Made by a program: the position numbers and the translations under genes. DNA of 64,000 nucleotides from Tribonema minus (lineage: Eukaryota; Sar; Xanthophyceae; Tribonematales; Tribonemataceae): positions 62,001-126,000 of the forward strand of contig JAFCMP010000135.1 in NCBI GenBank assembly GCA_017506865.1. Direction: 5' to 3'. How positions within the stretch are numbered: the stretch's first letter is position 1; the number at the start of each line of letters is the position of its first letter. Below are positions 1 to 64,000 of the stretch, piece after piece. The notes beneath the pieces were generated by a model. The model searched no databases. It was not told the origin of the DNA and saw nothing but the letters and a program-made list of their open reading frames with translations.

Positions 1-478
1 CAGCGGCGGTTCTTGTTGTGGCTCTACACAACTCAACAATCATGTGCGTGCCACAAGCTGCCCTCTCTAGGGGGGAGAGGAGAGGAGTGCGGGAGACACT
101 CTGGGGAGTTGCAGGGGGAAGGGGCGCTCGGAGAGCGCATATTGCGGCTCTGCAGCAGCCCGGTAATGCTCGACAGCTGCAGCAGCCGCGGCGGCAGTAG
201 CAGCACAGCGCTGTGCACCAGCTACGGCGGTGTGCAGCATCCAGGTGCCATGGTGGTGGCAGTGGTCGTTGCAGCACGTGCGGCGCGCGCTGACCCCTGC
301 CCCTCCCGCCTCCCCTGATCTGGGCAGCAGCGCCCATGTGATAGCGCATGCCCAGAACGCAACAGCCGCAGAAGGCGTGAGCTGTAGCGGCGGCAGCAGC
401 AGGAGCGGCGGAGCTTGCCACTGCTCATTTGCTGAGCCGCGTGGCAGCAGCGAATTGTGCATGGTGTCGCGGCAGCGA

Positions 479-606
479 TCAGTCGCCCTCATCGCCTTCG
501 ACGATGCGATGATTGACGAGCGACGGACCGTCGGGCGTCGCGAATGCGTCGCCGACGTTGCTGGCCTGGTGCTCGAGGTAGAGGTCGTGCCGCGATATGC
601 CGCTTC
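479..606 (-). CDS. Channel exon 15: C-terminus and stop
   Basis: GSGISRHDLYLEHQASNVGD, then DAFATPDGPSLVNHRIVEGDEGD and TGA at 481-479. The acceptor CCCACAG|GA follows a long poly-C tract in sense (G-run with one A, 611-655 on the plus strand). Confidence 0.75.
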
Positions 607-3600
607 CTGTGGGGTGGGGTGGGGGGGGGGGGGGAGGGGCGGGGGGGGGGGGGGGTAAGTGCGCGCATTCGTACTGCGGCTCAGACACATGGACAGCGCT
701 GCTTCTGTTGTTTGCGTAGAGATGTGCTGCCGCCCGCGAGACGGGCTGGCGCAGGAGGTAGGCGCGCGCTTCTCCAATTGCAGCACATGCACCTACGCCT
801 CATACTTATTGAGAGCCGCAGCACCGGCATTGCTCTAAACACCTGCTCGCACTCCGCAGCGCGCGACTGGGGATACGTCAGCTTTTTCGACCTGGCATCG
901 TCCCAAACGGCCAGCTTCAGAGCTGGTGCTGCCTTGAGGTGTTGGCTTTGGGTGCTTGCTCGAGTGTAGCAGGCACGCGAGTGAGGTAATAGCCAAGGCA
1001 TCCGTTAAGGCTTACTGCCTACTTCGAAGTATTTTGCACGCAGAGAGTGCTCCGTCGTGTTGGTGATCAGCAGGTGCGCTGCGCTGATGCTCAGTGGGTG
1101 ACAATGGGGGAACAGGCCTTGAAGAGTGTGAAGTTTTCAGATGTCTGGGATAGGCAGCAGCATGTGCATCACTTTTTGCTTGGCACCGACCAACAAGGCT
1201 AGGCACACAGCTGTAGCAGAGTTCCAGCTGGCAGACTAGCAGAGGATGGCCACCATTTGGCGTTTCACCTTCGGCTGAGCCCAAGTTGCAACTGCACGCC
1301 ATCGTGTTCGCCTTCCACCGGCAGGTACGACGGTGCACCTCACCCATGTCTTGACCGCAACACCAGACCCTCACCGTCTTCCTGATCCTAAGTGCCATCG
1401 TCAGAGCTGGTATCAACATGAAAATCATACATTTCGGGATATCTCAAAGATGCGCTGGCGTGCGACCGGCCGCCCTCTGACTGCAGCACAGTGGTCATTG
1501 AACTTTGCTTCATGAGCACACTGTAGGGCGCAGTGCAGACTAGGCGGCTGCGTAGGCGCAACCTTCGCGATTGCATGGGACACCCGGCCTTCCTGGGGGT
1601 CTTCATTGTCGTCCTTGCCAGTCTCGTAGAGCCGCTCCCCAAGTGCCACTGAGCTCGGGGCAGCGGCGGAGGAGGCTCCGTCTGAAACCCATCTATTAGC
1701 TTTGTGAGTGTTTGTGTACCCTCCAGCAGGGAAAGCATTCACGAGCTCAGTATGTGCATACGTGTTGTTGACGGCGTGCAGCACAGGTGTTCCGCCCCTA
1801 AAGACAAAAAAGTACTTGCCTTCTGCCAGGTGTGATGCGCTGGCGTGCGAGAGGCCGCCCTCGGACTGCAGCACGCGCTGGTACAGGTCGTCCGACTGGG
1901 GGTCCGCCTCGTCGGAGTGCGCGCGCATGCTGCGCGCGCCGTCCGCGCCCTGCGGTGCGCACGCGCAGCGGCGATTGATATTCAGAGCGTGCCGCATTTG
2001 AACCACAACAAGTACGTCCGAGGTATGCCGTATGATACTTGACGTACGTAGGACGGCGCGGGGTCCGCCTCGTCGGAGTGCGTGCGTATGCTGCGCGCGC
2101 CGTCCGCGCCCTGCAGTCTCACGCGTGCGGTGGCAATTTACACGGCGTATTACGCTTTGCAGCATAGTGTAACAGGTACTTCAGGTGTGCCGTTTGCATT
2201 GCAACAAATCACCAACATGCCAATCTGCCAAGTGGAGACTGGTTGAATGTAGAGGTGCTGCGGTGTGCACGGAGCGTGCTGCGCGCGCCGTCCGCGCCCT
2301 GCGGTGCTCGTAACGCGGCGGCAGTTCTTGTGATGTGTGATGTCTTGGACCACAGCAAGTATGTCCGATGTGTGCCGTTCGAATCACTGCACTACCACCA
2401 CTGCCTGAACCTCCCAAGTGGAGGTTGGTTTGATGTGGCAGTTCCGCGGTGCGCACGGAGACTGCCGCGTGCGCGCCCTGCGGGACCCGCGCAGCGGCAA
2501 TTGATGTACAGAGGTACAGAAGTTGGCTTCTTTGCGCCCTAAGAGGGAATTAACAAAGAGCACAGAGTGTTGTATTTGGACCAGAACAAGGTTGTCCGAA
2601 GTATGCCGTTGCCGTACAGCACTTGTATACGTAACGTAGCTCCACCACCACCTGAAACTGCCAAGTGGAAATCGATCGAAGGTGGCGGCTGTGCTGTGCG
2701 CACAAAGGGCAGCTGCGTGGTGAACGCTTTGTTGAAGCGTAAGCGCGCTTCCCACGTCGCCGACTGTGGCGCGCGCACAACGGCAGCAGAGCTGAGCCTG
2801 TCTTGAGCTTCAAAGACATGGGTTTCGGGCATCGGCATGAAGCATCAGACGCCACGACGAAGAAGCGCTACTGCAGACAGCGCGTTCGCGAGCGCGGCCA
2901 GCACTGCATGCGCACGGGCGCTCGCGTCGTCAGCGCAGCGGAAGTTGAGTTGAAGTTGATGCCGAGCGCTGCGGCGCGTATTATGCCATCTGACTTCACA
3001 ATTGCCGTGTGCTGGCGGGGTGCGCCCGTGAGCGCGCGCGCTGCCGACAGCGGCGCTGCCAACGGCGCCTGTTGCCAGCAGAGATCCGCGTCTTGCTGAG
3101 CACTGCTGCGATGACACATGTCCGCGTCAGTCACCGCCACGCACGCGCCGCCGTCCGCCGAGCCAGCAGCTGCATGCACCCCCAAACCCGCGACAAGCCC
3201 TCTAGCAGCAGTGTTGCCCGGCCTCGTGCACACACTGGGGACTGGTAGCGGTGTGCCAACACCCGTCTCAGTCAGTAGCCCTAACGCCAACCCTGTTCCA
3301 ACAATACTGCTCCCCCTGCCACAGCTAGCCCGCCAGCCCTAACGATGACCCAACCCCAACCCTAACCCCAACCCTGACGCCCCATCTCAACCCCCCCTTA
3401 CCTGCGATGGCCAGCCGCCGCCGGCGGTGGCGATAAGGCTGACGCTGCCGGCCTCCCGCATGCCGCGCCCGTTGGTGCTGAGGCGCCGAGCGCTGTTGCG
3501 CCAGCCGCCGATGGCGCTCACGGCGCGCGACAGGTGGCCAGCGCCGCTGCCGCCGCCGCCGCCGCCGGGGCGGTAGCTGCTGTGGTGCGGCGTGTGCGTC

Positions 3601-6600
3601 ATGTGCTGCGAGTGCGTCTGGCTGAGGCCGAACTTGCTCGAGGCCTTGTTGGCGGCCTGCGGTGGCAAGAGCGCAGCGTGGGGCGTGGAGGAAGATGAGA
3701 TGTTGGTTATAGAACGCCGCTGGTGGAGGCTGCGTGTGACGCACTGACCGTTGAACTTGCTGGAGGCCTTGTTGGCGGCCTGCATTGGCAAGAGTGCAGC
3801 GTGAGGCGTGGAGAAGGAGTGCAGCGTGAGATGTGGAGAAAAATGAGAGATTGGTCATGGAACGCCGCCGGGTGGAGGTTGCCTTTGACGCACGGAACAT
3901 CGGGAGTGCGGCGTAATGCGTGGAGCATGAGTACTCGTAGTTGGTCGTAGAACGCCGCCGCTGGTGGAAGTTGCGTGTGACGCACTGGATGTTGAAGTAC
4001 TGACACTGAAGTCGCGCGGATGCAGCAGACGTTCTTTCTGCAGCTTGTGAGAGAAAAAGTTCTCAATCTGCATTGCCACCGCTCAGCGGCGTGTGCGGCG
4101 TCGGCGGTTGCGCGCAGTGCGCCACTCACTGCCCCCTGCCGGAACTCTTTCGCGGCAGTGGATGCAATTGAAATTGTCCGCTGCAGCTACTGGGAGTGCG
4201 CGTACTGACAAGTCGTGCGGCCATAAAGTTTTCACCAGCGATTCAATTGATGCAGGTATCGGCACTACCGATGGCAAAGGACCTGGCTGCCACCATTCCA
4301 ACATCACGCCACCGGCTCCAACTTGCTTGCTTGAAGTAGGTGAGGAGCGTCTCAGCAGCCATGATCTTAGCATGCACCCACGACTTAGCAAGCACGCGCC
4401 GCGGGATTTTTGTATGTCACTGTGTGTATGTATATGCCCCCACGTGCCAGGCACGCGCCACTGCATGCATATACGTTAAGATACGTATGTATATGCCCCA
4501 CCTGCAGAGTTTCCGTGGTGCAGATCCTGCTCTTGGCAAGCATCTCCACTGCGAGCTTGAAGCTGGGGAACATGTCCAGAACCGCCTGGAAGTTGTCCCT
4601 ACTCAGAACCTGTGGCGCCGCACAGTTGAAGTGCAAGAAGCACACACCCAAAAACAGCGCTCAATTTTAGGTCCATGTAGTTGTTAGCGGGCGCGGTGCC
4701 GTTCTGTGACTGTGAAACCACAGTCGCAATAAACACGGTCATTTGATCGAAATACACGCAAGAAGGGGCTAGAGTCGGGCACCGTGCCGCCTCTCGCTGC
4801 GCAGTGCAGCTGCAGTGGACACGTTGTCTGCTAGGGACGCACACTGAGCTAGACACGCGCTGCTGGCAGGTAGCAACCTAACCCCAACCCTAACTCAACC
4901 CTAACCCTGAGGGGGAGTTGTGTCGGGCGCAATGGGCTGAGCTGTTGTCCCCTGGCACACCCCATCACATACCCCACAAGGGGAAGGGGAGAGGCCCGAG
5001 GGACAGGTAGAACGGGACCAGCACCGGGCGCAATGCCGTTGATCGAGTGCGCGCCGCAGTTGCGGGCACACGCGTTAACGTCTGATGCGACGGGACTAGT
5101 AGAGCGCTGTGCTACTGCTGTGGGGGATCGGCCTCAAGCAGAGTCTTGCAGGCATTGTTGTGCCGCTTCACACGCCGGCGTCAGCCGCACAGTTTCGACA
5201 GAGATTCAGGAGGCCTGCCGCTGCTGTCACGCGAGTTCGCACGAGAGACGTTGTAACCTCGAAGCTGCAACACTCAGGCACAGGCCAACCTGTTACATGG
5301 GGAAGTTTAAGGTCTTGAGGTGGTGATTCCAAGACTTTCTATGAAGTGTTTCTAGGTCAGCAGCAAACACGACCATAGCCCCAAGCGGTCAGGTCCAATG
5401 ATTGAATTTTGGTGATGGCACCCTGACTGAGGAAGCGTTGACTGGATTCAAGAGTCTGCAGCAACAGCCACTAATACTCCAAAGTAATCAGGCTCGATAT
5501 TGACCCTTGCTGTTGGTGCCTTGATTGTAGAAGCTGTAATTCTCAAGACTCTAGTTCACAAGGATCGATACTCCGGAGCATTCAGGCTTGATGTTGAACT
5601 CTGCTGTTGCAGTTTGACCGCGGGAGCGTCACTCGCCTGCAGCTCGCAGAAGCACGTGGAGCGCACGTTGGCGGTGCGCACGGTGCGGTAGTGCGTGAGC
5701 GCAATCTCGCCGAAGAAGGAGCCCTCGTGCAGCGAGATGATGTAGTACTCCACCTGCTCATGGATCACGTACACGCGCACCGTGCCGTGCGCGATGAAGA
5801 ACATGCACTCCGCCTGCGCGAGTGAGTGAGTCAGTAAGTGAGTCGGTGAGTCTGCATACGATTTGAATGCGTATACCCGCACTGTGCCATGCGCATTGAA
5901 GACTGTGCGCTTCGCCGCCGCAAGTGAATGAGTCAATGAGTAAGTCAGTCAATACGGTGCCACGAGCAACAGCCGGAGTGACTGGGTCCGTGTTGCCATG
6001 TATGGTGAGGTACTGTGGTAGGCAGAGAATGATTTACGGCTGCAGGTTCTGTGCGCATCCTGCTACCAAATACCTAGGGTTGCAAAAAAAACGTATTTGG
6101 CCACACAATACGGGGCGTATTTGGCAACCAGGAATACGTCGTGAGCAAACTTCAACATGATAGTATGCTGCGTGAAGGGCGTATTTGTGGGGTATGCGGT
6201 GAGTCTGCCCAATTCCGAGTATACAGTCTGCCACAAAAGGGGAACTTGAACTCCGAAATTAACTTCAGAATACACTTTTTTGCAACCCTACAAATACCTG
6301 AACCAAAGTCAAGATTAAATGTGAACTCCAGGGTTCATGACAAGCACACTCGCCTTCTCGCCCAGCCGTATGATGAGATCGCGGGCAGGATGATGTGCGG
6401 CTGCCCTACGCCCTGACCCTACTTGATAACTTAACCAAATGCGAGAGTCTGAGTTATGAGTCACAAGTCTCATGCACTTGCCTTCTCGCCCTGCCGAATG
6501 GTGAGATCGTTGGGCAGGATGATGTGCGCTGGAGGTTCTGCACGACCGCAATGACGCCCGTCGGCAAGCACGCCTTCAACCTGGCCATGCTTGCTCAAAC

Positions 6601-9600
6601 CCTAACCGTGCTTGCTTGAACCCTAATCATGCTTGAAGGTCAAGACGTCACCCCGCATAACTCTGGCCGAGCTCGAGAGGGTGAGGTACAATTTCATGAC
6701 TTCAGACGCGACACTCGCCTTCTCGCCCTGCCGAATGATGAGATCATTAGGCAGGATGATGTGCGGCTGCAGGTTCTGCACGCGTCATGCCCTACGCCCT
6801 GACCCTACTTGAAATCTTGGTCAAATGCAAGAGTCGGAGTCAAGAGTATCAAGTCCCACTCACCTTCTCGCCCTGTCGAATGATGAGGTCGTTGGGCAGG
6901 ATGATGTGCGGCTGCAGGTTCTGCACGAGCGCGATGACGCCCGCCGGGGAACACGCCTTGAACAGCGGAACCTTCTCGATGAGGCTCTTCTTGAGCGCGA
7001 CGTTGAGCTGCAGGCGCAGCTTATTAGGCAGGTCCGAGAAGAGAGAAGCGTTGTGCCGCGTCTGCCCGCTGTCCCAGAGGTACTCGTAGTAGCTGCGGAT
7101 CGTCTTCTGGAGGCCCACGGGGACCTTCCTGAACCGCATGTACTCGTTGATGCTGCGTTCGGAGCGAGGGACACGTAGGGGGGGGGGGGGGGGAGTAAGG
7201 GTTAAGGTTTGGATTAGGACTAGGGTTAGGCTCTTGGGAGGGTTGTCCTAGAGGTATTCGTAGTAGCTGCGGATCGTCTTCTGCAGCCCCACGGGGACCT
7301 TGCGGATCCGCATGTACTCGTTGATGCTGCACGGGGGGTGGGCAAAGGGGGGGGGGTTGAGATGGGGGTTTGGGCGAGCGAGTCCTAATTTACCAACGGG
7401 ACAGGCATGAATCATGTTGCGCAACGCGACGGTAGCGGCGTGCAAGGCGACGAGTACTGGCACACCATAACAAGCCGGGATGATCTGCGCACAGCGCTTC
7501 ATAAGTTCGTTTGCATTGACACTGTCAACGCTGCCACAGCCACTTGAAGTATCAACTTGGAACAAGTTGAAGTTATTATGTTGAACTTACCCATCCATCT
7601 GCGCCTTCTTGGCCACCGCGGTGGTGTCCATGTTGCTCAGCAGCGTTGCGGCGCTACCTATGATGACGGCGTTGACCACCAGCGCCACCAGGTAGCCCAG
7701 CGACATGTACACGTTCTCGATCAGCGTTGTCTGCCCCATGGCGTTGCCGAAGTTCACGGCCAAGACGAACGTCAGTGCCTGCAGGGCGTGACAAGTGCGT
7801 TGAACGTTTCAATGCTGGACTAACTTGACAGGTGAGGTTAGCGGTCATTGTGAAGTTTAAAGTTGCCTACTTCGAAGTACATGAATTCGAATACTTGGAA
7901 GTAGGTGATCAAAAGAGTCATCAGAAATTAATAAGTATGAACATGACATGCAGAGGGGAAGTGGCCTATGTGGCAGAGTGTAAAGTTCTTGCGCAGGGAT
8001 CTGTGTGAGGCAGCAGCGTGTGCAGCGCTGCCTGCTCGTTACCGACGACTACGCATGTAGCTGCAGCAGATTAGCTGCTGGTCCTCTGGTGACTACAGAT
8101 GTCTGACGCGTAGCATTGCCAAATTTCGATTTTCAGCATCATGTATACACACATGGACGTCACGCACGAGCATACATATGCACGTATGTGATTCACGTCG
8201 CTTACTTTGGGGGATCACGTATGCCTTGTCCCATGAGCGCTCACGTGTGTGTGCTGGTCGCCTCATCTGCTGTGCCTGTCCTCTGGCGATGGCGTCCATC
8301 TATGAGCCATATACATACGTGCATGTTTTTGTAACGTGCACATCGCATGGCACTCTTCACTTTAGTGGATACTTGACATATAAGTACTCACGTGTATGAA
8401 CTGGTCGCCCAATGGGCTGTGCCGGTTCTCCGGCAACGGTGTCGCGTTTACGTGCCATACATGTATGTGCATGTACTGATGTACGCGTCACATGGTATCA
8501 TTGACAAGGTCACTTGGGATGTTTGTGCTTCAACCTTGAGGTACGCACTCACGTGTATGTACTGGTCGCCCAATCTGCTGTGCCTGTTCTCCGGCGACGG
8601 AGTCCAGATTATGTGCCATATACTTCAAAAGTACACATGTGCATGTTTTCGTAAATGTACACAACACTGGAAGTATTCTTTACTTTACTTGAAGTACGCA
8701 CTCACGTGTATGTACTGGTCGCCCAATCTGCTGTGCCTGTTCTGCGGCGAAGGCGTCCAGCAATTCGAACATGTATACGTGTGCATGTGTTCATAAATGT
8801 ACGTGTCAACATGGTATTCTTCATTTTACTGCATACGTGAAGTACGAGCTCACGTGTATGTGTGTACTGGTCGCCTAATAACTTCATACTTGAAGTATGA
8901 GCTCACGTGTATGTACTGGTCGCCCAATCTGCTGTGCCTGTTCTCCGGTGATGGCGTCCAATCTGTGGAGAAGTCCTCCTTTATGGCAATGTACCAGTAC
9001 ACGCACGCCATCACGTGCACTATCAGCGCAAAGATGACAAAGAACTTCATCATGCGGTAGACAGCGGGGTTGAAGCTGCGCGGGGGGGGGGGGGGGGGGG
9101 GGGGGGAAGGGGGAAAAGGGGCAGGGAGGCGGGGGGGGGGGGGGCGGGGGGAATTGTGTCGATCATTCAATAAAGCTCGAAAGCGCATACTTGTTTATCT
9201 GTTGGTCCAAATGGGTCAGTGCAAGTTGCAGCAGTCGAACGAGCATCTCCTAGTGAACATGCCCAGAGTCGTGTGGCGATGGCCTGATGCGCATTCATGC
9301 TGCTTACTGTATATTTGGGTTCGCATTTACGACACAACGGCAGCTCTCTTGCAGCGTCGCTCTACCGCATTTGCATGGCGGTGACAGCGCTCAAGCATCA
9401 GTGATGACGACATACCTCACTGCTATAGTACACTCAACACTCATCAGCTGCATGTAGTTCCAATGACGTGTATGTATGTGTCGCATGTATTCATACCCTA
9501 CGTACCTGATAATCTCTTCCAGCTTCTTCATGATCTTGGCGGCCTCGCGCCCCATGGTGAAGAGCTTGAGCGTGCGGAATGACTTGAAGATGAGCGCTAT

Positions 9601-12600
9601 GCGCCCATCGACGTGCGTGACGGCCCCTATTATTGTCATCGGTATCGCGCTGTCGAGGATACACGCGTGCAGAATGGCAGCGCTCAGAGGTGAAGTTGTA
9701 AATTCAACTTGAAGTTGAGGGCTGTACGCCCATCGACGTGCGTAACGGCCCCTTATTGTCATCGGTATCGCGCTGTCAAGAATACACGCGCGCAGGACGG
9801 CAGTGCTCAGATGTGAAGTTGTAACTTCAACAGATGCGCAGACAGCGCTACGCAGACAATGATATGCAGACAGCGTTGTTAGCGGTGCTGTCCCGTCTGA
9901 CTGGAGTTTGTGACATGCACACTTGGCCGCGTAGCTAGGTCTTGACACTCACAAAAGTGCCTTTTGAAACAAATATCACGAGACAGGGTGTGGATGTGGC
10001 AGCCAGCATCCAACACCTAGTGATGGTTTCCACAATGTCAATGACAATGCTCTGTCAGGCACTAAGATGTGGTCATCGCTATTACCCTCGCCGTGCTGTC
10101 CACCTATATATATATCAGAGATGGCGCGTAGTGCCATTGTCGAACAGGTCGCGCGTAGCGCGATAAATTTTTTGACAAGTACGCGTACGAGTATTAATAT
10201 ACTGGTGAGAGCGGCTACGGGTACGAGTTTAACCTGTGCCTGAGACAACGGGTACGCGTATACCTGGGGAATAGGTTATTGCTAGTCGAACAGGTGTTTT
10301 TGCCTGTTTCAATGGGTTTTTGATGGCTTTCACCAGATTCGTCGCAGCAATGTCCTACATCATGTATCACACTACAAGACGCTTGAATCTGCTTTGGGGA
10401 AATCGTATGAGGCTCGTGAAGGCTCGAAAGCCGTGCGTGCCTTACTACTAGGGCACGAAACACGAGTGCAATGTACTGATTTAGATATGAAAGCATTGAG
10501 TAGCTGGCATGCACAATGTAAATGCAGCTTGCTGACATGCACATCTCTTTGGCAGTAGCTCTCGGCCAGCGCAGCGTGGCGTTGAGCTTCGAGTCGGTGA
10601 AACGAAGCTCGCCAAAGCTCGCTATGAGAAGCCACTGCGTCCGAGCCGAGACGCTGCGGGGTCAGCTATATGGGAGATGCGTTCTCTCGTCGGTGCTTGC
10701 TCGCAATCGCAGTTGCAACGCACGCTCACGCTCCTTCCACTTTTCAAACTTCGGCCTAACCCAACTTCAACGGATTTATTCTCGAGAAGCTCGCGAAAAC
10801 AAAGCACGCAGTGTGTACGAGATTTTCACTCGTACCGCGCGTTATAAGCTGTGGACCAGTGCAGGTTTTACTCGTTGCCTCACACGACAGGTTACGCGTA
10901 CGAGTTATTCCGTGGCCACGGGTACGAGTTAAAACGCGCGTCAAAAACTCGTACCTGTACCCGTGCCACAGGTGTACGCGCTACCTCTGAAACATATATG
11001 CATATATATTTAATATATATGCATATATATATATATATGCCACGGACATGCTTCCAGTTTATCGCCCTCAGGGTCATATTGTCTGCCAGAAAGGTGTAGT
11101 CATGGCAGCCATCTGCTCAGCGTTAGGGTTAGGTTTGGTTCAGCATGACAGAGTCACCGCCATGTGCCCACTACAGTCAACGGCCAGCAGCGCAAGCATG
11201 TCTCAGTTGAGGCATGGGTTGCATACGCTGCTGAAGAAGGCGTGCAGTTATCCGCGCAACAAGACGGTCACTGAATCCACAAGCGCCGACCTGAGGACAT
11301 CCACAACGAAGTACGCACCCAGGTCATGCAGGCAGATGACACTACTACGCCGGTGTAGGCATGTATGCAAGAGCAGGCGCTGAGCACTGACCTGAGGACG
11401 TCCGCAAAGAACCAGTGCACAGATCGCGCAAACATGCTTCTATACTTCCTATACTTCGAAGTATACTTCTACTTCTTCTTCCAAATACTTCTATACTATA
11501 CTAGGGTATGCAGGTATGCGCAAACAGGCGCTGAGCGCTGACCTGAGGACGTCCGCGAAGAACCACGTGCGCAGGTAGCGCAGGCGGATCTTGCGCGGCT
11601 TGATGCACTCCTCCTTGGTGTGCGGGTCGACGTACGTGGAGAAGAAGTTGACGGCGACGTCCGCCATGAACGACAGCTCCACCAGCGAGTCCAGGACCTT
11701 GGACAGCACGGTGGGCTCATGCTGAAAACCTGGGAGGGGATGAGGGTTAGGATTAGAGTTAGGGTAAGGAAAAAGGGTAGGGGTTGGTTGGGGTTAGGGT
11801 TAGGGTTACGGTTACTGTTAGGTTGGGGGGGGGGGGCGGATGAGCAAGCGGTAGGCGGCGGGTCCGTTACATGCATGGAGGTGATGTTGAAGTTGACGAC
11901 GACGTCCGCCATGAGCGACAACTCCACCAGCGAGTCCAGGACCTTGGACAGCACGGTGGGCTCGTGCTAGAAACCTGGGGGGGGATGAGGGTTAGGATTA
12001 GAGTTGAAGTTAGAGTTAGGACCGGGTTAGGACGGCACGAAGTACACCGCTAACCACTTCAATCTGCCCTCCACAGTGCTGCGCGCCCGCTCCCTGTGGC
12101 AGCTGCCCAAGCCACAGCTCTCAAAGCACGGATTCATCGACTCCAGCTTGACCTGAGCGCTGCTGACCAGACTCACCTACCTAGAGGGGAACGATGATGG
12201 ACCTACACACCGATCATAACTAATTCTCAAGCGAGCCCCGCACTTCAACTTGTGCCTGCTGCGCGTTGGTGACGCTCACCCTCCGCCGTACCCGCTACTT
12301 CAAGTGAGCACTACCGCTACTAACACACTCACCTATCTGGAGGGGGACGACAATGGACATATAGAGGATGAGGACGGTGATGTACATGTCCCAGTACAGC
12401 TTGTTGTGGGAGTTGTGCGGGATGAGCCAGCGCGGCCGCCCGGCGTCAATTGAGTCCACCTTGGTCAGCATGTTGATCTCCGCCGCAATGTCACCTGCGA
12501 CAGCGACGCGCAACAGCGCAAAAACAGAAATGACTCCTGTTTAAAACCTCTCGTTTCGTGATGGTTACATGTCCGTTGCTCAAAAAGGAAGCGGTGAGTA

Positions 12601-15600
12601 TCAGAGACATCCTTGAAGTATGTGGGGGATGAACCAGAGCGGCCGCCCGGTGTCGATCGAGTCCACCTTGGTGAGCATCTTGATCTCCGCCGCAATGTCC
12701 CCTGCGCATGGTACAACGGCAGGGCGTCAGTGACGCGTGGCAGCACAGGAACCCATGAATACCTTCTTGAATCATGATGGGAACTCATGGATATCCTCTT
12801 CAATTTACACAGTTGCATTTAAGCAGTTCTCTGTCAATTTCATCATTACACTGTGGGAAATGAGCCAGCGCAACCGCCCAGCGTCCATACAGTCCACCGT
12901 GGTCAGCATGTTGAAGCCCACCTTGGCCATGTTGATATCCGCTGCAATATCCGCTGTGCGGCGCGAGAGTGGCGGCGGCAAGCTCGCGTCGCCGTGCTTG
13001 CCAACTCTGTCCACAGGGCAGACGCACACCTGTCTGGCTCCGAAACACACTTCACCTTCAAGTGCAAACCACGATGGGCCAGCGCAAAACTGCATGGCAC
13101 TGAGTCATCGAATTGAGTCGTCGAGTCCGCCTCAGCGAGCAAGGGCGTCTATACGCCATGTCACAGCTCCCCCTCCCAGCCGCCGGTCGCTGAACCAGAC
13201 ACAGCGCGTGCCAGCGTCAACTGCTGTGCAGCGCTCGACCTCACTTCCCATCGCCGCTCGTCCCTCAGCAGCTTGTCTTGCTGCGTCACACACACCTGCG
13301 GCCCGAGGGTTGGGGTTAGGTTAGCCTGAGTGCCTCGCCTACCTACCGCAACTGCCGCCGCCGCCGCCCGCGCGCGCACAACGCACCTGCCAGCGTCGCC
13401 GCGGAGCCCTGCTGCGACAACGCGCCGCCCGGCGACGACAGCGTGCGCACGACGCTCGAGACGACCTTCATCTGGCGCGTCGTCGCGACCGCGCGCATGC
13501 CCTCGCTCTGCAGGCGCCGGTTGAACTCGAGGACCTCCGCGTCCGCCGCCTCCTCCGCCTCGGCGCGCTCGCCCGCGACGGCCTTGCTCGCAGCGGACTG
13601 CATGCGCCGCCGCTGGCTCGCGCGCCGCAGGCTCGCGGCGTCGCCGCCGCCGCCGCTGCCGCTGCCGCCGCTGCCGCGCTTGCGGAAGCTGTCCTCGCGC
13701 GCCACCTGGATTGTGTAGGGTTAGGGTTAGGATCAGAGTTAGAGTTGAGGTTAGGATTAGGGTTACAATCACAATTAAGGTTAGGGTTAGAATAAGCGGT
13801 TAGGCTTAGGTCAGATTGTGGCGGCAGCGTGCGCGGCGTCTTGGTGTGGTGAGGTGGAGCACTGGGGCCTGGAAGGGGGGGGCTTGCCGCGAAGCGGTGT
13901 GCGATGGCAGGCCTGACCGCTACTTAGGCTACCTCTATTCCTAAACTCCTATCTCCAAACCTTTCAAGTCGAGACCTAGCCTCAGGCATGTTGATGTGGT
14001 CAGGCGGAGCAGCAGGGAATGAAGAGGGGTGATTCGCAGCGAAGCTGAGAGTCAGGGTTGAACTCAGGGTTGGGGATAGAGTTAGGCGCCGACTGGCAGC
14101 CGTCCTCGCGCGTGACTCGGTGGACGACGCTGTGCGTCCATCAGCAACACCCATGCACTGGGGTCTTCTGGCCTAACCCTAACCCTAAGCAACTAGGGCT
14201 ACTGCGGCGCTGCACACAGCCTTCTCGCTCACAGCGCTCAGCGCGGGCCGCCGCTGGAGCGTCACCTGCGTCACATTCATGTTGTCGGAATTCGCCGCGC
14301 ACGTGTCAACTCGGGCGGCGGCGCTGACACACAGGCTAGGCTGCCTTCCATCATGCTCAAACGCCGTGCACGTCAGTGATTGATTCGCGTCGCGCTGCAA
14401 CGTCATGGCAGTGCTCTGTGTGGATGAGGGCAGTGTCCTTCTCTGTACTCTGCCTAACCCTAACCCTAGCCCTAACCTAATCCTAACCCTAACCTTAACA
14501 CTCTGCAGTGTACGCCTTCGAAGTTGAACAGCTCACAAGTGCAAGTAGTACGGCTGTATGTGGCGCATTGTAGCAACAAAGGCAGGAGCGTCACCTGCTG
14601 GTGGCAATGACTGTGGAGCACTCGGAGCACCACACGACACCTGCAGTACCTGGGGCCGTGTACTATGTACTGTACTTACGACCACTGGGACCATAGACTT
14701 GTGATTATAGGTTGTTAGAGGCCGCAAGGGGGGCCAGGTGTTTCTCAGGTTGCAATCCCAGCCTGGATTCCCAGGCAGTGGCCCAGCCTGCACTGCGGTA
14801 TACGAGCTTGCACACAGGCGCGCTGCAACACAGCCCACCATTGTACATCGCCTCGCGAAGCATTAGGCTCACAACTAGGGTTGGACCGGACGCGAGGGCT
14901 ACGGTCGCCGTGCCTTGACGTGCAGGTCCGCCTTACTAAGCACAAGGCTCACAACTAGGGTTAGACCGGACACGAGGGCTACCGTCGGCATACCTTGACG
15001 TGCAGGCTGTCCGCCATCTGGCTGTCGCGCTCCGCAGAGCTCCCCTCCTCAACGCTCAGCTCCCCCGCCCCCCCCTCCCCCCCCTCCTGCAGCGTCGCGC
15101 GCCGCCGCCGCCGGTGCGACGCCCTCTCCGTCCCCTCCGCCCCCCCCCCAGAGCGCCGTCGCCGCCGCCGCCGCTGCAATCGAGAGAGCCCCGCGATGCG
15201 CCAAAGTCGAGGCGTTCGCGCGTGGGCCGCCGCGTCCCAACTGCGCGCGCTGCAGTGGCAACCGCGGCTTCGACGGGCAGGTTGAGCTCTGCCACGGCCG
15301 CCGCCACCACGAGGTGCACCTGCGTCGGACGCACGCGCGGCGCAGCGGCAGGGCGGTTTTGCGTGGATGTTGGAGGGCGTTTGCGGACACACGCGTCGCA
15401 GCGGTGTGGTATTGAAAGGTGTTTGCGGTGAGTGCTGCTGGTCGGGGGTGGTTGAAGATGGGCGCGGCGGCGCCTGCGACGGCTTGGTCCGCTACAGGGG
15501 CGCACCAGCGGTGTGTGAACAGGAGTGGTGTGGTAGTGCACCCATGCTGAGCGCTGCCTGCTGAGGTGCATGCTTTCTCAGGGACGCGCGGATTGAGCGC

Positions 15601-16094
15601 TGCTGCTGCGGCTGCTGCTGCCGCTGCTGCTGACGCTGCTGCCGCCGCAGACCGGTCCTTGACGTGCTACCTCATCGCATCCTTATGTCCATCACAGGAG
15701 CAGGCGCCACTCGGCGCCCGGTGCGGCGGCTACAGGCGCCCCAACGCGGCAATTGCACGTGGCACGACAGCAGTACAGTTGAAGTACAAAGTTGAAGTAC
15801 ACAGCCAAAACCGCACCTGGGAGTCTGCGGCCGTCACGCCGGCCGCCGCCTGCGCCAGCGCCGCCACCGCCCTGTCGGAGCGCCGCCGCCGCTGCTGCGC
15901 CTGCTGCTGCTGCTGCTGCGGCGGCTGCCGCGACGCGTGCGCCCCCCCCTCCTCGTCCCCCCCCGAGTACCCTGCTTCGCGCTCCTCAGGCGGCGTCGAC
16001 GCGGGCGTGCGCACCGTCTCAAAGTCCCGCAGCAGCGCCGCCACAGCGTCCTCCAAGCGCGGCGATGCGGCGCCGCTGCGCGGCGAAGCCAGCT

Positions 16095-16140
<46 letters not shown>

Positions 16141-16247
16141 CATGCTGGCGGGCAGCGTCGCCGCGCGCTGGTCGCGGTGCTCGTTTCTGCTGCCGCCGCC
16201 ATCGCCGCCGTCGACGGGGCACGAGCGCACGCGCGCGTCGCGATGGC

Positions 16248-16309
<62 letters not shown>

Positions 16310-17426
16310 GCGAGCTGCAGCTGGCGCTGCTGCTGCAGCGCGAGCTGCACGCGCGCGGACGCCGCAGCGGGACCGACGGTCGTCACGTGCAGGTGGTCCG
16401 CGGCGGCGAGCGCGCCGCCGCCGCCGCCCGGCGTGTCGAAGTGCGTGAGCGACTCTATTGCGTCGCCGTAGCCGGGGCACAGCGCGTCGGCGCCCCAGAG
16501 GCGCTCGAGCTCGTCGCCCGCAAGCACGAGGCGGTCTGCGGGCACGCGCGCGGCAGGGTTGAAGTTGAAGTTTGAGAATATAGAGTTCAACAGGGTGACG
16601 CTCCGCATGCGCCCGCCAGCACGAGGCGGTCTGCGGGCGCGCGCACGGCGGGGTTCGAGTTTGAGAATGTCCAAGTTTAACAGAGAGACGGTCCGCATGC
16701 GCCGCGGCGGCGCTCGGGTTCGTTGCTGGCCAGCGTGAGGCGGTCACCGGGCGCGCGCGCGGGCGGGGTTGGAGTTTGAGAGCCTGAAGTTCAACAGAGA
16801 GATGCTGCGCATGTGCCCCAGAGGCACGCAAGCTCGTCTCCCGCCAGATGGAGGCAGCCTGCGCCGAAGGCGCTCGTCCATACCACTGACCACAGACATG
16901 CAGGCTACTGATGGTCGCGCCAGCTCTGGGATCAACTGCTGCAGGCAGAAAGCACATTTCCCCCTCTTCACCCCTACCCTTGACGAACCCTTCTTCCATT
17001 GCAGCCCTCATGCAAGCCCTTACCAGTGCTGCCCACCCTGCCCCTACCCTCATTCCACTGCAGCCCCCAGTCCCATCCCCTTACCTGTACTGCTGACGCG
17101 TTTGAGCAGGTTGCTGATCTTGATCGCGTTCACTGCCGCCGCAAACTTCTTTCTCCGCGGCGGCTTGCCCACCCCCCTGCCGCCCCCCCACCCCCCCCCC
17201 TCCCCTCCTCCCCTCCCCCTGCCCCCTTGCCCCCCGCAACGCTCCGCGGCGACGCCATCCCCCTGTCTCTGGTAATCGGCGGCAGCTCTATGCCTGTGCG
17301 CGCCGCTGCGGCTGCTGCGCACGCCGCCGCTGCCGCCGCAGCCGGTTCCGGCGGCGCCGCCGCCACGAGCGGCCGCCGCACGTCGGCTTCGCTGCCGGGA
17401 ACGGGGCTGGCGGGGGGCGTGTGCAC
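479..17426 (-). CDS. Voltage- and cyclic-nucleotide-gated cation channel (CNG/HCN/EAG superfamily), 15 exons
   Basis: Plasma-membrane (or organelle-membrane) six-helix cation channel opened by voltage and cyclic nucleotides. Exons 5' to 3' on the minus strand: 17426-17085, 16535-15817, 15319-14994, 13705-13387, 12494-12333, 11729-11543, 9649-9506, 9075-8907, 7778-7591, 7152-6864, 5813-5637, 4609-4502, 3656-3402, 1949-1820, 606-479. All join in phase if exons 1 and 3 each regain one base, giving about 1,214 aa. Domain order is a low-complexity N-terminus, S1, S2-S3, S4, S5, pore-S6, C-linker, CNBD and a Ser/His/Gly-rich tail. Cyclic-nucleotide binding looks intact (FGEIAL, and the phosphate-binding Arg in RTANVRS). 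The K+ channel TxGYG filter is absent. I see the order and motifs; the ion selectivity is unknown. Confidence 0.88.
1436..2490 (-). repeat. Junction echoes of channel exon 14
   Basis: Copies of the exon 14 acceptor side (GGCGCGGACGGCGCGCGCAG and ACTCCGACGAGGCGGAC) recur at about 2050-2115, 2270-2310 and 2445-2490, upstream in transcript order. A copy of its 3' half (VLQSEGGRSHASAS) lies downstream at about 1445-1500. The copies are truncated and drifted. Confidence 0.75.
1820..1949 (-). CDS. Channel exon 14: acidic tail segment with GC donor
   Basis: GADGARSMRAHSDEADPQSD then DLYQRVLQSEGGLSHASASH. It ends LAE at CAGAAG|GCAAGT, a second GC-AG donor. It leaves one base (G) that completes the first codon of exon 15 exactly, which supports the GC site. 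Partial copies lie on both sides (1436-2490). Confidence 0.75.
3402..3656 (-). CDS. Channel exon 13: Ser/His/Gly-rich cytosolic tail
   Basis: AANKASSKFGLSQTHSQHMT, a Gly run, then SRAVSAIGGWRNSARRLSTN and ATAGGGWPSQ before donor CGCAG|GTAAGG. 85 aa, phase 0 both ends. A truncated copy of the first 9 codons with its own acceptor is at about 3745-3795. Degenerate telomeric repeat follows the donor (3345-3380). Confidence 0.8.
3737..3800 (-). repeat. Junction echo of channel exon 13 acceptor
   Basis: CTTGCCAATGCAG followed by AANKASSKF, the same acceptor and first nine codons as exon 13, lies about 130 bp upstream in transcript order and then diverges. Confidence 0.8.
4502..4609 (-). CDS. Channel exon 12: CNBD C-helix
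   Basis: 36 aa, VLSRDNFQAVLDMFPSFKLA then VEMLAKSR: the usual C-terminal helix of a CNBD (L....F..ll..fP.f...l...a..R), which closes over the bound nucleotide. Phase 0 at both ends. Confidence 0.9.
5637..5813 (-). CDS. Channel exon 11: core of CNBD with GC donor
   Basis: AECMFFIAHGTVRVYVIHEQ continues the beta-roll. HEGSFFGEIALTHYRTVRTA contains the phosphate-binding cassette (FGE.AL...R.A). The exon ends CELQ at the donor CTGCAG|GCGAGT, a GC-AG intron. Joining directly to exon 12 keeps phase 0. Confidence 0.92.
5850..5935 (-). repeat. Junction echo of channel exon 11 acceptor
   Basis: Encodes a drifted copy (TVFNAHGTVRVY against MFFIAHGTVRVY in exon 11) just upstream of the real exon start, with TCACTCACTT-type intron sequence shared too. 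Confidence 0.75.
6335..6790 (-). repeat. Junction echoes of channel exon 10 donor (3 copies)
   Basis: The plus-strand segment CCTTCTCGCCC...ATGATGAGATCG...GGGCAGGATGATGTGCG, the end of exon 10 plus donor, recurs at about 6345-6405, 6475-6575 and 6715-6785 before the real one at 6858. The middle copy runs furthest into the exon (through GACGCCCGTCGGCAAGCACG). Confidence 0.85.
6864..7152 (-). CDS. Channel exon 10: C-linker and start of CNBD
   Basis: INEYMRFRKVPVGLQKTIRS then YYEYLW is the C-linker A/B helices. LNVALKKSLIEKVPLFKACS and PHIILPNDLIIRQGEK are the first strands of the cyclic-nucleotide-binding fold. 289 nt. A copy of its 5' end lies at 7246-7335 and copies of its 3' end at about 6335-6790. 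Confidence 0.92.
7246..7335 (-). repeat. Junction echo of channel exon 10 acceptor
   Basis: Encodes INEYMRIRKVPVGLQKTIRS YYEYL, differing from exon 10 by one residue (F to I), then turns into intron. It lies directly upstream of the real exon with a poly-C tract and degenerate telomeric repeat between them. Confidence 0.9.
7591..7778 (-). CDS. Channel exon 9: pore loop and S6
   Basis: ALTFVLAVNFGNAMGQTTLI is the pore helix and filter region, and ENVYMSLGYLVALVVNAVII then GSAATLLSNMDT is S6. The E-to-G spacing of 20 residues in S6 equals that of EAG/HERG channels, so the placement is firm. The filter itself lacks TxGYG or GFGN; the nearest strings are NFGN or NAMG. Confidence 0.88.
8235..8890 (-). 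repeat. Junction echoes of channel exon 8 donor (4-5 copies)
   Basis: The plus-strand string CTCACGTGTATGTACTGGTC with following GCCCAATCTGCTGTGCCTGT recurs at about 8387-8445, 8548-8608, 8698-8760 and in part at 8848-8880, besides the real donor at 8901. A weaker copy is at about 8235-8300. Each copy keeps the CAC|GTGAG donor. The spacing is about 150 bp. Confidence 0.88.
8907..9075 (-). CDS. Channel exon 8: S5 and turret to pore
   Basis: SFNPAVYRMMKFFVIFALIV then HVMACVYWYIAIKED is S5, including the conserved NP.l.R and H..AC.W pattern. The turret DWTPSPENRHSRLGDQYIH ends at donor ATACAC|GTGAGC. A 25-base G-run (9082-9106, poly-C in sense) stands directly in front of the acceptor. Confidence 0.9.
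9506..9649 (-). CDS. Channel exon 7: S4 voltage sensor
   Basis: AIPMTIIGAVTHVDGRIALI followed by FKSFRTLKLFTMGREAAKIM. Basic residues recur at about every third position (R-K-R-K-R), as expected of an S4 voltage sensor. It joins the exon 6 end (ADVL|S) and the exon 8 start (II|SFNPA) in phase; length 144 nt. A diverged copy of the exon start lies at about 9715-9815. Confidence 0.9.
9715..9830 (-). repeat. Junction echo of channel exon 7 acceptor
   Basis: Second copy of the string encoding LRACILDSAIPMTI and the flanking plus-strand CGCCCATCGACGTGCGTAAC, about 125 bp upstream of the real exon 7 start in transcript order. Confidence 0.85.
10120..10990. repeat. GTACGCGTACGAGT repeat cluster inside channel intron
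   Basis: Direct and inverted copies of strings like GTACGCGTACGAGT and GGGTACGAGTT occur at both ends (about 10175-10260 and 10880-10975) of an 850-bp stretch that otherwise has no echo of a channel exon. It could be a small non-autonomous element. I could not define clean terminal repeats or a target-site duplication. Confidence 0.35.
10992..11039. repeat. AT-only palindromic tract
   Basis: TATATATGCATATATAT-type alternating AT with two ATATGCATAT palindromes, an isolated AT island in GC-rich surroundings. Likely cruciform-prone microsatellite. Confidence 0.8.
11543..11729 (-). CDS. Channel exon 6: S2 and start of S3
   Basis: FQHEPTVLSKVLDSLVELSF then MADVAVNFFSTYVDPHTKEE, the S2 signature of the superfamily (D..F..D...NF.T.Y/F). 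It continues RLRYLRTWFFADVLS into S3. The acceptor CCCAG|GTTTTCAG is preferred over the later TTTTCAG because only it keeps phase with exon 5. An echo of this exon start sits at about 11870-11985 and carries an in-frame stop. Confidence 0.9.
11745..11815 (-). repeat. Interstitial telomeric-type repeat before exon 6 acceptor
   Basis: Plus-strand GGGTTAGG/GATTAGAGTTAGGG units, so C-rich CCCTAACC in the channel transcript, ending just before the exon 6 acceptor at 11730. A second block at 11985-12030 precedes the echo copy. Confidence 0.85.
11870..11985 (-). repeat. Junction echo of channel exon 6 acceptor
   Basis: Copy of the exon 6 start (HEPTVLSKVLDSLVELSLMADVVVNF), preceded by the same AGGTTTCTAGCACGAG-like acceptor with a TAG where exon 6 has CAG. 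It is a decayed duplicate; the telomeric-type repeat next to it was copied too. Confidence 0.9.
12333..12494 (-). CDS. Channel exon 5: S1 transmembrane helix
   Basis: Encodes DIAAEINMLTKVDSIDAGRP, then WLIPHNSHNKLYWDMYITVL and the hydrophobic S1 up to VVPLQIG. The segment WxIxPxS just before S1 and the terminal PxxIGF (completed by exon 6) match the CNG/EAG superfamily pattern around S1. Two degenerate copies of the exon start lie upstream at about 12605-12710 and 12850-12965. Confidence 0.88.
12605..12970 (-). repeat. Junction echoes of channel exon 5 acceptor (2 copies)
   Basis: The near copy (about 12615-12705) encodes DIAAEIKMLTKVDSIDTGRP LWFIPH; the far copy (about 12855-12960) is more diverged (DINMAK...NMLTTVDCMDAGR). 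Identity decreases with distance from the real exon. Confidence 0.85.
13387..13705 (-). CDS. Channel exon 4: cytosolic linker before S1
   Basis: VAREDSFRKRGSGG followed by Gly/Ser, then Arg-rich helix and SVVRTLSSPGG, ending SAATLAG. 319 nt, phase 0 to phase 1. The acceptor is preceded in the sense strand by CCCTAACC-type repeats (13712-13800 on the plus strand as TTAGGG). Confidence 0.8.
13712..13800 (-). repeat. Interstitial telomeric-type repeat before exon 4 acceptor
   Basis: Degenerate TTAGGG units on the plus strand (CCCTAA in the transcript) begin six bases from the exon 4 acceptor. Further plus-strand CCCTAA blocks at 14172-14190 and 14453-14495 in the same intron are in the opposite orientation. 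Confidence 0.85.
14994..15319 (-). CDS. Channel exon 3: Gly/Arg-rich linker (one-base gap suspected)
   Basis: Opens VHLVVAAAVAELNLPVEAAV in the frame set by exon 2 and closes SSAERDSQMADSLHVK in the frame required by exon 4. The exon is 326 nt, one short of a multiple of three. The switch falls among C-runs near 15060-15150. Splice sites are GACGCAG|GTGCAC and GTCAAG|GTATGC. Confidence 0.6.
15817..16535 (-). CDS. Channel exon 2: poly-Gln/poly-Gly N-terminal region
   Basis: Begins DRLVLAGDELERLWGADAL. It contains a run of about 20 Gln encoded by CAG repeats (CTG on the plus strand, 16249-16309) and about 15 Gly (16097-16140), then an acidic/amphipathic stretch with SPRLEDAVAALLRDFETV. It ends ADSQ|GTGCGG. 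The acceptor CCCGCAG|AC fits the phase-1 end of exon 1 and the length is 2+717 nt. The repeats are probably length-polymorphic. Confidence 0.75.
16560..16870 (-). repeat. Junction echoes of channel exon 2 acceptor (3-4 copies)
   Basis: The string GCGGTCTGCGGGC (acceptor plus first codons of exon 2) and the adjoining intron motif TTTGAGAATNTNNAGTTCAACAG recur at about 16615-16690, 16735-16800 and, weaker, 16830-16860. Repeat length is about 100-120 bp. Confidence 0.8.
17085..17426 (-). CDS. Channel exon 1: N-terminal cytosolic segment (one-base gap suspected)
   Basis: Starts MHTPPASPVPGSEAD and runs through an Ala-rich stretch. It ends with a basic helix NAIKISNLLKRVSS before a clean donor (ACAG|GTAAGG). 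The two halves lie in frames that differ by exactly one missing base, and the shift falls in the C/G-run stretch around 17165-17240. The start codon is the first ATG in the N-terminal frame. No upstream 5'UTR exon is excluded. Confidence 0.55.
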
Positions 17427-19436
17427 CGCATGGTCGCTGCGCGGGGGGGGGGGGGGGGCGCGTGTGCATACGTACGTACCCCGTGAGCATGAGCACCTGC
17501 TGCGCGTGGCTTCTGAGTGTCACTTTTCGGATACATATATGCCTTGGTGGTGCTGATGCTCAAGCTGGCAGCATCTGGAGCGTGGGTCGTAGGTGTCCTT
17601 GTGAGAGGGCTGCAACACGGGCCAGCAGTTTGGTTTCATACCTGGAGGCGCATGCAGGCTGCGCCTCTCGCGATAGCTCGATGCGTGCGCGTTTTCAGCG
17701 GCGCGCGGAAAGCGGCGCGTCCTCTGGCGCGGCGGCGGCGCAGGCTGCGTGCTGCTGTTGCAGCTTTTCTGTTGTGAAAAAAAGTCTTGAAGGAGGTGAT
17801 GTGCCTCTGCTATGATTTCCTCAATATGTGTGTGTATGCGTGTGCACGTGTGTGCATGGCAGTCTGTCAATTTCTGATGCAGTTGTGGACGAGAAGTGAC
17901 TTTGCTCTGACGCAGCCACTGCGCATGGCTGTTGCCATTGCCGGCGGCGCCACTGGGGGAAGGGGGCCGGCTTTGGGGGCATACTCTTTTGCAACAGCTA
18001 TTCAAGAGTCAGTGTGCATCGATTCAGAAGGGGTGATATATGCGAAGCGCACTATGTAGGTCAGTAATGGCTTTGCTGACGGCAGTGCGGTAATGAGCAA
18101 GCAAGCTATTTATTGGTCGACCACTTCCAATTGCTTGTGCGACTCTCCGCGTGTCATGTCTTCAACAAAAAACTAGTCAGTCATTGGGCCCACGAGGCAT
18201 CCTAAGTCTTGTGTTCTTCAAGCCACATGCCTTGCCAACACAAGCGCAACTGGAATTGTTTGCGGCAGCCGACGTTCAGTGCTATATACGCCGCATTCTG
18301 GAAACTCAACTGGTGAACAGGCCGTGTGTGTGATGGTGACAGGTCACATGTGTTCTCCCCATGTACGTGTCTGCAGATCAACTGCTTCAGCAGCAGTAAG
18401 CCTGTAGTCACACTGGCGCCTGTCTGTTGATCACGCCTCACAGGGTCTGCAGTGCTGGTCACGTTTAGTCTGGTTTGAAGTGGTAGCCGATCTGTTGATG
18501 GTCGGCATTGCGTTGAACATTAAAATCTCGCTAAGTAGGGGCGGAAGACAAGCACCCAATCATTGTTGGCGCCGCTTCTTGCCGGCGACAACCGGTAGCT
18601 ATAGCGTGGCGTACTGCAGATTTTGGCGATGCACGATGGGCCCAAACGGTAGCAACAAGGCTTGGCCACACTATCGCTGCCTACCAGGCTTCCACGCGTG
18701 CAGCAATGGCACATCAATATCGCTTACAGCGCGGGGCCTGATCCATTCGTTGCACACTAGTTTGTGAGCACCGCCTCACCTTTCGCCCACCGCCACCTTT
18801 GCTGAGCTCCTCATGGCATCACAGCACCAACGTCAAGACCGCCATCGCCAGCTTCTCCTCCCCCTCCTTCGAACGTGCGGTTGGCGCTCCAGTGAGCGAG
18901 GCACTGCGGTTGGCGACCCCGCTCGGCTGCCTGCAATAAAGTGGGTGGCTCAACTCCACAAAGCAGTTACTCGGACACTTCCATTTCCTCGGCCTTTTTC
19001 GAGGGGCTAAAAAGTTTGTTTTTCTTGATACTTTGTTGAAGGTACACTGTAGGGCAGGGATAATCGTGACAGCAGCTCAGACATGCAGCGAAAGCTTTCG
19101 ACAACTTGCAAACTGATGATGTGCTACACTGCACCATCTTTAAAACCCTCAACAAGACGAAGATTGAGTTGCACACTCGGTCATACCAACACACACCAAC
19201 ACACACACACACACACACACACTCACCGCATGACTGAGCGCGTTACCCCTTGCCCTGGGAGGGCATGATGTGACATGCAATGCAACAGTGCAAGCCTTGA
19301 TCATAGAGCACACAAACTTGTGTCAAAAGACATGGTCCATCATGATGTGTGTGTGTGTACATGTACATTTGAGACTGGTGGTACAGCCCCCCCCCCCCCC
19401 CCCCCCCTTCTGTTTCTACTGCAAAATTGAAGTTTA
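17427..19436. other. Intergenic region between channel and UBL gene
   Basis: No coding region supported. Holds the presumed channel promoter side (right of 17426), an (AC)n microsatellite at 19201-19222, and a 20-plus-base C-run at about 19387-19407. A conventional promoter motif was not recognised. Confidence 0.5.
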
Positions 19437-19529
19437 TTATTCGTCGTCGAGGTCGTCCACATCGCCGCCGAGCGGCGCGCCGCCCTGATCCTGCAGCATG
19501 GAGCGCTGCTGCTCAAGCATCTCCTTGGC
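19437..19529 (-). CDS. UBL gene exon 3: C-terminal coiled segment and acidic tail
   Basis: AKEMLEQQRSMLQDQGGAPL then acidic DVDDLDDE and TAA. Acceptor CTGCTGCAG|GCC. 30 codons plus stop, phase 0. Confidence 0.85.
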   Translation of the reverse strand, partial: AKEMLEQQRSMLQDQGGAPLGGDVDDLDDE

Positions 19530-22500
19530 CTGCAGCAGGCGCCACGACCAAACATGGCGCAGCAGTTGTAAGCATTGCGTTCGTAGTCATGATGTGCTGT
19601 GTGCTGCGGCAAATCTGTGCTGAGACAAACTGGTGCTGCGGCGAACCTGTGTGATCAAAATCTGATATACAGATGGACTTTTCCGCGCCTTCAGCGCGAC
19701 TTCAAGGAGACTGGTCACTACCAGTGAGCAAGACAGCCCGAGAAAAAGGGTGCTGTTGAGATCGGGATGTACAGATGAACCACGAATACTTCCAACTCAA
19801 CTTGTCGCAAACCTGATTAAGCACACATACACATACCACATTGTCGCTGACGTCAGGTGTGTTGAAGTGCCGGGCTTACACTTGAAACCTAAGTTGTCAC
19901 AGACCCAATTAGACTACATGTACGTACCACATTGACGTCGCACGGGTTCACATACCAACATACCTGAAGCATGGACTCTATCCACTTGTCAAGTCTTCAA
20001 GCATCTCGCGAAAACCCGCCATAACCCCTTTTTTCAGAGATATAAGGTATGCTGCTGGGGTTCACATAGCAACGTACCTACAGCTTGGGCTCCATCCGCT
20101 TGTTGGGGTCCACGAGCATCTCACTGAACCCTCGCAAGTATGGGTATGTATACTGCAGGTTAGGTAATATATGTATACCAGCATACCTGAAGCATGGACT
20201 CCATCCACTTGTCGGGGTCCTCCAGCATCTCGCTGAACCCCGGCACGTATGTATGCTGCTGCGGGTTCACATACCAACATACCTGAAGGACTCCATCCAC
20301 TTGTCGGGGTCCTCGAGCATCTCGCGAAAACCCTCAAAAAACCCTCTTTGTTCAATGGTATGGGTATGTATATCGCCAAAGTGTACCAACATACCTGAAG
20401 CCCACTTGTCGGGGTCCTCGAGCATCTCGCTGAAAAACACTCCTTTTCGGAAACTGACCCTTTGTTCAGAGGTATGTTGTATGCTGCTGCGGGTTCAAAT
20501 ACCAGCATACCTGCAGCGTGGACTCCACCCACTTGTCGGGGTCCCTGAGCATGTCGCCAAAAATAGCCTTATTTCCCCGAGAGGTATGTACGTATGCTGC
20601 TGCGGATAAAACATGTGTACCAACATACCTGGAGCATGGACTCCATCCACTTGTCAGGGTCCTCGAGCATCTCGCTGAACCCCGGCAGCTGCGCCATGGC
20701 CTGCTTGAGCATGGGGTTCTCCAGGATGGCCTTGCGCGACTCCTCGATCTTCTCCGGCGACCCAAAGAACTCGTCCATCATGGGCGAGTTGAGCACTTCC
20801 CCCATCATCTGCGGGTTACCAAATGCGGGTGAGATTAGATTTGATGGCAAGTTTTGGTTTTGACGACAGATTAATGAAAAATGATGTTTTCCAGAGACCC
20901 CCGAACAACTCGTCCATTGTGGGCGAGTTGAGCACTTCCCCCATTATCTGCACGCCGTGGCGAGGACAGGTTAGGGGTTGAAGGTTTTCCCCGGGGCATG
21001 ATGCATGATGCGAGCGCCCTCGCGTCACAGCTAGGACGGGTTGGACGTGGGGTTGCGATCGGGTCTCATATTGAAAACTGCTCCGATGGCCCGAGGATGT
21101 GTCCACCGCGGACGGACTGAGCGCTGCCCCATCATACATGCCGCAGCAAACGCGGGGTTACTGTCAAGGTTGGTGCTACCATTCTGAGAGTCATGCCAGA
21201 GTTACGCGACCGCTCGGTCCGCCCCAGATAACCTAGTTGATCTGAGCGAGTTGGGCACTTTGCACATCACCAGTACGAGGTCGCAAGTGCGGGCCGGGTT
21301 GCATGTAGCAGCATGTATGCAGAGTAGAGCTTAGGGTTGGTAGGCTACGGCTGGGGATGAGGCTAGAGATCGAGGTCTGCTCGGCGCAGTCCAAACAACT
21401 CGTGCATCAGGGTGAAGTGATACCTTTCCCATTCGTCTGCACTCCGCACCAGCAGCAACGCTTCACTTTCACTGCGGGTTGCTCTGTACTTCAACTATTG
21501 CAGTACCGTCAAAGAGGAGGGTGGAAGTTGTTTCTTTGAAACCTGCGTTGAGAAGGGTAGCGGGTGCCTTTGTGGTGTGCTTTCAATATGGAAACGAGAG
21601 CCCCCAACTGGAGCAAAGAAGCGTGGAGTCTCGCAACTGTTTTGCACTGTTGCTGTTGAAGTTGAAGTTTTGGTGACTTCTGCACTTGAGGTGAAGGCGT
21701 TCCTGCACCCAATGACATTTTCGAGGGGACTGACTACAGCACCCCTACGCACAATATGATGCGCACGCTGCCGACGATCTGGAGTTTTGGTAATTGCTGC
21801 ATCTCAGCACTTGAAGTCGAGCGTCGCTGCACCCCCTGCACCCAGCACACGTCGTGGGCGGTGGCTACTGTGCCACGTGCGCACAGGGTGATGCGCAAGC
21901 TGCCAGAGCAGACGTGCTCGCTAGCAAGCAAGCTGCTATCACGTCAGTGGCGAACCTTGTGCGTACACCCTGATGTTGACACAAAAACAACGTTCGCCTC
22001 TACTTCTCTGCTGTGCTGCCACAGCAGATGCAGATGTGGCGAAGGTGCAAGCATGCCCCAAAAGTGACCATCCCTGGTCGCGTTTCTGTGTACATTTGTC
22101 ACGGGCAATGATTCTTGAATGGTCGCATTGCTTGCCCATTTTTGCACTAAGTAGGTGCAGCTGCTAAGGAAATTGTTGAAACGTGCACGCATGAAGCCAT
22201 GCTCTGCAAATTGCCAAGGCTTACAGTCTGATCACTGCACACGCACTGTGCAGCCCGCAGCATCACAAGTACTTGCATACATACTGTCCATACAGTTTAT
22301 TAGTGGTCACTATTCAAAATTGGCAATGATCTGAAGGATGGTCATCTGTATTAAAATCCCAAATGAACCTACTTGGTGTTATTAAAAGCAACAAGCTGGT
22401 ACACAATGTATCTGAGCGACTGAACACAGGGCGGACTGGTTATTACCTCTCTCGTTCTTCTAGCAGACAAGAGGTAAAGATTTTGACAGCACTTTACGAC

Positions 22501-23370
22501 TCTTGAACGCAGCTGCAAACTCTTCGTATCCAGTGGTGGATAGCAGCGCATGTAACCATATTCTGTAAACAGCTCTAGCCGAATCAGTGCATGTACATTC
22601 AGCCACCATTTATTTGGCTGCTCAACTATACCAGCCCATCCGCCGTAAGCTTTGGGAAATCAGAAGCGTGCAATGAAATACCGAATACCATATGAGTAGT
22701 AGGCTGCTGCTGACAAACTGTTGCGCCAGAAGATCCATGCACATGCAACTTCGTGAACAAATACAATTCCACAGGAAACTGCATTGTTGGCTATGTATGG
22801 CGCTGCTGTTGATCCTCTGATGTGTTGCTATATTGCTGGGCAACTGCTGCTAGAGTGTGCGCGCGCAAGTGACTGATTCACGTGCAACATCAACGACGAC
22901 ACGTGGCACATGCGCCTCACCTTCTGATACTCTTCCGGGCTCAGGTCTGGCATCCCAGCGGGCATCCCCGGCATGCTCCCCATCCCCGGAAAGCCTGCGA
23001 TACCAGGGAACCCGGAGCCCTCGCCTCCTGGCGCATCCACTGTGCCATCGGCATCCACGCCTGCTGCCGCCGTCCGCTCCGCTTTGGGCTTCTTCGATGG
23101 CACGACGTTGATGGTGTCGCCGTCGGAGACGCCCACCGTGGACAGGTCATCGCCTGCTGCCAGGAGCTTGCCCTTGAACAGGACGCTCTGCTGCTCTGCG
23201 GAGAGGCCCGCCTTCTCTTGGACCTCTGCTTGTATGTCGCTCACAGATGAGCCAGAGACCTGGTACTTCTTGCCCCTGAGGGTGACCACCACGTTCAGGG
23301 GGGCACTCGCCAGGGAGGGCACGACGGCGGCCAGGACGGCGCCCGCTGACAGGAGTAGTGAGAAACGCAT
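19437..23370 (-). CDS. Secretory ubiquitin-like / STI1-like domain protein, 3 exons
   Basis: Exons 23370-22921, 20808-20629 and 19529-19437; all junctions are phase 0, total 240 aa. Residues 1-23 are a signal peptide (MRFSLLLSAGAVLAAVVPSL ASA). About residues 25-95 form a ubiquitin-like fold (LNVVVTLRGKKYQVSGSSVS, then VQEKAGLSAEQQSVLFKGKL and VGVSDGDTINVVP). A Gly/Pro/Met hinge follows, then the STI1-like helices of exon 2 (NSPMMDEFFGSPEKIEESRK, NPMLKQAMAQLPGF) and an acidic end DDLDDE. UBL plus STI1 is the layout of ubiquilin-type chaperone shuttles, but those are cytosolic; the signal peptide points to the ER or a bounded plastid. AATAAA overlaps the stop region, a likely poly(A) signal. 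The substrate is unknown. Confidence 0.88.
19955..20565 (-). repeat. Junction echoes of UBL exon 2 donor (6 copies)
   Basis: Plus-strand copies of CATACCTGNAGCATGGACTC / CCACTTGTCGGGGTCCTCGAGCATCTCGC (exon end plus donor) begin at about 19963, 20075, 20182, 20278, 20393 and 20512; the true junction is at 20624. Spacing is about 95-125 bp. Most keep a usable CAG|GTATG donor. Each loses exon homology after 40-65 bases. Confidence 0.95.
20629..20808 (-). CDS. UBL gene exon 2: STI1-like helical segment
   Basis: 60 codons, MMGEVLNSPMMDEFFGSPEK through LEDPDKWMESMLQ, acceptor CCCGCAG|ATG and donor CTCCAG|GTATGT. Asn-Pro and Ser-Pro Met-rich turns are typical of STI1/Hip-type repeats. Seven to nine partial copies of its two edges flank it. 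Confidence 0.88.
20885..21440 (-). repeat. Junction echoes of UBL exon 2 acceptor (2-3 copies)
   Basis: CCGAACAACTCGTCCATTGTGGGCGAGTTGAGCACTTCCC at 20904-20945 repeats the first part of exon 2 (MGEVLNSPTMDELF) with its acceptor. Weaker copies lie near 21235-21265 and 21395-21440. Confidence 0.85.
22921..23370 (-). CDS. UBL gene exon 1: signal peptide, ubiquitin-like domain, Gly-Met hinge
   Basis: 150 codons ending LSPEEYQK before donor CAGAAG|GTGAGG. The LFKGKLL and DGDTINVV motifs mark the ubiquitin-like beta-grasp. There is no C-terminal GG, so it is a built-in domain and not a conjugated modifier. The first residue after the predicted cleavage is not Phe, which argues against the usual plastid presequence of red-lineage algae. 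Confidence 0.88.
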
Positions 23371-23631
23371 GCTGTGTATGTGTCGCGTGTGAGACGTGTG
23401 TGAGCACTTCGTTGAAGATCTGAGACTTGAAGTTCTTCAATTTTTTTTCGATTTGTGCCGGCGGAGGCGGTGGCCTTTCTTCTCAGTGGCGGCGGGGGAG
23501 TAGGGCTCCTCGTTCAGCGCGGCAACCTATATAAGACACGTGGCCCCTTGAGTCTATAGTCTCGGCTACATATTAGATTTGCACAGATCCACTTTTTTAG
23601 AGTCACTGCGCTCGAAACAGCAGAGCAAAAC
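23371..23631. promoter_or_regulatory. Divergent promoter between UBL and MFS genes
   Basis: Only 261 bp separate the two start codons, which point away from each other, so this short interval must carry both promoters. TATATAAG at 23528-23535 lies 97 bases before the MFS ATG and reads as a TATA box in that direction. No matching TATA was seen for the UBL gene. Confidence 0.6.
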
Positions 23632-23711
23632 ATGGCGCAGGCGGTGAGCGGCAAGTCCAAGTATGTTCTCCTCCTGCTGCTGCTGATCTACATCAATAAT
23701 CAGTGGACCAG
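23632..23711 (+). CDS. MFS exon 1: start and first transmembrane helix
   Basis: ATG after GAGCAAAAC; MAQAVSGKSKYVLLLLLLIY then INNQWTR across the donor ACCAG|GTACAT. First in-frame ATG downstream of the TATA-like box. Confidence 0.85.
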
Positions 23712-26700
23712 GTACATAAAAAATTTCGACCGAACACAGCACGGTGACGTTGTTGAAGTCACGTCGCCGTTGCCGGCTGCAATGGCTATATGATTAGAGT
23801 CAAATGATTTTGTTCATCTCTTTCTACTGATACCCGTTTTTACAACTGAGGCTAGCAGATGAGATCGCGGTTTGCAGTCGCTTCTGACACGTGGATGCGA
23901 TTACCGCGCATATGAGACCTCAGGATGTACACATGAACTCTGGCAAAGTCCACGCATCCAGGTGCACACGCTGTTGAAACCTGATTCGAAATCTACACTT
24001 CATCTATGGCACAGCACAATAAAGCTTCATGACACAACAGCACAGCTCGTCGGCAACAGACCTTCACAGCATCAAATAGCATAGCTTGGCCTCTTGCGGC
24101 CAGCATACAAGGGAGCTGCAATGCAGGTGCATTCTGCGGCAGCGGCGGCGGCGGCGGCAGGGGACGGCGGGGTAGGAAGCAGTAAAGAGTTGGAATCGTT
24201 TCAGAGCATGTCGCAATTTTCTACATGCGTATTTCGGGAATATGTTTGATGCACATCACCATACGTGAGGTCGCTTTTGAGTGGCGTGCATGCTGCCCTC
24301 ACGAAGGGTCCACAAACAGCGGAAACCTGCACGCATTGTGCCAATAAGCTCAGAATCTCAAAAAAACGCTGGCTGACAACCCTCAGAGACGACACAGCCA
24401 CAAGCAACATGATCAGGATCTGTCTGCGCCCCGATGTGCATAGTGCTCACTGCGCTCTTCTGCCGAGTTATGGTGCCAAAACCCTGCTCAACAGCCTCTT
24501 TGATTCAACCTATGCACACACATCCGCGCGGTGCAGCTGAGATCATTAGCACTTGAGTTTACAGCGCGTCAGCGCCGTTCTGCACGTGACTTCATTACTG
24601 TTCGAACTGGCTGCAACCCATGCTGGTCAATGTGAGAAGTCATTTGCAGAGACTGGCAGGATTGCGGCGCTGATCACGCTTGAATGAGTCAGCGCTCCAT
24701 TGCGTCATCGCTTTGAAACGATTTCTCAGATGACTTTGAGAGCGATTTCGGACAAGCACACATGTGTGCGCACGATCGGCACGACCTTTGCTGAGATGTG
24801 CTTCACCGCACAGTTACCATAGGCCAGTGCCGCGGATATCGAGTACTGTCTATACCTCTCCCCTCTCGGGTGCTTGCTTTCACATAGCGCTCCTCTACTC
24901 AGCGCTGTTGTGCTCTGCGAAAGACACCCCCCCCCGCTCCCCGTGCCTCCGCCCCTTCTGTGTACATCACACCTAGAAATCTACCCCACGATGACCTGGA
25001 CACAGCCTCAACGTCGGTCAGACTTCAACCTTGACTTGGCCCTGCAGCTGCAATGTGGCACGCCGCATCCAATTTCCACATACTTCACCAACCATCAGCA
25101 CATCAATCTTCCGAGCTTGAAATTGAAGTTCAGCCCGCCGCTTTTCCCCACACACTGCGCTCTCACGCCGCATTGCAACACCATATACCTTATCAAGTAC
25201 CTGTACTCTGTCCCCTCGAGCCTGAAGACTAAGTTCAGACCGTCGCTTCGCCCCACACACTGCGCTCTCTTGCCGCACCACGACGCCAGGTACCTCCTCA
25301 ACTCAACTGCCTGTACTCCGTCCCCTCCACGTACCCCAACTCCTCAAGCTTGAAGTTGAGCTTTAGCCCTCTGCTTCGCGTACACACTGCGCTCCCACGC
25401 CGCGCTGCGACGCGCCAGGTACCTCTTCAACTACCTGTGACTCCGTCCCCTCGGGCTTAGAGTTGAAGTTCAGCCCTTCGTTTTGCCCCGCGCTGTGACG
25501 TGCCAGGTACCTCCTCAACTACCTCTACTCCGTCCCCTCGAGCGACGTCGACAAGAGCCTGGCGGCCGCCACCGGCATCACCACCGCCGACTACGGGCTC
25601 CTGGTGGGCTTTGGCTTCAGCCTCACGTACGTCGTCGTGGGGCTCGTCATGGGGCGCGCCGCAGACGTCTGCAACAGGTGCGGGCAGCAGCGCTCAGAGC
25701 TTAGATAAGGCATGTAGGTAGGTAGGCTGTATGTATTTGGCTTCAGTCTCACGTAAGTGGTCGTGGGGCTCGTCATGGGGCATGCCGCGGACGTCTGCAA
25801 CAGATACGCGCAGCAGCGCTCAGTGCTTGGAAAAGGTAGGTAGGTAGATGTGGTAGGGGGGGGCTGGTCATGGGGCGCGCGGCGGACGTCGGCAACAGGT
25901 GCGTGCAGCAGCGCTCGGAGTTTGGAGAAGGTAGGTAGGTAGATGAGGTTGTGGGGCTGGACGTGGGGCACGTAGCGGACGTCTGCAACAGGTGCGCGCA
26001 GCAGCGCTCAGAGCTAGAGCTGTGCAAGGTATGTAGGTAGGTAGATGTGTTTTGGGGGCTGGTTTTGAGGGGTGCGCGGCGGACGTCTGCAACAGGTGTG
26101 CGCAGCACCGCTCAGAGCTTAGAGCTGCGCAGGGTATGTAGGTAGGTACATGTGGTAGGGAGGCTGGTCACGGGGGGCGCGCAGCGGACGTCTGCAGCAG
26201 GTGCGCGCGCATGCGGCACGTATAGCAGCGCTCAGTGCCTGGAGCTGCTCAATGTAGGCATGTGTGCAGCTTCTTCGAAGGCGTAGTCAACCGAAACAAA
26301 AAACACGTACACTGCACAGTTAGATTCTGCCTGTACGCCTTTGGAGTGATGGCTGGTTCGGCTGCGTCGCGTGGGGTAGGGTTAGGGTTAGGGTTAGGGT
26401 TAGCCTAACCCTACGGTCACGCCGCCGGCGGGGTTTTGTTTATGGAAACGAATCAAAAGATCGTAGAGCTCTAGGTGCCAAGGTGTGGTCAGCCGTCAAA
26501 TGGAATGCCTTCCACCAATACGCGCTCATGCGGCGCTCGTTGACGCAGTCACCAGCAGCGCTTGCGCATCGGCTGCGCGCCCACGCAGCGGCGGCGCGTG
26601 TCGCCACAGTCCTTAACCCTAACCCTAACCCAACAGTTTTCCAGCGCGAACTTGACGTCAACACAGCGCCGACCTCATACTGACGGACAACATCCCGCCC

Positions 26701-26713
26701 CCCAAATTGACGG

Positions 26714-26748
<35 letters not shown>

Positions 26749-29082
26749 ATCTCGCCCCCGTCACCTTGCGCCGGCGCTGAAGAGTCAACATCATTTGCGC
26801 GGGTCTGCTGATCTGGAACGCCGCGGTGGTTCTCATGGGCATGGCCAGGGACTTCCGGTGGTTACTGGGGTCAAGGATCGTTCTGGGAATCGGGGAAGCG
26901 TTCTCGGGGCCCGCGTCGTACTCGCTCATCGCCGACCTATTCCCGCTGGGGCGGCGCGCGGAGGCGAACGGCGTGTTCGCGTTCGGCATCTACGTAGGCG
27001 GAGGTGAGACATGCCTATGTAGAGGGAGGTGAGAGATGCTCATGTAGGGTGCGTCCCCCTTCGCACCGCCTGTGCGATCGAGAACTCGCTTTCGGCAGCG
27101 CAGACCATCACCTCGCCCCCGCAGCATTCTCACCGCATTGCCAGCGCCTGCGGACATGAAAGTCCGGCGAGCTGTTTGAAACTGTTGAAGTTTGAACCTC
27201 TATGACCACCACCGCCACAGGCCCGCAGCCCCACTGCTGCACTTCAACCGGCGCCTGGACCCCCAAACGCGCCGTTCGCCTCTGCGCGCCGCCCCCAGTG
27301 GGAACATGTCCACAGTGAGCAAGTACGACGGCTTCCGCAAGCGCGTTATCGATCGCACAGGCGGTGCAAACGGGGAACGAGAGCATCTCTCACGTCCCCG
27401 TACGTAGATGCCAAACGCGCCCATGCCGTTCGTCTCCGCGCAGTGCGTTCGGCATCTACGTAGGGGGAGGTGAGAGGATCCCGCCCCCTCCTCAGAGACG
27501 TACGCTGTGATTGCAGTTGGCATCCACGTAGGGGGAGGTGAGGCGCTCCCATCCCTGTTTGCCATCGATAACTCGATTGTGGAAGCCGTCGTGCTGGCTC
27601 ATCGCAGACCTGTTCCTGCCAGGGCGGCGCGCAGAGGCGAACGGCGTGTTCGCGTTCGGCATCTGCGTAGGGGGAGGTGAGGCGTGCTTATCTCATGTAG
27701 GAGGAGGTGAGAGATGCTCCCGTCCCCCCCTTCGCATGGCCTGTGCGGTCGACAACTCGCTGAGGGCAGCACGCGCTGTCCGCGCCTGGAATCTACGCAG
27801 GGGGGGATGCGGTGTACCTGCCACCTCCCCTGGCCCCCCCTCTGCCCTTGCTGTTCACAACTGCCGTCATCAGAGTCACCAACCGGAGGCGAGTGTCGAA
27901 CGGCGTTTTTGCCTTTGGCAATGTAGGTGGGGGTGATATGGCTCTCCCCCTTCCCCCCTCCCACCCCCACTTTGTGTGGCCTCTTGCTCACAAGCAACTG
28001 ACGTTTATGAACTCAGCATGCGCAGGCGAAAGTGGCAAGTTCGCCTTCGGCATCTTCGTGGGGCGCGGTGAGGCGCTTAGCATTAGGGTTAGGGTTAGGG
28101 TTAGGCGGCGTCGGCCCTCGGCCATCGCACTGCTGCTTAGGACACGTTTGACAGTCTAATGCTTCCATACCAAGCATGTGTGATGGCGGCTGCGCGCGTG
28201 CACTCCACGTGCAGCTGCAGGAGGTGACGTGCCCACTGATGCTTACTTCAAGCGGGGATGCGCTCCCGTTGACCCTAACCCTCCGTAAACGCAATGAACC
28301 GCAGGCATGGGCAGCCTCAGTCTCGCCATGGCGATGGCGCTCGGCTGACGCGTCGCGCGCTACGCGGTGCCACTAAGAATTACTGTGCCGCAATTGCTTG
28401 CGCGGATTGAGGCGCGCTGACGCACCTTCACCCTAGCCCTAACCCCACTTACCCTAGTTAACCGCAATGAACCGCAGGCATGGGCAGCCTCAGCCTCGCC
28501 ATGGCGATGGCATTCGGCTGGCGCACGACGTGCTACGCGGCGGCGGCGACCGGCGGCGCGCTCGCGTTGCTGACGCGTCACCCTAACCCTAATCCTAACC
28601 CTACTCAACTGCAGGCATGGGCAGCCTCAGCCTGGCCATGGCGATGGCGCTCGGCTGGCGCGTTACGTGCTACGCCGCGGCGCCGAGCGGCGGCTCGCTT
28701 GCGCTGCTGACGCGTCCTTCACCCTAACCCTAACCCCACTGACCCTAGTTAAACGCAATGCACCGCAGGCATGGGCAGCCTCAGCCTGGCCATGGCCATG
28801 GCATTCGGCTGGCGCGCGACGTGCTACGCCGCGGCAGCGGCGACCGGCGCCGCGCTCGCGCTGTTGACACGCCCTAACCCTAACCCTAACCCTTACCCTA
28901 CTCAACTGCAGGCATGGGCAGCCTCAGCCTCGCCATGGCCATGGCATTTGGCTGGCGCGCGACGTGCTACGCGGCGGCGGCGAGCGGCGGCGCGCTCGCG
29001 CTGCTGACGCGCGCCACGGTGCGCGAGCCGCCGCGCAGCGGCGCTGCGGCGGCGTCGCTCAAGCCGCACGTCGAGCAGCCGC

Positions 29083-29118
<36 letters not shown>

Positions 29119-32100
29119 TGTCGCTGGCGGAGGCGGCGCGCGCCATCGCGGGGCGGCGGCTGGTCGTCGCGCTTATGCTGGCGAGCTGCGTGCGGTTCAT
29201 GGCGGGGTGCGTTCGTGCGCATAAAAGCTATACTCCGAAGTAGTCGAATGCCGCGTGACACTCTTGATGCAAGAGGTTGCGGTTTGTCAAAGCTGTGGGA
29301 GCCGGGTGTCAGCCATGTCAGCCTCAGGGCGCGCACGCTGGTGAGGTGTGTGGCAGGCCGTGGCGCTCATGCTGGCGAGCTGCGTGCGGTTCATGACGGC
29401 GGGCGTGTTCGTGCGCGTAACAGCTATCGTTGAACGCCATGCCACGCTCTCAACGAGACAAGTTGCGGTATGTGAAAGCTGTAAGAGCCGGGCGTCAGCT
29501 ACTGCTATGCACCTGTAAGGAGCCTCAGGGGGCTCATGCTGGTGAGGTGCGTGTTCGTCCACGCGCGCGCTGCCGCAAAAAGTATACTGTTCTAAACGCG
29601 GTGTGACGCGCTCGTTCTCGATGAGAGAGGTTGCGGTATGTTGCAGTTAGGTTTAGGTCATGTGCCTCAATGGAGCCTCAGAGGGCTTGCGCTGGCGAGC
29701 TGCGTGCGGTTCATGGCGGGGTGCGTTCTCGTGCGCATAAAAGCTCTAGGTACTTAGAAGTAGTTGAATGCCGTGTGTTACTCTTGATGAGAGGGGATGC
29801 GGTATGTGAAAGCTGTGAGAGCCGGGTGTCAGCCATGTAAGCCTCAGGGCGTGCACGCTGGTGAGGTGTGTGGCAGGCCGTGGCGCTCATGCTGCCGAGC
29901 TGTGTGCGGTTCATGGCGGGGTGCGTGGCGCGCGCTGCCGCATGCGCGCTGCCGCATGAATTGTCGGTGAATGCCGTGTTACGCGCTCGTTTTCGATGAG
30001 AAACGTTGCGGTATGTTGAGGTCATGAACCGGGCTCAAGTTGTGTACTTTCACGAAGCCTCAGAGGGCTTGTGCTGGCGGGCTGCGTGCGGTTCATCGCG
30101 GGGTGCGTGTGTGTGCTGTCTCATGGGTGTCGTCGACTTGACTGAGTGCGGCGTGTGCGCGCGGGTTGAACGGAGGGGGCTGGGGCTGAAGCTGTGCGCC
30201 GAGTGTGAGGCATGAACTTTGTGGCGTGGCGCATGTTTGTGCTGCCGCATAGTTTGCGGTTACCGTATAGACTTTTGTCAACTGGCGTGTGATGCGCGCG
30301 CTTGCTCGCTGAGAGAGGGCACGATTCGCTGAAGGTGTGGGCCGAGTTTAGGTTGTGTACTTGCAAGGAGCCTCAGGGGGCTCTAACTCGCAAGGCGCGT
30401 GCGGCTCATGGCGGGGTGAATGCGCTGCGGCACAGGCAGCTGTCGAGACCGCGTGATGTGCTCCACACACTCACGTGCATGGCCACTCTCATGTCGAACT
30501 TGTTCGCCTGCTTGACTGAGTACCTGCAGCACGCGCATGTCTGCGTCGTGCATATTGCCACTGATGCTGCGCGGCAAGGCCCCCCCCCCCCCTCGCCAAC
30601 CCCCTTGCATCCGAGCATATTGCGCTCTACGGCCTTCACGTTCGCCAGAGCTACGCGCGCGCATTTACACACCGCACGGGCAGCATTCCTACCGACTGCG
30701 TGCACACTGCATAGCCAGACCCCTCCAATGTCGAAAGACATCCCTTTCGGGCAAGCAGAACTGCGCTGTGCGAGTAGCAGTGCACCACACACCGCCAGAC
30801 CCATGCAAGGGTGATCATTGTTCAAGCGCAGGCAAGGCAGGTGACGCCCCCACTAACCCTAACCCTAACCCTAACCCTAACCCTCAGCAAGCCCTAAGCA
30901 TAGGGCACGTGCGGTGCTACCACGAACGTACCCCTCGTGTTGCTGCAGGTACTTTTGGTAGGGTCCGCGCGTGCGGTTGCACACCCTTTGCGGCATGCGT
31001 TTTCACTCACCATACCTGCAGAATACCAATGCGCACTGCACACTTCAAACTGAATGCACCTCCTGTGCTCCACCCCCGCCGCAGGTACTCCATCGGGTCC
31101 TTCATGCCCCTGTTCTGGCTACACACATTCACTCACCACATGGGTAGGCGCGCTCAATACCTGCCCACTTCGTGCACACCGAATACATAGCCCCCCCCCC
31201 CCCCCTTTCCCCTGCCACAGGCACTCCATCGGGACCTACGTGCCCATGTTCTTCGCTCGATACGTACCCATCGCGTGCAACACCGCATACACAAGCCCCC
31301 CGCCCCCCTGCCGCTGCCGCAGGTACTCTGTCGGGTCGTACATGCCCGTGTACGATCTCGCCGCAGGCGTTCCGTAGGGTCCGCGCGAACGGTCTCACAC
31401 CCCTGCGGCATGCGTTCACTCACCGCATGGGCGGAGGCGCACGATACCTACTCATTGTGTGCACACTGCATACATCCCCCCCCCCCCCCCCCCCCCCCTT
31501 GCCGCAGATACTCTATCGGGTCCTACATGCCCGTGTTCTACCGCGCGCGCTTCCCCGACGACGCGGCGCTGTACTCGTACCTCAATGCAAGCGTGGTCGC
31601 CGTCGGCGGCGCACTGAGTGCGTATTTCGGCGGGCTTGCTGCTGACAAGGTGCGGCCTTTCTTCAAGAACATGAAAATCTCAAATGATGTTGTCAACTTG
31701 AACATGAACTTGTCAGTACCCTCATAAGAGTGGGCGCCATCGGCGGTGAGGGCTGGCAGCGGACACAGCGGACAACGTGCGAATCTAGATACTTCTAAAG
31801 TATGCAAATTTCCAACTGACTATGATGTTGTCAACTTCAACATGAGCTTGGCGGCACTCTTGCGAGAGTTGGCGCCCTCGGCGGTGCGCGCAGCGCAGGG
31901 GCTCGCGGCGGAGAAGGTGCGCTCTACTCCACGTTCAAGGACTCCAAAGACAGAGCTGTCAACTTCAATACGAGCTTCAACACGAGCGTGGTCGTGCTCG
32001 GCAGTGCGCTCAGCACGTACCTCGGGGGAGGGGGCTCGCGGCAGACAAGGCGCACACTCCGTTTCTACTTCCAGGGACTTCAAGATGAAGTTGTCGATGT

Positions 32101-34398
32101 GTGTGACCATTCAGATCACATGTTCATCTCACGCACGCATTTCTCCAACGCACAACGCGCAACTTTGCTGACACAATGCGCGCCACGGCGCCGTCGCCGC
32201 CGCCGCTGCCGCCGCCGCTGCTGCCACCGCCGCTGCCGCCACTGCTATTGCGCAGTGGGGCGCGTCGGGGCAGCGCGGCGCACACCTGCTTGTGCCCACG
32301 ATCGGCGCCGCGGCCGCGGTGCCCGCGCCGTCAAGTGCTGTGTCAACCCCCCTCACACACGCTTGTCTCCAATGCGCATTGCGCCCCCCTGTGCTGACAC
32401 ATTGCATGTATTTGCGCCGCTGCTGCTGCCACTGCCGCCGCTTCCTGCGCAGTGGGGCGCACCGGGGCAGCGCCGCGCAAATTTTCTCGTGCCTGCGATC
32501 GACGCCGCGGCCTCGCGCTCGCCCTCGCGCTGCACACGCCGTCAAGTGCTGCACCAAGCCCGCTCACTTACAAACGTCTGCAATGCACAACGTGCCCTTC
32601 TGCTGACACAATGCAGTTAATCGTGCCGCCGCTGCCGCTGCCGCCGCCGCCACCGCCGCCGCCGCTGCTGCTGCTTCTGCCGCCGCTGCTTGCGCAGTGG
32701 GGCGCGTTGTGGCAGCGCCACACAAACCCCCCTCACACACGCACGTCTCCAACGCGCAACGTGCCCCCCTTTGCTGACACAAAGCATGTAATCGTGCCGC
32801 CGCCGCTGCCGTTGCCGCTGCAGTGGGGCGCGTCGGGGCAGCGCCGCGCGAACCTGCTCGTGCCTGCGATTGGCGCCGCGGCGGCAGTGCCCGCGCTCGC
32901 CCTCGCGCTCTACGCACCGTCTTTTGGGCTGTCCATGGCGGGCCTGTTCTTAGAGTACCTGGCGGCGGAGGTGAGAAGGCCCGCCGAAAGCCACAGCTGC
33001 TTTCTTAATTGTTGAGTTTATGCTAGGGGCATTTCAAAGCCCAGCTGATCGATGTAGCGGAATTCCACAATACTACTGTAAGTTGATGCTCGCTGGGGGA
33101 ACGTAAAAGCGCAGGTGATCAATGTAGCAATTACGACAAGGTGTCTGATGCCTCTGTTTCATAATCACAAGCGCAGTACAGCTTGTTGTCAGGTGGAATC
33201 GCCATGAGGGCAGGTGTCGAGGCGAGCGCTTTCATCGCGAGGCCGCGTCCCCCGCTTCTTGGTTTTGTAGCGATTCGCTCATGAACGCGGTTGTGGTGGC
33301 TCAAACTTGGGGGCCGGTGAGCCCTGTGACTGACTGCGCCATTTGCCCCCCCCCCCCCCCTTGATTTCACTTGCAAGTGGCCCATTGTCTCCACCTCCCG
33401 CCAGCGCTGGTGGGGGCTGACGATGTCGCCCTGAGGTTCAGGAGGAGCGCTGCTGCGTGTTAGAATGTGCACGTTGCATACGTTCCCCCCCCTCCCGCTG
33501 ACGCCACTGCTCCGCTTTGGGGTCCACCCAGGGCCACGTCGGCGCCGCAGGGCGGACTCCCGGCAAGAGCGCGCGGCATACTCATCCAATTTGTGTCTTT
33601 GTCGCTCTTTGTCGCTGATCACACTGCCCATGCCGAGCGCTGCTGCCGGTCAGAACCATACCAACGCCTACTCCCCTGCCACCGTGCACTGCACACACCC
33701 CTGTCCCCACCCCGCCACCCCCCCTCCCTTCTCCGCAGCGCTGGTTCGGGCCGGCCATGTCTGCGCTGCAGGGCGCGCTCTCGGCAAAGGCATGCCGCAC
33801 CATTATCGCCGCTTCTGTCTCTCGCCACACTGCCCATGACGAGCGCTGCTACGCGGCGGGACCCGACCAAACGCCTACTTCCCTACCACGCACTGCCCCC
33901 CCCCCGCCCCCCTCCGCAGTGCTGGTTCGGGCCGGCCATGTACCCACGCTGCGCATGTGTGCCGCGCGTAATACCAGTGTCGCTGCCTTCACCATCGTCA
34001 CGCTGCCCATGAGGAGCGCTACTGCGCCCCGCCCCGTCAGAACCCGCCTAAACGCCTACATACTGTCCGACCACCACGCACTGCGCACCCCTCCCCCCTC
34101 CCCCCCCCCGCAGTGCTGGTTCGGGCCGGCCATGTCCGCGCTGCAGGGCGCGCTGCCCGCGGGCGCGCGTGCCACCGGCGTCGCCGCCTTCACCCTCGCG
34201 ACGACGCTCGCGGGGAGCGCCGCCGCGTGGGCCGTCGGCGTCGCCGTCGTCGACGAGAGCGACGCGCCGTGCGTCGCGACGGCGATCATGACGGCGGCGG
34301 GCGGCGCGTACGCGGCGTGCGCAGCGCTGTTCGTGGGCGCGTCGCTGTTCGTGCGCGCCGACGGCTACGAGGAGATTACCGCGCAGCCGCAGCGGTAG
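23632..34398 (+). CDS. Spinster-like major facilitator superfamily transporter, 7 exons
   Basis: Exons 23632-23711, 25507-25677, 26783-27003, 28912-29206, 31508-31649, 32824-32970 and 34114-34398; every junction keeps phase, giving 446 aa. A short TM1 start (YVLLLLLLIYINNQW) is followed by the loop 2-3 motif GRAADVCNR, the MFS GR..AD signature. Then come GSRIVLGIGEAFSGPASYSL, ADLFPLGRRAEANGVFAFG and VGGGMGSLSLAMAMAFGWRA with TVREPPR, a sequence order characteristic of Spinster/sphingolipid-transporter-like carriers. The C-terminal half has MAGYSIGSYMPVFYRARFPD, YFGGLAAD and WFGPAMSALQG. Likely a proton- or lipid-coupled carrier; the substrate cannot be told. About 87% of the gene span is intron made largely of echo arrays. 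Confidence 0.9.
25045..25465 (+). repeat. Junction echoes of MFS exon 2 acceptor (3-4 copies)
   Basis: Units that read CACACTGCGCTCTC/CC.CGCCGC..CAC.CCAGGTACCT.. then CTACCTGTACTCCGTCCCCTCGAG occur at about 25050-25125, 25130-25235, 25240-25350 and 25365-25460, with the real junction at 25490-25550. Spacing is about 110 bp. The exon-like part fades after 40 bases. Confidence 0.9.
25507..25677 (+). CDS. MFS exon 2: TM2 and motif A
   Basis: YLLNYLYSVPSSDVDKSLAA then ITTADYGLLVGFGFSLTYVV and GLVMGRAADVCNR. The GRAAD...R motif is the conserved cytosolic loop between TM2 and TM3. Acceptor TGCCAG|GTACC, donor CAACAG|GTGCGG. Confidence 0.92.
25755..26260 (+). repeat. Junction echoes of MFS exon 2 donor (5 copies)
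   Basis: GGGCTCGTCATGGGGC, GCGGACGTCTGCAACAG, GTGCGCGCAGCAGCGCTCAG and a GGTAGGTAGGTAG tail recur five times with about 95-110 bp period at roughly 25759, 25862, 25955, 26055 and 26165, following the genuine donor at 25678. Confidence 0.95.
26375..26413. repeat. Head-to-head telomeric repeat
   Basis: About four TTAGGG units are followed directly by CCTAACCCTA, so two telomeric arrays face each other with a GGTTAGCCTAACC centre. Lies in MFS intron 2. Confidence 0.85.
26783..27003 (+). CDS. MFS exon 3: TM3-TM5
   Basis: VNIICAGLLIWNAAVVLMGM, ARDFRWLLGSRIVLGIGEAF and SLIADLFPLGRRAEANGVFA FGIYVGG. A 32-base C-run (26715-26746) precedes the acceptor CTGAAG|AGTC. Donor GGAG|GTGAGA, phase 1. Confidence 0.9.
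27430..28085 (+). repeat. Junction echoes of MFS exon 3 donor (about 7 copies)
   Basis: GTTCGGCATCTACGTAGGGGGAGGTGAG, the last exon codons plus donor, recurs at about 27447, 27515, 27590-27680 (the longest, from LIADLF onwards), 27695, 27787, 27895-27940 and 28030-28072. Nearly all retain G|GTGAG. Confidence 0.9.
28081..28106 (+). repeat. TTAGGG tract after a donor echo
   Basis: Four TTAGGG-type units, G-rich in the transcript, immediately after the last donor echo of MFS exon 3 (GTGAGGCGCTTAGCATTAGGG). Confidence 0.9.
28300..28900 (+). repeat. Cassette echoes of MFS exon 4 acceptor with telomeric tracts (4 copies)
   Basis: Units of [CCCTAA repeat][CTGCAG or CCGCAG|GCATGGGCAGCCTCAGCC...][about 100 bases of exon 4] at 28305-28355 (short), 28476-28580, 28614-28710 and 28767-28870, with the real exon at 28912. 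The three long copies stay open through LALLTR and differ from the exon by few residues. Confidence 0.95.
28912..29206 (+). CDS. MFS exon 4: TM5-TM6, central loop, TM7 start
   Basis: GMGSLSLAMAMAFGWRATCY then ALALLTRATVREPPRSG, a cytosolic loop with 9 Pro, and RRLVVALMLASCVRFMAG. 295 nt. Acceptor ACTGCAG|GCATG follows tandem CCCTAA repeats. Donor GCGGG|GTGCG leaves GG that completes Gly with exon 5. Confidence 0.9.
29350..30425 (+). repeat. Junction echoes of MFS exon 4 donor (about 6 copies)
   Basis: GCTGGCGAGCTGCGTGCGGTTCATGGCGGGGTGCG recurs, drifted, at about 29367-29405, 29535-29555, 29690-29730, 29888-29930, 30070-30110 and 30385-30420. The intron part (GCGCATAAAAGCT..., GATGAGAGAGGTTGCGGTATG) is copied with it. 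Period is about 150-320 bp, longer than elsewhere. Confidence 0.9.
30853..30887 (+). repeat. CCCTAA telomeric tract
   Basis: About six CCCTAA units, C-rich in the transcript, followed by CAGCAAG, upstream of the acceptor echoes of MFS exon 5. Confidence 0.9.
30945..31370 (+). repeat. Junction echoes of MFS exon 5 acceptor (3-4 copies)
   Basis: CCGCAGGTACTCCATCGGGTCCTTCATGCCC at about 31078-31112, then again at 31213-31255 and 31315-31350, with a weaker start at 30947. Each follows a C-rich tract (for example 31190-31206). The intron string CACTCACC..CATG...CACACCG is shared. Confidence 0.9.
31508..31649 (+). CDS. MFS exon 5: TM7-TM8
   Basis: YSIGSYMPVFYRARFPDDAA then LYSYLNASVVAVGGALSAYF GGLAADK. 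A 23-base C-run (31476-31498) precedes the acceptor CCGCAG|ATAC. Donor ACAAG|GTGCGG. Confidence 0.92.
32250..32800 (+). repeat. Junction echoes of MFS exon 6 acceptor (3 copies)
   Basis: GCGCAGTGGGGCGC..CGGGGCAGCG (WGASGQR) and the downstream CTCACACACGC-TCTCCAA-GCGCA intron string recur at about 32253, 32450 and 32695 before the real junction at 32821. The GCCGCCGCTGCC run before each acceptor is copied as well. Confidence 0.9.
32824..32970 (+). CDS. MFS exon 6: TM9-TM10
   Basis: WGASGQRRANLLVPAIGAAA then AVPALALALYAPSFGLSMAG and FLEYLAAE. Acceptor GCTGCAG|TGG, donor GCGGAG|GTGAGA, phase 0 on both sides. Confidence 0.88.
33045..33145 (+). repeat. Short tandem duplication in MFS intron 6
   Basis: AGCTGATCGATGTAGC..AATT..AC.A and AGGTGATCAATGTAGCAATTACGAC are two copies about 70 bp apart. 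Confidence 0.6.
33505..34000 (+). repeat. Junction echoes of MFS exon 7 acceptor (2-3 copies)
   Basis: CCGCAGCGCTGGTTCGGGCCGGCCATGTCTGCGCTGCAGGGCGCGCTC at about 33735-33785 and CCGCAGTGCTGGTTCGGGCCGGCCATG at about 33913-33945, with a weak one near 33510-33560. Both strong copies sit behind C-runs, like the real acceptor at 34113. Confidence 0.92.
34114..34398 (+). CDS. MFS exon 7: TM11-TM12 and C-terminus
   Basis: CWFGPAMSALQGALPAGARA, TLAGSAAAWAVGVAVVDES, AYAACAALFVGASLFVRADG and YEEITAQPQR, then TAG. The acceptor CCGCAG|TGC is behind a C-run. Confidence 0.9.
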   Translation, partial: CWFGPAMSALQGALPAGARATGVAAFTLATTLAGSAAAWAVGVAVVDESDAPCVATAIMTAAGGAYAACAALFVGASLFVRADGYEEITAQPQR

Positions 34399-34525
34399 CG
34401 CGCCGCTGCTGCCGCCGCCGCCGCCGTCGTCGCTGCCGCCCCGCTACCGCTGCGGCTGCCGCGCTGTGTGTGCGCCGACGGGCACGAGGAGATTCCCGCG
34501 CAGCCGCAGCGGTAGCGCGGCGCTG
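34395..34525 (+). repeat. Echo of the MFS stop codon region
   Basis: CGACGGGCACGAGGAGATTC and CCGCGCAGCCGCAGCGGTAG at about 34476-34515 repeat the last 12 codons, the TAG stop and the following GCG. It is an echo of an exon end without a splice site. Confidence 0.92.
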
Positions 34526-35281
34526 CCGCCGCTGCCGCGCCGTGCGCGGACAAGTGTGACGTGGTGCTCGTAGGTGCTGATGGCGTGAGGGGGTAGTGCC
34601 GCAGCAGCAGCGGTATTCAAAGTCGGCCAAGGCAAGGTTGTAGAGGGGTAGAGGGGGTGGGGGACGCGGCACTGGCGCTGCCGTGATGCGCGAGCTGCAA
34701 CATGGGTCCGCCGTGCACGAATAGAGCAGGCGTCAGTCGTGCTGATGTATCTGCACCGAATGTGCGGTTGACGCCAGCTGCTGCCGGCGGCGGCGCTGAT
34801 GGTATGTTACGCGCGCTATGGTATGGAAGCAAGCGGCATTGCATTGGTCGACATCACATTGGACCAGGCGCCAGGCGCCTGAACCATGAACGCACAGCGT
34901 GAGCACGCGCAGTGCAAAAGGTGGCTGTGCTGAAGGCACTGTGGCACACACCTGTCCCTGGCACGTGATTCAGGACGCACTTGACGGTGCAGGGTCACCC
35001 AGTGTCACTCACAGACATTATGATAGCATCAGTCTGGGGCTGCTCCTGAAGCACAATCGTTTGGACTGAGCCAGCTGGCTGTAGAAAGAACTCAGGTACG
35101 CATGGGGGATGCTGCACCCGGTTATTTACAGTGGGCATCGGGGGGGGGTGCCGATCTACTGGTAAGGTATGTCAGTGATACCCTCACATCGCACAGCCAT
35201 TGCCGGTGCTGCTTAGCTTTCAAGTCATCAGCCTTGCATGGCGGGTGAACCCGTCGAGTGCCAGGCACCTTGATGAGCACT

Positions 35282-35313
<32 letters not shown>

Positions 35314-37595
35314 TCATGTGTGTGACGTGTTGAGCATTGCTGCATGCAGTTGTGCGCTGCAGCGCAGCATCAGACAGGCAGCCAACGCGCGACCGGCGTG
35401 GCCCAAAGCTGCAAGAATTCCGCGAATTTTCGTCCAATGCTTTACGGTTTCAATGCCTTTGTGAACCTCTGCATTGTGGTCTTTGGGTTAAAGCCACTTT
35501 GATGTGCAGTCACTGTGTCACCCACGCCAATCTTATGCTCGCTCCTGGATTTGTGCTTGCTCGCATGCAGCAGGCACTTGGTGCTCGTCGCTTTGATGTT
35601 ACTGCGCTGCTGCTGCAACACCCAAGCAGCAAGGGAGCGACTTCACATTAGCAATAAAGAGTCGACTGCTGCTGAGCACTGTGTGAGTAACATTGCAGTA
35701 GCTGTACCTCACACCTGGGGTTTGTTGGCAAGTGCTCATCAGCATCCCATGCTGTGCATCAACGCCTCTACTGCATCAGCCAACGACAGCGGATCACAGC
35801 AGCTGCGCAGCCTGTGTCGGAGGCCTCAAGCCTACATACATGAAGCGGCATTGTCTGGTGTTCTGGTGCTCCGCAGCTGCGGCTCACCACCCGGAGCAAC
35901 AGACAGGCGACGCCCCGCCACTAAATGAAACAGGACGCTCATCGCGCTGCGACGTGGCGGCGGATCCGTCGGCAGTAGATGCTTATATGCATCTCATGCC
36001 GTGCATTTACAGACAGATCAACCGCTGACCACGAGCTGTGCACAGCCAGAGGTGCTCCCATCATACCATTGAATATTTTCCTTCACACAGCAAGCGCCAA
36101 CTACTGCCCCGTCCACTGGCAATCATTGCCGGACCGTCCGCCACCCACGCACAAACACAACTGTGACGTGCCACACTGTGGAGCATCCCCGGTGATCGCA
36201 ACGGTCGCCGCGCCAGTGCTGCAGATTCGCAGCACCATGTCTCCGCCGCAGCTGGGACGTTGTTGCGGCCGCTGGGGTCAGCAACCAAAGCGATTTCCGC
36301 AACTGGGCGCAAAGGCACGACCGACATGGCGCGCGTACAAGCGGTCGCCGGCAAAGAACTGCTGGTAATACAGGCGGACGATAGTGTTGGCAGCTGGCTC
36401 CAAAGCTGATCGCGCGCTTGCCCACGAAGGCAGAAGGAGGCGCTACGCAACTGCGCAGCTCAGCACGGTGGTGTCTCTGTCTGCGCTGGCCAGCTCACGA
36501 TCGAGTTCGCAGCCCGCAGTAGTGGGATTGTCCACCTGTGTCGCACCAACAGCAGGGTCTTGGGTGGCGACGGCGGAGGCTGCGCACATGCAAGGTCGGT
36601 CTGCCATCGCGCACGGGTGGCCGAGATGCGCAGTCAACTATCGCAGAGGTCCTGGGTGCTGCGGAGCTATGGTGCCATCCATCCCGCGGCTCCACTGCAG
36701 CAGAGCATGTTGACATCTCAGGTCACACATCCAAGAACGAATCCAAGCCCGGCGACGCGTTCCGCGACTGCCAGGGTCCCTTCAATGATAAGTCATGCCA
36801 GCGTTGCCGTCTCTGCCACCGGCGCTATCTGCACCAGCTGCAGGTGGAATGGCCACGGCCCATCCAGAGGAAGAGCTCGCCCGAGCTTCACATGCCGCTG
36901 CCCTCAGCAGTCAGGGAAGATGCTGGCGGTATCGCACTTGCCGTGCTGCGACTGCAAGGGCAAACGGTGCAACGTGCTGCGTCAGCGAGGTGCAAGTTGG
37001 TTTTGGGAGAAAGGGCACACAACACGCTTGTGTGCACAGCCAGCGTCAGTCAAAGTATAGTGATAAAGTGTTCGTCCACATGCATGCTTTCAGTGGATTG
37101 ACAGATAAGTTTGTAACATCACACGCTGGATGTGCAAAAGAGATCAAGCCACACCGCAGGCCATCTCACCTCAGAAACAAACTTGTGTCCGCCGATGCCC
37201 TTCATCGTCGTCCGGATTCAGTGGTGCTGTAGGAGGCAAATGCGGCTCAGCTCCGTGGCGATTCTTGCGGCAACTGAGAGAGGGTACGCACGAGAACCTC
37301 AAACAGAGAGCAGATCGCTGAGTGGCGACGTGTTGCTGGTGAAAATGGGTGCGAGCTTCTTCAGGTTGCTGGAAGTCTGTGCAGCTGAAAGGGACACAAA
37401 GTAGCAGCTGCGGACCTGTCGTGAGTCTGGGCTGGCAATGCCATACAGCCCATCATATACCACACACGCCAACCACAGATTTCGGGGGTAGGTACACAGT
37501 GTACACACCTTACGGTTTCACTTGAAACTGTAGAAATAGTTCTAATTGTGTGTGCATGTGCTGTGTTGGACCAAGCGCAGCGTGCTCGTCGCAGC
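34399..37595. other. Unassigned region after the MFS gene
   Basis: Holds the MFS 3' side, a (GCA)n microsatellite at about 35280-35312, and several unconvincing open frames (best about 36538-37100, Cys-rich in one frame). No exon with matching splice sites was found. Unseen 5' exons of the next gene may lie here. Confidence 0.5.
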
Positions 37596-38126
37596 ATGGC
37601 TGAAGATACCGAGCAAAACCAGCGCTTGTGGGCATGGCATCAGCAGAGACCCGCCACAGCTCCCCCCATTCTATTGCACCAGCCAGACCGCAGCATCGCA
37701 ACATCATCGACAGAAGCACACCACCTGAGGCTGATCCGCTGCCTAGCTCAATGCTCCCTATGTGAAGCCAACTACGATCCCGCCTCGCTCACAGCGGCAG
37801 TCACTGTGAAACGGGTGCTTGATGCGAGGCAGTCCTGGGGCGTGGATGTATCCAGCAAGCGGTTCTCGGCACCCAGCCTGCTCTACTCCCCGGCCAAACT
37901 ATGCAAATTTTGTAGTCAATTCTTTCCCTCGAAGGTTTTGACCAAAGCTGGCGCCAACACATCCGCTGTGGAGCATGACAGCGTGCATGCCGACGACGAA
38001 GCGCCCTTCGTGAGCCTTGCGAAGCCGCGGTGGGGACACAAATTCGATCTGTCCGTGGAAAATCTGCTGCGGCTGGGGACCACTGGCGCACCTGACGACT
38101 ACAGCGAGGCTCTGGTGCGTACATGA
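37596..38126 (+). CDS. Small protein or terminal exon with two CxxC pairs
   Basis: 176 codons from MAEDTEQNQRLWAWHQQRPA to DDYSEALVRT and TGA. Two Cys pairs, CSLC (about residue 54) and CKFC (about 107), are spaced 49 residues apart and could bind one zinc. The stretch between them (DPASLTAAVTVKRVL) resembles the C-terminal module of the next gene (PAASVSATVSLK then VLRGLLAWLG) in the same position between CxxC pairs. A splice acceptor (GTCGCAG) just before the ATG means this could be a last exon. I do not recognise the family. Confidence 0.45.
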   Translation: MAEDTEQNQRLWAWHQQRPATAPPILLHQPDRSIATSSTEAHHLRLIRCLAQCSLCEANYDPASLTAAVTVKRVLDARQSWGVDVSSKRFSAPSLLYSPAKLCKFCSQFFPSKVLTKAGANTSAVEHDSVHADDEAPFVSLAKPRWGHKFDLSVENLLRLGTTGAPDDYSEALVRT

Positions 38127-38668
38127 AAAGTGCTGCTCCGAGTTTGTAAGTACTAGGCTTGTGATACTTGTCAAGGTCCATGAAGACGGACCCAATTTAA
38201 GCATCGGAATCCTGTATGCAAGGCGGCAGCAGACGAGCCTCATGAGGTCGGCACGATGGCGGCTTGTGTGTTGCGATGGGCAGAAGGTGCCACAAGCTGC
38301 CCAGAAAACCGCTTTCATGACTGCACGGATGTGACTTGTAAGGCCAGAGCCATATGCAGTGCTGGCACACTGTTCCCTGTGTCGTTGCTTGGCCTGCTGC
38401 TGGGATGCATTCAGTCGCAGCAACGCTCAGGGCCATGACAACTGTGAGCGACTGTTCTGCGTCCAGCCATCTTGAACATGAAGCTCTTCGGAGTGATACT
38501 GCTTTCGCGCCGCTTCTGCCCCGAGGCTTATGCGCACGCACATAAGAACACGCAGCAGTGCAGCGCGTACAATGACGTTGCTGCTGCTGCTGTGGCGTAT
38601 TCGCCTCGAGGCGCATGCACGCACATCTCAACACGCAGTGCGACAAAACACCTAGCGACAAGCCCGAG

Positions 38669-38878
38669 GTATCGACTCCAGCACCTACGTCACCCACCGC
38701 CTGCGCCTCCGCGCCTCTCTGCAGCATGATGACCACGACGACCTGCTGTCGCTGCATGACGACGACCTCGCCGGGGAGAGCAACCTCGTGCTGCGCGCAC
38801 AGGCAGCGGCCGCGCAGAGCAGCGTCGCGGACGGACTGGGCGCGGCGGTGTGCATCGAGGGGCCCTGGGACCGGCCAG
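38669..38878 (+). CDS. F5/8C-protein exon a
   Basis: IDSSTYVTHRLRLRASLQHD followed by DDLLSLHDDDLAGESNLVLR and CIEGPWDRP. An in-frame TAG at 38653 shows that it starts after an acceptor (GCCCGAG|GT) and needs one base from an upstream exon. Confidence 0.6.
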
Positions 38879-41800
38879 GTGAGTCAGATGAGGCTGAAGT
38901 TGACCTTGAAGTTGAAGCAGTGCGTTCCGCGTGCGCCCGTAACAGAACGCGGGCGACCTTCCTCGAAGCGCGTCGACTGTGGCTTGCCCCGGGGCAATTG
39001 CTGACGGCGCTGGCATTGCGGCGGAGCAGCGTGTTCGGATGCATTGGCAGCGACGCTCAGCGCGGCGCCGGAGGTTGGCCAGGGAGTGGCAGCGCGCAGC
39101 GTGCTGGAGGAGCGTTGGAATCCGAGAACGCGAGGACTGCGGCTTTGCACATCACATCGTCATCAGCGTGGCTCTATGCCAGATGACACACCGCGGCGAG
39201 TCGCGTGCGCCCTCACTGCAAGGAGCACAGGACCATGTAACGACCGGAACAACATCCGCGCCTCATTGCGTGCGTGTGCTGAATGCTTCGCCGCAGGCTC
39301 GCCTCGCTGCGGCGGCGGCAGCAGCGGCGGCAGTGACAGCGCTCAGCAGCGGGACGCGCGCGGCAGCCGCACGCGCCGCGAGGCGCAGCCGTGGTGGGAG
39401 GTGGACCTGAGGGGCACGTTCGCCGTAAAGGCGGTGCGCGTGCGCTGCGCTGCGGGGCGCGCCGCGCCGCCGCCGCTGTGGGTCATGCTTCTGCCCTACA
39501 GGTGCGTCATGCTTTGAACTTGAAGATTCGTGGCGATGCGCCGCGGGGCGCGCCGCGCCGCCGCCGCTGTGGGTCATGCTGCTGCCGTACAGGTGCGTCA
39601 CGGTCTGAACTTGAAGTTCTGTGACAGTGCGTGTGAGCCGCGCCGCGGAGCGTGACTCCGCCGCTGTGGGTCGTGCTGCCCTACAGGTGCGTCGCCTTTT
39701 GGACTTGCAGACTTGAACTTGGGCAGGCAGTGCGTGTGAGCTCCGCGCCGCCGCCGCTGTGGGGGGTACGCTGCTGCGCTATATGTGCGTCACCACCTGC
39801 GTTGTGGACTTGAAGTTGCGGTATATCTGTGTCCGCCCGCCAAAGATTTAGCGCTTGTTCCTGAAGAGCGGGGTGGTTGTGCACTTCAAGCCCAGGTCGT
39901 CGTAAGGCCGAAAGGCGCTGAGGTGCAGCACCGCCGCTGCGGCCGCGTGCCGCTGCTGCTGTGCCGCTCCGTGCGATACCCAAGCAACAGTCAAAGCTTT
40001 TCGCCGTCGCTGCTTTGTGGCAGATCACGCCAAACATTGACAGCGAAAGGCAGCATTGCCTGCCCCCATGCAAGAACCCTGTCCCAAATGAGCTCAGGTT
40101 GAAGTGGAGCCTGCACTGATCGTGAAGCGCCAGTGGAGGTCTGACGCGGCACCAGCATCAGGTAACCTACTGCGTGTCTGTGATCTACAGGAAAGGAGCC
40201 GCCACGCTGCAGGCTGCGCAGGCCGCGGCCACGCTCGCCACCAGGCTGAGCGATGTGCACGCGGCAGCGGCCAGCGGCAGCAGTGGCGGCGGCGCGCACG
40301 CGCACGAGTGGGAGTGGCAGGTCCCAGCGGACGCGTTCGCCGGTGCTGTGAGAATACAGGTGCGCGTGCTGGTGCGTTCCTTCTTGAATTTTGTTGCCGT
40401 GGAGTGGTTGTTGGTGCCGTGCACATGAGCACGTTGCTGTCGCGCACAGGTCAGAGCCATCTCAGGTGTAATGTGTGCATCTGAGCAGGGCGTTGCGCTG
40501 CCGACGTGTGCGTCAAACCCCAGGTATGTATGCGCAAGTTTGTTACCTGTACACCTCAAAGTGTTGTACGAGTAAAATCAACAAACAGCGGTCACAGCAG
40601 CCTTTTACACCGGCGTGCGTGCCGCGTCGCTCACACTCCACACACACGTAACGTAACTCTGGAGCATATTTCTTGCACGTGCTGCGGGCGCGCCTGCCGA
40701 GCGCGTGCCAACACATTGCTGCCGCATCGGCGCGCGCACGCAATAATGTACTGAAGCAGGCCCCTCGCGCGCACCACGGGAGGGCCCACCGAGCGTACGC
40801 CGACGACACTGGGAACCGTGTCAGCACTGAAGTAGTGAAATACAACAATGTGACGATCGAACATTCGGCGCGGGCATGCTGCAGGCGGAGGGCACCGCCG
40901 CGCTGCGCATCGCGCGCGTCGCCGTCATCAAGGGCGGCGGCAGCGTCGACGCGCACCGCGCCGCGTCGCGCCTGCGCCGGCGGCAGCGCGCAGCAGCGCT
41001 CAAAACTGCTGCCGATGGCCGCGCGCCCGACGGTCACTGCGGCGGCGGCGGCGCCTGTGGCGACGCTGGCTGTGGTGATACCGGCGGCGGCGGCGGCGGC
41101 GGCGGAGGCGGCGGTGGCGGCGGTGGCGGCGGCGACTGCTGCGACGCCGCGGCGGCGGCAGCGGCGGCGGAAGCGCAGCGCCGCGCGGAGGCGGAGCGCG
41201 CCGCGTTCATCCGGCGCCTGAAGCGCTACTGCCGCCGCGCGCGGCGCGTGAAGGCGGATAAGCGCGGACGCCGCGGGGGTGGCGAGCGGGCGGCAGCGTC
41301 CGAGTCGGAGTCTGGGTCGTGTTCGCTGCCCACGGGGTGTAGCACGGCTGCGGGGGGTGGCGGCAGGGGGGAAGGGGGAGGGGGGGCGTGCACCCCCCCC
41401 TCGCCTACGAGAACAGCTGCAGGTGGGGTACCCTCCAATGGAGGAAAAATGGCAAGTGTTCTGCGCAAAAGAATTCAAGGCTCTTGCGCCGGCGCAGCTT
41501 ACAAAGACTGGTGGGTGGCTTGACTTGCAGCGGCGCGTGTACGCTTTGAAGGCGATGGCTGGTGTGCTCCGGCAGGCGCGGTTCCGCTCGCACGCGCTAT
41601 CTTGACTTCGCGATGCCCCCAGTCAGCCTTATGTGCGAATCAAGCATGCGGAAGGACATCTCAATGGCAGTGGGAGCATCGGCAGCACCGCGCGGCCGCG
41701 GCTGCGCGGTGCACGTATTCCACCCCTAACCTTGACCCTAAATCTAACCCTAACCCTAACCCTAAACCTAAACCTAACTGACCTTAATCCTAATCCTAAC

Positions 41801-44800
41801 CCTAACCCTAACCCTAACCCTAACCCTGACCCTAACTCTAACTTTTGCAGGCCCTCTGCGCCCGCAGTAGGAGCTGTAGCAGTGCTGTGGCTCCGCGGCA
41901 ATGGTCGCATGTGTGTTTCTCTGCTACAGTAGCCATGTTTGCCTGCACTCACCACGCGCCTCTGATCAATTTCCCGCTCTCCAACTTTCTATCGCCGCCA
42001 CCGCATCACTGCAGCCGCTGGCACAGACGCGTCGCGCGCAGCGATCGAGACTCTCTACCAGCAGACCGAGTCTGGGTATGAGTGGACAGAGGCGCTCAAG
42101 CTGCAGCGCGAGGCAGCCGAGGCCGCGTTCACTGCGCAGGAGCTGAGTGTGCTGCGCGTCATATTTGCTGCGCTGTCGCGCGGCGGCAGCAGCGGCGGCA
42201 GCGGCGGCGCTGGCAGCGCGGCGGCAGCAGCGGCGGCGGCAGCAGCAGTCACGTCCAGCAGCGCAGCGGCAGCAGCGCTTGCGGCGGTGGCCTCGCCTCG
42301 CGCCGCTGCGGCTGCTGCTGCTGCTGCCGGCGCCGCTGCTGCTGCGCTGCCCATTGCAGAGCTGCCGGTGCCGCGGTTCACCAGAGCTGACGCGTGCTGC
42401 TCTGGCAGCGTCGCCAGCGGCTCGGGCGGCAGCCAGTGCGGCACGGAGGCCTGCTGCGCGCGCAGCGGCGGCGGCGGCGGCGGCGGCGATGGCTCTTGCA
42501 GCGGCAGCGGCAGCACCGGCGTCGCTGGCAGCAGCGCTCAAGGCGGCGGCAGCCGCAGCGGCGGCGACCCGCCGGTCGGTCTGGCGGATGAGGTGGAGGG
42601 ACTGGCAGCAGAGCCTGAGAGGCTGTGCACGGAGCTGCGGCGGCTGCAGCTGCAGGTGCGGCCACTGCCTGCTGGTGTTGGTGCTCATCGACCGATACGA
42701 GTGTGGCGCTGGACTCTGATCTGTAATCTAACCCGAACGCGAACCCAGACCCTGACCTTCCCCTGACCCTAATGCCCAACCCTTAGCCTGACCGAACCCT
42801 GACCCTAGCCCTAACTGCTGCGTGGTTCACGGCCTGCAGTCTAGCGTTGTCTCTGTAGCCAGTGCCCGAGGGTGATGATGCTCAGTGCGTGTCGTGCGAG
42901 TGTGAGATGGGTGAGGTGTGGACTGACTTGCCCATGTCTGTGAGGAAAGAGGTCAGATATCCTAGGTCAATCCACGTGGGGCCGGAGCCTTTTTCAAGAC
43001 TGTTGTCTACGAGATTAGAACAGAAGTCTGGGGCACTCCCTCCACTTCGAAGTTATGACGCCTGAAGGAGCTCGATTCGTGAATTGAGGCTTTCTTTGAA
43101 GTTGATACAGAACAGGGAGGATGAGATGGGTGAGGTGAAGAGTGACTTGCCCATGTCCGTCAGGAAAATGATGAGACATCATCCTAGGGCGGAGCGTATT
43201 CCCTCATCAAGACATAGGCAAAAATTACTCCACACCTCACCCATCTCATCGGGCTTTCGGCGCCCGCAGCGAGCACTAATAGAAGGGTGCATGTACTCGT
43301 CGCAAAGTTGGTGTTGACCAACTGGCTTTCTGTGCGCCCCAGACAAGAAGTACTTCTAGCAGTACTTCAAGACTTACTTCAAAAGGAGTACATATACTGA
43401 CGCCTGAGTACAAGCACAGCATTAACAGATGACTTCTAGAAGCACTTGAAAAGCAGTACATCTACAAGGACTCAGAGGGGTTGAGATGGCATCTGGCGAT
43501 GTCGTTTAGAAGTGATCGTCAATGCGCATTGAGTCACGAGTTTTCACAAGACACATGTAGAGTCTGGTAGCAAGCTGGACATCCGCCATCTGGGTCTTTT
43601 GCGCCCGAGCGAGAATCACTACAACGTACACTTACTGACGTCCAGCCTCGCTGAGTACTGCAACCCGTACATCAAGACGGCCTTCAACAAGCACCTCAAC
43701 CGGTACCTCAACAAGTACTTCAAAAATGCTTCAACTACTGGCGCCGCGCCTCGCTGCCGCTCACCCCCAGGTCCAGACGGGGCTCCCGCCGGCCGCGCCG
43801 CGCACCGTGCTGGCCGAGATCCGGCGCAGCGATGCGCTGCGGCGCCTCTTCGTTGGCGAGGCCATTGCGGTGAGCACATGATTTAGTCGCTCTCAATCGT
43901 CCGTGTGAGATGGGTAAAGCATGCATGTAGTGAGTCGCCCGTGTCTGTGAGGAAAAGGGTCGGAGAACCTCCGAGCCTGGCCATTCAGGGGGGGGGGCGA
44001 GCCTGATTCCTGGCAGACATGGTTTGTATGGGCGAGTCACTGCATACCGTGTCCGACTCATGACTCGCACTTTGACTCATGACGCACATGCCTCCATACC
44101 TACCCCCCTACGTTGCGGCGCCTCGTTGTTGACGAGGCCATTGCGGTGAGCACATTTATTCGGTCGCTCTCCGTTGTTCGAGTGAGAGGGTGAAGTATGC
44201 ATGTAGTGAGTCGCCCGTGCCTGCGGGGAAATGGGTTAGAGACCGTGTGGACCTGGGCAACGTAGTGGCCCCGGGCCTGTTTCTTCGCAGACATGGTTTG
44301 TATGGGCGAGTCACTTCATACCACTTCGAACTCACGACTTGCATGCCCAAGTACATACCTATCCCTACGCCCTACCCATATATACCCGTGTCTATCCTCG
44401 CTCGCCGGTGTCAATGAGCTCGCCCCCCCTGATGCAATGTTAGATGGGGGGAGGGGGCAGGGCGGGTATGGGTACCGATAAAGGCGTGCTGTGCTTGGCC
44501 CCGTATGGGCAATGCCGTTAGGGTCAGGGTTGGGGTTAGGACAAGGCGTTCTCTCCACTGCCCGCTGCTGCCCTGTCTTTCACGGCAGAAGAAACAAATT
44601 AGGGTTGCAGCTAGGGTTACCACCGAGCGACGAAAATCTGCTTGCTAAGTTATGGCTACAAAGTGCACTCAGCTTTCAGGTGAGCGCGCTCGATGCGACA
44701 GAATAGGTGGGGCAAGCAGTGGCGTGTGGTGTCAAGAGCAGTGATCGTGACCATCAATCAGGACTGGGCCCACGTTGCTCTGCCGTCGTTGACGCTGAAA

Positions 44801-45261
44801 CTGCGTCGAGATGACTTGGACACATCAACTTCTGGCGTGTCACTGTTGATTCCATCCACGTCACCAGTGGCAGCAACACACAGGTAACGCAGTGAATCCC
44901 GTCGGGTACTGTCAACTCTCACATACCAGAGCGCAGTTGCCCACCGCTTGGCTGTACGCATGTGCTATGTACACGGCGTAAAGACACGGTCTTCACACCA
45001 AAGCTTGCAATCCACATGCCAACACTGTCCTCGCCCTTGCCCCCCCCCCCCTTACCCCACCATCTCCCCCCCCCCCCCCATTTCCAACCGCGCAGCACCT
45101 CCGCGAGACCCTCTCACACGCAGCAGCACTCCTCCCCTCGCCCCACCCCCCATCGCGCCAAACGCCGCTGCGCGTGCGCTGGCAGCCGCTCCTCCTCATC
45201 CTCGGCCTGTGCGCGCGGCACGCCGCGACGCCCGCCGCCGTCGCCGAGGCGCTGACGCCGC

Positions 45262-45294
<33 letters not shown>

Positions 45295-48200
45295 TGCGGC
45301 GCAGCCCGTCGCCGCCGCCGCCGCACGCGCGATCGCCGTCCGCCGCCGTCCGTCGCGGCCGCTCGCCCCCGCGCTGCGAGCACGAAGGCGCGTCGGAGCG
45401 ACGATCGCCGACGGCCTCTGCCGGTCGCGTACGATCGGCGGCGGCCGGTCGCCTCGCGCTCGCGCCGACGCTCGCCAACGTGGCGGAGCACGAGCGCATC
45501 CACGGCGGCGGCGGCGGCGGCGCCGCGGCGCGCGCCCGTGGCAGCAGCGGCGGCGCTCAAGGGGGGCTGCGCCGCTCCGCCGCCGCGGACGCCGCGCCCC
45601 GCGGCGGCGACGGCCAGCGCCTCGCCGCCGCGCTGCACAGCGCAACGACATCGTTCTACTGCGGCGCTGCCGCGGCGCGCGGCGGCGGTGGCAGCGGCCT
45701 GCGCACGTCGGCGGCGGCACGGCGCTCCCCGTGGCGTCCACGCCCGGAGGAGCGCGAGTCGTGCAGCTCGACGCAGGCGTGCTACGGCCACGCGCGCACG
45801 TCGTACCGGCCGCCGATGCGGCGCTCCGACTGCGGCCCCACGGCGTGCTTGTCGTGCGCGCCGGGCACCGCTGAACTTCAAGTTGAAGTTGAAGGGGACG
45901 GCGCGCGCGGCGGCGGCGGCGGCGGCGCGCGCGGCGCCCACCAGGACTGGGGCTACCACCGCCCCATTGCGCAGGGCGGGAATAGTCCACGTGCAAACCG
46001 TTCTGATCTAAGTGTCAGCGGGAACGATGGCTCGCCGCAAGCAGCGCAGGCGGCGGCGCGCGCTTTTCGTGCGCAGTTCGACACGCCCGGTCACGACCGC
46101 CGCCCGCCTGATGCTGGTGCCGCCGGCGGCAGCGGCGGCAGCACGCGCGGCGCGCCGGCAGCAGCGCCCGCGCCGCTTCAAGAGCAGCCAGACGCGCTCG
46201 CATCCGGGCGCATCAAGAGTGCATGCTCCCCGGCGCAGCCGCCAGTCAGCGCGTTGCGAGCGCAGTTCAACTTCAACTTGCCCGCTGCCGGCCGCCGAGC
46301 CTGCACGGCTCCTGCAAATCTCGGCCGTCGCCCCGGGCCTGCGCCACTTGGCGGCGCGCGGTTGACGGTGGATGGGCTGCCGTCGCTGCTGCTGTGGGGG
46401 TCGCTGCCAGGGCTGGGGGGAAGGGGGGGCGCGGGGGGGGGGCAGGGGGTGAGCTGGGAGGCGGGGTGGGCCGGCAGCAGCGCTCTGGGTGGGAGCGCGT
46501 GCCGCCAGCAACGGTACGGTGCCCAAGGTTGCTTCACGTCTGGTGCTCTGAGGCCTGGATGCGTGTCTTTACGTTGTGCTCCCGATCATCTTTCACAGCA
46601 TCCGTCGCGCCACGCAGCGGTCATTCAAGTCATTCCGCACAGCTTCGCCAGAGTGCGCCGCTGCAGCGTATCGTGTACGCTTGTCGTAGGGTTAGTATTA
46701 GGGTCAGGGTTAGGGTTAGGGTTAGGGTTAGGGTTAGGGTCCCAGCGCCTCACGAACTCATCCGTTTGCACGCGCGTCACGGATGCGTTGGTTCGCGCGC
46801 GCCCTTGTCCCGCACACCTGCGCCATTCACGCAACTCTGCCGCACCCTGCACTCTGACTAATCAATCGAAGTTCACTTCTGCGCTCCATGAACTCATCCG
46901 TTCGCGCCCATTCATGCAACTCTGCCACACCCTATACTCTAACCATTCACCCCGGCCGCTTCATGAATCCGTCATGAATTCACCCACTCGCGCGCAGGGC
47001 GGAGCTGCACGCGCCCGCAGCGCTCGGCCGCCTGCGCCTGCAGCTCGACTATGCCGGCGCGCTTGAGCGTCGCCTGCAGGCGCAGCGCCGCCGCCGCGCC
47101 CCGCGCGCGCCGGCGCCGCCGCCCATCCCCGCGCGCCGCCGCTGCGCGCTGTGCCTCGTGCGCTTCCCTGCGGCGAGCGTGAGCGCCACCGTCAGTCTCA
47201 AGGTGCGCCATGTACATGGTTGCGGCTTGTTAGAATGCTGTGGGTATCATGGCACTGTTTGACTCATGGCTAGTGACTGCAACAGCGGCGACCGCGGTTG
47301 TTGGTGGAAGGCACTTGCGGCTAACGACTCCTTGCGACCTAGGGCTCTACGATATTTTGATTCATTGCCATGGAGCATTGGGAGCACAGGTTCAGCCCAG
47401 TAGCGTTTAATGTTCATGTCTCGTGCTGCGGTTGCCAGTTGAATGAGGGATGCCCATGTGAGGCCGCCGCTGCTGCTGTGGCCTGGCGCGGGAGCGACTG
47501 CAGATGCGTTGAAGTGAAGCGAGCGTGAGCGCCGCCGTCAGTCTCAAGGTGCGCCACGTGAACGGTCGCGGCCTGTTTGAAATATGGAGCATTCCAAAGG
47601 GCTCAGGATCTTTTGCGGGCTGCTCTTGGGAGCAGTGGTTCAGCCAAGTAGCGTTTTGGTGTTCATGTCTCGTGCTGCGGTTGCAAGTTGAATTATGGGG
47701 ACGTTCCTGTGAGGCCGCCGCTGCTGCTGTGGCCTGGTGCGCGAGTAATCACAGTTGGTTTGAAGTGTGCAACGTGCGTGGTGACGCTCCGCTGACATCT
47801 CAGATACATACCTGCCCCCTGTGCAGGCTTCCACGCCTCAGCGCCAGATGTCCCCCTTGAAGTCATCAAAGCATTGTAAAATGCCCAGCACTTCATGCAT
47901 GACCAACCAACGCTAACCCTGCTTAGCTTCGCCCTGTTCATCATCATTTAGTCCTGCAAGGGTTGCACGAACCTTGTTTACTTCCGCTTGAGGGGCGGAC
48001 ACCCTACGAAAAACAAAATGTGAAACTCATGTACACATGAGCTGTATCAAACGTGTTGCACAGCATGTACCCAGCACTTCATGCGTCACCGACCAACGCT
48101 AACCCTAATTAACTTTGCCCTATGCATCGCCAGGTCCTACGAGGGTTGCTGGCGTGGCTCGGCGCCGCCGACGCCGCCACGCCGCCGTCCCGCAAGGAGC

Positions 48201-48754
48201 AGCTGTGCGGCACGCTGCGCCTCCCGGTGTGCGCCTTCTGCGCACAGATGTTCGACCCTGAGCTCCCCGATGGTTTCCACCGCAGCAGCAGCGGCGGCCG
48301 CAATGGCGGAGTCGGCGGCAGCGGCGTTGGCTGCAGCGGTGGCGGCGGCGGCACCAGCGGTGGCAGCAGCAACGGCCTGTGCAGTTTTGAATGGACCAGC
48401 GATGAGTTGGCTGATGCTGAAGAGCTGACAACAGGCGCCGCAGGCGCAGCGGGTTGCGGCGAAAATGTCCATGAAAAAGATGGCAAGGCCAGCGTTGATG
48501 TGCGTGCCGTCATCAGCGCCGCCGCCGCCGCTGCCACCGATGCAGCTGGTGCTGTCAGAACTGCCGGCAGAAGTGGAGGTGGCACGTGTGGCTTCAGCAG
48601 TCAAACCCCTGCGCTGGCTGCTGCGCCATCGGCTGTAGGTGCTGGTGCCACTGGCGGCGCCGCCGCTGCGGGAGGCGATCAGGCTTGCAGCAGAGGCGCC
48701 GCTTGCCACACTGCTCAGCAGGCATTGAGTTGTGCGACTGCCAGTGCCAGATAG
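38669..48754 (+). CDS. Large F5/8C-domain protein with C-terminal CxxC module (5' end not found)
   Basis: Confident exons: 38669-38878, 39297-39501, 40191-40359, 40885-41422, 42015-42655, 43771-43869, 45096 to about 45853, 46998-47202 and 48134-48754. At least one more exon probably lies in 46050-46380. Phases agree through exon 6 and again for the last two. The second to fourth exons make an F5/8 type C (discoidin-like) domain. Next come a Gly-rich and basic segment, a helical exon with a long Ala tract, a Pro-rich exon, and a C-terminal zinc-like module. No signal peptide or first exon was seen. I do not recognise a named orthologue; F5/8C implies binding to glycans or membranes. Confidence 0.65.
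39297..40942 (+). CDS. F5/8 type C domain (exons b, c and start of d)
   Basis: Exon b (39297-39501) has RREAQPWWEVDLRGTFAVKA VRVR and WVMLLPYR. Exon c (40191-40359) has RKGAATLQAA..., EWEWQVPADAFAGAVRIQ. Exon d opens (40885) AEGTAALRIARVAVIKGGG. WWEVDL...V..V.V near the start and R-I-Q-.-E-G-....L-.-.-A-.-V-.-V at the end are the classic signature of the family. All three junctions match in phase (2, then 0). An intervening possible exon at 40444-40530 was left out because the direct join gives the canonical RIQ.EG motif. Confidence 0.8.
39525..39965 (+). repeat. Junction echoes of F5/8C exon b donor (3-4 copies)
   Basis: GCCGCCGCTGTGGGTCATGC then TGCTGCCGTACAG|GTGCGTCA at 39562-39610, again at 39657-39695 and 39748-39795, and faintly at 39930-39965. 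The intron word TTGAACTTGAAG is copied with the donor each time. Confidence 0.93.
40885..41422 (+). CDS. F5/8C-protein exon d: end of lectin-like domain, Gly run, basic helix
   Basis: After the F5/8C end come about 17 Gly, an Ala run and a strongly basic helix RRLKRYCRRARRVKADKRGR, then a Ser/Glu and Gly/Pro tail ending TRTAAG. 538 nt, leaves phase 1. Confidence 0.7.
41725..41838 (+). repeat. Long CCCTAA telomeric tract
   Basis: About 18 CCCTAA-type units, several degenerate, C-rich in the transcript, followed by a good-looking but unused acceptor TTTTGCAG at 41844-41851. Confidence 0.9.
42015..42655 (+). CDS. F5/8C-protein exon e: helical and Ala/Gly-rich region
   Basis: AAGTDASRAAIETLYQQTES and GYEWTEALKLQREAAEAAFT, then LSVLRVIFAALS, a long Ala tract, Gly/Ser spacers and ELRRLQLQ at the donor. 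Acceptor CTGCAG|CC completes the G left by exon d. Confidence 0.75.
42715..42825 (+). repeat. Degenerate CCCTAA tract
   Basis: Drifted AACCC/CCCTGACC/CCCTAA units in the intron after F5/8C exon e. Confidence 0.7.
43771..43869 (+). CDS. F5/8C-protein exon f (33 codons)
   Basis: VQTGLPPAAPRTVLAEIRRS DALRRLFVGEAIA. Acceptor CCCCCAG|GTC, donor GCG|GTGAGC, phase 0. Its 3' end is echoed downstream at 44115-44160. Confidence 0.65.
44105..44340 (+). repeat. Junction echo of F5/8C exon f donor
   Basis: TTGCGGCGCCTCGTTGTTGACGAGGCCATTGCG|GTGAGCACAT at 44113-44158. The following intron (CGGTCGCTCTC...TGAGTCGCCCGTG...GACATGGTTTGTATGGGCGAGTCACT) repeats 43880-44042 closely for over 180 bp. Confidence 0.93.
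45096..45853 (+). CDS. F5/8C-protein exon g: helical start, Pro/Arg-rich, beta-rich end
   Basis: HLRETLSHAAALLPSP then RVRWQPLLLILGLCARHAAT and a Pro run, in the frame set by exon f. The end reads most protein-like (GGARVVQLDAGVLRPRAHVV, AALRLRPHGVLV) one frame over. The shift equals a single missing base somewhere in the GC-only middle. The donor is uncertain. Confidence 0.45.
46685..46742 (+). repeat. TTAGGG telomeric tract
   Basis: About eight TTAGGG-type units, G-rich in the transcript, in the intron before the penultimate exon. Confidence 0.9.
46998..47202 (+). CDS. F5/8C-protein penultimate exon: first CxxC
   Basis: AELHAPAALGRLRLQLDYAG ALERRLQ then a basic/Pro stretch and RRRCALCLVRFPAASVSATV SLK before donor AAG|GTGCGC. 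Echo of its last 35 bases at 47518-47560. Confidence 0.7.
47222..47385 (+). repeat. Dispersed repeat, copy 1
   Basis: ATGGCACTGTTTGA, GCGGCGACC-CGGTT, GGTGGAAGGCACT-GCGGCTA and TTTTGATTC are shared in the same order with 57425-57572, in the same orientation, over about 150 bp. Confidence 0.8.
47518..47562 (+). repeat. Junction echo of the penultimate F5/8C exon donor
   Basis: GCGAGCGTGAGCGCCGCCGTCAGTCTCAAG|GTGCGCCA, 3-4 mismatches to the real donor region, about 350 bp downstream. Nearby, 47385-47475 and 47625-47745 are also tandem copies (TTCATGTCTCGTGCTGCGGT, GAGGCCGCCGCTGCTGCTGT). Confidence 0.9.
48134..48754 (+). CDS. F5/8C-protein last exon: second CxxC and low-complexity tail
   Basis: VLRGLLAWLGAADAATPPSR then LCGTLRLPVCAFCAQMFDPE completes the CxxC...CxxC module. 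A Gly/Ser/Ala-rich tail follows with an acidic patch (SDELADAEE), then TAG. Acceptor CGCCAG|GTC, phase 0, 206 codons. Confidence 0.75.
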   Translation, partial: VLRGLLAWLGAADAATPPSRKEQLCGTLRLPVCAFCAQMFDPELPDGFHRSSSGGRNGGVGGSGVGCSGGGGGTSGGSSNGLCSFEWTSDELADAEELTTGAAGAAGCGENVHEKDGKASVDVRAVISAAAAAATDAAGAVRTAGRSGGGTCGFSSQTPALAAAPSAVGAGATGGAAAAGGDQACSRGAACHTAQQALSCATASAR

Positions 48755-50578
48755 CAGACCGCACAATGTGTCAAGCAGCGTGAATGGACACTTCTACAGG
48801 TTCCATGTCGTTAAGCATGGCGCCGTTTGTTGTGTGCGTATGCGTGCATTGTTGTGACGGATTCAGTGCACCGGCCGTGGTACGGTCCGACAGCGCTGCA
48901 TAGCGATTGTCACTTCAGATGCACACACAAAGTATATGATAGTGTTGTTGTGATGACTTCACAAGGTGCACCCCCGGCAGTTGGTTTGCAAGCGATGTGG
49001 CAAGGCGGACCATCACTGCGTGCAGCGCAAAGCCAGCCCTCACGCGCTCGATGACTGCGCTGCCCCCCCATCCACACACAGCCGTGCCAGCGGTCAGCTC
49101 ATGCCAAAACCGCGTGTGTCTCAGCATAAATGTACTTCGAACGAGGTTCTGTACGCTCCAACACACGCAGATTAGCACTTCTCGGCCATGTTCTGCCCTC
49201 ACTGTTCTCGAATCCACGGCCCAGCCTGTAAGGCGCTCGCATCAAACAACCCCAGTAATAATCAACAATGGACGTGATACGTTTGCTCTGACCTGCAATC
49301 CTTGCAACCCTAGGACTATAGCACTACACCTGTGCGCTATGCGCTATGCCCCCCCCCCCCCTCCCCAGTTCGTAGTCGGTTCAGTTCAGTGCCGTGGGGG
49401 TCGCGGTGGGTCTGACCGTTGAGGGTGTTCTTCCTCCCGAGGGGGGTGGCAGGGAGGCGGGGGGGGGGGGGGGGGGGGGGGTAAATTTGCCTTCCGGGGG
49501 TCTTTGCTCTCTAGCGCTCTGGAGGTCGCCTGTAAAAGAGGCAAGCGAGACAACGAGCAGGGAAGAGGGGGGGGCTACAGGTCATCGACAGGTGAGTGCA
49601 CCTGACAGCGAGCGATCACAGCATGCTGCCAGCGTAGGATGTAGCACTGAGCACAGAGTGCGTCATGTCAACGCGGCCCCTCCCATTGCATCAGCACCAC
49701 AGCGCGAGGTCCACTCACCTATTTGGCAGTTGGTGCGATTTCAAAGAAGCATGCCGTGCAGTGAGTGAAGGGGGTCGTTGGCAGCCTCCAGCAGCACATG
49801 TAGGCGGTGTTCCGCTCAACAGAGCATGCTTTCCCAACAGCCGGCTTTTTATACCCGCGGAGAAAGATCGACAGTGCCTCACCCCGCGGTGCGGTGTGTG
49901 AGCATGCACACAAGCCCTGACGACATACGTATCGCCCCACTCTTGCTCAGTGGCGCGACGGGGGGCAGCGCAGCTTAGGCGCTCGAAAGCGGGTGCGTCT
50001 CGGGCTTTCGCCACGGTCTATCGCAGCCGCAGCGATCCCGCTTGAGAGCTGCCAACTGTGCAAGTGATTCATGACGGTAGGGCCCTTATTCCGGTTGCCT
50101 CCTCTATCCTTTGACTGCATGCCTCGACACCAGGCAGCCGTATACGCTGTTCGAGGTCGTTCGAGAGGTGTGAAGCTGGCAAGTCGTTCACTGCTGAAGC
50201 AGAATAAACCATGCGACGAATTGACTGTTATTACCAGTGTATCCCGCAGACATCCCCTAAAGGACCGCACCGTGCGATGTACTTTGGCGGTTTCTTTTAT
50301 CGCGCTGCCCTGCTGAGCATCGGCCGCACCAGCCTCGCAGCTGGTTCCGCCCTTGGCTCCTCTGAGAGCCAGAGAAATTGCACTGACCCTGATCCTACCC
50401 CACCAGGGATGACAGAGGCCTGAACTCCCATCCCACTTCACTGACACTCGTGCATCCGTGACTACTCCTTGAACTCCACACAACCATATTGGTGCAACCG
50501 CGGCCACCTGAACTGTGTGCCATCCCGCTGCGCCCGTGCTCGTCTGGTCAGCTGCAAGGGTTAGGGTTAGCCGCAGCC
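48755..50578. other. Intergenic region before the HMG-box gene
   Basis: No supported exon. Contains a C-run (about 49349-49362), a 20-plus-base G-run (about 49460-49481), and two TTAGGG units at 50558-50570 just before the HMG start codon. Confidence 0.5.
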
Positions 50579-50824
50579 ATGAGCAGCGAGGGCGAGAACA
50601 GCGAGCCGGAGCGCAAGAAGCACAAGAAGGAGAAGAAGGACAAAAAGGAGAGGAAAGAGCAAAAGGAGAAGAAGGAAAAGAAGGACAAAAAGGAGAAAAA
50701 GGAGAAGAAGGACAAAAAGGAGAAAAAGGAGAAGAAAGAAAAAAAGCACAAGCACGACAAGAAGGACAAGAAGCGCGAGCGCGAGAGCGCCACGAGCGAC
50801 GCGGAGGAGGAGAGGTCCAACAAG
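50579..50824 (+). CDS. HMG gene exon 1: Lys/Glu-rich start
   Basis: MSSEGENSEPERKKHKKEKK then repeated KKDKKEKKEK units and a Ser/acidic end. 82 codons. The codons for Lys are AAG and AAA in near-repeats, so part of the exon may have grown by slippage. Donor AACAAG|GTGAGC. Confidence 0.9.
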
Positions 50825-53800
50825 GTGAGCACTGCTGCCCTCAGGCGCCCGTGATGTGAAGTTACCATTTTCACATCCGCAATGTGAAGTCACCAGCTTC
50901 ACATGGGTATGTGACCATCCAGGTCCCGACATGACTGTGTCTCGCATCACCTCACGCGCGTGGCATTCCAACCAACGCAGTGTTGACATCTATGTCTGAG
51001 CGTCACCACTATTCGTGTGGCTTCACGAACGCCATTCCGGCGTCGCGGCCACTGCAGCCCGTGATTTGACCCCCCGCCCCCCCCCCCGCGCATCGCCACA
51101 AGACCAAACGGAGCAAAGCACGCATGGTGATTCGCTCCTGAAACCCCCCTCACACGTGCTGCGCACGCCGTGCAGAAAGCGGCGCTGCCGCCGCCGCAGC
51201 AGGAAGAGGAGACGACGTCGTCCGCCGCCGCGGCCGCCGCCGCCGCTGCCGCCGCCGCCGCTGCCGCCGCCGCCGCCCCCCCTCAGCTCCCCCCCGCTTC
51301 GGCACCGGCGGCGTCGGAACCGGAGCTGATGCAGTCGGACGACGAGGGCAGCGGCAATGGCGGCGCGACGATGCAGGCAGCGGCGGCGGAGGCGCCCAAG
51401 GCGAAGGCGGCGGCGGCGGGGCGCAAGAAGACGAAGCGCGCGCCTAACGCGCCGCTCGCGGCCAAGAGCGCGTACATGTGCTTCTGCCAGGACCAGCGCC
51501 CCGCGGCGAAGGCGGCGCTGGGGAGGACGCCAAGGTGCGCAGGGGGGGGGGGGTAGGCTTGGCTCAAGTGTATTGTTTTATGTGTGAGTATGGGGGGGGG
51601 GGGGGAGGGAGGTGCATGGGGGGGGGGGGGGGGGGGGGAGGGAGGTGCGCAAGGGGGGGGGGAGGGAGGCCTGGGTGTATTGTTTTGTGTGTAATGGTGG
51701 TATGGAGGGGGGTTGCTGGGGGAGGACGCCAAGGTGCGCGCGGCATGGGGCGGGGGGGGGGGCAGGGGGGGTGGGCTTGGCTCGGGTGTATTGTTTTGTG
51801 TGTGATGGGGGTATGGGGGAGGGGGGGGCTGGCGGTGATGTTGGTATGGGGGGGGGGGGATTGGGGGCGGGTAGGCTTGGCTCGGGTATTGTGTTGTGCG
51901 CGCGGGTGTGTATATGTGTGGAGGGGGGGGTGGGGGGTAGGCTTCGCTCGGGTGTATTGTTTTGTGTGTGTGGTGCGGGTATGGGGGGAGGGGGAGGCTG
52001 CTGGGGGAGGACGCCAAGGTGCGCCTGACGTGGGGGGGGCAGGCTTGGCTTGGGGTATTGCGTCTTGTGTGTGATGGGGGTGGGGGGGAGGGTAACTGGG
52101 GGAGGACGCCAGGGTGCGCCTGACGTGGGGGGGCGTGTGGGGGGGAGGCGTAGGCTTGGCTTGGGTGTGTTGTTTTGTGTGTGATGGGGGTATGGGGGGG
52201 GGGAGGGGCGGGTTGACGTCAAGGTGCGCAACGGGGGGGGGGGGGGGGGGGTGCGTGGCTTGGGTGTATTGTTTTGTGCGATGGTATGGGGGGGGAGGTT
52301 GCTGGGGGAGGACGCCAAGGTGCGCGGGCAAGGGGGAGGGGGGTGGGGTAGGTTGGCTTGGGTGTATTTTGTTGTGTGCGATGGTGGTATGAGGGGGGTT
52401 TGCTGGGGAAGGACGCCAAGGGGCGGGGGTGGGCGGGGGGGGGGGGGGTAGGGGTAGGCTTGGCTTGAGAGTGTATTATTTTGTGTGTGATGGGGTATGG
52501 GGAGGGGGGGGGGGTGCTGGGGTGCTGGGGTAGGGGTAGCAGCCAGGGTAGCCATCCTGGACATCGCCAATGAATTCATAAGATGTTTGCTTGAAGTATT
52601 TGCACGCCTGTCCACAGGCGACGGAAGTGCTCAAGCGCCTCGGCGCCGAGTGGCAGGAGCTCGGCAAGCAGCCCCGCGCGCCCAACTTATCTATTTGTGA
52701 ATGGATCGTCGCCAATGAAACACTATTTAACTTGAAGTATACTGCACGTGTCCACAGGCGACGGAAGTGCTCAAGCGCCTCGGCGCCATGTGGCAGGACC
52801 TGGGCGAGGAGGCGTGCGGCAAGTACGTGGAGATTGTCATGTGAATTGTACTTTTTAATAATTATCGCTCAGGGCGCGAAAAAGCCCAGATGAATGGCAT
52901 CTAACATGAAGCTTTCATGTATTATGAACGAAACAATGAACATCGCCAATGAGAACAATATTTAGCCTGAAGAATATACTGCCTGCACGCATACGCAGGC
53001 GACGGAAGTGCTCAAGCGCCTCGGCGCCATGTGGCAGGCGCTCGGCGAGGAGGCGCGCGGCAAGTACGTGGAGATGGCTGCGGAGGACAAGATCCGCTAC
53101 GCGGTGAGTGAGGGGCGTGAATGCGCATGAACGTGAATGTGAATGCGCAGATGAGTGAATGAGAGGCGTGAATTGGGTAGTGGAGATGGCCGCGGAGGAC
53201 AAGATACGCTATGCGGTCAGTGAGGGGCGTGAATGCGCATGAACGTGAATGCGAATGCGCAGATGAGCGAATGCGAGACGTGAATTGGAGAAATGGGCGT
53301 GTTGGAAAAAACTGAACGAATGGTTGCGAGGCGCTGGCCGCGGAGGACAAGGTCCGCTATGCGGTGAGTGAGGGGCGTGAACGCGCATGAATGTGAATGT
53401 GAATGCGCAGATGAGTGAATGAGAGGCGTGAATTGGGTAGTGAACGAGCTTGAATGGATGAATGAGTGATTACGAGGCGTGGACCGGCGTGAATTCCGGG
53501 GAGGGCGAGTTGCGGTGAGCGAGCGCATGAACGCGGAGATGAATGAATGATTTTAATGAATGAGAGGCGCAGAGCCGACATGAACGCCAGCAGAGGCGGG
53601 CCTTGCAGTGAGCGAACACACGCTGGTGCCATTCGCGTGAATGCAGGGCTGCATGAATGTGTGAATGAGAGGCGTGAACAGGCGTTCATGCCATTGGAGA
53701 GGGGGGCTGTGCGGCGAGTGATGCGCGAGCGGGCGAGCTGTCAGTGCTCGCCGCCGCTCCGTGAACGAGGCCGAGGCCCCTTCAGGGTTACGGCAAGCCA

Positions 53801-55293
53801 AATCACCTTAGGCAGCGTGCGTGCGGGCTATGCAGCCCTAGTTGTCTTTTGTCTTTTGGGAACTCTGTTCATCGCTGACGCTGATCATGTGTGCGTGTGC
53901 GTGTGTATGTGCTCCGCAGAATGAGATGAGCAACTACGATGGCCCCCTGATCACGCACGTGAGCTAGCCCTCGCTGCCTCTCGCCTTGAAAAGATGCGGT
54001 TCAAATTTGTCAAAGGTCCCGCGCGCTATGCAGCCCTTGTTGGGGGCTTTTGTCTTTCCGGACGTCTGCTCATCGCTGACACCGTGTTTCTGCACGCGTG
54101 CGCGCTGCGCAGAACGAGATGAGCAACTACGATGGCCCCCTTAAGGTGCCTGCCAAGCGGCCCGCCAAGAAGGACCCCAACGCGCCGCCCGCTGCCAAGA
54201 CGGCGTTCAACTTCTATCAGGTGACGCTCAAGAACTTGAAGTTGGAAGAAGGATCCATCGCGAGTCCAATTCATCGCGAGTCACACAACAAGTGGTGTTG
54301 TAAGGTTGTTTGAGATTTTAAACTTCCGCGTCTGCCGACCGTTCCCTGAAATACCCGTCGCTCCGCGCCCAGATCAGGGAGGGCACGAAGACCATGCAGC
54401 GCACTTGTCGCGTGTGTTCGACGTTTGTTGCAGACCAATGGCACAGTGCTCAGGCGGCCCACTGTAGCGCACTCTCGTTCTCGCAGACTTTCAATCACTT
54501 GCTGACATTGGCTGATTCCTCCGAAATGGCCATTGCTGCGCGCCTCAGACAGAGGCGACCTACTTCAGAAAACTCACTTGCTCGCAGACTTTGAATGACT
54601 GACTGACTGACTAACCATTGGCTGATTGCTCCCAAATGCCCATCGCTCCGCGCCCAGATCATACAGCAAGTGGTGTTGTAAGCTTGTTTTGAGATTCTGA
54701 GCCTTCCTCATCTGCTGACCATCATCCCGATTGCCCGTTTCGCCGCGCCTCAGATCGAGGCGACCTACTTCAGAAAACTCGCTTTTCTTGGAAACGAGAC
54801 ATTGAATGACTGACCGACTGACATTGGCTGATGGTTCCCAAAGTCCTGTTGCTGCGCGCCTCAGATCATACAGCAAGTGGCGTCATCAGCTTGTTTTGAG
54901 ATTTTGAGCCTTCCTCATCTGCTGACCGTTATCCCAATTGCCCGTTGCTACGCGCGTCGTTGCGCGCTCAGATGGAGGCGCGGGACGGCATGAAGCTGCG
55001 GCACCCCGAGGCGGGCGCGACTCATTGCTGCGCGCCTCAGATCGAGGCGACCTACTTCAGAAAACCTGTATTTTCTTGGAGACGAGACTTTGAATGACGG
55101 ACTGACTGGCATTTGCTGATTGTTCCAAAATGCTCAGATGGAGGCGCGGGACGGCATGAAGCTGCGGCACCCCGAGGCGGGCGCAAATGACATCTCGCGT
55201 CTCGTCGCGGCCGCGTGGAGGGAGCTCACGCCGGCCCAGAAGCTCGAGTACGACGAGAAGGCCAAGAACGACAAGGACCGCGTGGCGCAAGAG
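50579..55293 (+). CDS. Two-HMG-box nuclear protein with Lys-rich N-terminus (3' end uncertain)
   Basis: Exons 50579-50824, 51176-51534, 52999-53103, 54113-54220 and 55138-55293, about 325 aa to this point. Exon 1 is almost entirely Lys/Glu. Exon 2 has a 20-residue Ala run, an acidic patch and the start of HMG box 1 (RAPNAPLAAKSAYMCFCQDQ RP). Exon 3 finishes box 1. Exons 4 and 5 are box 2. Expected role: bending DNA in chromatin, as for HMGB proteins. Exon 2 is one base short of the phase needed. The end is either readthrough of the last donor (VTAQCH, TGA-free to TAG at 55312) or an unseen acidic exon. Confidence 0.88.
51176..51534 (+). CDS. HMG gene exon 2: poly-Ala, acidic patch, HMG box 1 first half
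   Basis: KAALPPPQQEEETTSS, about 18 Ala, then SEPELMQSDDEGS and RKKTKRAPNAPLAAKSAYMC FCQDQRP. The last codons read LGRTPR as written. With GGGGG instead of GGGG at 51520-51523 they read LGEDAK, the expected box sequence and phase 0. Confidence 0.82.
51535..52560 (+). repeat. G-rich minisatellite built from HMG exon 2 donor echoes (about 10 units)
   Basis: Units of about 80-130 bp: GGCTTGGCTCGGGTGTATTG TTTTGTGTGTGATGGGGGTATG plus a G-run, of which at least five (at about 51714, 52002, 52096, 52303 and 52402) also contain CTGGGGGAGGACGCCAAG|GTGCGC, the exon 2 end and donor. G-runs of 8-16 bases occur in most units. Confidence 0.93.
52612..52860 (+). repeat. Cassette echoes of HMG exon 3 acceptor (2 copies)
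   Basis: CCACAG|GCGACGGAAGTGCTCAAGCG at 52619 and 52759. Copy 1 stays homologous for about 60 bases, copy 2 for about 80 (through GGCAAGTACGTGGAGAT). The preceding intron (CATCGCCAATGA..., CTTGAAGTAT..TGCACG) is duplicated too. Confidence 0.95.
52999..53103 (+). CDS. HMG gene exon 3: HMG box 1 second half
   Basis: ATEVLKRLGAMWQALGEEAR GKYVEMAAEDKIRYA, with the L...W..L......Y...A..DK.RY pattern of an HMG box. Chosen over the two upstream copies (52619, 52759) because only it keeps the full box and a donor. Confidence 0.92.
53165..53535 (+). repeat. Junction echoes of HMG exon 3 donor (2-3 copies)
   Basis: GTGGAGATGGCCGCGGAGGACAAGATACGCTATGCG|GTCAGTGAGG at 53179-53225, GCCGCGGAGGACAAGGTCCGCTATGCG|GTGAGTGAGG at 53335-53372, and a faint third near 53500. 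The GAATG-rich intron is copied each time. Confidence 0.95.
53915..53968 (+). repeat. Junction echo of HMG exon 4 acceptor
   Basis: CTCCGCAG|AATGAGATGAGCAACTACGATGGCCCCCT at 53912-53949, nearly identical to the first 34 bases of exon 4, then it diverges into ATCACGCAC|GTGAGC. Confidence 0.95.
54113..54220 (+). CDS. HMG gene exon 4: linker and HMG box 2 start
   Basis: NEMSNYDGPLKVPAKRPAKK DPNAPPAAKTAFNFYQ; KKDPNAP..A...F.F is the canonical box start. Phase 0, 36 codons. Confidence 0.93.
54360..55070 (+). repeat. Junction echoes of HMG exon 5 acceptor (4-5 copies)
   Basis: CGCGC..CAGAT(C/G)GAGGCG(A/C)... at about 54550, 54750, 54970 and 55035, with the intron string TTTGAATGAC.GACTGAC and TTGGCTGATTGTTCC copied. 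The copy at 54972-55018 is the closest (MEARDGMKLRHPEAGA). Confidence 0.85.
55138..55293 (+). CDS. HMG gene exon 5: HMG box 2 remainder
   Basis: MEARDGMKLRHPEAGANDIS RLVAAAWRELTPAQKLEYDE KAKNDKDRVAQE: W..L......Y...A..DK.R of the second box. Phase 0. Donor CAAGAG|GTGACT. Confidence 0.93.
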
Positions 55294-55444
55294 GTGACTG
55301 CACAATGCCATTAGCAAGCCGCAGAAGTGTCACATATACGCAAGGTGTATGAAGTAACGGCGCAATACTATCATATTTGCAAAGCAGAAGTATGCACACG
55401 AGATGTACAAAGTATATACTTCGAAGTAGTTCGCGTACATGTTT

Positions 55445-56095
55445 ACAGTACACTTGCTTGGTGGAGTACGGCGAGAAGGCCACGAACGACAAGGACCGCG
55501 TGGCGCAGGAGGTGGTGGTGCAATGCGCACGCGCTACCTGAGCAGAGAACGTATTCCTTGAAGTATGTACATACACAAGTTATTTTTGATATTTGTTACC
55601 TCTGATACTATTGCTTGGTAGAGGACGACGAGAAGGCCACTAACGACGAGGCGCATGTGGCGCAAGAGGTAATGGCGCAACGCTATCGGCAAAGAAGAGG
55701 TTTCCAGAAGAGTATACACAAGGTATACGTACATTTGTAGTACACTTGCTTGGTGGAGTACAGTGAGAAGGCCTCTAACGACAAGGCGCGCGTGGCGCAA
55801 GAGGTGACGACTCGACACGACGCGCACGCGCTACCTGAGGCAGAGCACCGTTTCCCAGCAGCATGTGCACGAGGGTATCATACCATCTATTTATAGTGCG
55901 CTTGCTTGGTGGGGGACGTTGAGAGCGTCGCGAACGACAAGGGGCGCGTAGCGGGCAAGGGAAGGCGGCAACGCGAACTACAAGCAAGAGGTCTCCAAAT
56001 GTATACACAAGGTATACGTACATATTTAGAGTACACTTGCTTGGTGAAGTATGATGTGAAGGCCACAAACGACCAGGCGCGCGTTACGTCCTGCA
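55445..56095 (+). repeat. Junction echoes of HMG exon 5 donor (5 copies)
   Basis: GAGTACGGCGAGAAGGCCACGAACGACAAGGACCGCGTGGCGCAGGAG|GTG at 55462-55515, then drifting copies at 55622-55670, 55755-55806, 55910-55950 and 56045-56085. Spacing is about 130-155 bp. Confidence 0.93.
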
Positions 56096-57424
56096 GTGTT
56101 TCACCTGTGCACAAAGTGAGTTTGTGGCACATGCGCAAGTGCATGGGAGCAAAGTATCTACTCAAGTATACACTTCAGTACAGAGTGTGCAGGGGACGCA
56201 GACGCAGCAAGCACGCCTGCATGCTACGGCGCAGCATTTGGGACTCCTTTACAGAGAGTGTCGGTTGCTGCGCAGGGGCGGGAGCGTTCATGATGACGCT
56301 CAACAGGGGCATGCACAACGCTCATCAAACTGAGCACTGCGCTGATGTCACCGTACTGCCTCAGCTGCCTTGAACTGGTATATGCATTGGTTACTAAACA
56401 CAACATGGTCTTGCGTTCTTGGGCTGTGTGGTCCGCGCGCGTGAGGACGGCGCAGGTCCAGCGGCTGCACGCACTCCAGCTGCCGCATGCGTCAAGCAGC
56501 GAGCCCCATGCACTTCAAGTTTGGGTGCAAATTGCCACTGCAAGGCCCGTCGGCCCCCGCACTCAGCGCCGCCAACGCAACTGTCAGATTCATTTCCGAG
56601 CTTGAAGTTGGTGAAGGCCAGCCTTAGCACCAGCGGCGCTCGACGTGGTGCCGCCTCGCCGTCGTCCGCAGCACGTGTCAGCGCGTGCATCGCGTCGTGC
56701 ACTCGACTGCGCGCTGCGCATGCGGTCGACGTCACCTCGCGTAACGCGCTCGCGGGGGTCACCCCTCGAGCCGATCCCAACGTCAACTTAGCCCTGGAGC
56801 TCACCCATCAACTTCAAGCCCTAACCTTCAGCCGCTCTCTGTCGCCGCTTCCTGCCTCTCGCAGCTGCTGGTGTATCACGCCAATGGCGGCAGGCCTGCG
56901 ACGTGACCGGGGCGTGCGTGCGCGGCAGCGACGCCACGTTGAAGTTGAAGTAGGGAGGTTTCCATGTGTGGAGCGCGCACACTGCCGTTTGTTCGTCGTT
57001 CGAGGCATCGTAACGTGTGTGTCTGTACAAGTGCGTGCGCATGCGTGACGAGGGAGCGGTGGTGACGTGTGCCTACTGATGCAGCAGCGCTCGTCAGCTG
57101 ACACCAAAGCTCAAGCTCGTAAAGACAGCGGTGCCACCGAAGCGCGCCATGTAAATATTCTTTCAAGTACCTGATCCTCTGCCAGCGGCCGCCATCGTCG
57201 TCTCTGTATTTCTTACTGTACCTTGCGTTGCGCGGCGCTGACTGTTGCATGGTGGTTCCCAACACTGTGGTGCTGCCTGCGTCGGGCATAGGTGTGGGCG
57301 GCACATTGTGAACCTCCTGTGTCGGGCTACATACCAGCTGAAGCTGGCCTACCTAACACTTCAGAGCTCTCCATACTGAACACCCATGCCTTGAACGCCA
57401 AAAAGCTTGCACAAAGAAGTCTTT

Positions 57425-57572
57425 TGACTACTGTGGATATGGTGGCACTGTTTGATTCTGGCCAATTGCCGCAGCAGCGGCGACCACGGTTATCGGTGGA
57501 AGGCACTGGCGGCTACCCACATCTTGTCACCTAGAGCTCTTTGTACGATCTTTTGATTCGTTTCCATGCATG
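57425..57572 (+). repeat. Dispersed repeat, copy 2
   Basis: Collinear partner of 47222-47385, 10 kb away and outside any exon. It is not an echo of a neighbouring exon, so it may be a mobile or segmentally duplicated fragment. Confidence 0.8.
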
Positions 57573-58119
57573 AGAGGGGTCAAGCTGTCTTTCTGCAAGC
57601 CTCTGAGGCCTGCGTCTATGTTGACCATACATACCCCCATCAGACACGATCACGTGACAAAAGTGGGCGTGATTCATGCAGGCGGTGAAGCTGGGAAACA
57701 AAGCTGCTGTCAGGCGGTCATGTGCAAAGTTTTCCTGCTGCTGGTGAGAAGCGTAGGCTCACGTAGGGTTAAGTGCAGCCAACTTCAACCCAGTGCGTGC
57801 GTGATGCCCCTCATATAAAACTCGTGTCAAGCATGCTATGAATGCGTTCGCTGCGCTTTTGTGAGTGTGATGGTTGCAGCTCACCGATGCCGTGCTCGCA
57901 TGTAGTTTTGGCTGCAGTGTTGTAATTAGGCTGCATTCAAAACTCTGTTCTGAAAGCAGCCTATTAGACGGCAAGTGGCACGTGGCTAGTTGCAGGCACG
58001 GGGGGAGGTGTACCAGCAGATCACCTGCGCTGTGCAGCGCCAGGAACCCTTCAAGACGATGCAACAGCGATAGGCCGGACTGCACATCGCAGAGTGGCGC
58101 ATCGCAGGCGGCAGAGATC

Positions 58120-61100
58120 ATGATTCTGCGACATTCTACAGTTGCAGTTGTGCTCGCTGTGCTCTCGCTAGCCAGCACAGCTGGCGCGTCTGGATTGCCT
58201 TCTGGCTGGACTCTGCACTATCACGACGGCAGACCTTATGTGAGTGACCCAATCGATCTCTGGTTCTCACAACGAACCAACCTCTGAAATCCGTGTGTGT
58301 GCACTCTCTCGAGTGTGGATCTTGCACGCGTTTCTGCATCATCAGCTTTCTGCTTGATGCCACCGCTTGCCTCTAGGTGCATGCAAGCGCACACGAAGCG
58401 CAAAGCCGTGGACCTTCTTTGCGATCTTGCTTCAACGCCCAGCTACTTCACATTCGTACTCCTCAATGTTGCATCTGCTGTGTGTATGCACCCTGGCTTC
58501 GAACGGCGCCAACCCAATCCAGTACTTCAACAAGCAGGTGAGCAACTGCATACACATAACACGGCCTGCAGCCTGCAGCGCAGCACACGTCCCACTCGGA
58601 AAACCACCTGCACTCGAATCAAATCTATACTCTGCAGCTATGTGCTAGTCTCGATGCTGACGCGTTCCGATGCACAGATCCGTTGTAACGCTGCGGCACG
58701 GTGCGTGCTGCGTTCACCGTTGCTGATTGGTCAGATTCTAGTTCAGAAGCGCGAATGTGCTTGACAGCGGCGGCCTGATGGCAGCGCTCAGGTATGCACT
58801 TGCGTCCCACTGGTTAAAGCATTCTTTCACGGCTGTTGATGCAACTGCTGTGATGATACTCAATGCCCAACAGTACCAGCGCGCTGTAGCCTTTCCAGTG
58901 CCAGTGCATGCCGTGCTGCCGCACACGCGTGCCTGGACATGTGCAACTGCAAGCATGATGGCCTCAGCGCTGCAACATTCCTTCCATTGCACCGCCCCAA
59001 TTTCTTCCGCGCCAGACCGGCGTGACGACCTGGGAAGCGCCGCAAGGCGACGACCCCCGCGCACAACAGCCGCAGCGCAGCAGCGCGCGAAAGCCCCAGC
59101 AGCACGAATCAGCGGACACGACAGAACCGCCCGGCGCCGGCACAGGCAGCAACTGGTTTGGCCTGGGCAAGGGCGCGCGGGGGCTGGGGGAGGGGGCGCC
59201 CGATGCAAATGAGGGGGGTGACAGGGGGTATGATGCTGAGCGTGGTGGCCCGTACGTTGCCGCGCCGGAGTCGTACAGCGCGGGGTGGCAGGGCGAATAC
59301 GCCGGCGAATACGCAGACGACTACGGCAGCCGCGCGACTGTAGATGACGGTGACAGTCGCCGCGGAGCAGCGCTGCCCGCGCAGGAGGCGCCGCCAGAAC
59401 TGCAGCAGCAGCAGCAGCAGCAGGGGGCGTTTGGGGAGTATGGCGCGAGCGGCACCGGTGGGTTTCAGGAGGGCGGTGCTGCTGCCACGGCGGCAGCGGA
59501 GCAGCAGCAGCAGCAGCAGGATGAGGAGGCCTGGCCGGAGTACGACTACAGCTTGTACACGGATGACTTCACGCTGCAGCCGGAGGCCCATGCGCCCGCG
59601 GACACCCCGGGCCCTTACTCTGGCTGGCAACCCAGTGACGCCGCCGGACAGCAGGGGCATGCCTTTGAGCCGCAAGCTGAAGCAGGGGCAGCCGCTGCTG
59701 CTGCGGAAGTGGGGTCGGGGGGCGAGGCAGCAGGCGGCGCTGACGCATACGGCACTGTCTACGACAGCAGCGTGGCCGCGGCGGCGGCGGCAGCAGCGGC
59801 GGACGCGACGGCAGCAGCGGCGGGCGGCGCCGCAGGCGATGCGGACGGCAGCGCGTTCCCCGTCGTCGAGGACCTGAGCGCTGCTGCTGCTGCTGATGGC
59901 AGCGAGCAGCCGCAGCGCTCCGCGGAGCGTACGCTGTCGCTGGCGCTGGAGCAGGAGCTGGAGGACGCGCGCGTGGCGCTGGCGGCGGCGCGGCGCGAGT
60001 GCGCGGCGCTGGCGCTGAGCGCGGGCGCGGCAACGGCGGCGCTGGACGCGTGCAAGACGCGCGCGGCGGAGGCGGCGGCGGCGGCAGCGGCGGCGCGCGC
60101 GCGCGCGGCGGCGGCGGAGGGCGAGCTCGGCGCGGCGCAGGTGAGCGCGCAGTTGAACTTAAAATAACAGGCATGTATGTAAGTACTTCGCGAAGCATGT
60201 GCTTTTAATCTTGTCAGGCGCGCCGACGCTGAGGCAGCAAGCAGAGTTTGACGCTAGCAGGCGTGCATCCAGCTTCGCTGCGGTGCGTGCGGCGCCTGGG
60301 CGGAACGGCGGCGGCGCCTGCCGCGCTGCAGTATTTCTGACGCGCAGCTGGCAGACGCAGCAGTGCTCGGCGCCAGCGGCGGGACATGGCGGTGCAGCAA
60401 TGCATGCGCTCGGGGGGCTGGGCTTGCAAGAGGAGTCAGCTGAAAGCTGGCGCCGCCGCGCAGGCGGCGCACACGACAGTCGCACATCGCCGCTGTCGCC
60501 TTGGCGCATAGCTGCAACGGCGCACGCATGTCGCTCCTGCCAGGAGCCGCCTGCGGCCGACGTGCGTCGCTGAACCCTGACCCCGCCCCTGAACATCAGT
60601 TGCATTGAACAGCGGGTCTCCTCAGGCTGGAAAAAACGGTATGCACACGGGCTCTTATGCCAAATCCTGGAGCGCATTGCGCGGCAAAGGCTCTGCAGCC
60701 GCACACGCTGGCGTGCGCGCGCTGGCAGGTGGTTCGTACATGCTGCATCACACGACGACGGGTTATTTGGTATGGTGCCGAAAGAGACCTGCCGACCCTT
60801 TTCATAATCAAACTTGAAACTTGAAGTCGAAGTTGCATTGAAGAGCAGGTGCCCATAGGCTGGTTGACAGGACGCACACGGGCTTCGTTGCCAAGTCTCA
60901 GAGGGCGTTGCGCGGAGATGGTTCGTGCAGGCTGCACGACTCTTTTTCGTTGATATGGTGCCTGCGGAAAGATGTGGTGACACCCCCCACAGAATCGAGG
61001 TTGAAGCTGAAGTTGGTAACTGTAACACCGCTTCGGCCGCGTGGCTGCTGTTGATGCGGCAGGGCCCGTCACTGTCGCGGTCCGCAGCTCGCTGCAGCAA

Positions 61101-63787
61101 GATGGCGGTGCTGCGCCGCAGGCCTGGGGGGGGTTGCTGGGCGCGATTTGCGTCAACTTCGCGACCAACTTTACACCACAAAACTGCACCAGCTGACCAC
61201 ATGACGACAAACGCTTACACCGTCATCAACAAGTTAACCTATTGTGCGCGACGGCCACGTGGAGCACTTGAGGTAGGATTGGTGGTGCTGTCAAAGTTTC
61301 CTAGCACATGCTTCAAGTTCAGCCTCGGGTTCTACTAGATTTCGCAGGACTCGCAGGGAGCTCGCAAGATGCAGACGGCCCTGCCAGGTTTTGTGGACAC
61401 ACTTTTCTCACGTCGGCCTCACTAACCTGTGCACGGCACTCTCGGCGAACTGGTGACCAGACTGAACGACTTTGCCAATGTGGCATTATCGGCGGACGCG
61501 TCTGAGGATCAGGCTATCGGAGCAGTGCAGATGAGCTCAGGAAGGCGATGCGTCGCGCCTTCACGCGGTTCTCGGGCGCCTACAGCACGGTACATCGCCC
61601 CATCATGTGTGAGCAGACCCGCAGCCTGATCCTGAGGTCGCGGCGCAGTGCCTCCACGCACTCCTCTGCGTCGCTGTGCTCGACTGTCATGGAGCGTGCG
61701 GGACTGCTCACACACGACGGAGTGCTGTAGTGCGCTGTAGGTGCCCGAGAACTCAGCGAAGGCGCCGCGCACTCGCCTCTTCGCGCGTCTCTGCGTCGCT
61801 CCGCTCCACGACAATAGCCGCATCCTCAGGCGCGTCCGCCGAGGCCATGTGGCAAAGTCATCCAGGCCGGTCGGCAGTTTGCCGAATGCAGTGCGCAGGT
61901 TGGCGAAACCGGGCGATCCGTCACGGCGGTCGTGCCTCACTAACGCTGGCAGGACCGATAGCATCTTGCGAGCCGCTCCGTGCAGCCGTGCAAACGTTAA
62001 GTTGGTGGGGACCCAAGAATGTACCTTGGAGGTTGTGTTTAGGAACACCAACGGCACCAACATTATCTTGTCCACATGTGCTCCTCGATGTCGTCGTGCA
62101 GCAAAAGCTCAATCCAAGATGTGACTGCAAAATCTTGCGGACCGCGTACTTCGTAGCGCCGTCCTTTGTGTCCATGCGTAACTTGTGTGGCGTGCCGTGG
62201 TGCTTGAGAATGGAGCGGATGTAGCTAGTGGCCTTCCACTCGGCAGTGGAATCCTTGACCCTTGCTGCAGCCGTAGCGCCGCCGGTCGCTGCACTTGCAC
62301 TTTTGTACAGTAGGCCTCAAGTTCAGTGTAATTCGACGCGCACGCTGCACTTGAAGTTTGCACTGTCTACCCTGTGTAGGCTGACTGCATGTGCCAGTGC
62401 TTCCAGGTTTCAACTTCCGCAAGCTATTGCATGATGTGCGCTTACATCCCCAACATCTACCAAATGTTGCTACGAAATATGGCTGGGTACTCAATACTTC
62501 ATCAATTTCATCCAATGTTGTTGAAACTTGCATGATTAATTGTGGAGTGTCTTGATGAATTGCAGGCAGCGGCGACACGCGCGCTGCGCGAGGCGGCGCT
62601 GTCGCGGCTCAACGCCACCGCGGCGGGCGCGGAGGCGGGCGCGGCGACGACGCGCGCCGCGCACCTCGAGGCACGCCTGCGGGAGGCACTGGAGGTGAGC
62701 GCTGCTGCCAACTTCAAGTATGGTTTGCTTCAGCGGAATTTATGCGTGCCTGACCTCTGACATGGTGTCGCTGGTCGTAGAATACCCCGTCAAATCTGGC
62801 GCCTGCAATGTGTAAGCGTCATGAGGTGGACTGGATGCGAAGGTGCTGCCTAGTGTTAGTGTTAGGGGTAGGGTAACCGCCTAGTGTTAGGGTTAGGGTT
62901 AGGCACGACCTCTGGCAAGCTGCGACTGGCGATGCAGTCAACTGTGTGAGGCTGAAGGGCAGCAGTACATGGCGGCCATCACATGCCACCTGCTAGCATC
63001 AGCTGGCTTTTTCAGGCGCCTGTGATCGTGGCTTTTCAGAGCAATGCTCCTTGACGTTCAGTCGAGCGATTTGTCTAGTTGAAGTTTTGCGGCGGTCGCC
63101 ACACACGCGCAGCGCACGCCTGGACGTGCATACACGTCAGCGGCCAACACTCCAGCGCACGCATGCCCACTCGCCCGCAACCGCATGAAAGTATGGACTG
63201 GAGTTTGCGTCTGCGGCAGCGACAGCAAGCAGCAGCAGCAGTACAATATCTCCTTGGCAGTTCATCGTCAGTAGTCGTCTCTTACTGTAGCATGTCATCC
63301 CCCTTCCGCCACCTGCCATGATGCGCAGCGTGTCAAGGCAGTTCACTGTCAGTGCTGTCCTCTCCGCCCGTCGTCCCCCCTTCGCCATAGAAGTACACAT
63401 GCTTGGCGATTCACCCTTCCAGTGGTGTTCTCTTAGCCTGTCACCCCCCTCTCCGCCGCCCGCTATACTGCACAGGACGTCAAGGTCCTAGACGAGGCAC
63501 TGGAGCGTCACCTCGGCGAGAGCCCGCTGAGCGCTGCTGCCACCGCCTCCGACTCCGACTCAGATCTCCTTGGCAGCGCAGCGGCGGGGGCGCTGGTGCG
63601 GCAACGAGGGTCGGTAGGGGGGGGGCGGTTGGGGGGGGGTTCGTCGTGGGCACGCAGACTAGCGCAGGCGTATCTCGCGCCGCTGGTGCCGGCGCCGCTG
63701 CGCACGGCGACGCCCGAGGAGGTGATGCTGGAGGAGCTCGCGCGAAACTTCACGGCGCTCGCAGCGGAGAACGCGCAGCTGGCGGAG
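58120..63787 (+). CDS. Signal-peptide WW-domain coiled-coil protein (runs off the right edge)
   Basis: Exons 58120-58239, 58523-58537 (15 nt), 59016-60140, 62566-62694 and 63476-63787, all phase 0, 567 aa so far. Residues 1-23 are a signal peptide (MILRHSTVAVVLAVLSLAST AGA). A WW domain follows at once, assembled from three exons: LPSGWTLHYHDGRPY, YFNKQ, TGVTTWEAP. It has both signature Trp, the GRPYYFN core and the closing Pro. Then a Gln/Ala/acidic low-complexity region, and from about residue 350 a long Ala/Arg/Glu coiled coil. A secreted or ER-lumen WW protein is unusual, since WW domains normally bind Pro-rich cytosolic ligands. Confidence 0.88.
58523..58537 (+). CDS. 15-nt micro-exon in WW domain
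   Basis: CAATCCAG|TACTTCAACAAGCAG|GTGAGC encodes YFNKQ. It supplies the third-strand Tyr/Asn of the WW fold, and without it exons 1 and 3 would join as GRPY-TGVTTW, an incomplete domain. Confidence 0.85.
59016..60140 (+). CDS. WW gene exon 3: WW end, low-complexity region, coiled-coil start
   Basis: TGVTTWEAPQGDDPRAQQPQ, Gln runs near 59404 and 59500, Tyr/Asp-rich repeats (YAGEYADDYG, EYDYSLYTDD), Ala runs, then LSLALEQELEDARVALAAAR into a heptad-like coiled coil ending ELGAAQ. Confidence 0.9.
60600..60990 (+). repeat. Tandem ~230-bp duplication in WW intron 3
   Basis: GCATTGAACAGC...CAGGCTGG, ACACGGGCT.., GCGTTGCGCGG, GGTTCGT and TATGGTGCCG..AA recur in the same order at 60602-60790 and 60833-60975. 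It contains TTGAACTT-type words. Confidence 0.8.
61420..62225. other. Unassigned open region in WW intron 3
   Basis: About 800 bp open in long frames on both strands with internal repetition (GTGTGAGCAGACCCG / CACACACGACGGAGTGCTG). It might be a degraded mobile element, but I see no reverse-transcriptase or transposase motif. Confidence 0.35.
62566..62694 (+). CDS. WW gene exon 4: coiled coil
   Basis: AAATRALREAALSRLNATAA then HLEARLREALE; acceptor TTGCAG|GCA, donor CTGGAG|GTGAGC. Confidence 0.88.
62868..62904 (+). repeat. TTAGGG telomeric-type tract
   Basis: GTGTTAGGGTTAGGGTTAGG, G-rich in the transcript, 175 bases after the donor of WW exon 4. A more degenerate copy with the same CCGCCTAGTGTTAG lead lies at 62848. 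Confidence 0.85.
63220..63480 (+). repeat. ~75-bp tandem repeats ahead of WW exon 5
   Basis: CAGTTCA.CGTCAGTAGT..TCTC / CAGTTCACTGTCAGTGCTGTCCTC / TTCCAGTGGTGTTCTC, each followed by CCCCCTTCCGCC-like C-tracts. GCAGCGTGTCAAGG near 63326 resembles the real CACAGGACGTCAAGG acceptor. Confidence 0.75.
63476..63787 (+). CDS. WW gene exon 5: coiled coil and Ser/Gly linker
   Basis: DVKVLDEALERHLGESPLSA, an Asp/Ser patch, a Gly-rich stretch, then TPEEVMLEELARNFTALAAE NAQLAE at donor GCGGAG|GTACGT. Confidence 0.85.
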
Positions 63788-63889
63788 GTACGTGCATAAC
63801 GTGTTTACGTTCATGCCAATGTATGGACTTCAACTGAGGTACTTGAAGTATGTAGGCTTCAAGTCAGGTTCGAAGTACACTTTTATTGA

Positions 63890-63960
63890 AGCATGTTGGA
63901 GGAGCTCGCGCGAAAGTTGACGGCGCTCGCGGCGGAGAACGCGCAGCTGGTGCAGGTACG
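63890..63960 (+). repeat. Junction echo of WW exon 5 donor
   Basis: ATGTTGGAGGAGCTCGCGCGAAAGTTGACGGCGCTCGCGGCGGAGAACGCGCAGCTGGTGCAG|GTACGTGCATA differs from the exon 5 end at only a few sites and keeps the donor, 170 bp downstream. It has no visible acceptor. Confidence 0.93.
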
Positions 63961-64000
63961 TGCATACATACACGCATGTATATAGTCTACTACTAAGAAG

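What the first reader, a model, noticed from the sequence alone, without database searches (positions are those of the whole stretch)
1436..63960. Junction echoes: nearly every exon edge is tandemly copied into its intron
On both strands and in six of the seven loci, a short unit made of exon end + splice site + intron flank is repeated 1-10 times into the intron. Acceptor copies lie upstream and donor copies downstream, and in the few cases I compared directly the nearer copies are less diverged (channel exon 5; HMG exon 5). Splice dinucleotides usually survive while the exon part is truncated. This is not ordinary exon duplication, since whole exons are not copied, and not a mobile element, since each array is private to its exon. 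It implies introns growing by duplication anchored at exon boundaries (replication slippage, microhomology repair, or template switching at R-loops) and leaves dense decoy splice sites that the splicing machinery must ignore. I know of no established name for this architecture.
Basis: seen in the sequence. Interest (0 to 1): 0.92.

Follow-up and report, generated by a model that had tools for sequence, protein, structure and literature searches.

The report
Duplicated splice junctions lengthen algal introns
In this unnamed single-celled alga, many introns contain old, decaying copies of the exon edge and splice site next to them, apparently left by repeated small DNA duplications across the exon-intron border that lengthened the introns.

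Summary
I extended it from the window to 16 chaperonin, dynein and kinesin genes of the same 158-Mb genome (50 modelled introns). There, 25 of 100 exon edges (20 of 50 introns) have a copy in their own intron. Controls: 0/100 reverse complement, 0/100 reversed, 0/58 other-side intron, 1/65 exon interior. Copies recur about every 140 bp, carry about 55 bp of exon, and nearer copies are usually more similar (20 v 7).

Mismatch rates by codon position (8.1, 8.2, 15.4%) fit non-functional copies decaying beside a protein-constrained exon. Best explanation: ordinary small tandem duplications, tolerated when they straddle one splice junction. Boundary-anchored duplication is not required: the intron half of each unit looks about fourfold more eroded, and with that bias uniform placement predicts 63% of detectable families to span a junction; 25 of 38 (66%) do. 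Anchoring is not excluded: exon depth is shallower than uniform (p=0.001) and genes differ sharply (p=0.0006). Ten paper searches listed no description of this architecture.

The parts
6864..7152 (-). Channel gene exon just before the exon with the cyclic-nucleotide-domain hit; acceptor 7153|7152, donor 6864|6863 (GTGAGT)
   Evidence: sequence read; junctions; the PF00027 hit falls at about 5640-5834, in the next exon
7267..7326 (-). Acceptor echo of the exon above, 0.92 identical over 60 bp
   Evidence: also 7070-7187 v 7244-7356
6719..6778 (-). Donor echo 1 of the exon above, 0.93
6482..6540 (-). Donor echo 2, 0.92
6354..6404 (-). Donor echo 3, 0.88
6002..6051 (-). Donor echo 4, 0.80
20629..20808 (-). 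STI1-like exon of a ubiquilin-like gene (names from reading the sequence, not from a search); donor 20629|20628
   Evidence: sequence printed; donor
19964..20628 (-). Array of six donor echoes of the STI1-like exon, spacing 96-118 bp; the copy ending 20078 carries a stop codon, the copy ending 20395 lacks 11 bases
20883..20951 (-). Acceptor echo of the STI1-like exon, 84%
   Evidence: 20746-20812 v 20883-20951
28272..29012 (+). Tandem array, unit about 137-173 bp, downstream of an MFS-transporter exon; exon junction not assigned
   Evidence: the MFS_1 hit falls at about 26781-27002
39442..39818 (+). 91-bp tandem array at the end of an open frame that resembles an F5/8-type C domain (resemblance by eye, not searched)
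52999..53103 (+). HMG-box exon with echoes on both sides
   Evidence: junctions; HMG by reading (the best PF00505 stretch falls at about 55141-55296; the place of its second stretch was not printed)
52618..52677 (+). Acceptor echo 2 of the HMG exon, 0.88
52758..52817 (+). Acceptor echo 1 of the HMG exon, 0.93
53177..53215 (+). Donor echo 1 of the HMG exon, 0.90; here the 112-bp unit is copied in full
53327..53363 (+). Donor echo 2 of the HMG exon, 0.84
54966..55018 (+). Acceptor echo of the second HMG-box exon (real acceptor 55137|55138): 53 bp, 100% identical; flanks do not align

Best explanation
These are the decaying remains of small local tandem duplications (unit mostly 75-225 bp, typically about 140 bp) that straddled one exon-intron junction. 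Such a duplication is close to neutral: the splice site next to the intact exon still works and the extra half-exon ends up inside the intron. Duplications inside exons, or of whole exons, would be purged. Repetition pushes older copies deeper and lengthens the intron. Exon-derived halves stay recognisable longer than the simpler intron halves, which makes the arrays look anchored to the exon edge. Shown: direct, local, junction-crossing copies in series, with rates that fit neutral decay. Inferred: the purging, the bias and the formation chemistry. For the last, fill-in of staggered breaks before end joining (the CST-Pol alpha-primase route to small tandem duplications) or polymerase-theta joining is my first choice, replication slippage second.
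For: Copies are direct and local: 25/100 edges v 0/100 reverse complement, 0/100 reversed, 0/58 other-side intron, 1/65 exon interior. Homology crosses the splice site into the intron, median 24 bp, with in-register match 0.62 against 0.50 for unrelated introns (58 copies, a few poorly registered). At least one unit is copied in full (HMG, 112 bp, 92%). Spacing is unimodal, median 142 bp, 51 of 56 values between 75 and 225 bp. Nearer copies are more similar, 20 v 7; one five-copy array runs 0.86, 0.81, 0.78, 0.77, 0.75. Mismatch rates by codon position 0.081, 0.082, 0.154 in 56 copies fit neutral decay of the copy plus silent change in the exon. A 4-fold decay ratio fits mean intron match, correlation and the high-identity subset of 23 nearest copies together; with it uniform placement predicts 63% junction-spanning families v 25 of 38 seen. 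Repeats without an exon part cover 5.0% of intron bases, the same order as 2.8% in 3' flanks. Units amount to about 45-47% of the length of echo-bearing introns (47%, where two units lie in introns below the threshold); these introns have a median of 732 bp v 480 bp without. Interstitial telomere repeats, another possible trace of break repair, are dense in the window.
Against: A 4-fold faster decay of intron-like than exon-like sequence within one copy is large, is estimated from the same units, and has no independent support. Over all 56 copies exon and intron similarity barely correlate (0.13; 0.37 in the 23 nearest copies). Exon depth is shallower than uniform placement predicts (n=26, KS p=0.001). 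Counting families that touch a junction gives 30 of 38 (p=0.027 against 0.63). Gene-to-gene heterogeneity (p=0.0006) does not follow from a uniform process. No stop codon in 613 ungapped copy codons, 3.97 expected, P=0.019, though the window array has one. The formation chemistry and breakpoints were not tested.
Confidence: 0.6

Rival explanations
1. Boundary-anchored copying: a process tied to splicing or transcription (R-loops, splice-site-positioned breaks, or nucleosomes phased on exons) repeatedly duplicates the junction itself, a core of about 50 bp of exon plus the splice site.
For: Exon depth 31-64 bp in 19 of 26 nearest copies, shallower than uniform; unit size peaked near 140 bp; blocks of 91% identity or more are at most 98 bp, with non-matching spacers, median length/offset 0.29 over 105 blocks; no intron-internal pair of 40 bp or more at 91% or above in the 50 introns; 30 of 38 families span or touch a junction; local repeats nearly absent from 3' flanks.
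Against: The share of junction-spanning families is explained by uniform placement once faster intron decay is allowed for. Spacers are homologous above chance, which a short-block copy does not predict. The block search used strict scoring and a 40-bp floor, which favours short blocks. Shallow exon depth may reflect selection against long half-exons.
Confidence: 0.22
2. The echoes are functional (alternative splice sites, exonic enhancers or decoys) and kept by selection.
For: Exon side better kept than intron side in echo-echo comparisons: by position, 0.79-0.89 over the first 36 exon bases v 0.68-0.78 in the intron, null about 0.60 (57 pairs; C51 array); 0 stops in 613 codons, P=0.019.
Against: Codon positions 1 and 2 decay equally, at about the rate implied for silent sites of the exon. 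Splice dinucleotides are kept no better than neutral. The copies are half-exons; in the STI1-like array one has a stop and another a frame-breaking deletion.
Confidence: 0.08
3. Ectopic gene conversion from the exon keeps refreshing the exon half of old duplications.
For: Some exon halves are 97-100% identical while the intron half of the unit is about 70% or unalignable; exon and intron similarity correlate only 0.13 over all copies.
Against: Conversion should homogenise intron halves at least as well, since both directions are tolerated there (argument, not tested). In the 23 nearest copies the correlation is 0.37, within what a common age predicts.
Confidence: 0.07
4. Assembly or haplotype artefact.
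For: Single assembly, no reads available.
Against: Copies differ from the exon by about 9% on average and carry indels; they recur in unrelated genes on many contigs and, where both sides could be tested, only on the expected side of the exon.
Confidence: 0.02

Closest known systems
Tandem genomic duplication as a source of introns (review PMC3443670, passages seen)
   Same: Local tandem duplication involving splice-like sequence inside genes; the review calls it the only proposed intron-gain mechanism shown in vivo.
   Different: There a duplicated exonic AGGT creates a new intron. Here existing junctions are duplicated, often several times, and existing introns get longer; gain of new introns was not tested, for want of orthologues.
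Small tandem duplications by CST-Pol alpha-primase fill-in and end joining (PMC8355091, passages seen)
   Same: Direct tandem duplications around staggered breaks; a general DNA-level route that needs no mobile element.
   Different: Studied at induced breaks in mouse and human cells; the passages I saw make no link to splice junctions. Not tested in this alga.
Short direct repeats near splice sites (PMC11782384, abstract seen)
   Same: Direct repeats at intron/exon borders.
   Different: 4-30 bp, mean 11.4 bp, read there as insertion-site duplications; here tens of bp of exon plus splice site, often in multi-copy arrays inside the intron.
Introner elements (mobile introns)
   Same: Intron-associated repeats in protists.
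   Different: Introners share sequence between introns of different genes (recalled); here exon edges match their own intron and not the neighbouring one (0/58).

Membership tests
Local tandem duplication | Direct orientation, neighbouring copies | tested here: met
   25/100 direct v 0/100 inverted edges; spacing median 142 bp
Local tandem duplication | Whole unit copied, homology equal along the unit | tested here: inconclusive
   In-register intron half matches 0.62 v 0.50 null while nearest exon halves are about 0.91; a full-length copy is clear in the HMG array
Tandem-duplication intron gain | New intron formed between duplicated AGGT sites | not tested
   The copies lie inside introns beside intact junctions, but orthologous genes without the intron were not available
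Introner / mobile intron | Sequence shared among introns at different sites | tested here: inconclusive
   Edges do not match the intron on the other side of their exon, 0/58; sharing between genes was not searched
Whole-exon duplication (alternative exons) | Complete exon with both splice sites copied | tested here: not met
   Exon depth median about 55 bp; exon interior 1/65
CST-Pol alpha fill-in duplications | Dependence on CST, Ku and 3' overhangs | not testable with these tools
   Needs genetics

The most novel reading that the evidence does not exclude
Splice junctions are a preferred substrate for a duplication process that copies a core of about 50 bp of exon plus the splice site in steps of about 140 bp. 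Introns would then lengthen outward from their own exons, gene by gene, with splicing or exon-positioned chromatin setting the breakpoints.
Probability: 0.2. Interest if true: 0.85.

Novelty: new variant of a known kind. Interest (0 to 1): 0.55.

Why it matters
To my knowledge, how introns get longer without transposons is poorly documented. Here the growth steps are still legible: each echo is a dated copy of the splice junction, so order, size and age of events can be read from one genome. If ordinary duplication explains it, the case shows a simple neutral route to long introns and a detection bias (exon-derived halves outlive intron halves) that would make any such genome look "junction-anchored". 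If anchoring is confirmed, it would link splicing or chromatin to DNA duplication. Either way the splicing machinery must ignore many near-perfect decoy sites.

Tried and rejected
Gene conversion and selection on the echoes were considered after finding near-identical exon halves beside eroded intron halves. Codon-position rates and the joint fit made neutral decay sufficient, not proven. A first version of the unit-depth alignment let a region align with itself and was discarded; one search replaced it. The HMG second-box flank alignment was uninformative, and the intron-side identities in that call come from an ungapped alignment and are not used. Two introns with doubtful models (CCT_C279a 6082, DHC_C508 1152) were dropped from 52 before the counts; introns with gaps in HMM coverage were not modelled. 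In one search I merged the 16 internal matches by hand into 12 families and left one out by mistake; recounted they are 13, and one search gives the corrected 25 of 38. Blocks with few distinct trinucleotides were left out of the 105. The exon figure (22.5% covered) includes echo hits listed as exons and is not used. The organism could not be named: one light-harvesting protein matches PDB chains named ACPI, CAC, FCPI and LHCI, another only LHCI chains of one entry; telomere repeat TTAGGG. Ten paper searches listed no description of junction echoes; I saw only capped lists of titles and abstract beginnings, some searches matched thousands of papers and some none, and preprints and most subscription journals are not in that library. 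A recalled idea that a green alga shows something similar was not confirmed.
Full report
WHAT WAS CHECKED. The window lies at G000:C135:62001-126000 of a 158-Mb, 554-contig genome with no name attached. It is probably photosynthetic: the search for light-harvesting domains gave 92 matches. One of the proteins matches PDB chains named ACPI, CAC, FCPI and LHCI, another only LHCI chains of one entry. TTAGGG arrays stand at the starts of contigs C2 and C3, the two that the capped list showed. Window genes I recognised: a cyclic-nucleotide-gated channel (cNMP domain at about 5640-5834), an MFS transporter (about 26781-27002) and an HMG-box protein (best stretch about 55141-55296). The words ubiquilin-like, STI1-like and F5/8-type C domain are my reading of the sequence, not search results.

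WINDOW. Self-comparison gave 115 direct matches, 105 of them within 1 kb, and 20 inverted, 6 within 1 kb. Reading the sequence and testing 8 hand-picked exon edges confirmed copies at 5 of 8. The channel donor has four copies with identity falling with distance (0.93, 0.92, 0.88, 0.80), the HMG acceptor two (0.93, 0.88), the HMG donor two (0.90, 0.84). The STI1-like exon has six donor copies 96-118 bp apart.

GENOME SAMPLE. A Pfam search for chaperonin exons found, unprompted, repeated hits to the same part of the model beside real exons in three genes. Dynein and kinesin searches showed four more such cases, by my reading of the hit tables. I fetched 10 chaperonin genes, 5 dynein and 2 kinesin regions. 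The chaperonin regions hold 167 direct local matches and 6 inverted ones. Junctions with phase and HMM continuity were modelled for 52 introns; two doubtful models were dropped, leaving 50 in 16 genes. One fetched chaperonin gene (C51) gave no complete intron model and enters only as an array example.

CONTROLS. A 60-bp exon edge was aligned to its own intron at a score threshold of 46. Direct: 25/100 edges (12/50 donors, 13/50 acceptors), 20/50 introns. Reverse complement 0/100; reversed 0/100; intron on the other side of the same exon 0/58; exon interior 90-150 bp in 1/65. By sample: chaperonins 15/60 edges, 12/30 introns; dynein and kinesin 10/40 edges, 8/20 introns. Four of the latter seven genes were chosen partly after seeing an HMM echo, so the chaperonin figure is the less biased one; the two agree at 25% of edges. 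A looser match criterion gave 15 of 31 chaperonin introns.

ANATOMY. 58 copies, a few of them poorly registered, were measured: spacing median 142 bp (quartiles 117-172), exon depth median 55 bp, homology into the intron median 24 bp. The spacing histogram is unimodal, 51 of 56 values between 75 and 225 bp. Nearer copies are more similar in 20 of 27 untied adjacent comparisons in 13 arrays (p=0.0096). Copies keep AG in 23/26 and GT/GC in 19/22. Units sum to about 45-47% of the length of echo-bearing introns. Echo-bearing introns are longer, median 732 v 480 bp.

DECAY. Mismatches between copy and exon by codon position are 88/1093, 90/1099 and 169/1097 (0.081, 0.082, 0.154), with 52 indel events in 56 copies. 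That is what a non-functional copy beside a protein-constrained exon gives. Against this reading: 0 stops in 613 ungapped codons when about 4 were expected (P=0.019); the window array does contain one stop. In echo-echo comparisons the exon side is better kept (0.79-0.89 over its first 36 bases) than the intron side (0.68-0.78 over the same span; null about 0.60).

A PUZZLE AND ITS LIKELY ANSWER. Blocks of 91% identity or more are short (40-98 bp, 40 being my floor) with non-matching spacers (105 blocks, median length/offset 0.29; the strict scoring there favours short blocks). Side-by-side alignments show exon halves of 97-100% beside intron halves of about 70% or less. For the 23 nearest copies, simulated decay at the exon-half rate predicts an intron match of 0.84, against 0.62 seen. 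A four-fold faster decay of the intron half reproduces the mean (0.618 v 0.618), the correlation (0.45 v 0.37) and the high-identity subset (0.663 v 0.655, n=6); ratios of 3 and 6 fit less well. Over all copies the correlation is only 0.13. I cannot say whether the ratio reflects simple-sequence instability, ascertainment on the exon half, or copying of a short block.

ANCHORED OR NOT. Edge-derived families cover 22.8% of intron bases and families without exon part 5.0% (74 v 16 matches). 3' flanks of seven chaperonin genes, taken from the first in-frame stop after the last HMM hit, have 2.8% (288 of 10,395 bases, all in one gene). With the four-fold ratio, simulated duplications inside introns are detected 25% of the time, and 63% of detectable families should span a junction. 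Observed: 25 edges against 13 other families (the 16 matches merged by hand), 25 of 38. With equal decay the prediction is 31% and with a ratio of 2 it is 36%; both are rejected (p=1e-5 and 2e-4). So anchoring is not needed if the four-fold erosion is real. Facts on its side: five of the 13 other families touch a junction within about 5 bp, making 30 of 38 (p=0.027 against 0.63; the 0.63 leaves out shallow spans, so this overstates the excess); exon depth is shallower than uniform (mean relative depth 0.32, n=26, p=0.001); and genes differ (6/6 introns in one chaperonin gene, 0/6, 0/5 and 0/2 in others; p=0.0006 over 16 genes).

MECHANISM. Shown: direct, local, junction-crossing copies in series whose rates fit neutral decay. 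Inferred: tandem duplication at breaks, with selection removing duplications that alter exons. PMC8355091 (passages seen) describes small tandem duplications from CST-Pol alpha-primase fill-in at 3' overhangs with Ku-dependent joining, and a theta-dependent route with more microhomology. Dense interstitial telomere repeats in the window (38 ten-base hits v 0 in 20 shuffles) would fit a genome where telomere-type enzymes act at breaks; that link is my speculation.

KNOWN KINDS. Tandem genomic duplication is a recognised intron-gain route (PMC3443670, passages), but there it creates introns rather than lengthening them. Short direct repeats near splice sites have been reported (PMC11782384, abstract) at 4-30 bp. 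None of the papers listed in ten searches described this architecture, as far as titles and abstract beginnings show.

VERDICT. A real, unusual intron architecture, overstated in frequency, probably a neutral by-product of small tandem duplications and a detection bias; a junction-anchored process remains possible.

Noticed in passing
window, e.g. 26382, 28083, 28872, 30857, 41748, 46710; also fetched introns: Interstitial telomere-like TTAGGG/CCCTAA runs: 38 ten-base hits in the window v 0 in shuffles; 12 in 33.4 kb of modelled introns and 2 in 17.7 kb of exon hits. TTAGGG arrays also stand at the starts of contigs C2 and C3 (capped list).
   Followed up: partly
CCT_C279a (L050), CCT_C235a (L046), CCT_C235b (L055) v CCT_C135 (L051, L052): Chaperonin genes that look CCT-type by reading differ sharply: 0/6, 0/5 and 0/2 introns with echoes v 6/6; permutation over 16 genes p=0.0006. 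Two genes on one contig (C279) differ. Unexplained.
   Followed up: partly
G000:C90:851548-852869 and C179:225941-226947: Arrays of GTAAGTGYRAGT-like repeats turned up by a donor-site pattern search.
   Followed up: no
window 5637|5636 (minus strand), DHC_C514 2628, DHC_C146b 1166, CCT_C235b 6845: Donor sites with GC instead of GT.
   Followed up: no
window 611-655, 9082-9151, 26715-26746, 51592-52508: Long G or C runs and G-rich arrays.
   Followed up: no
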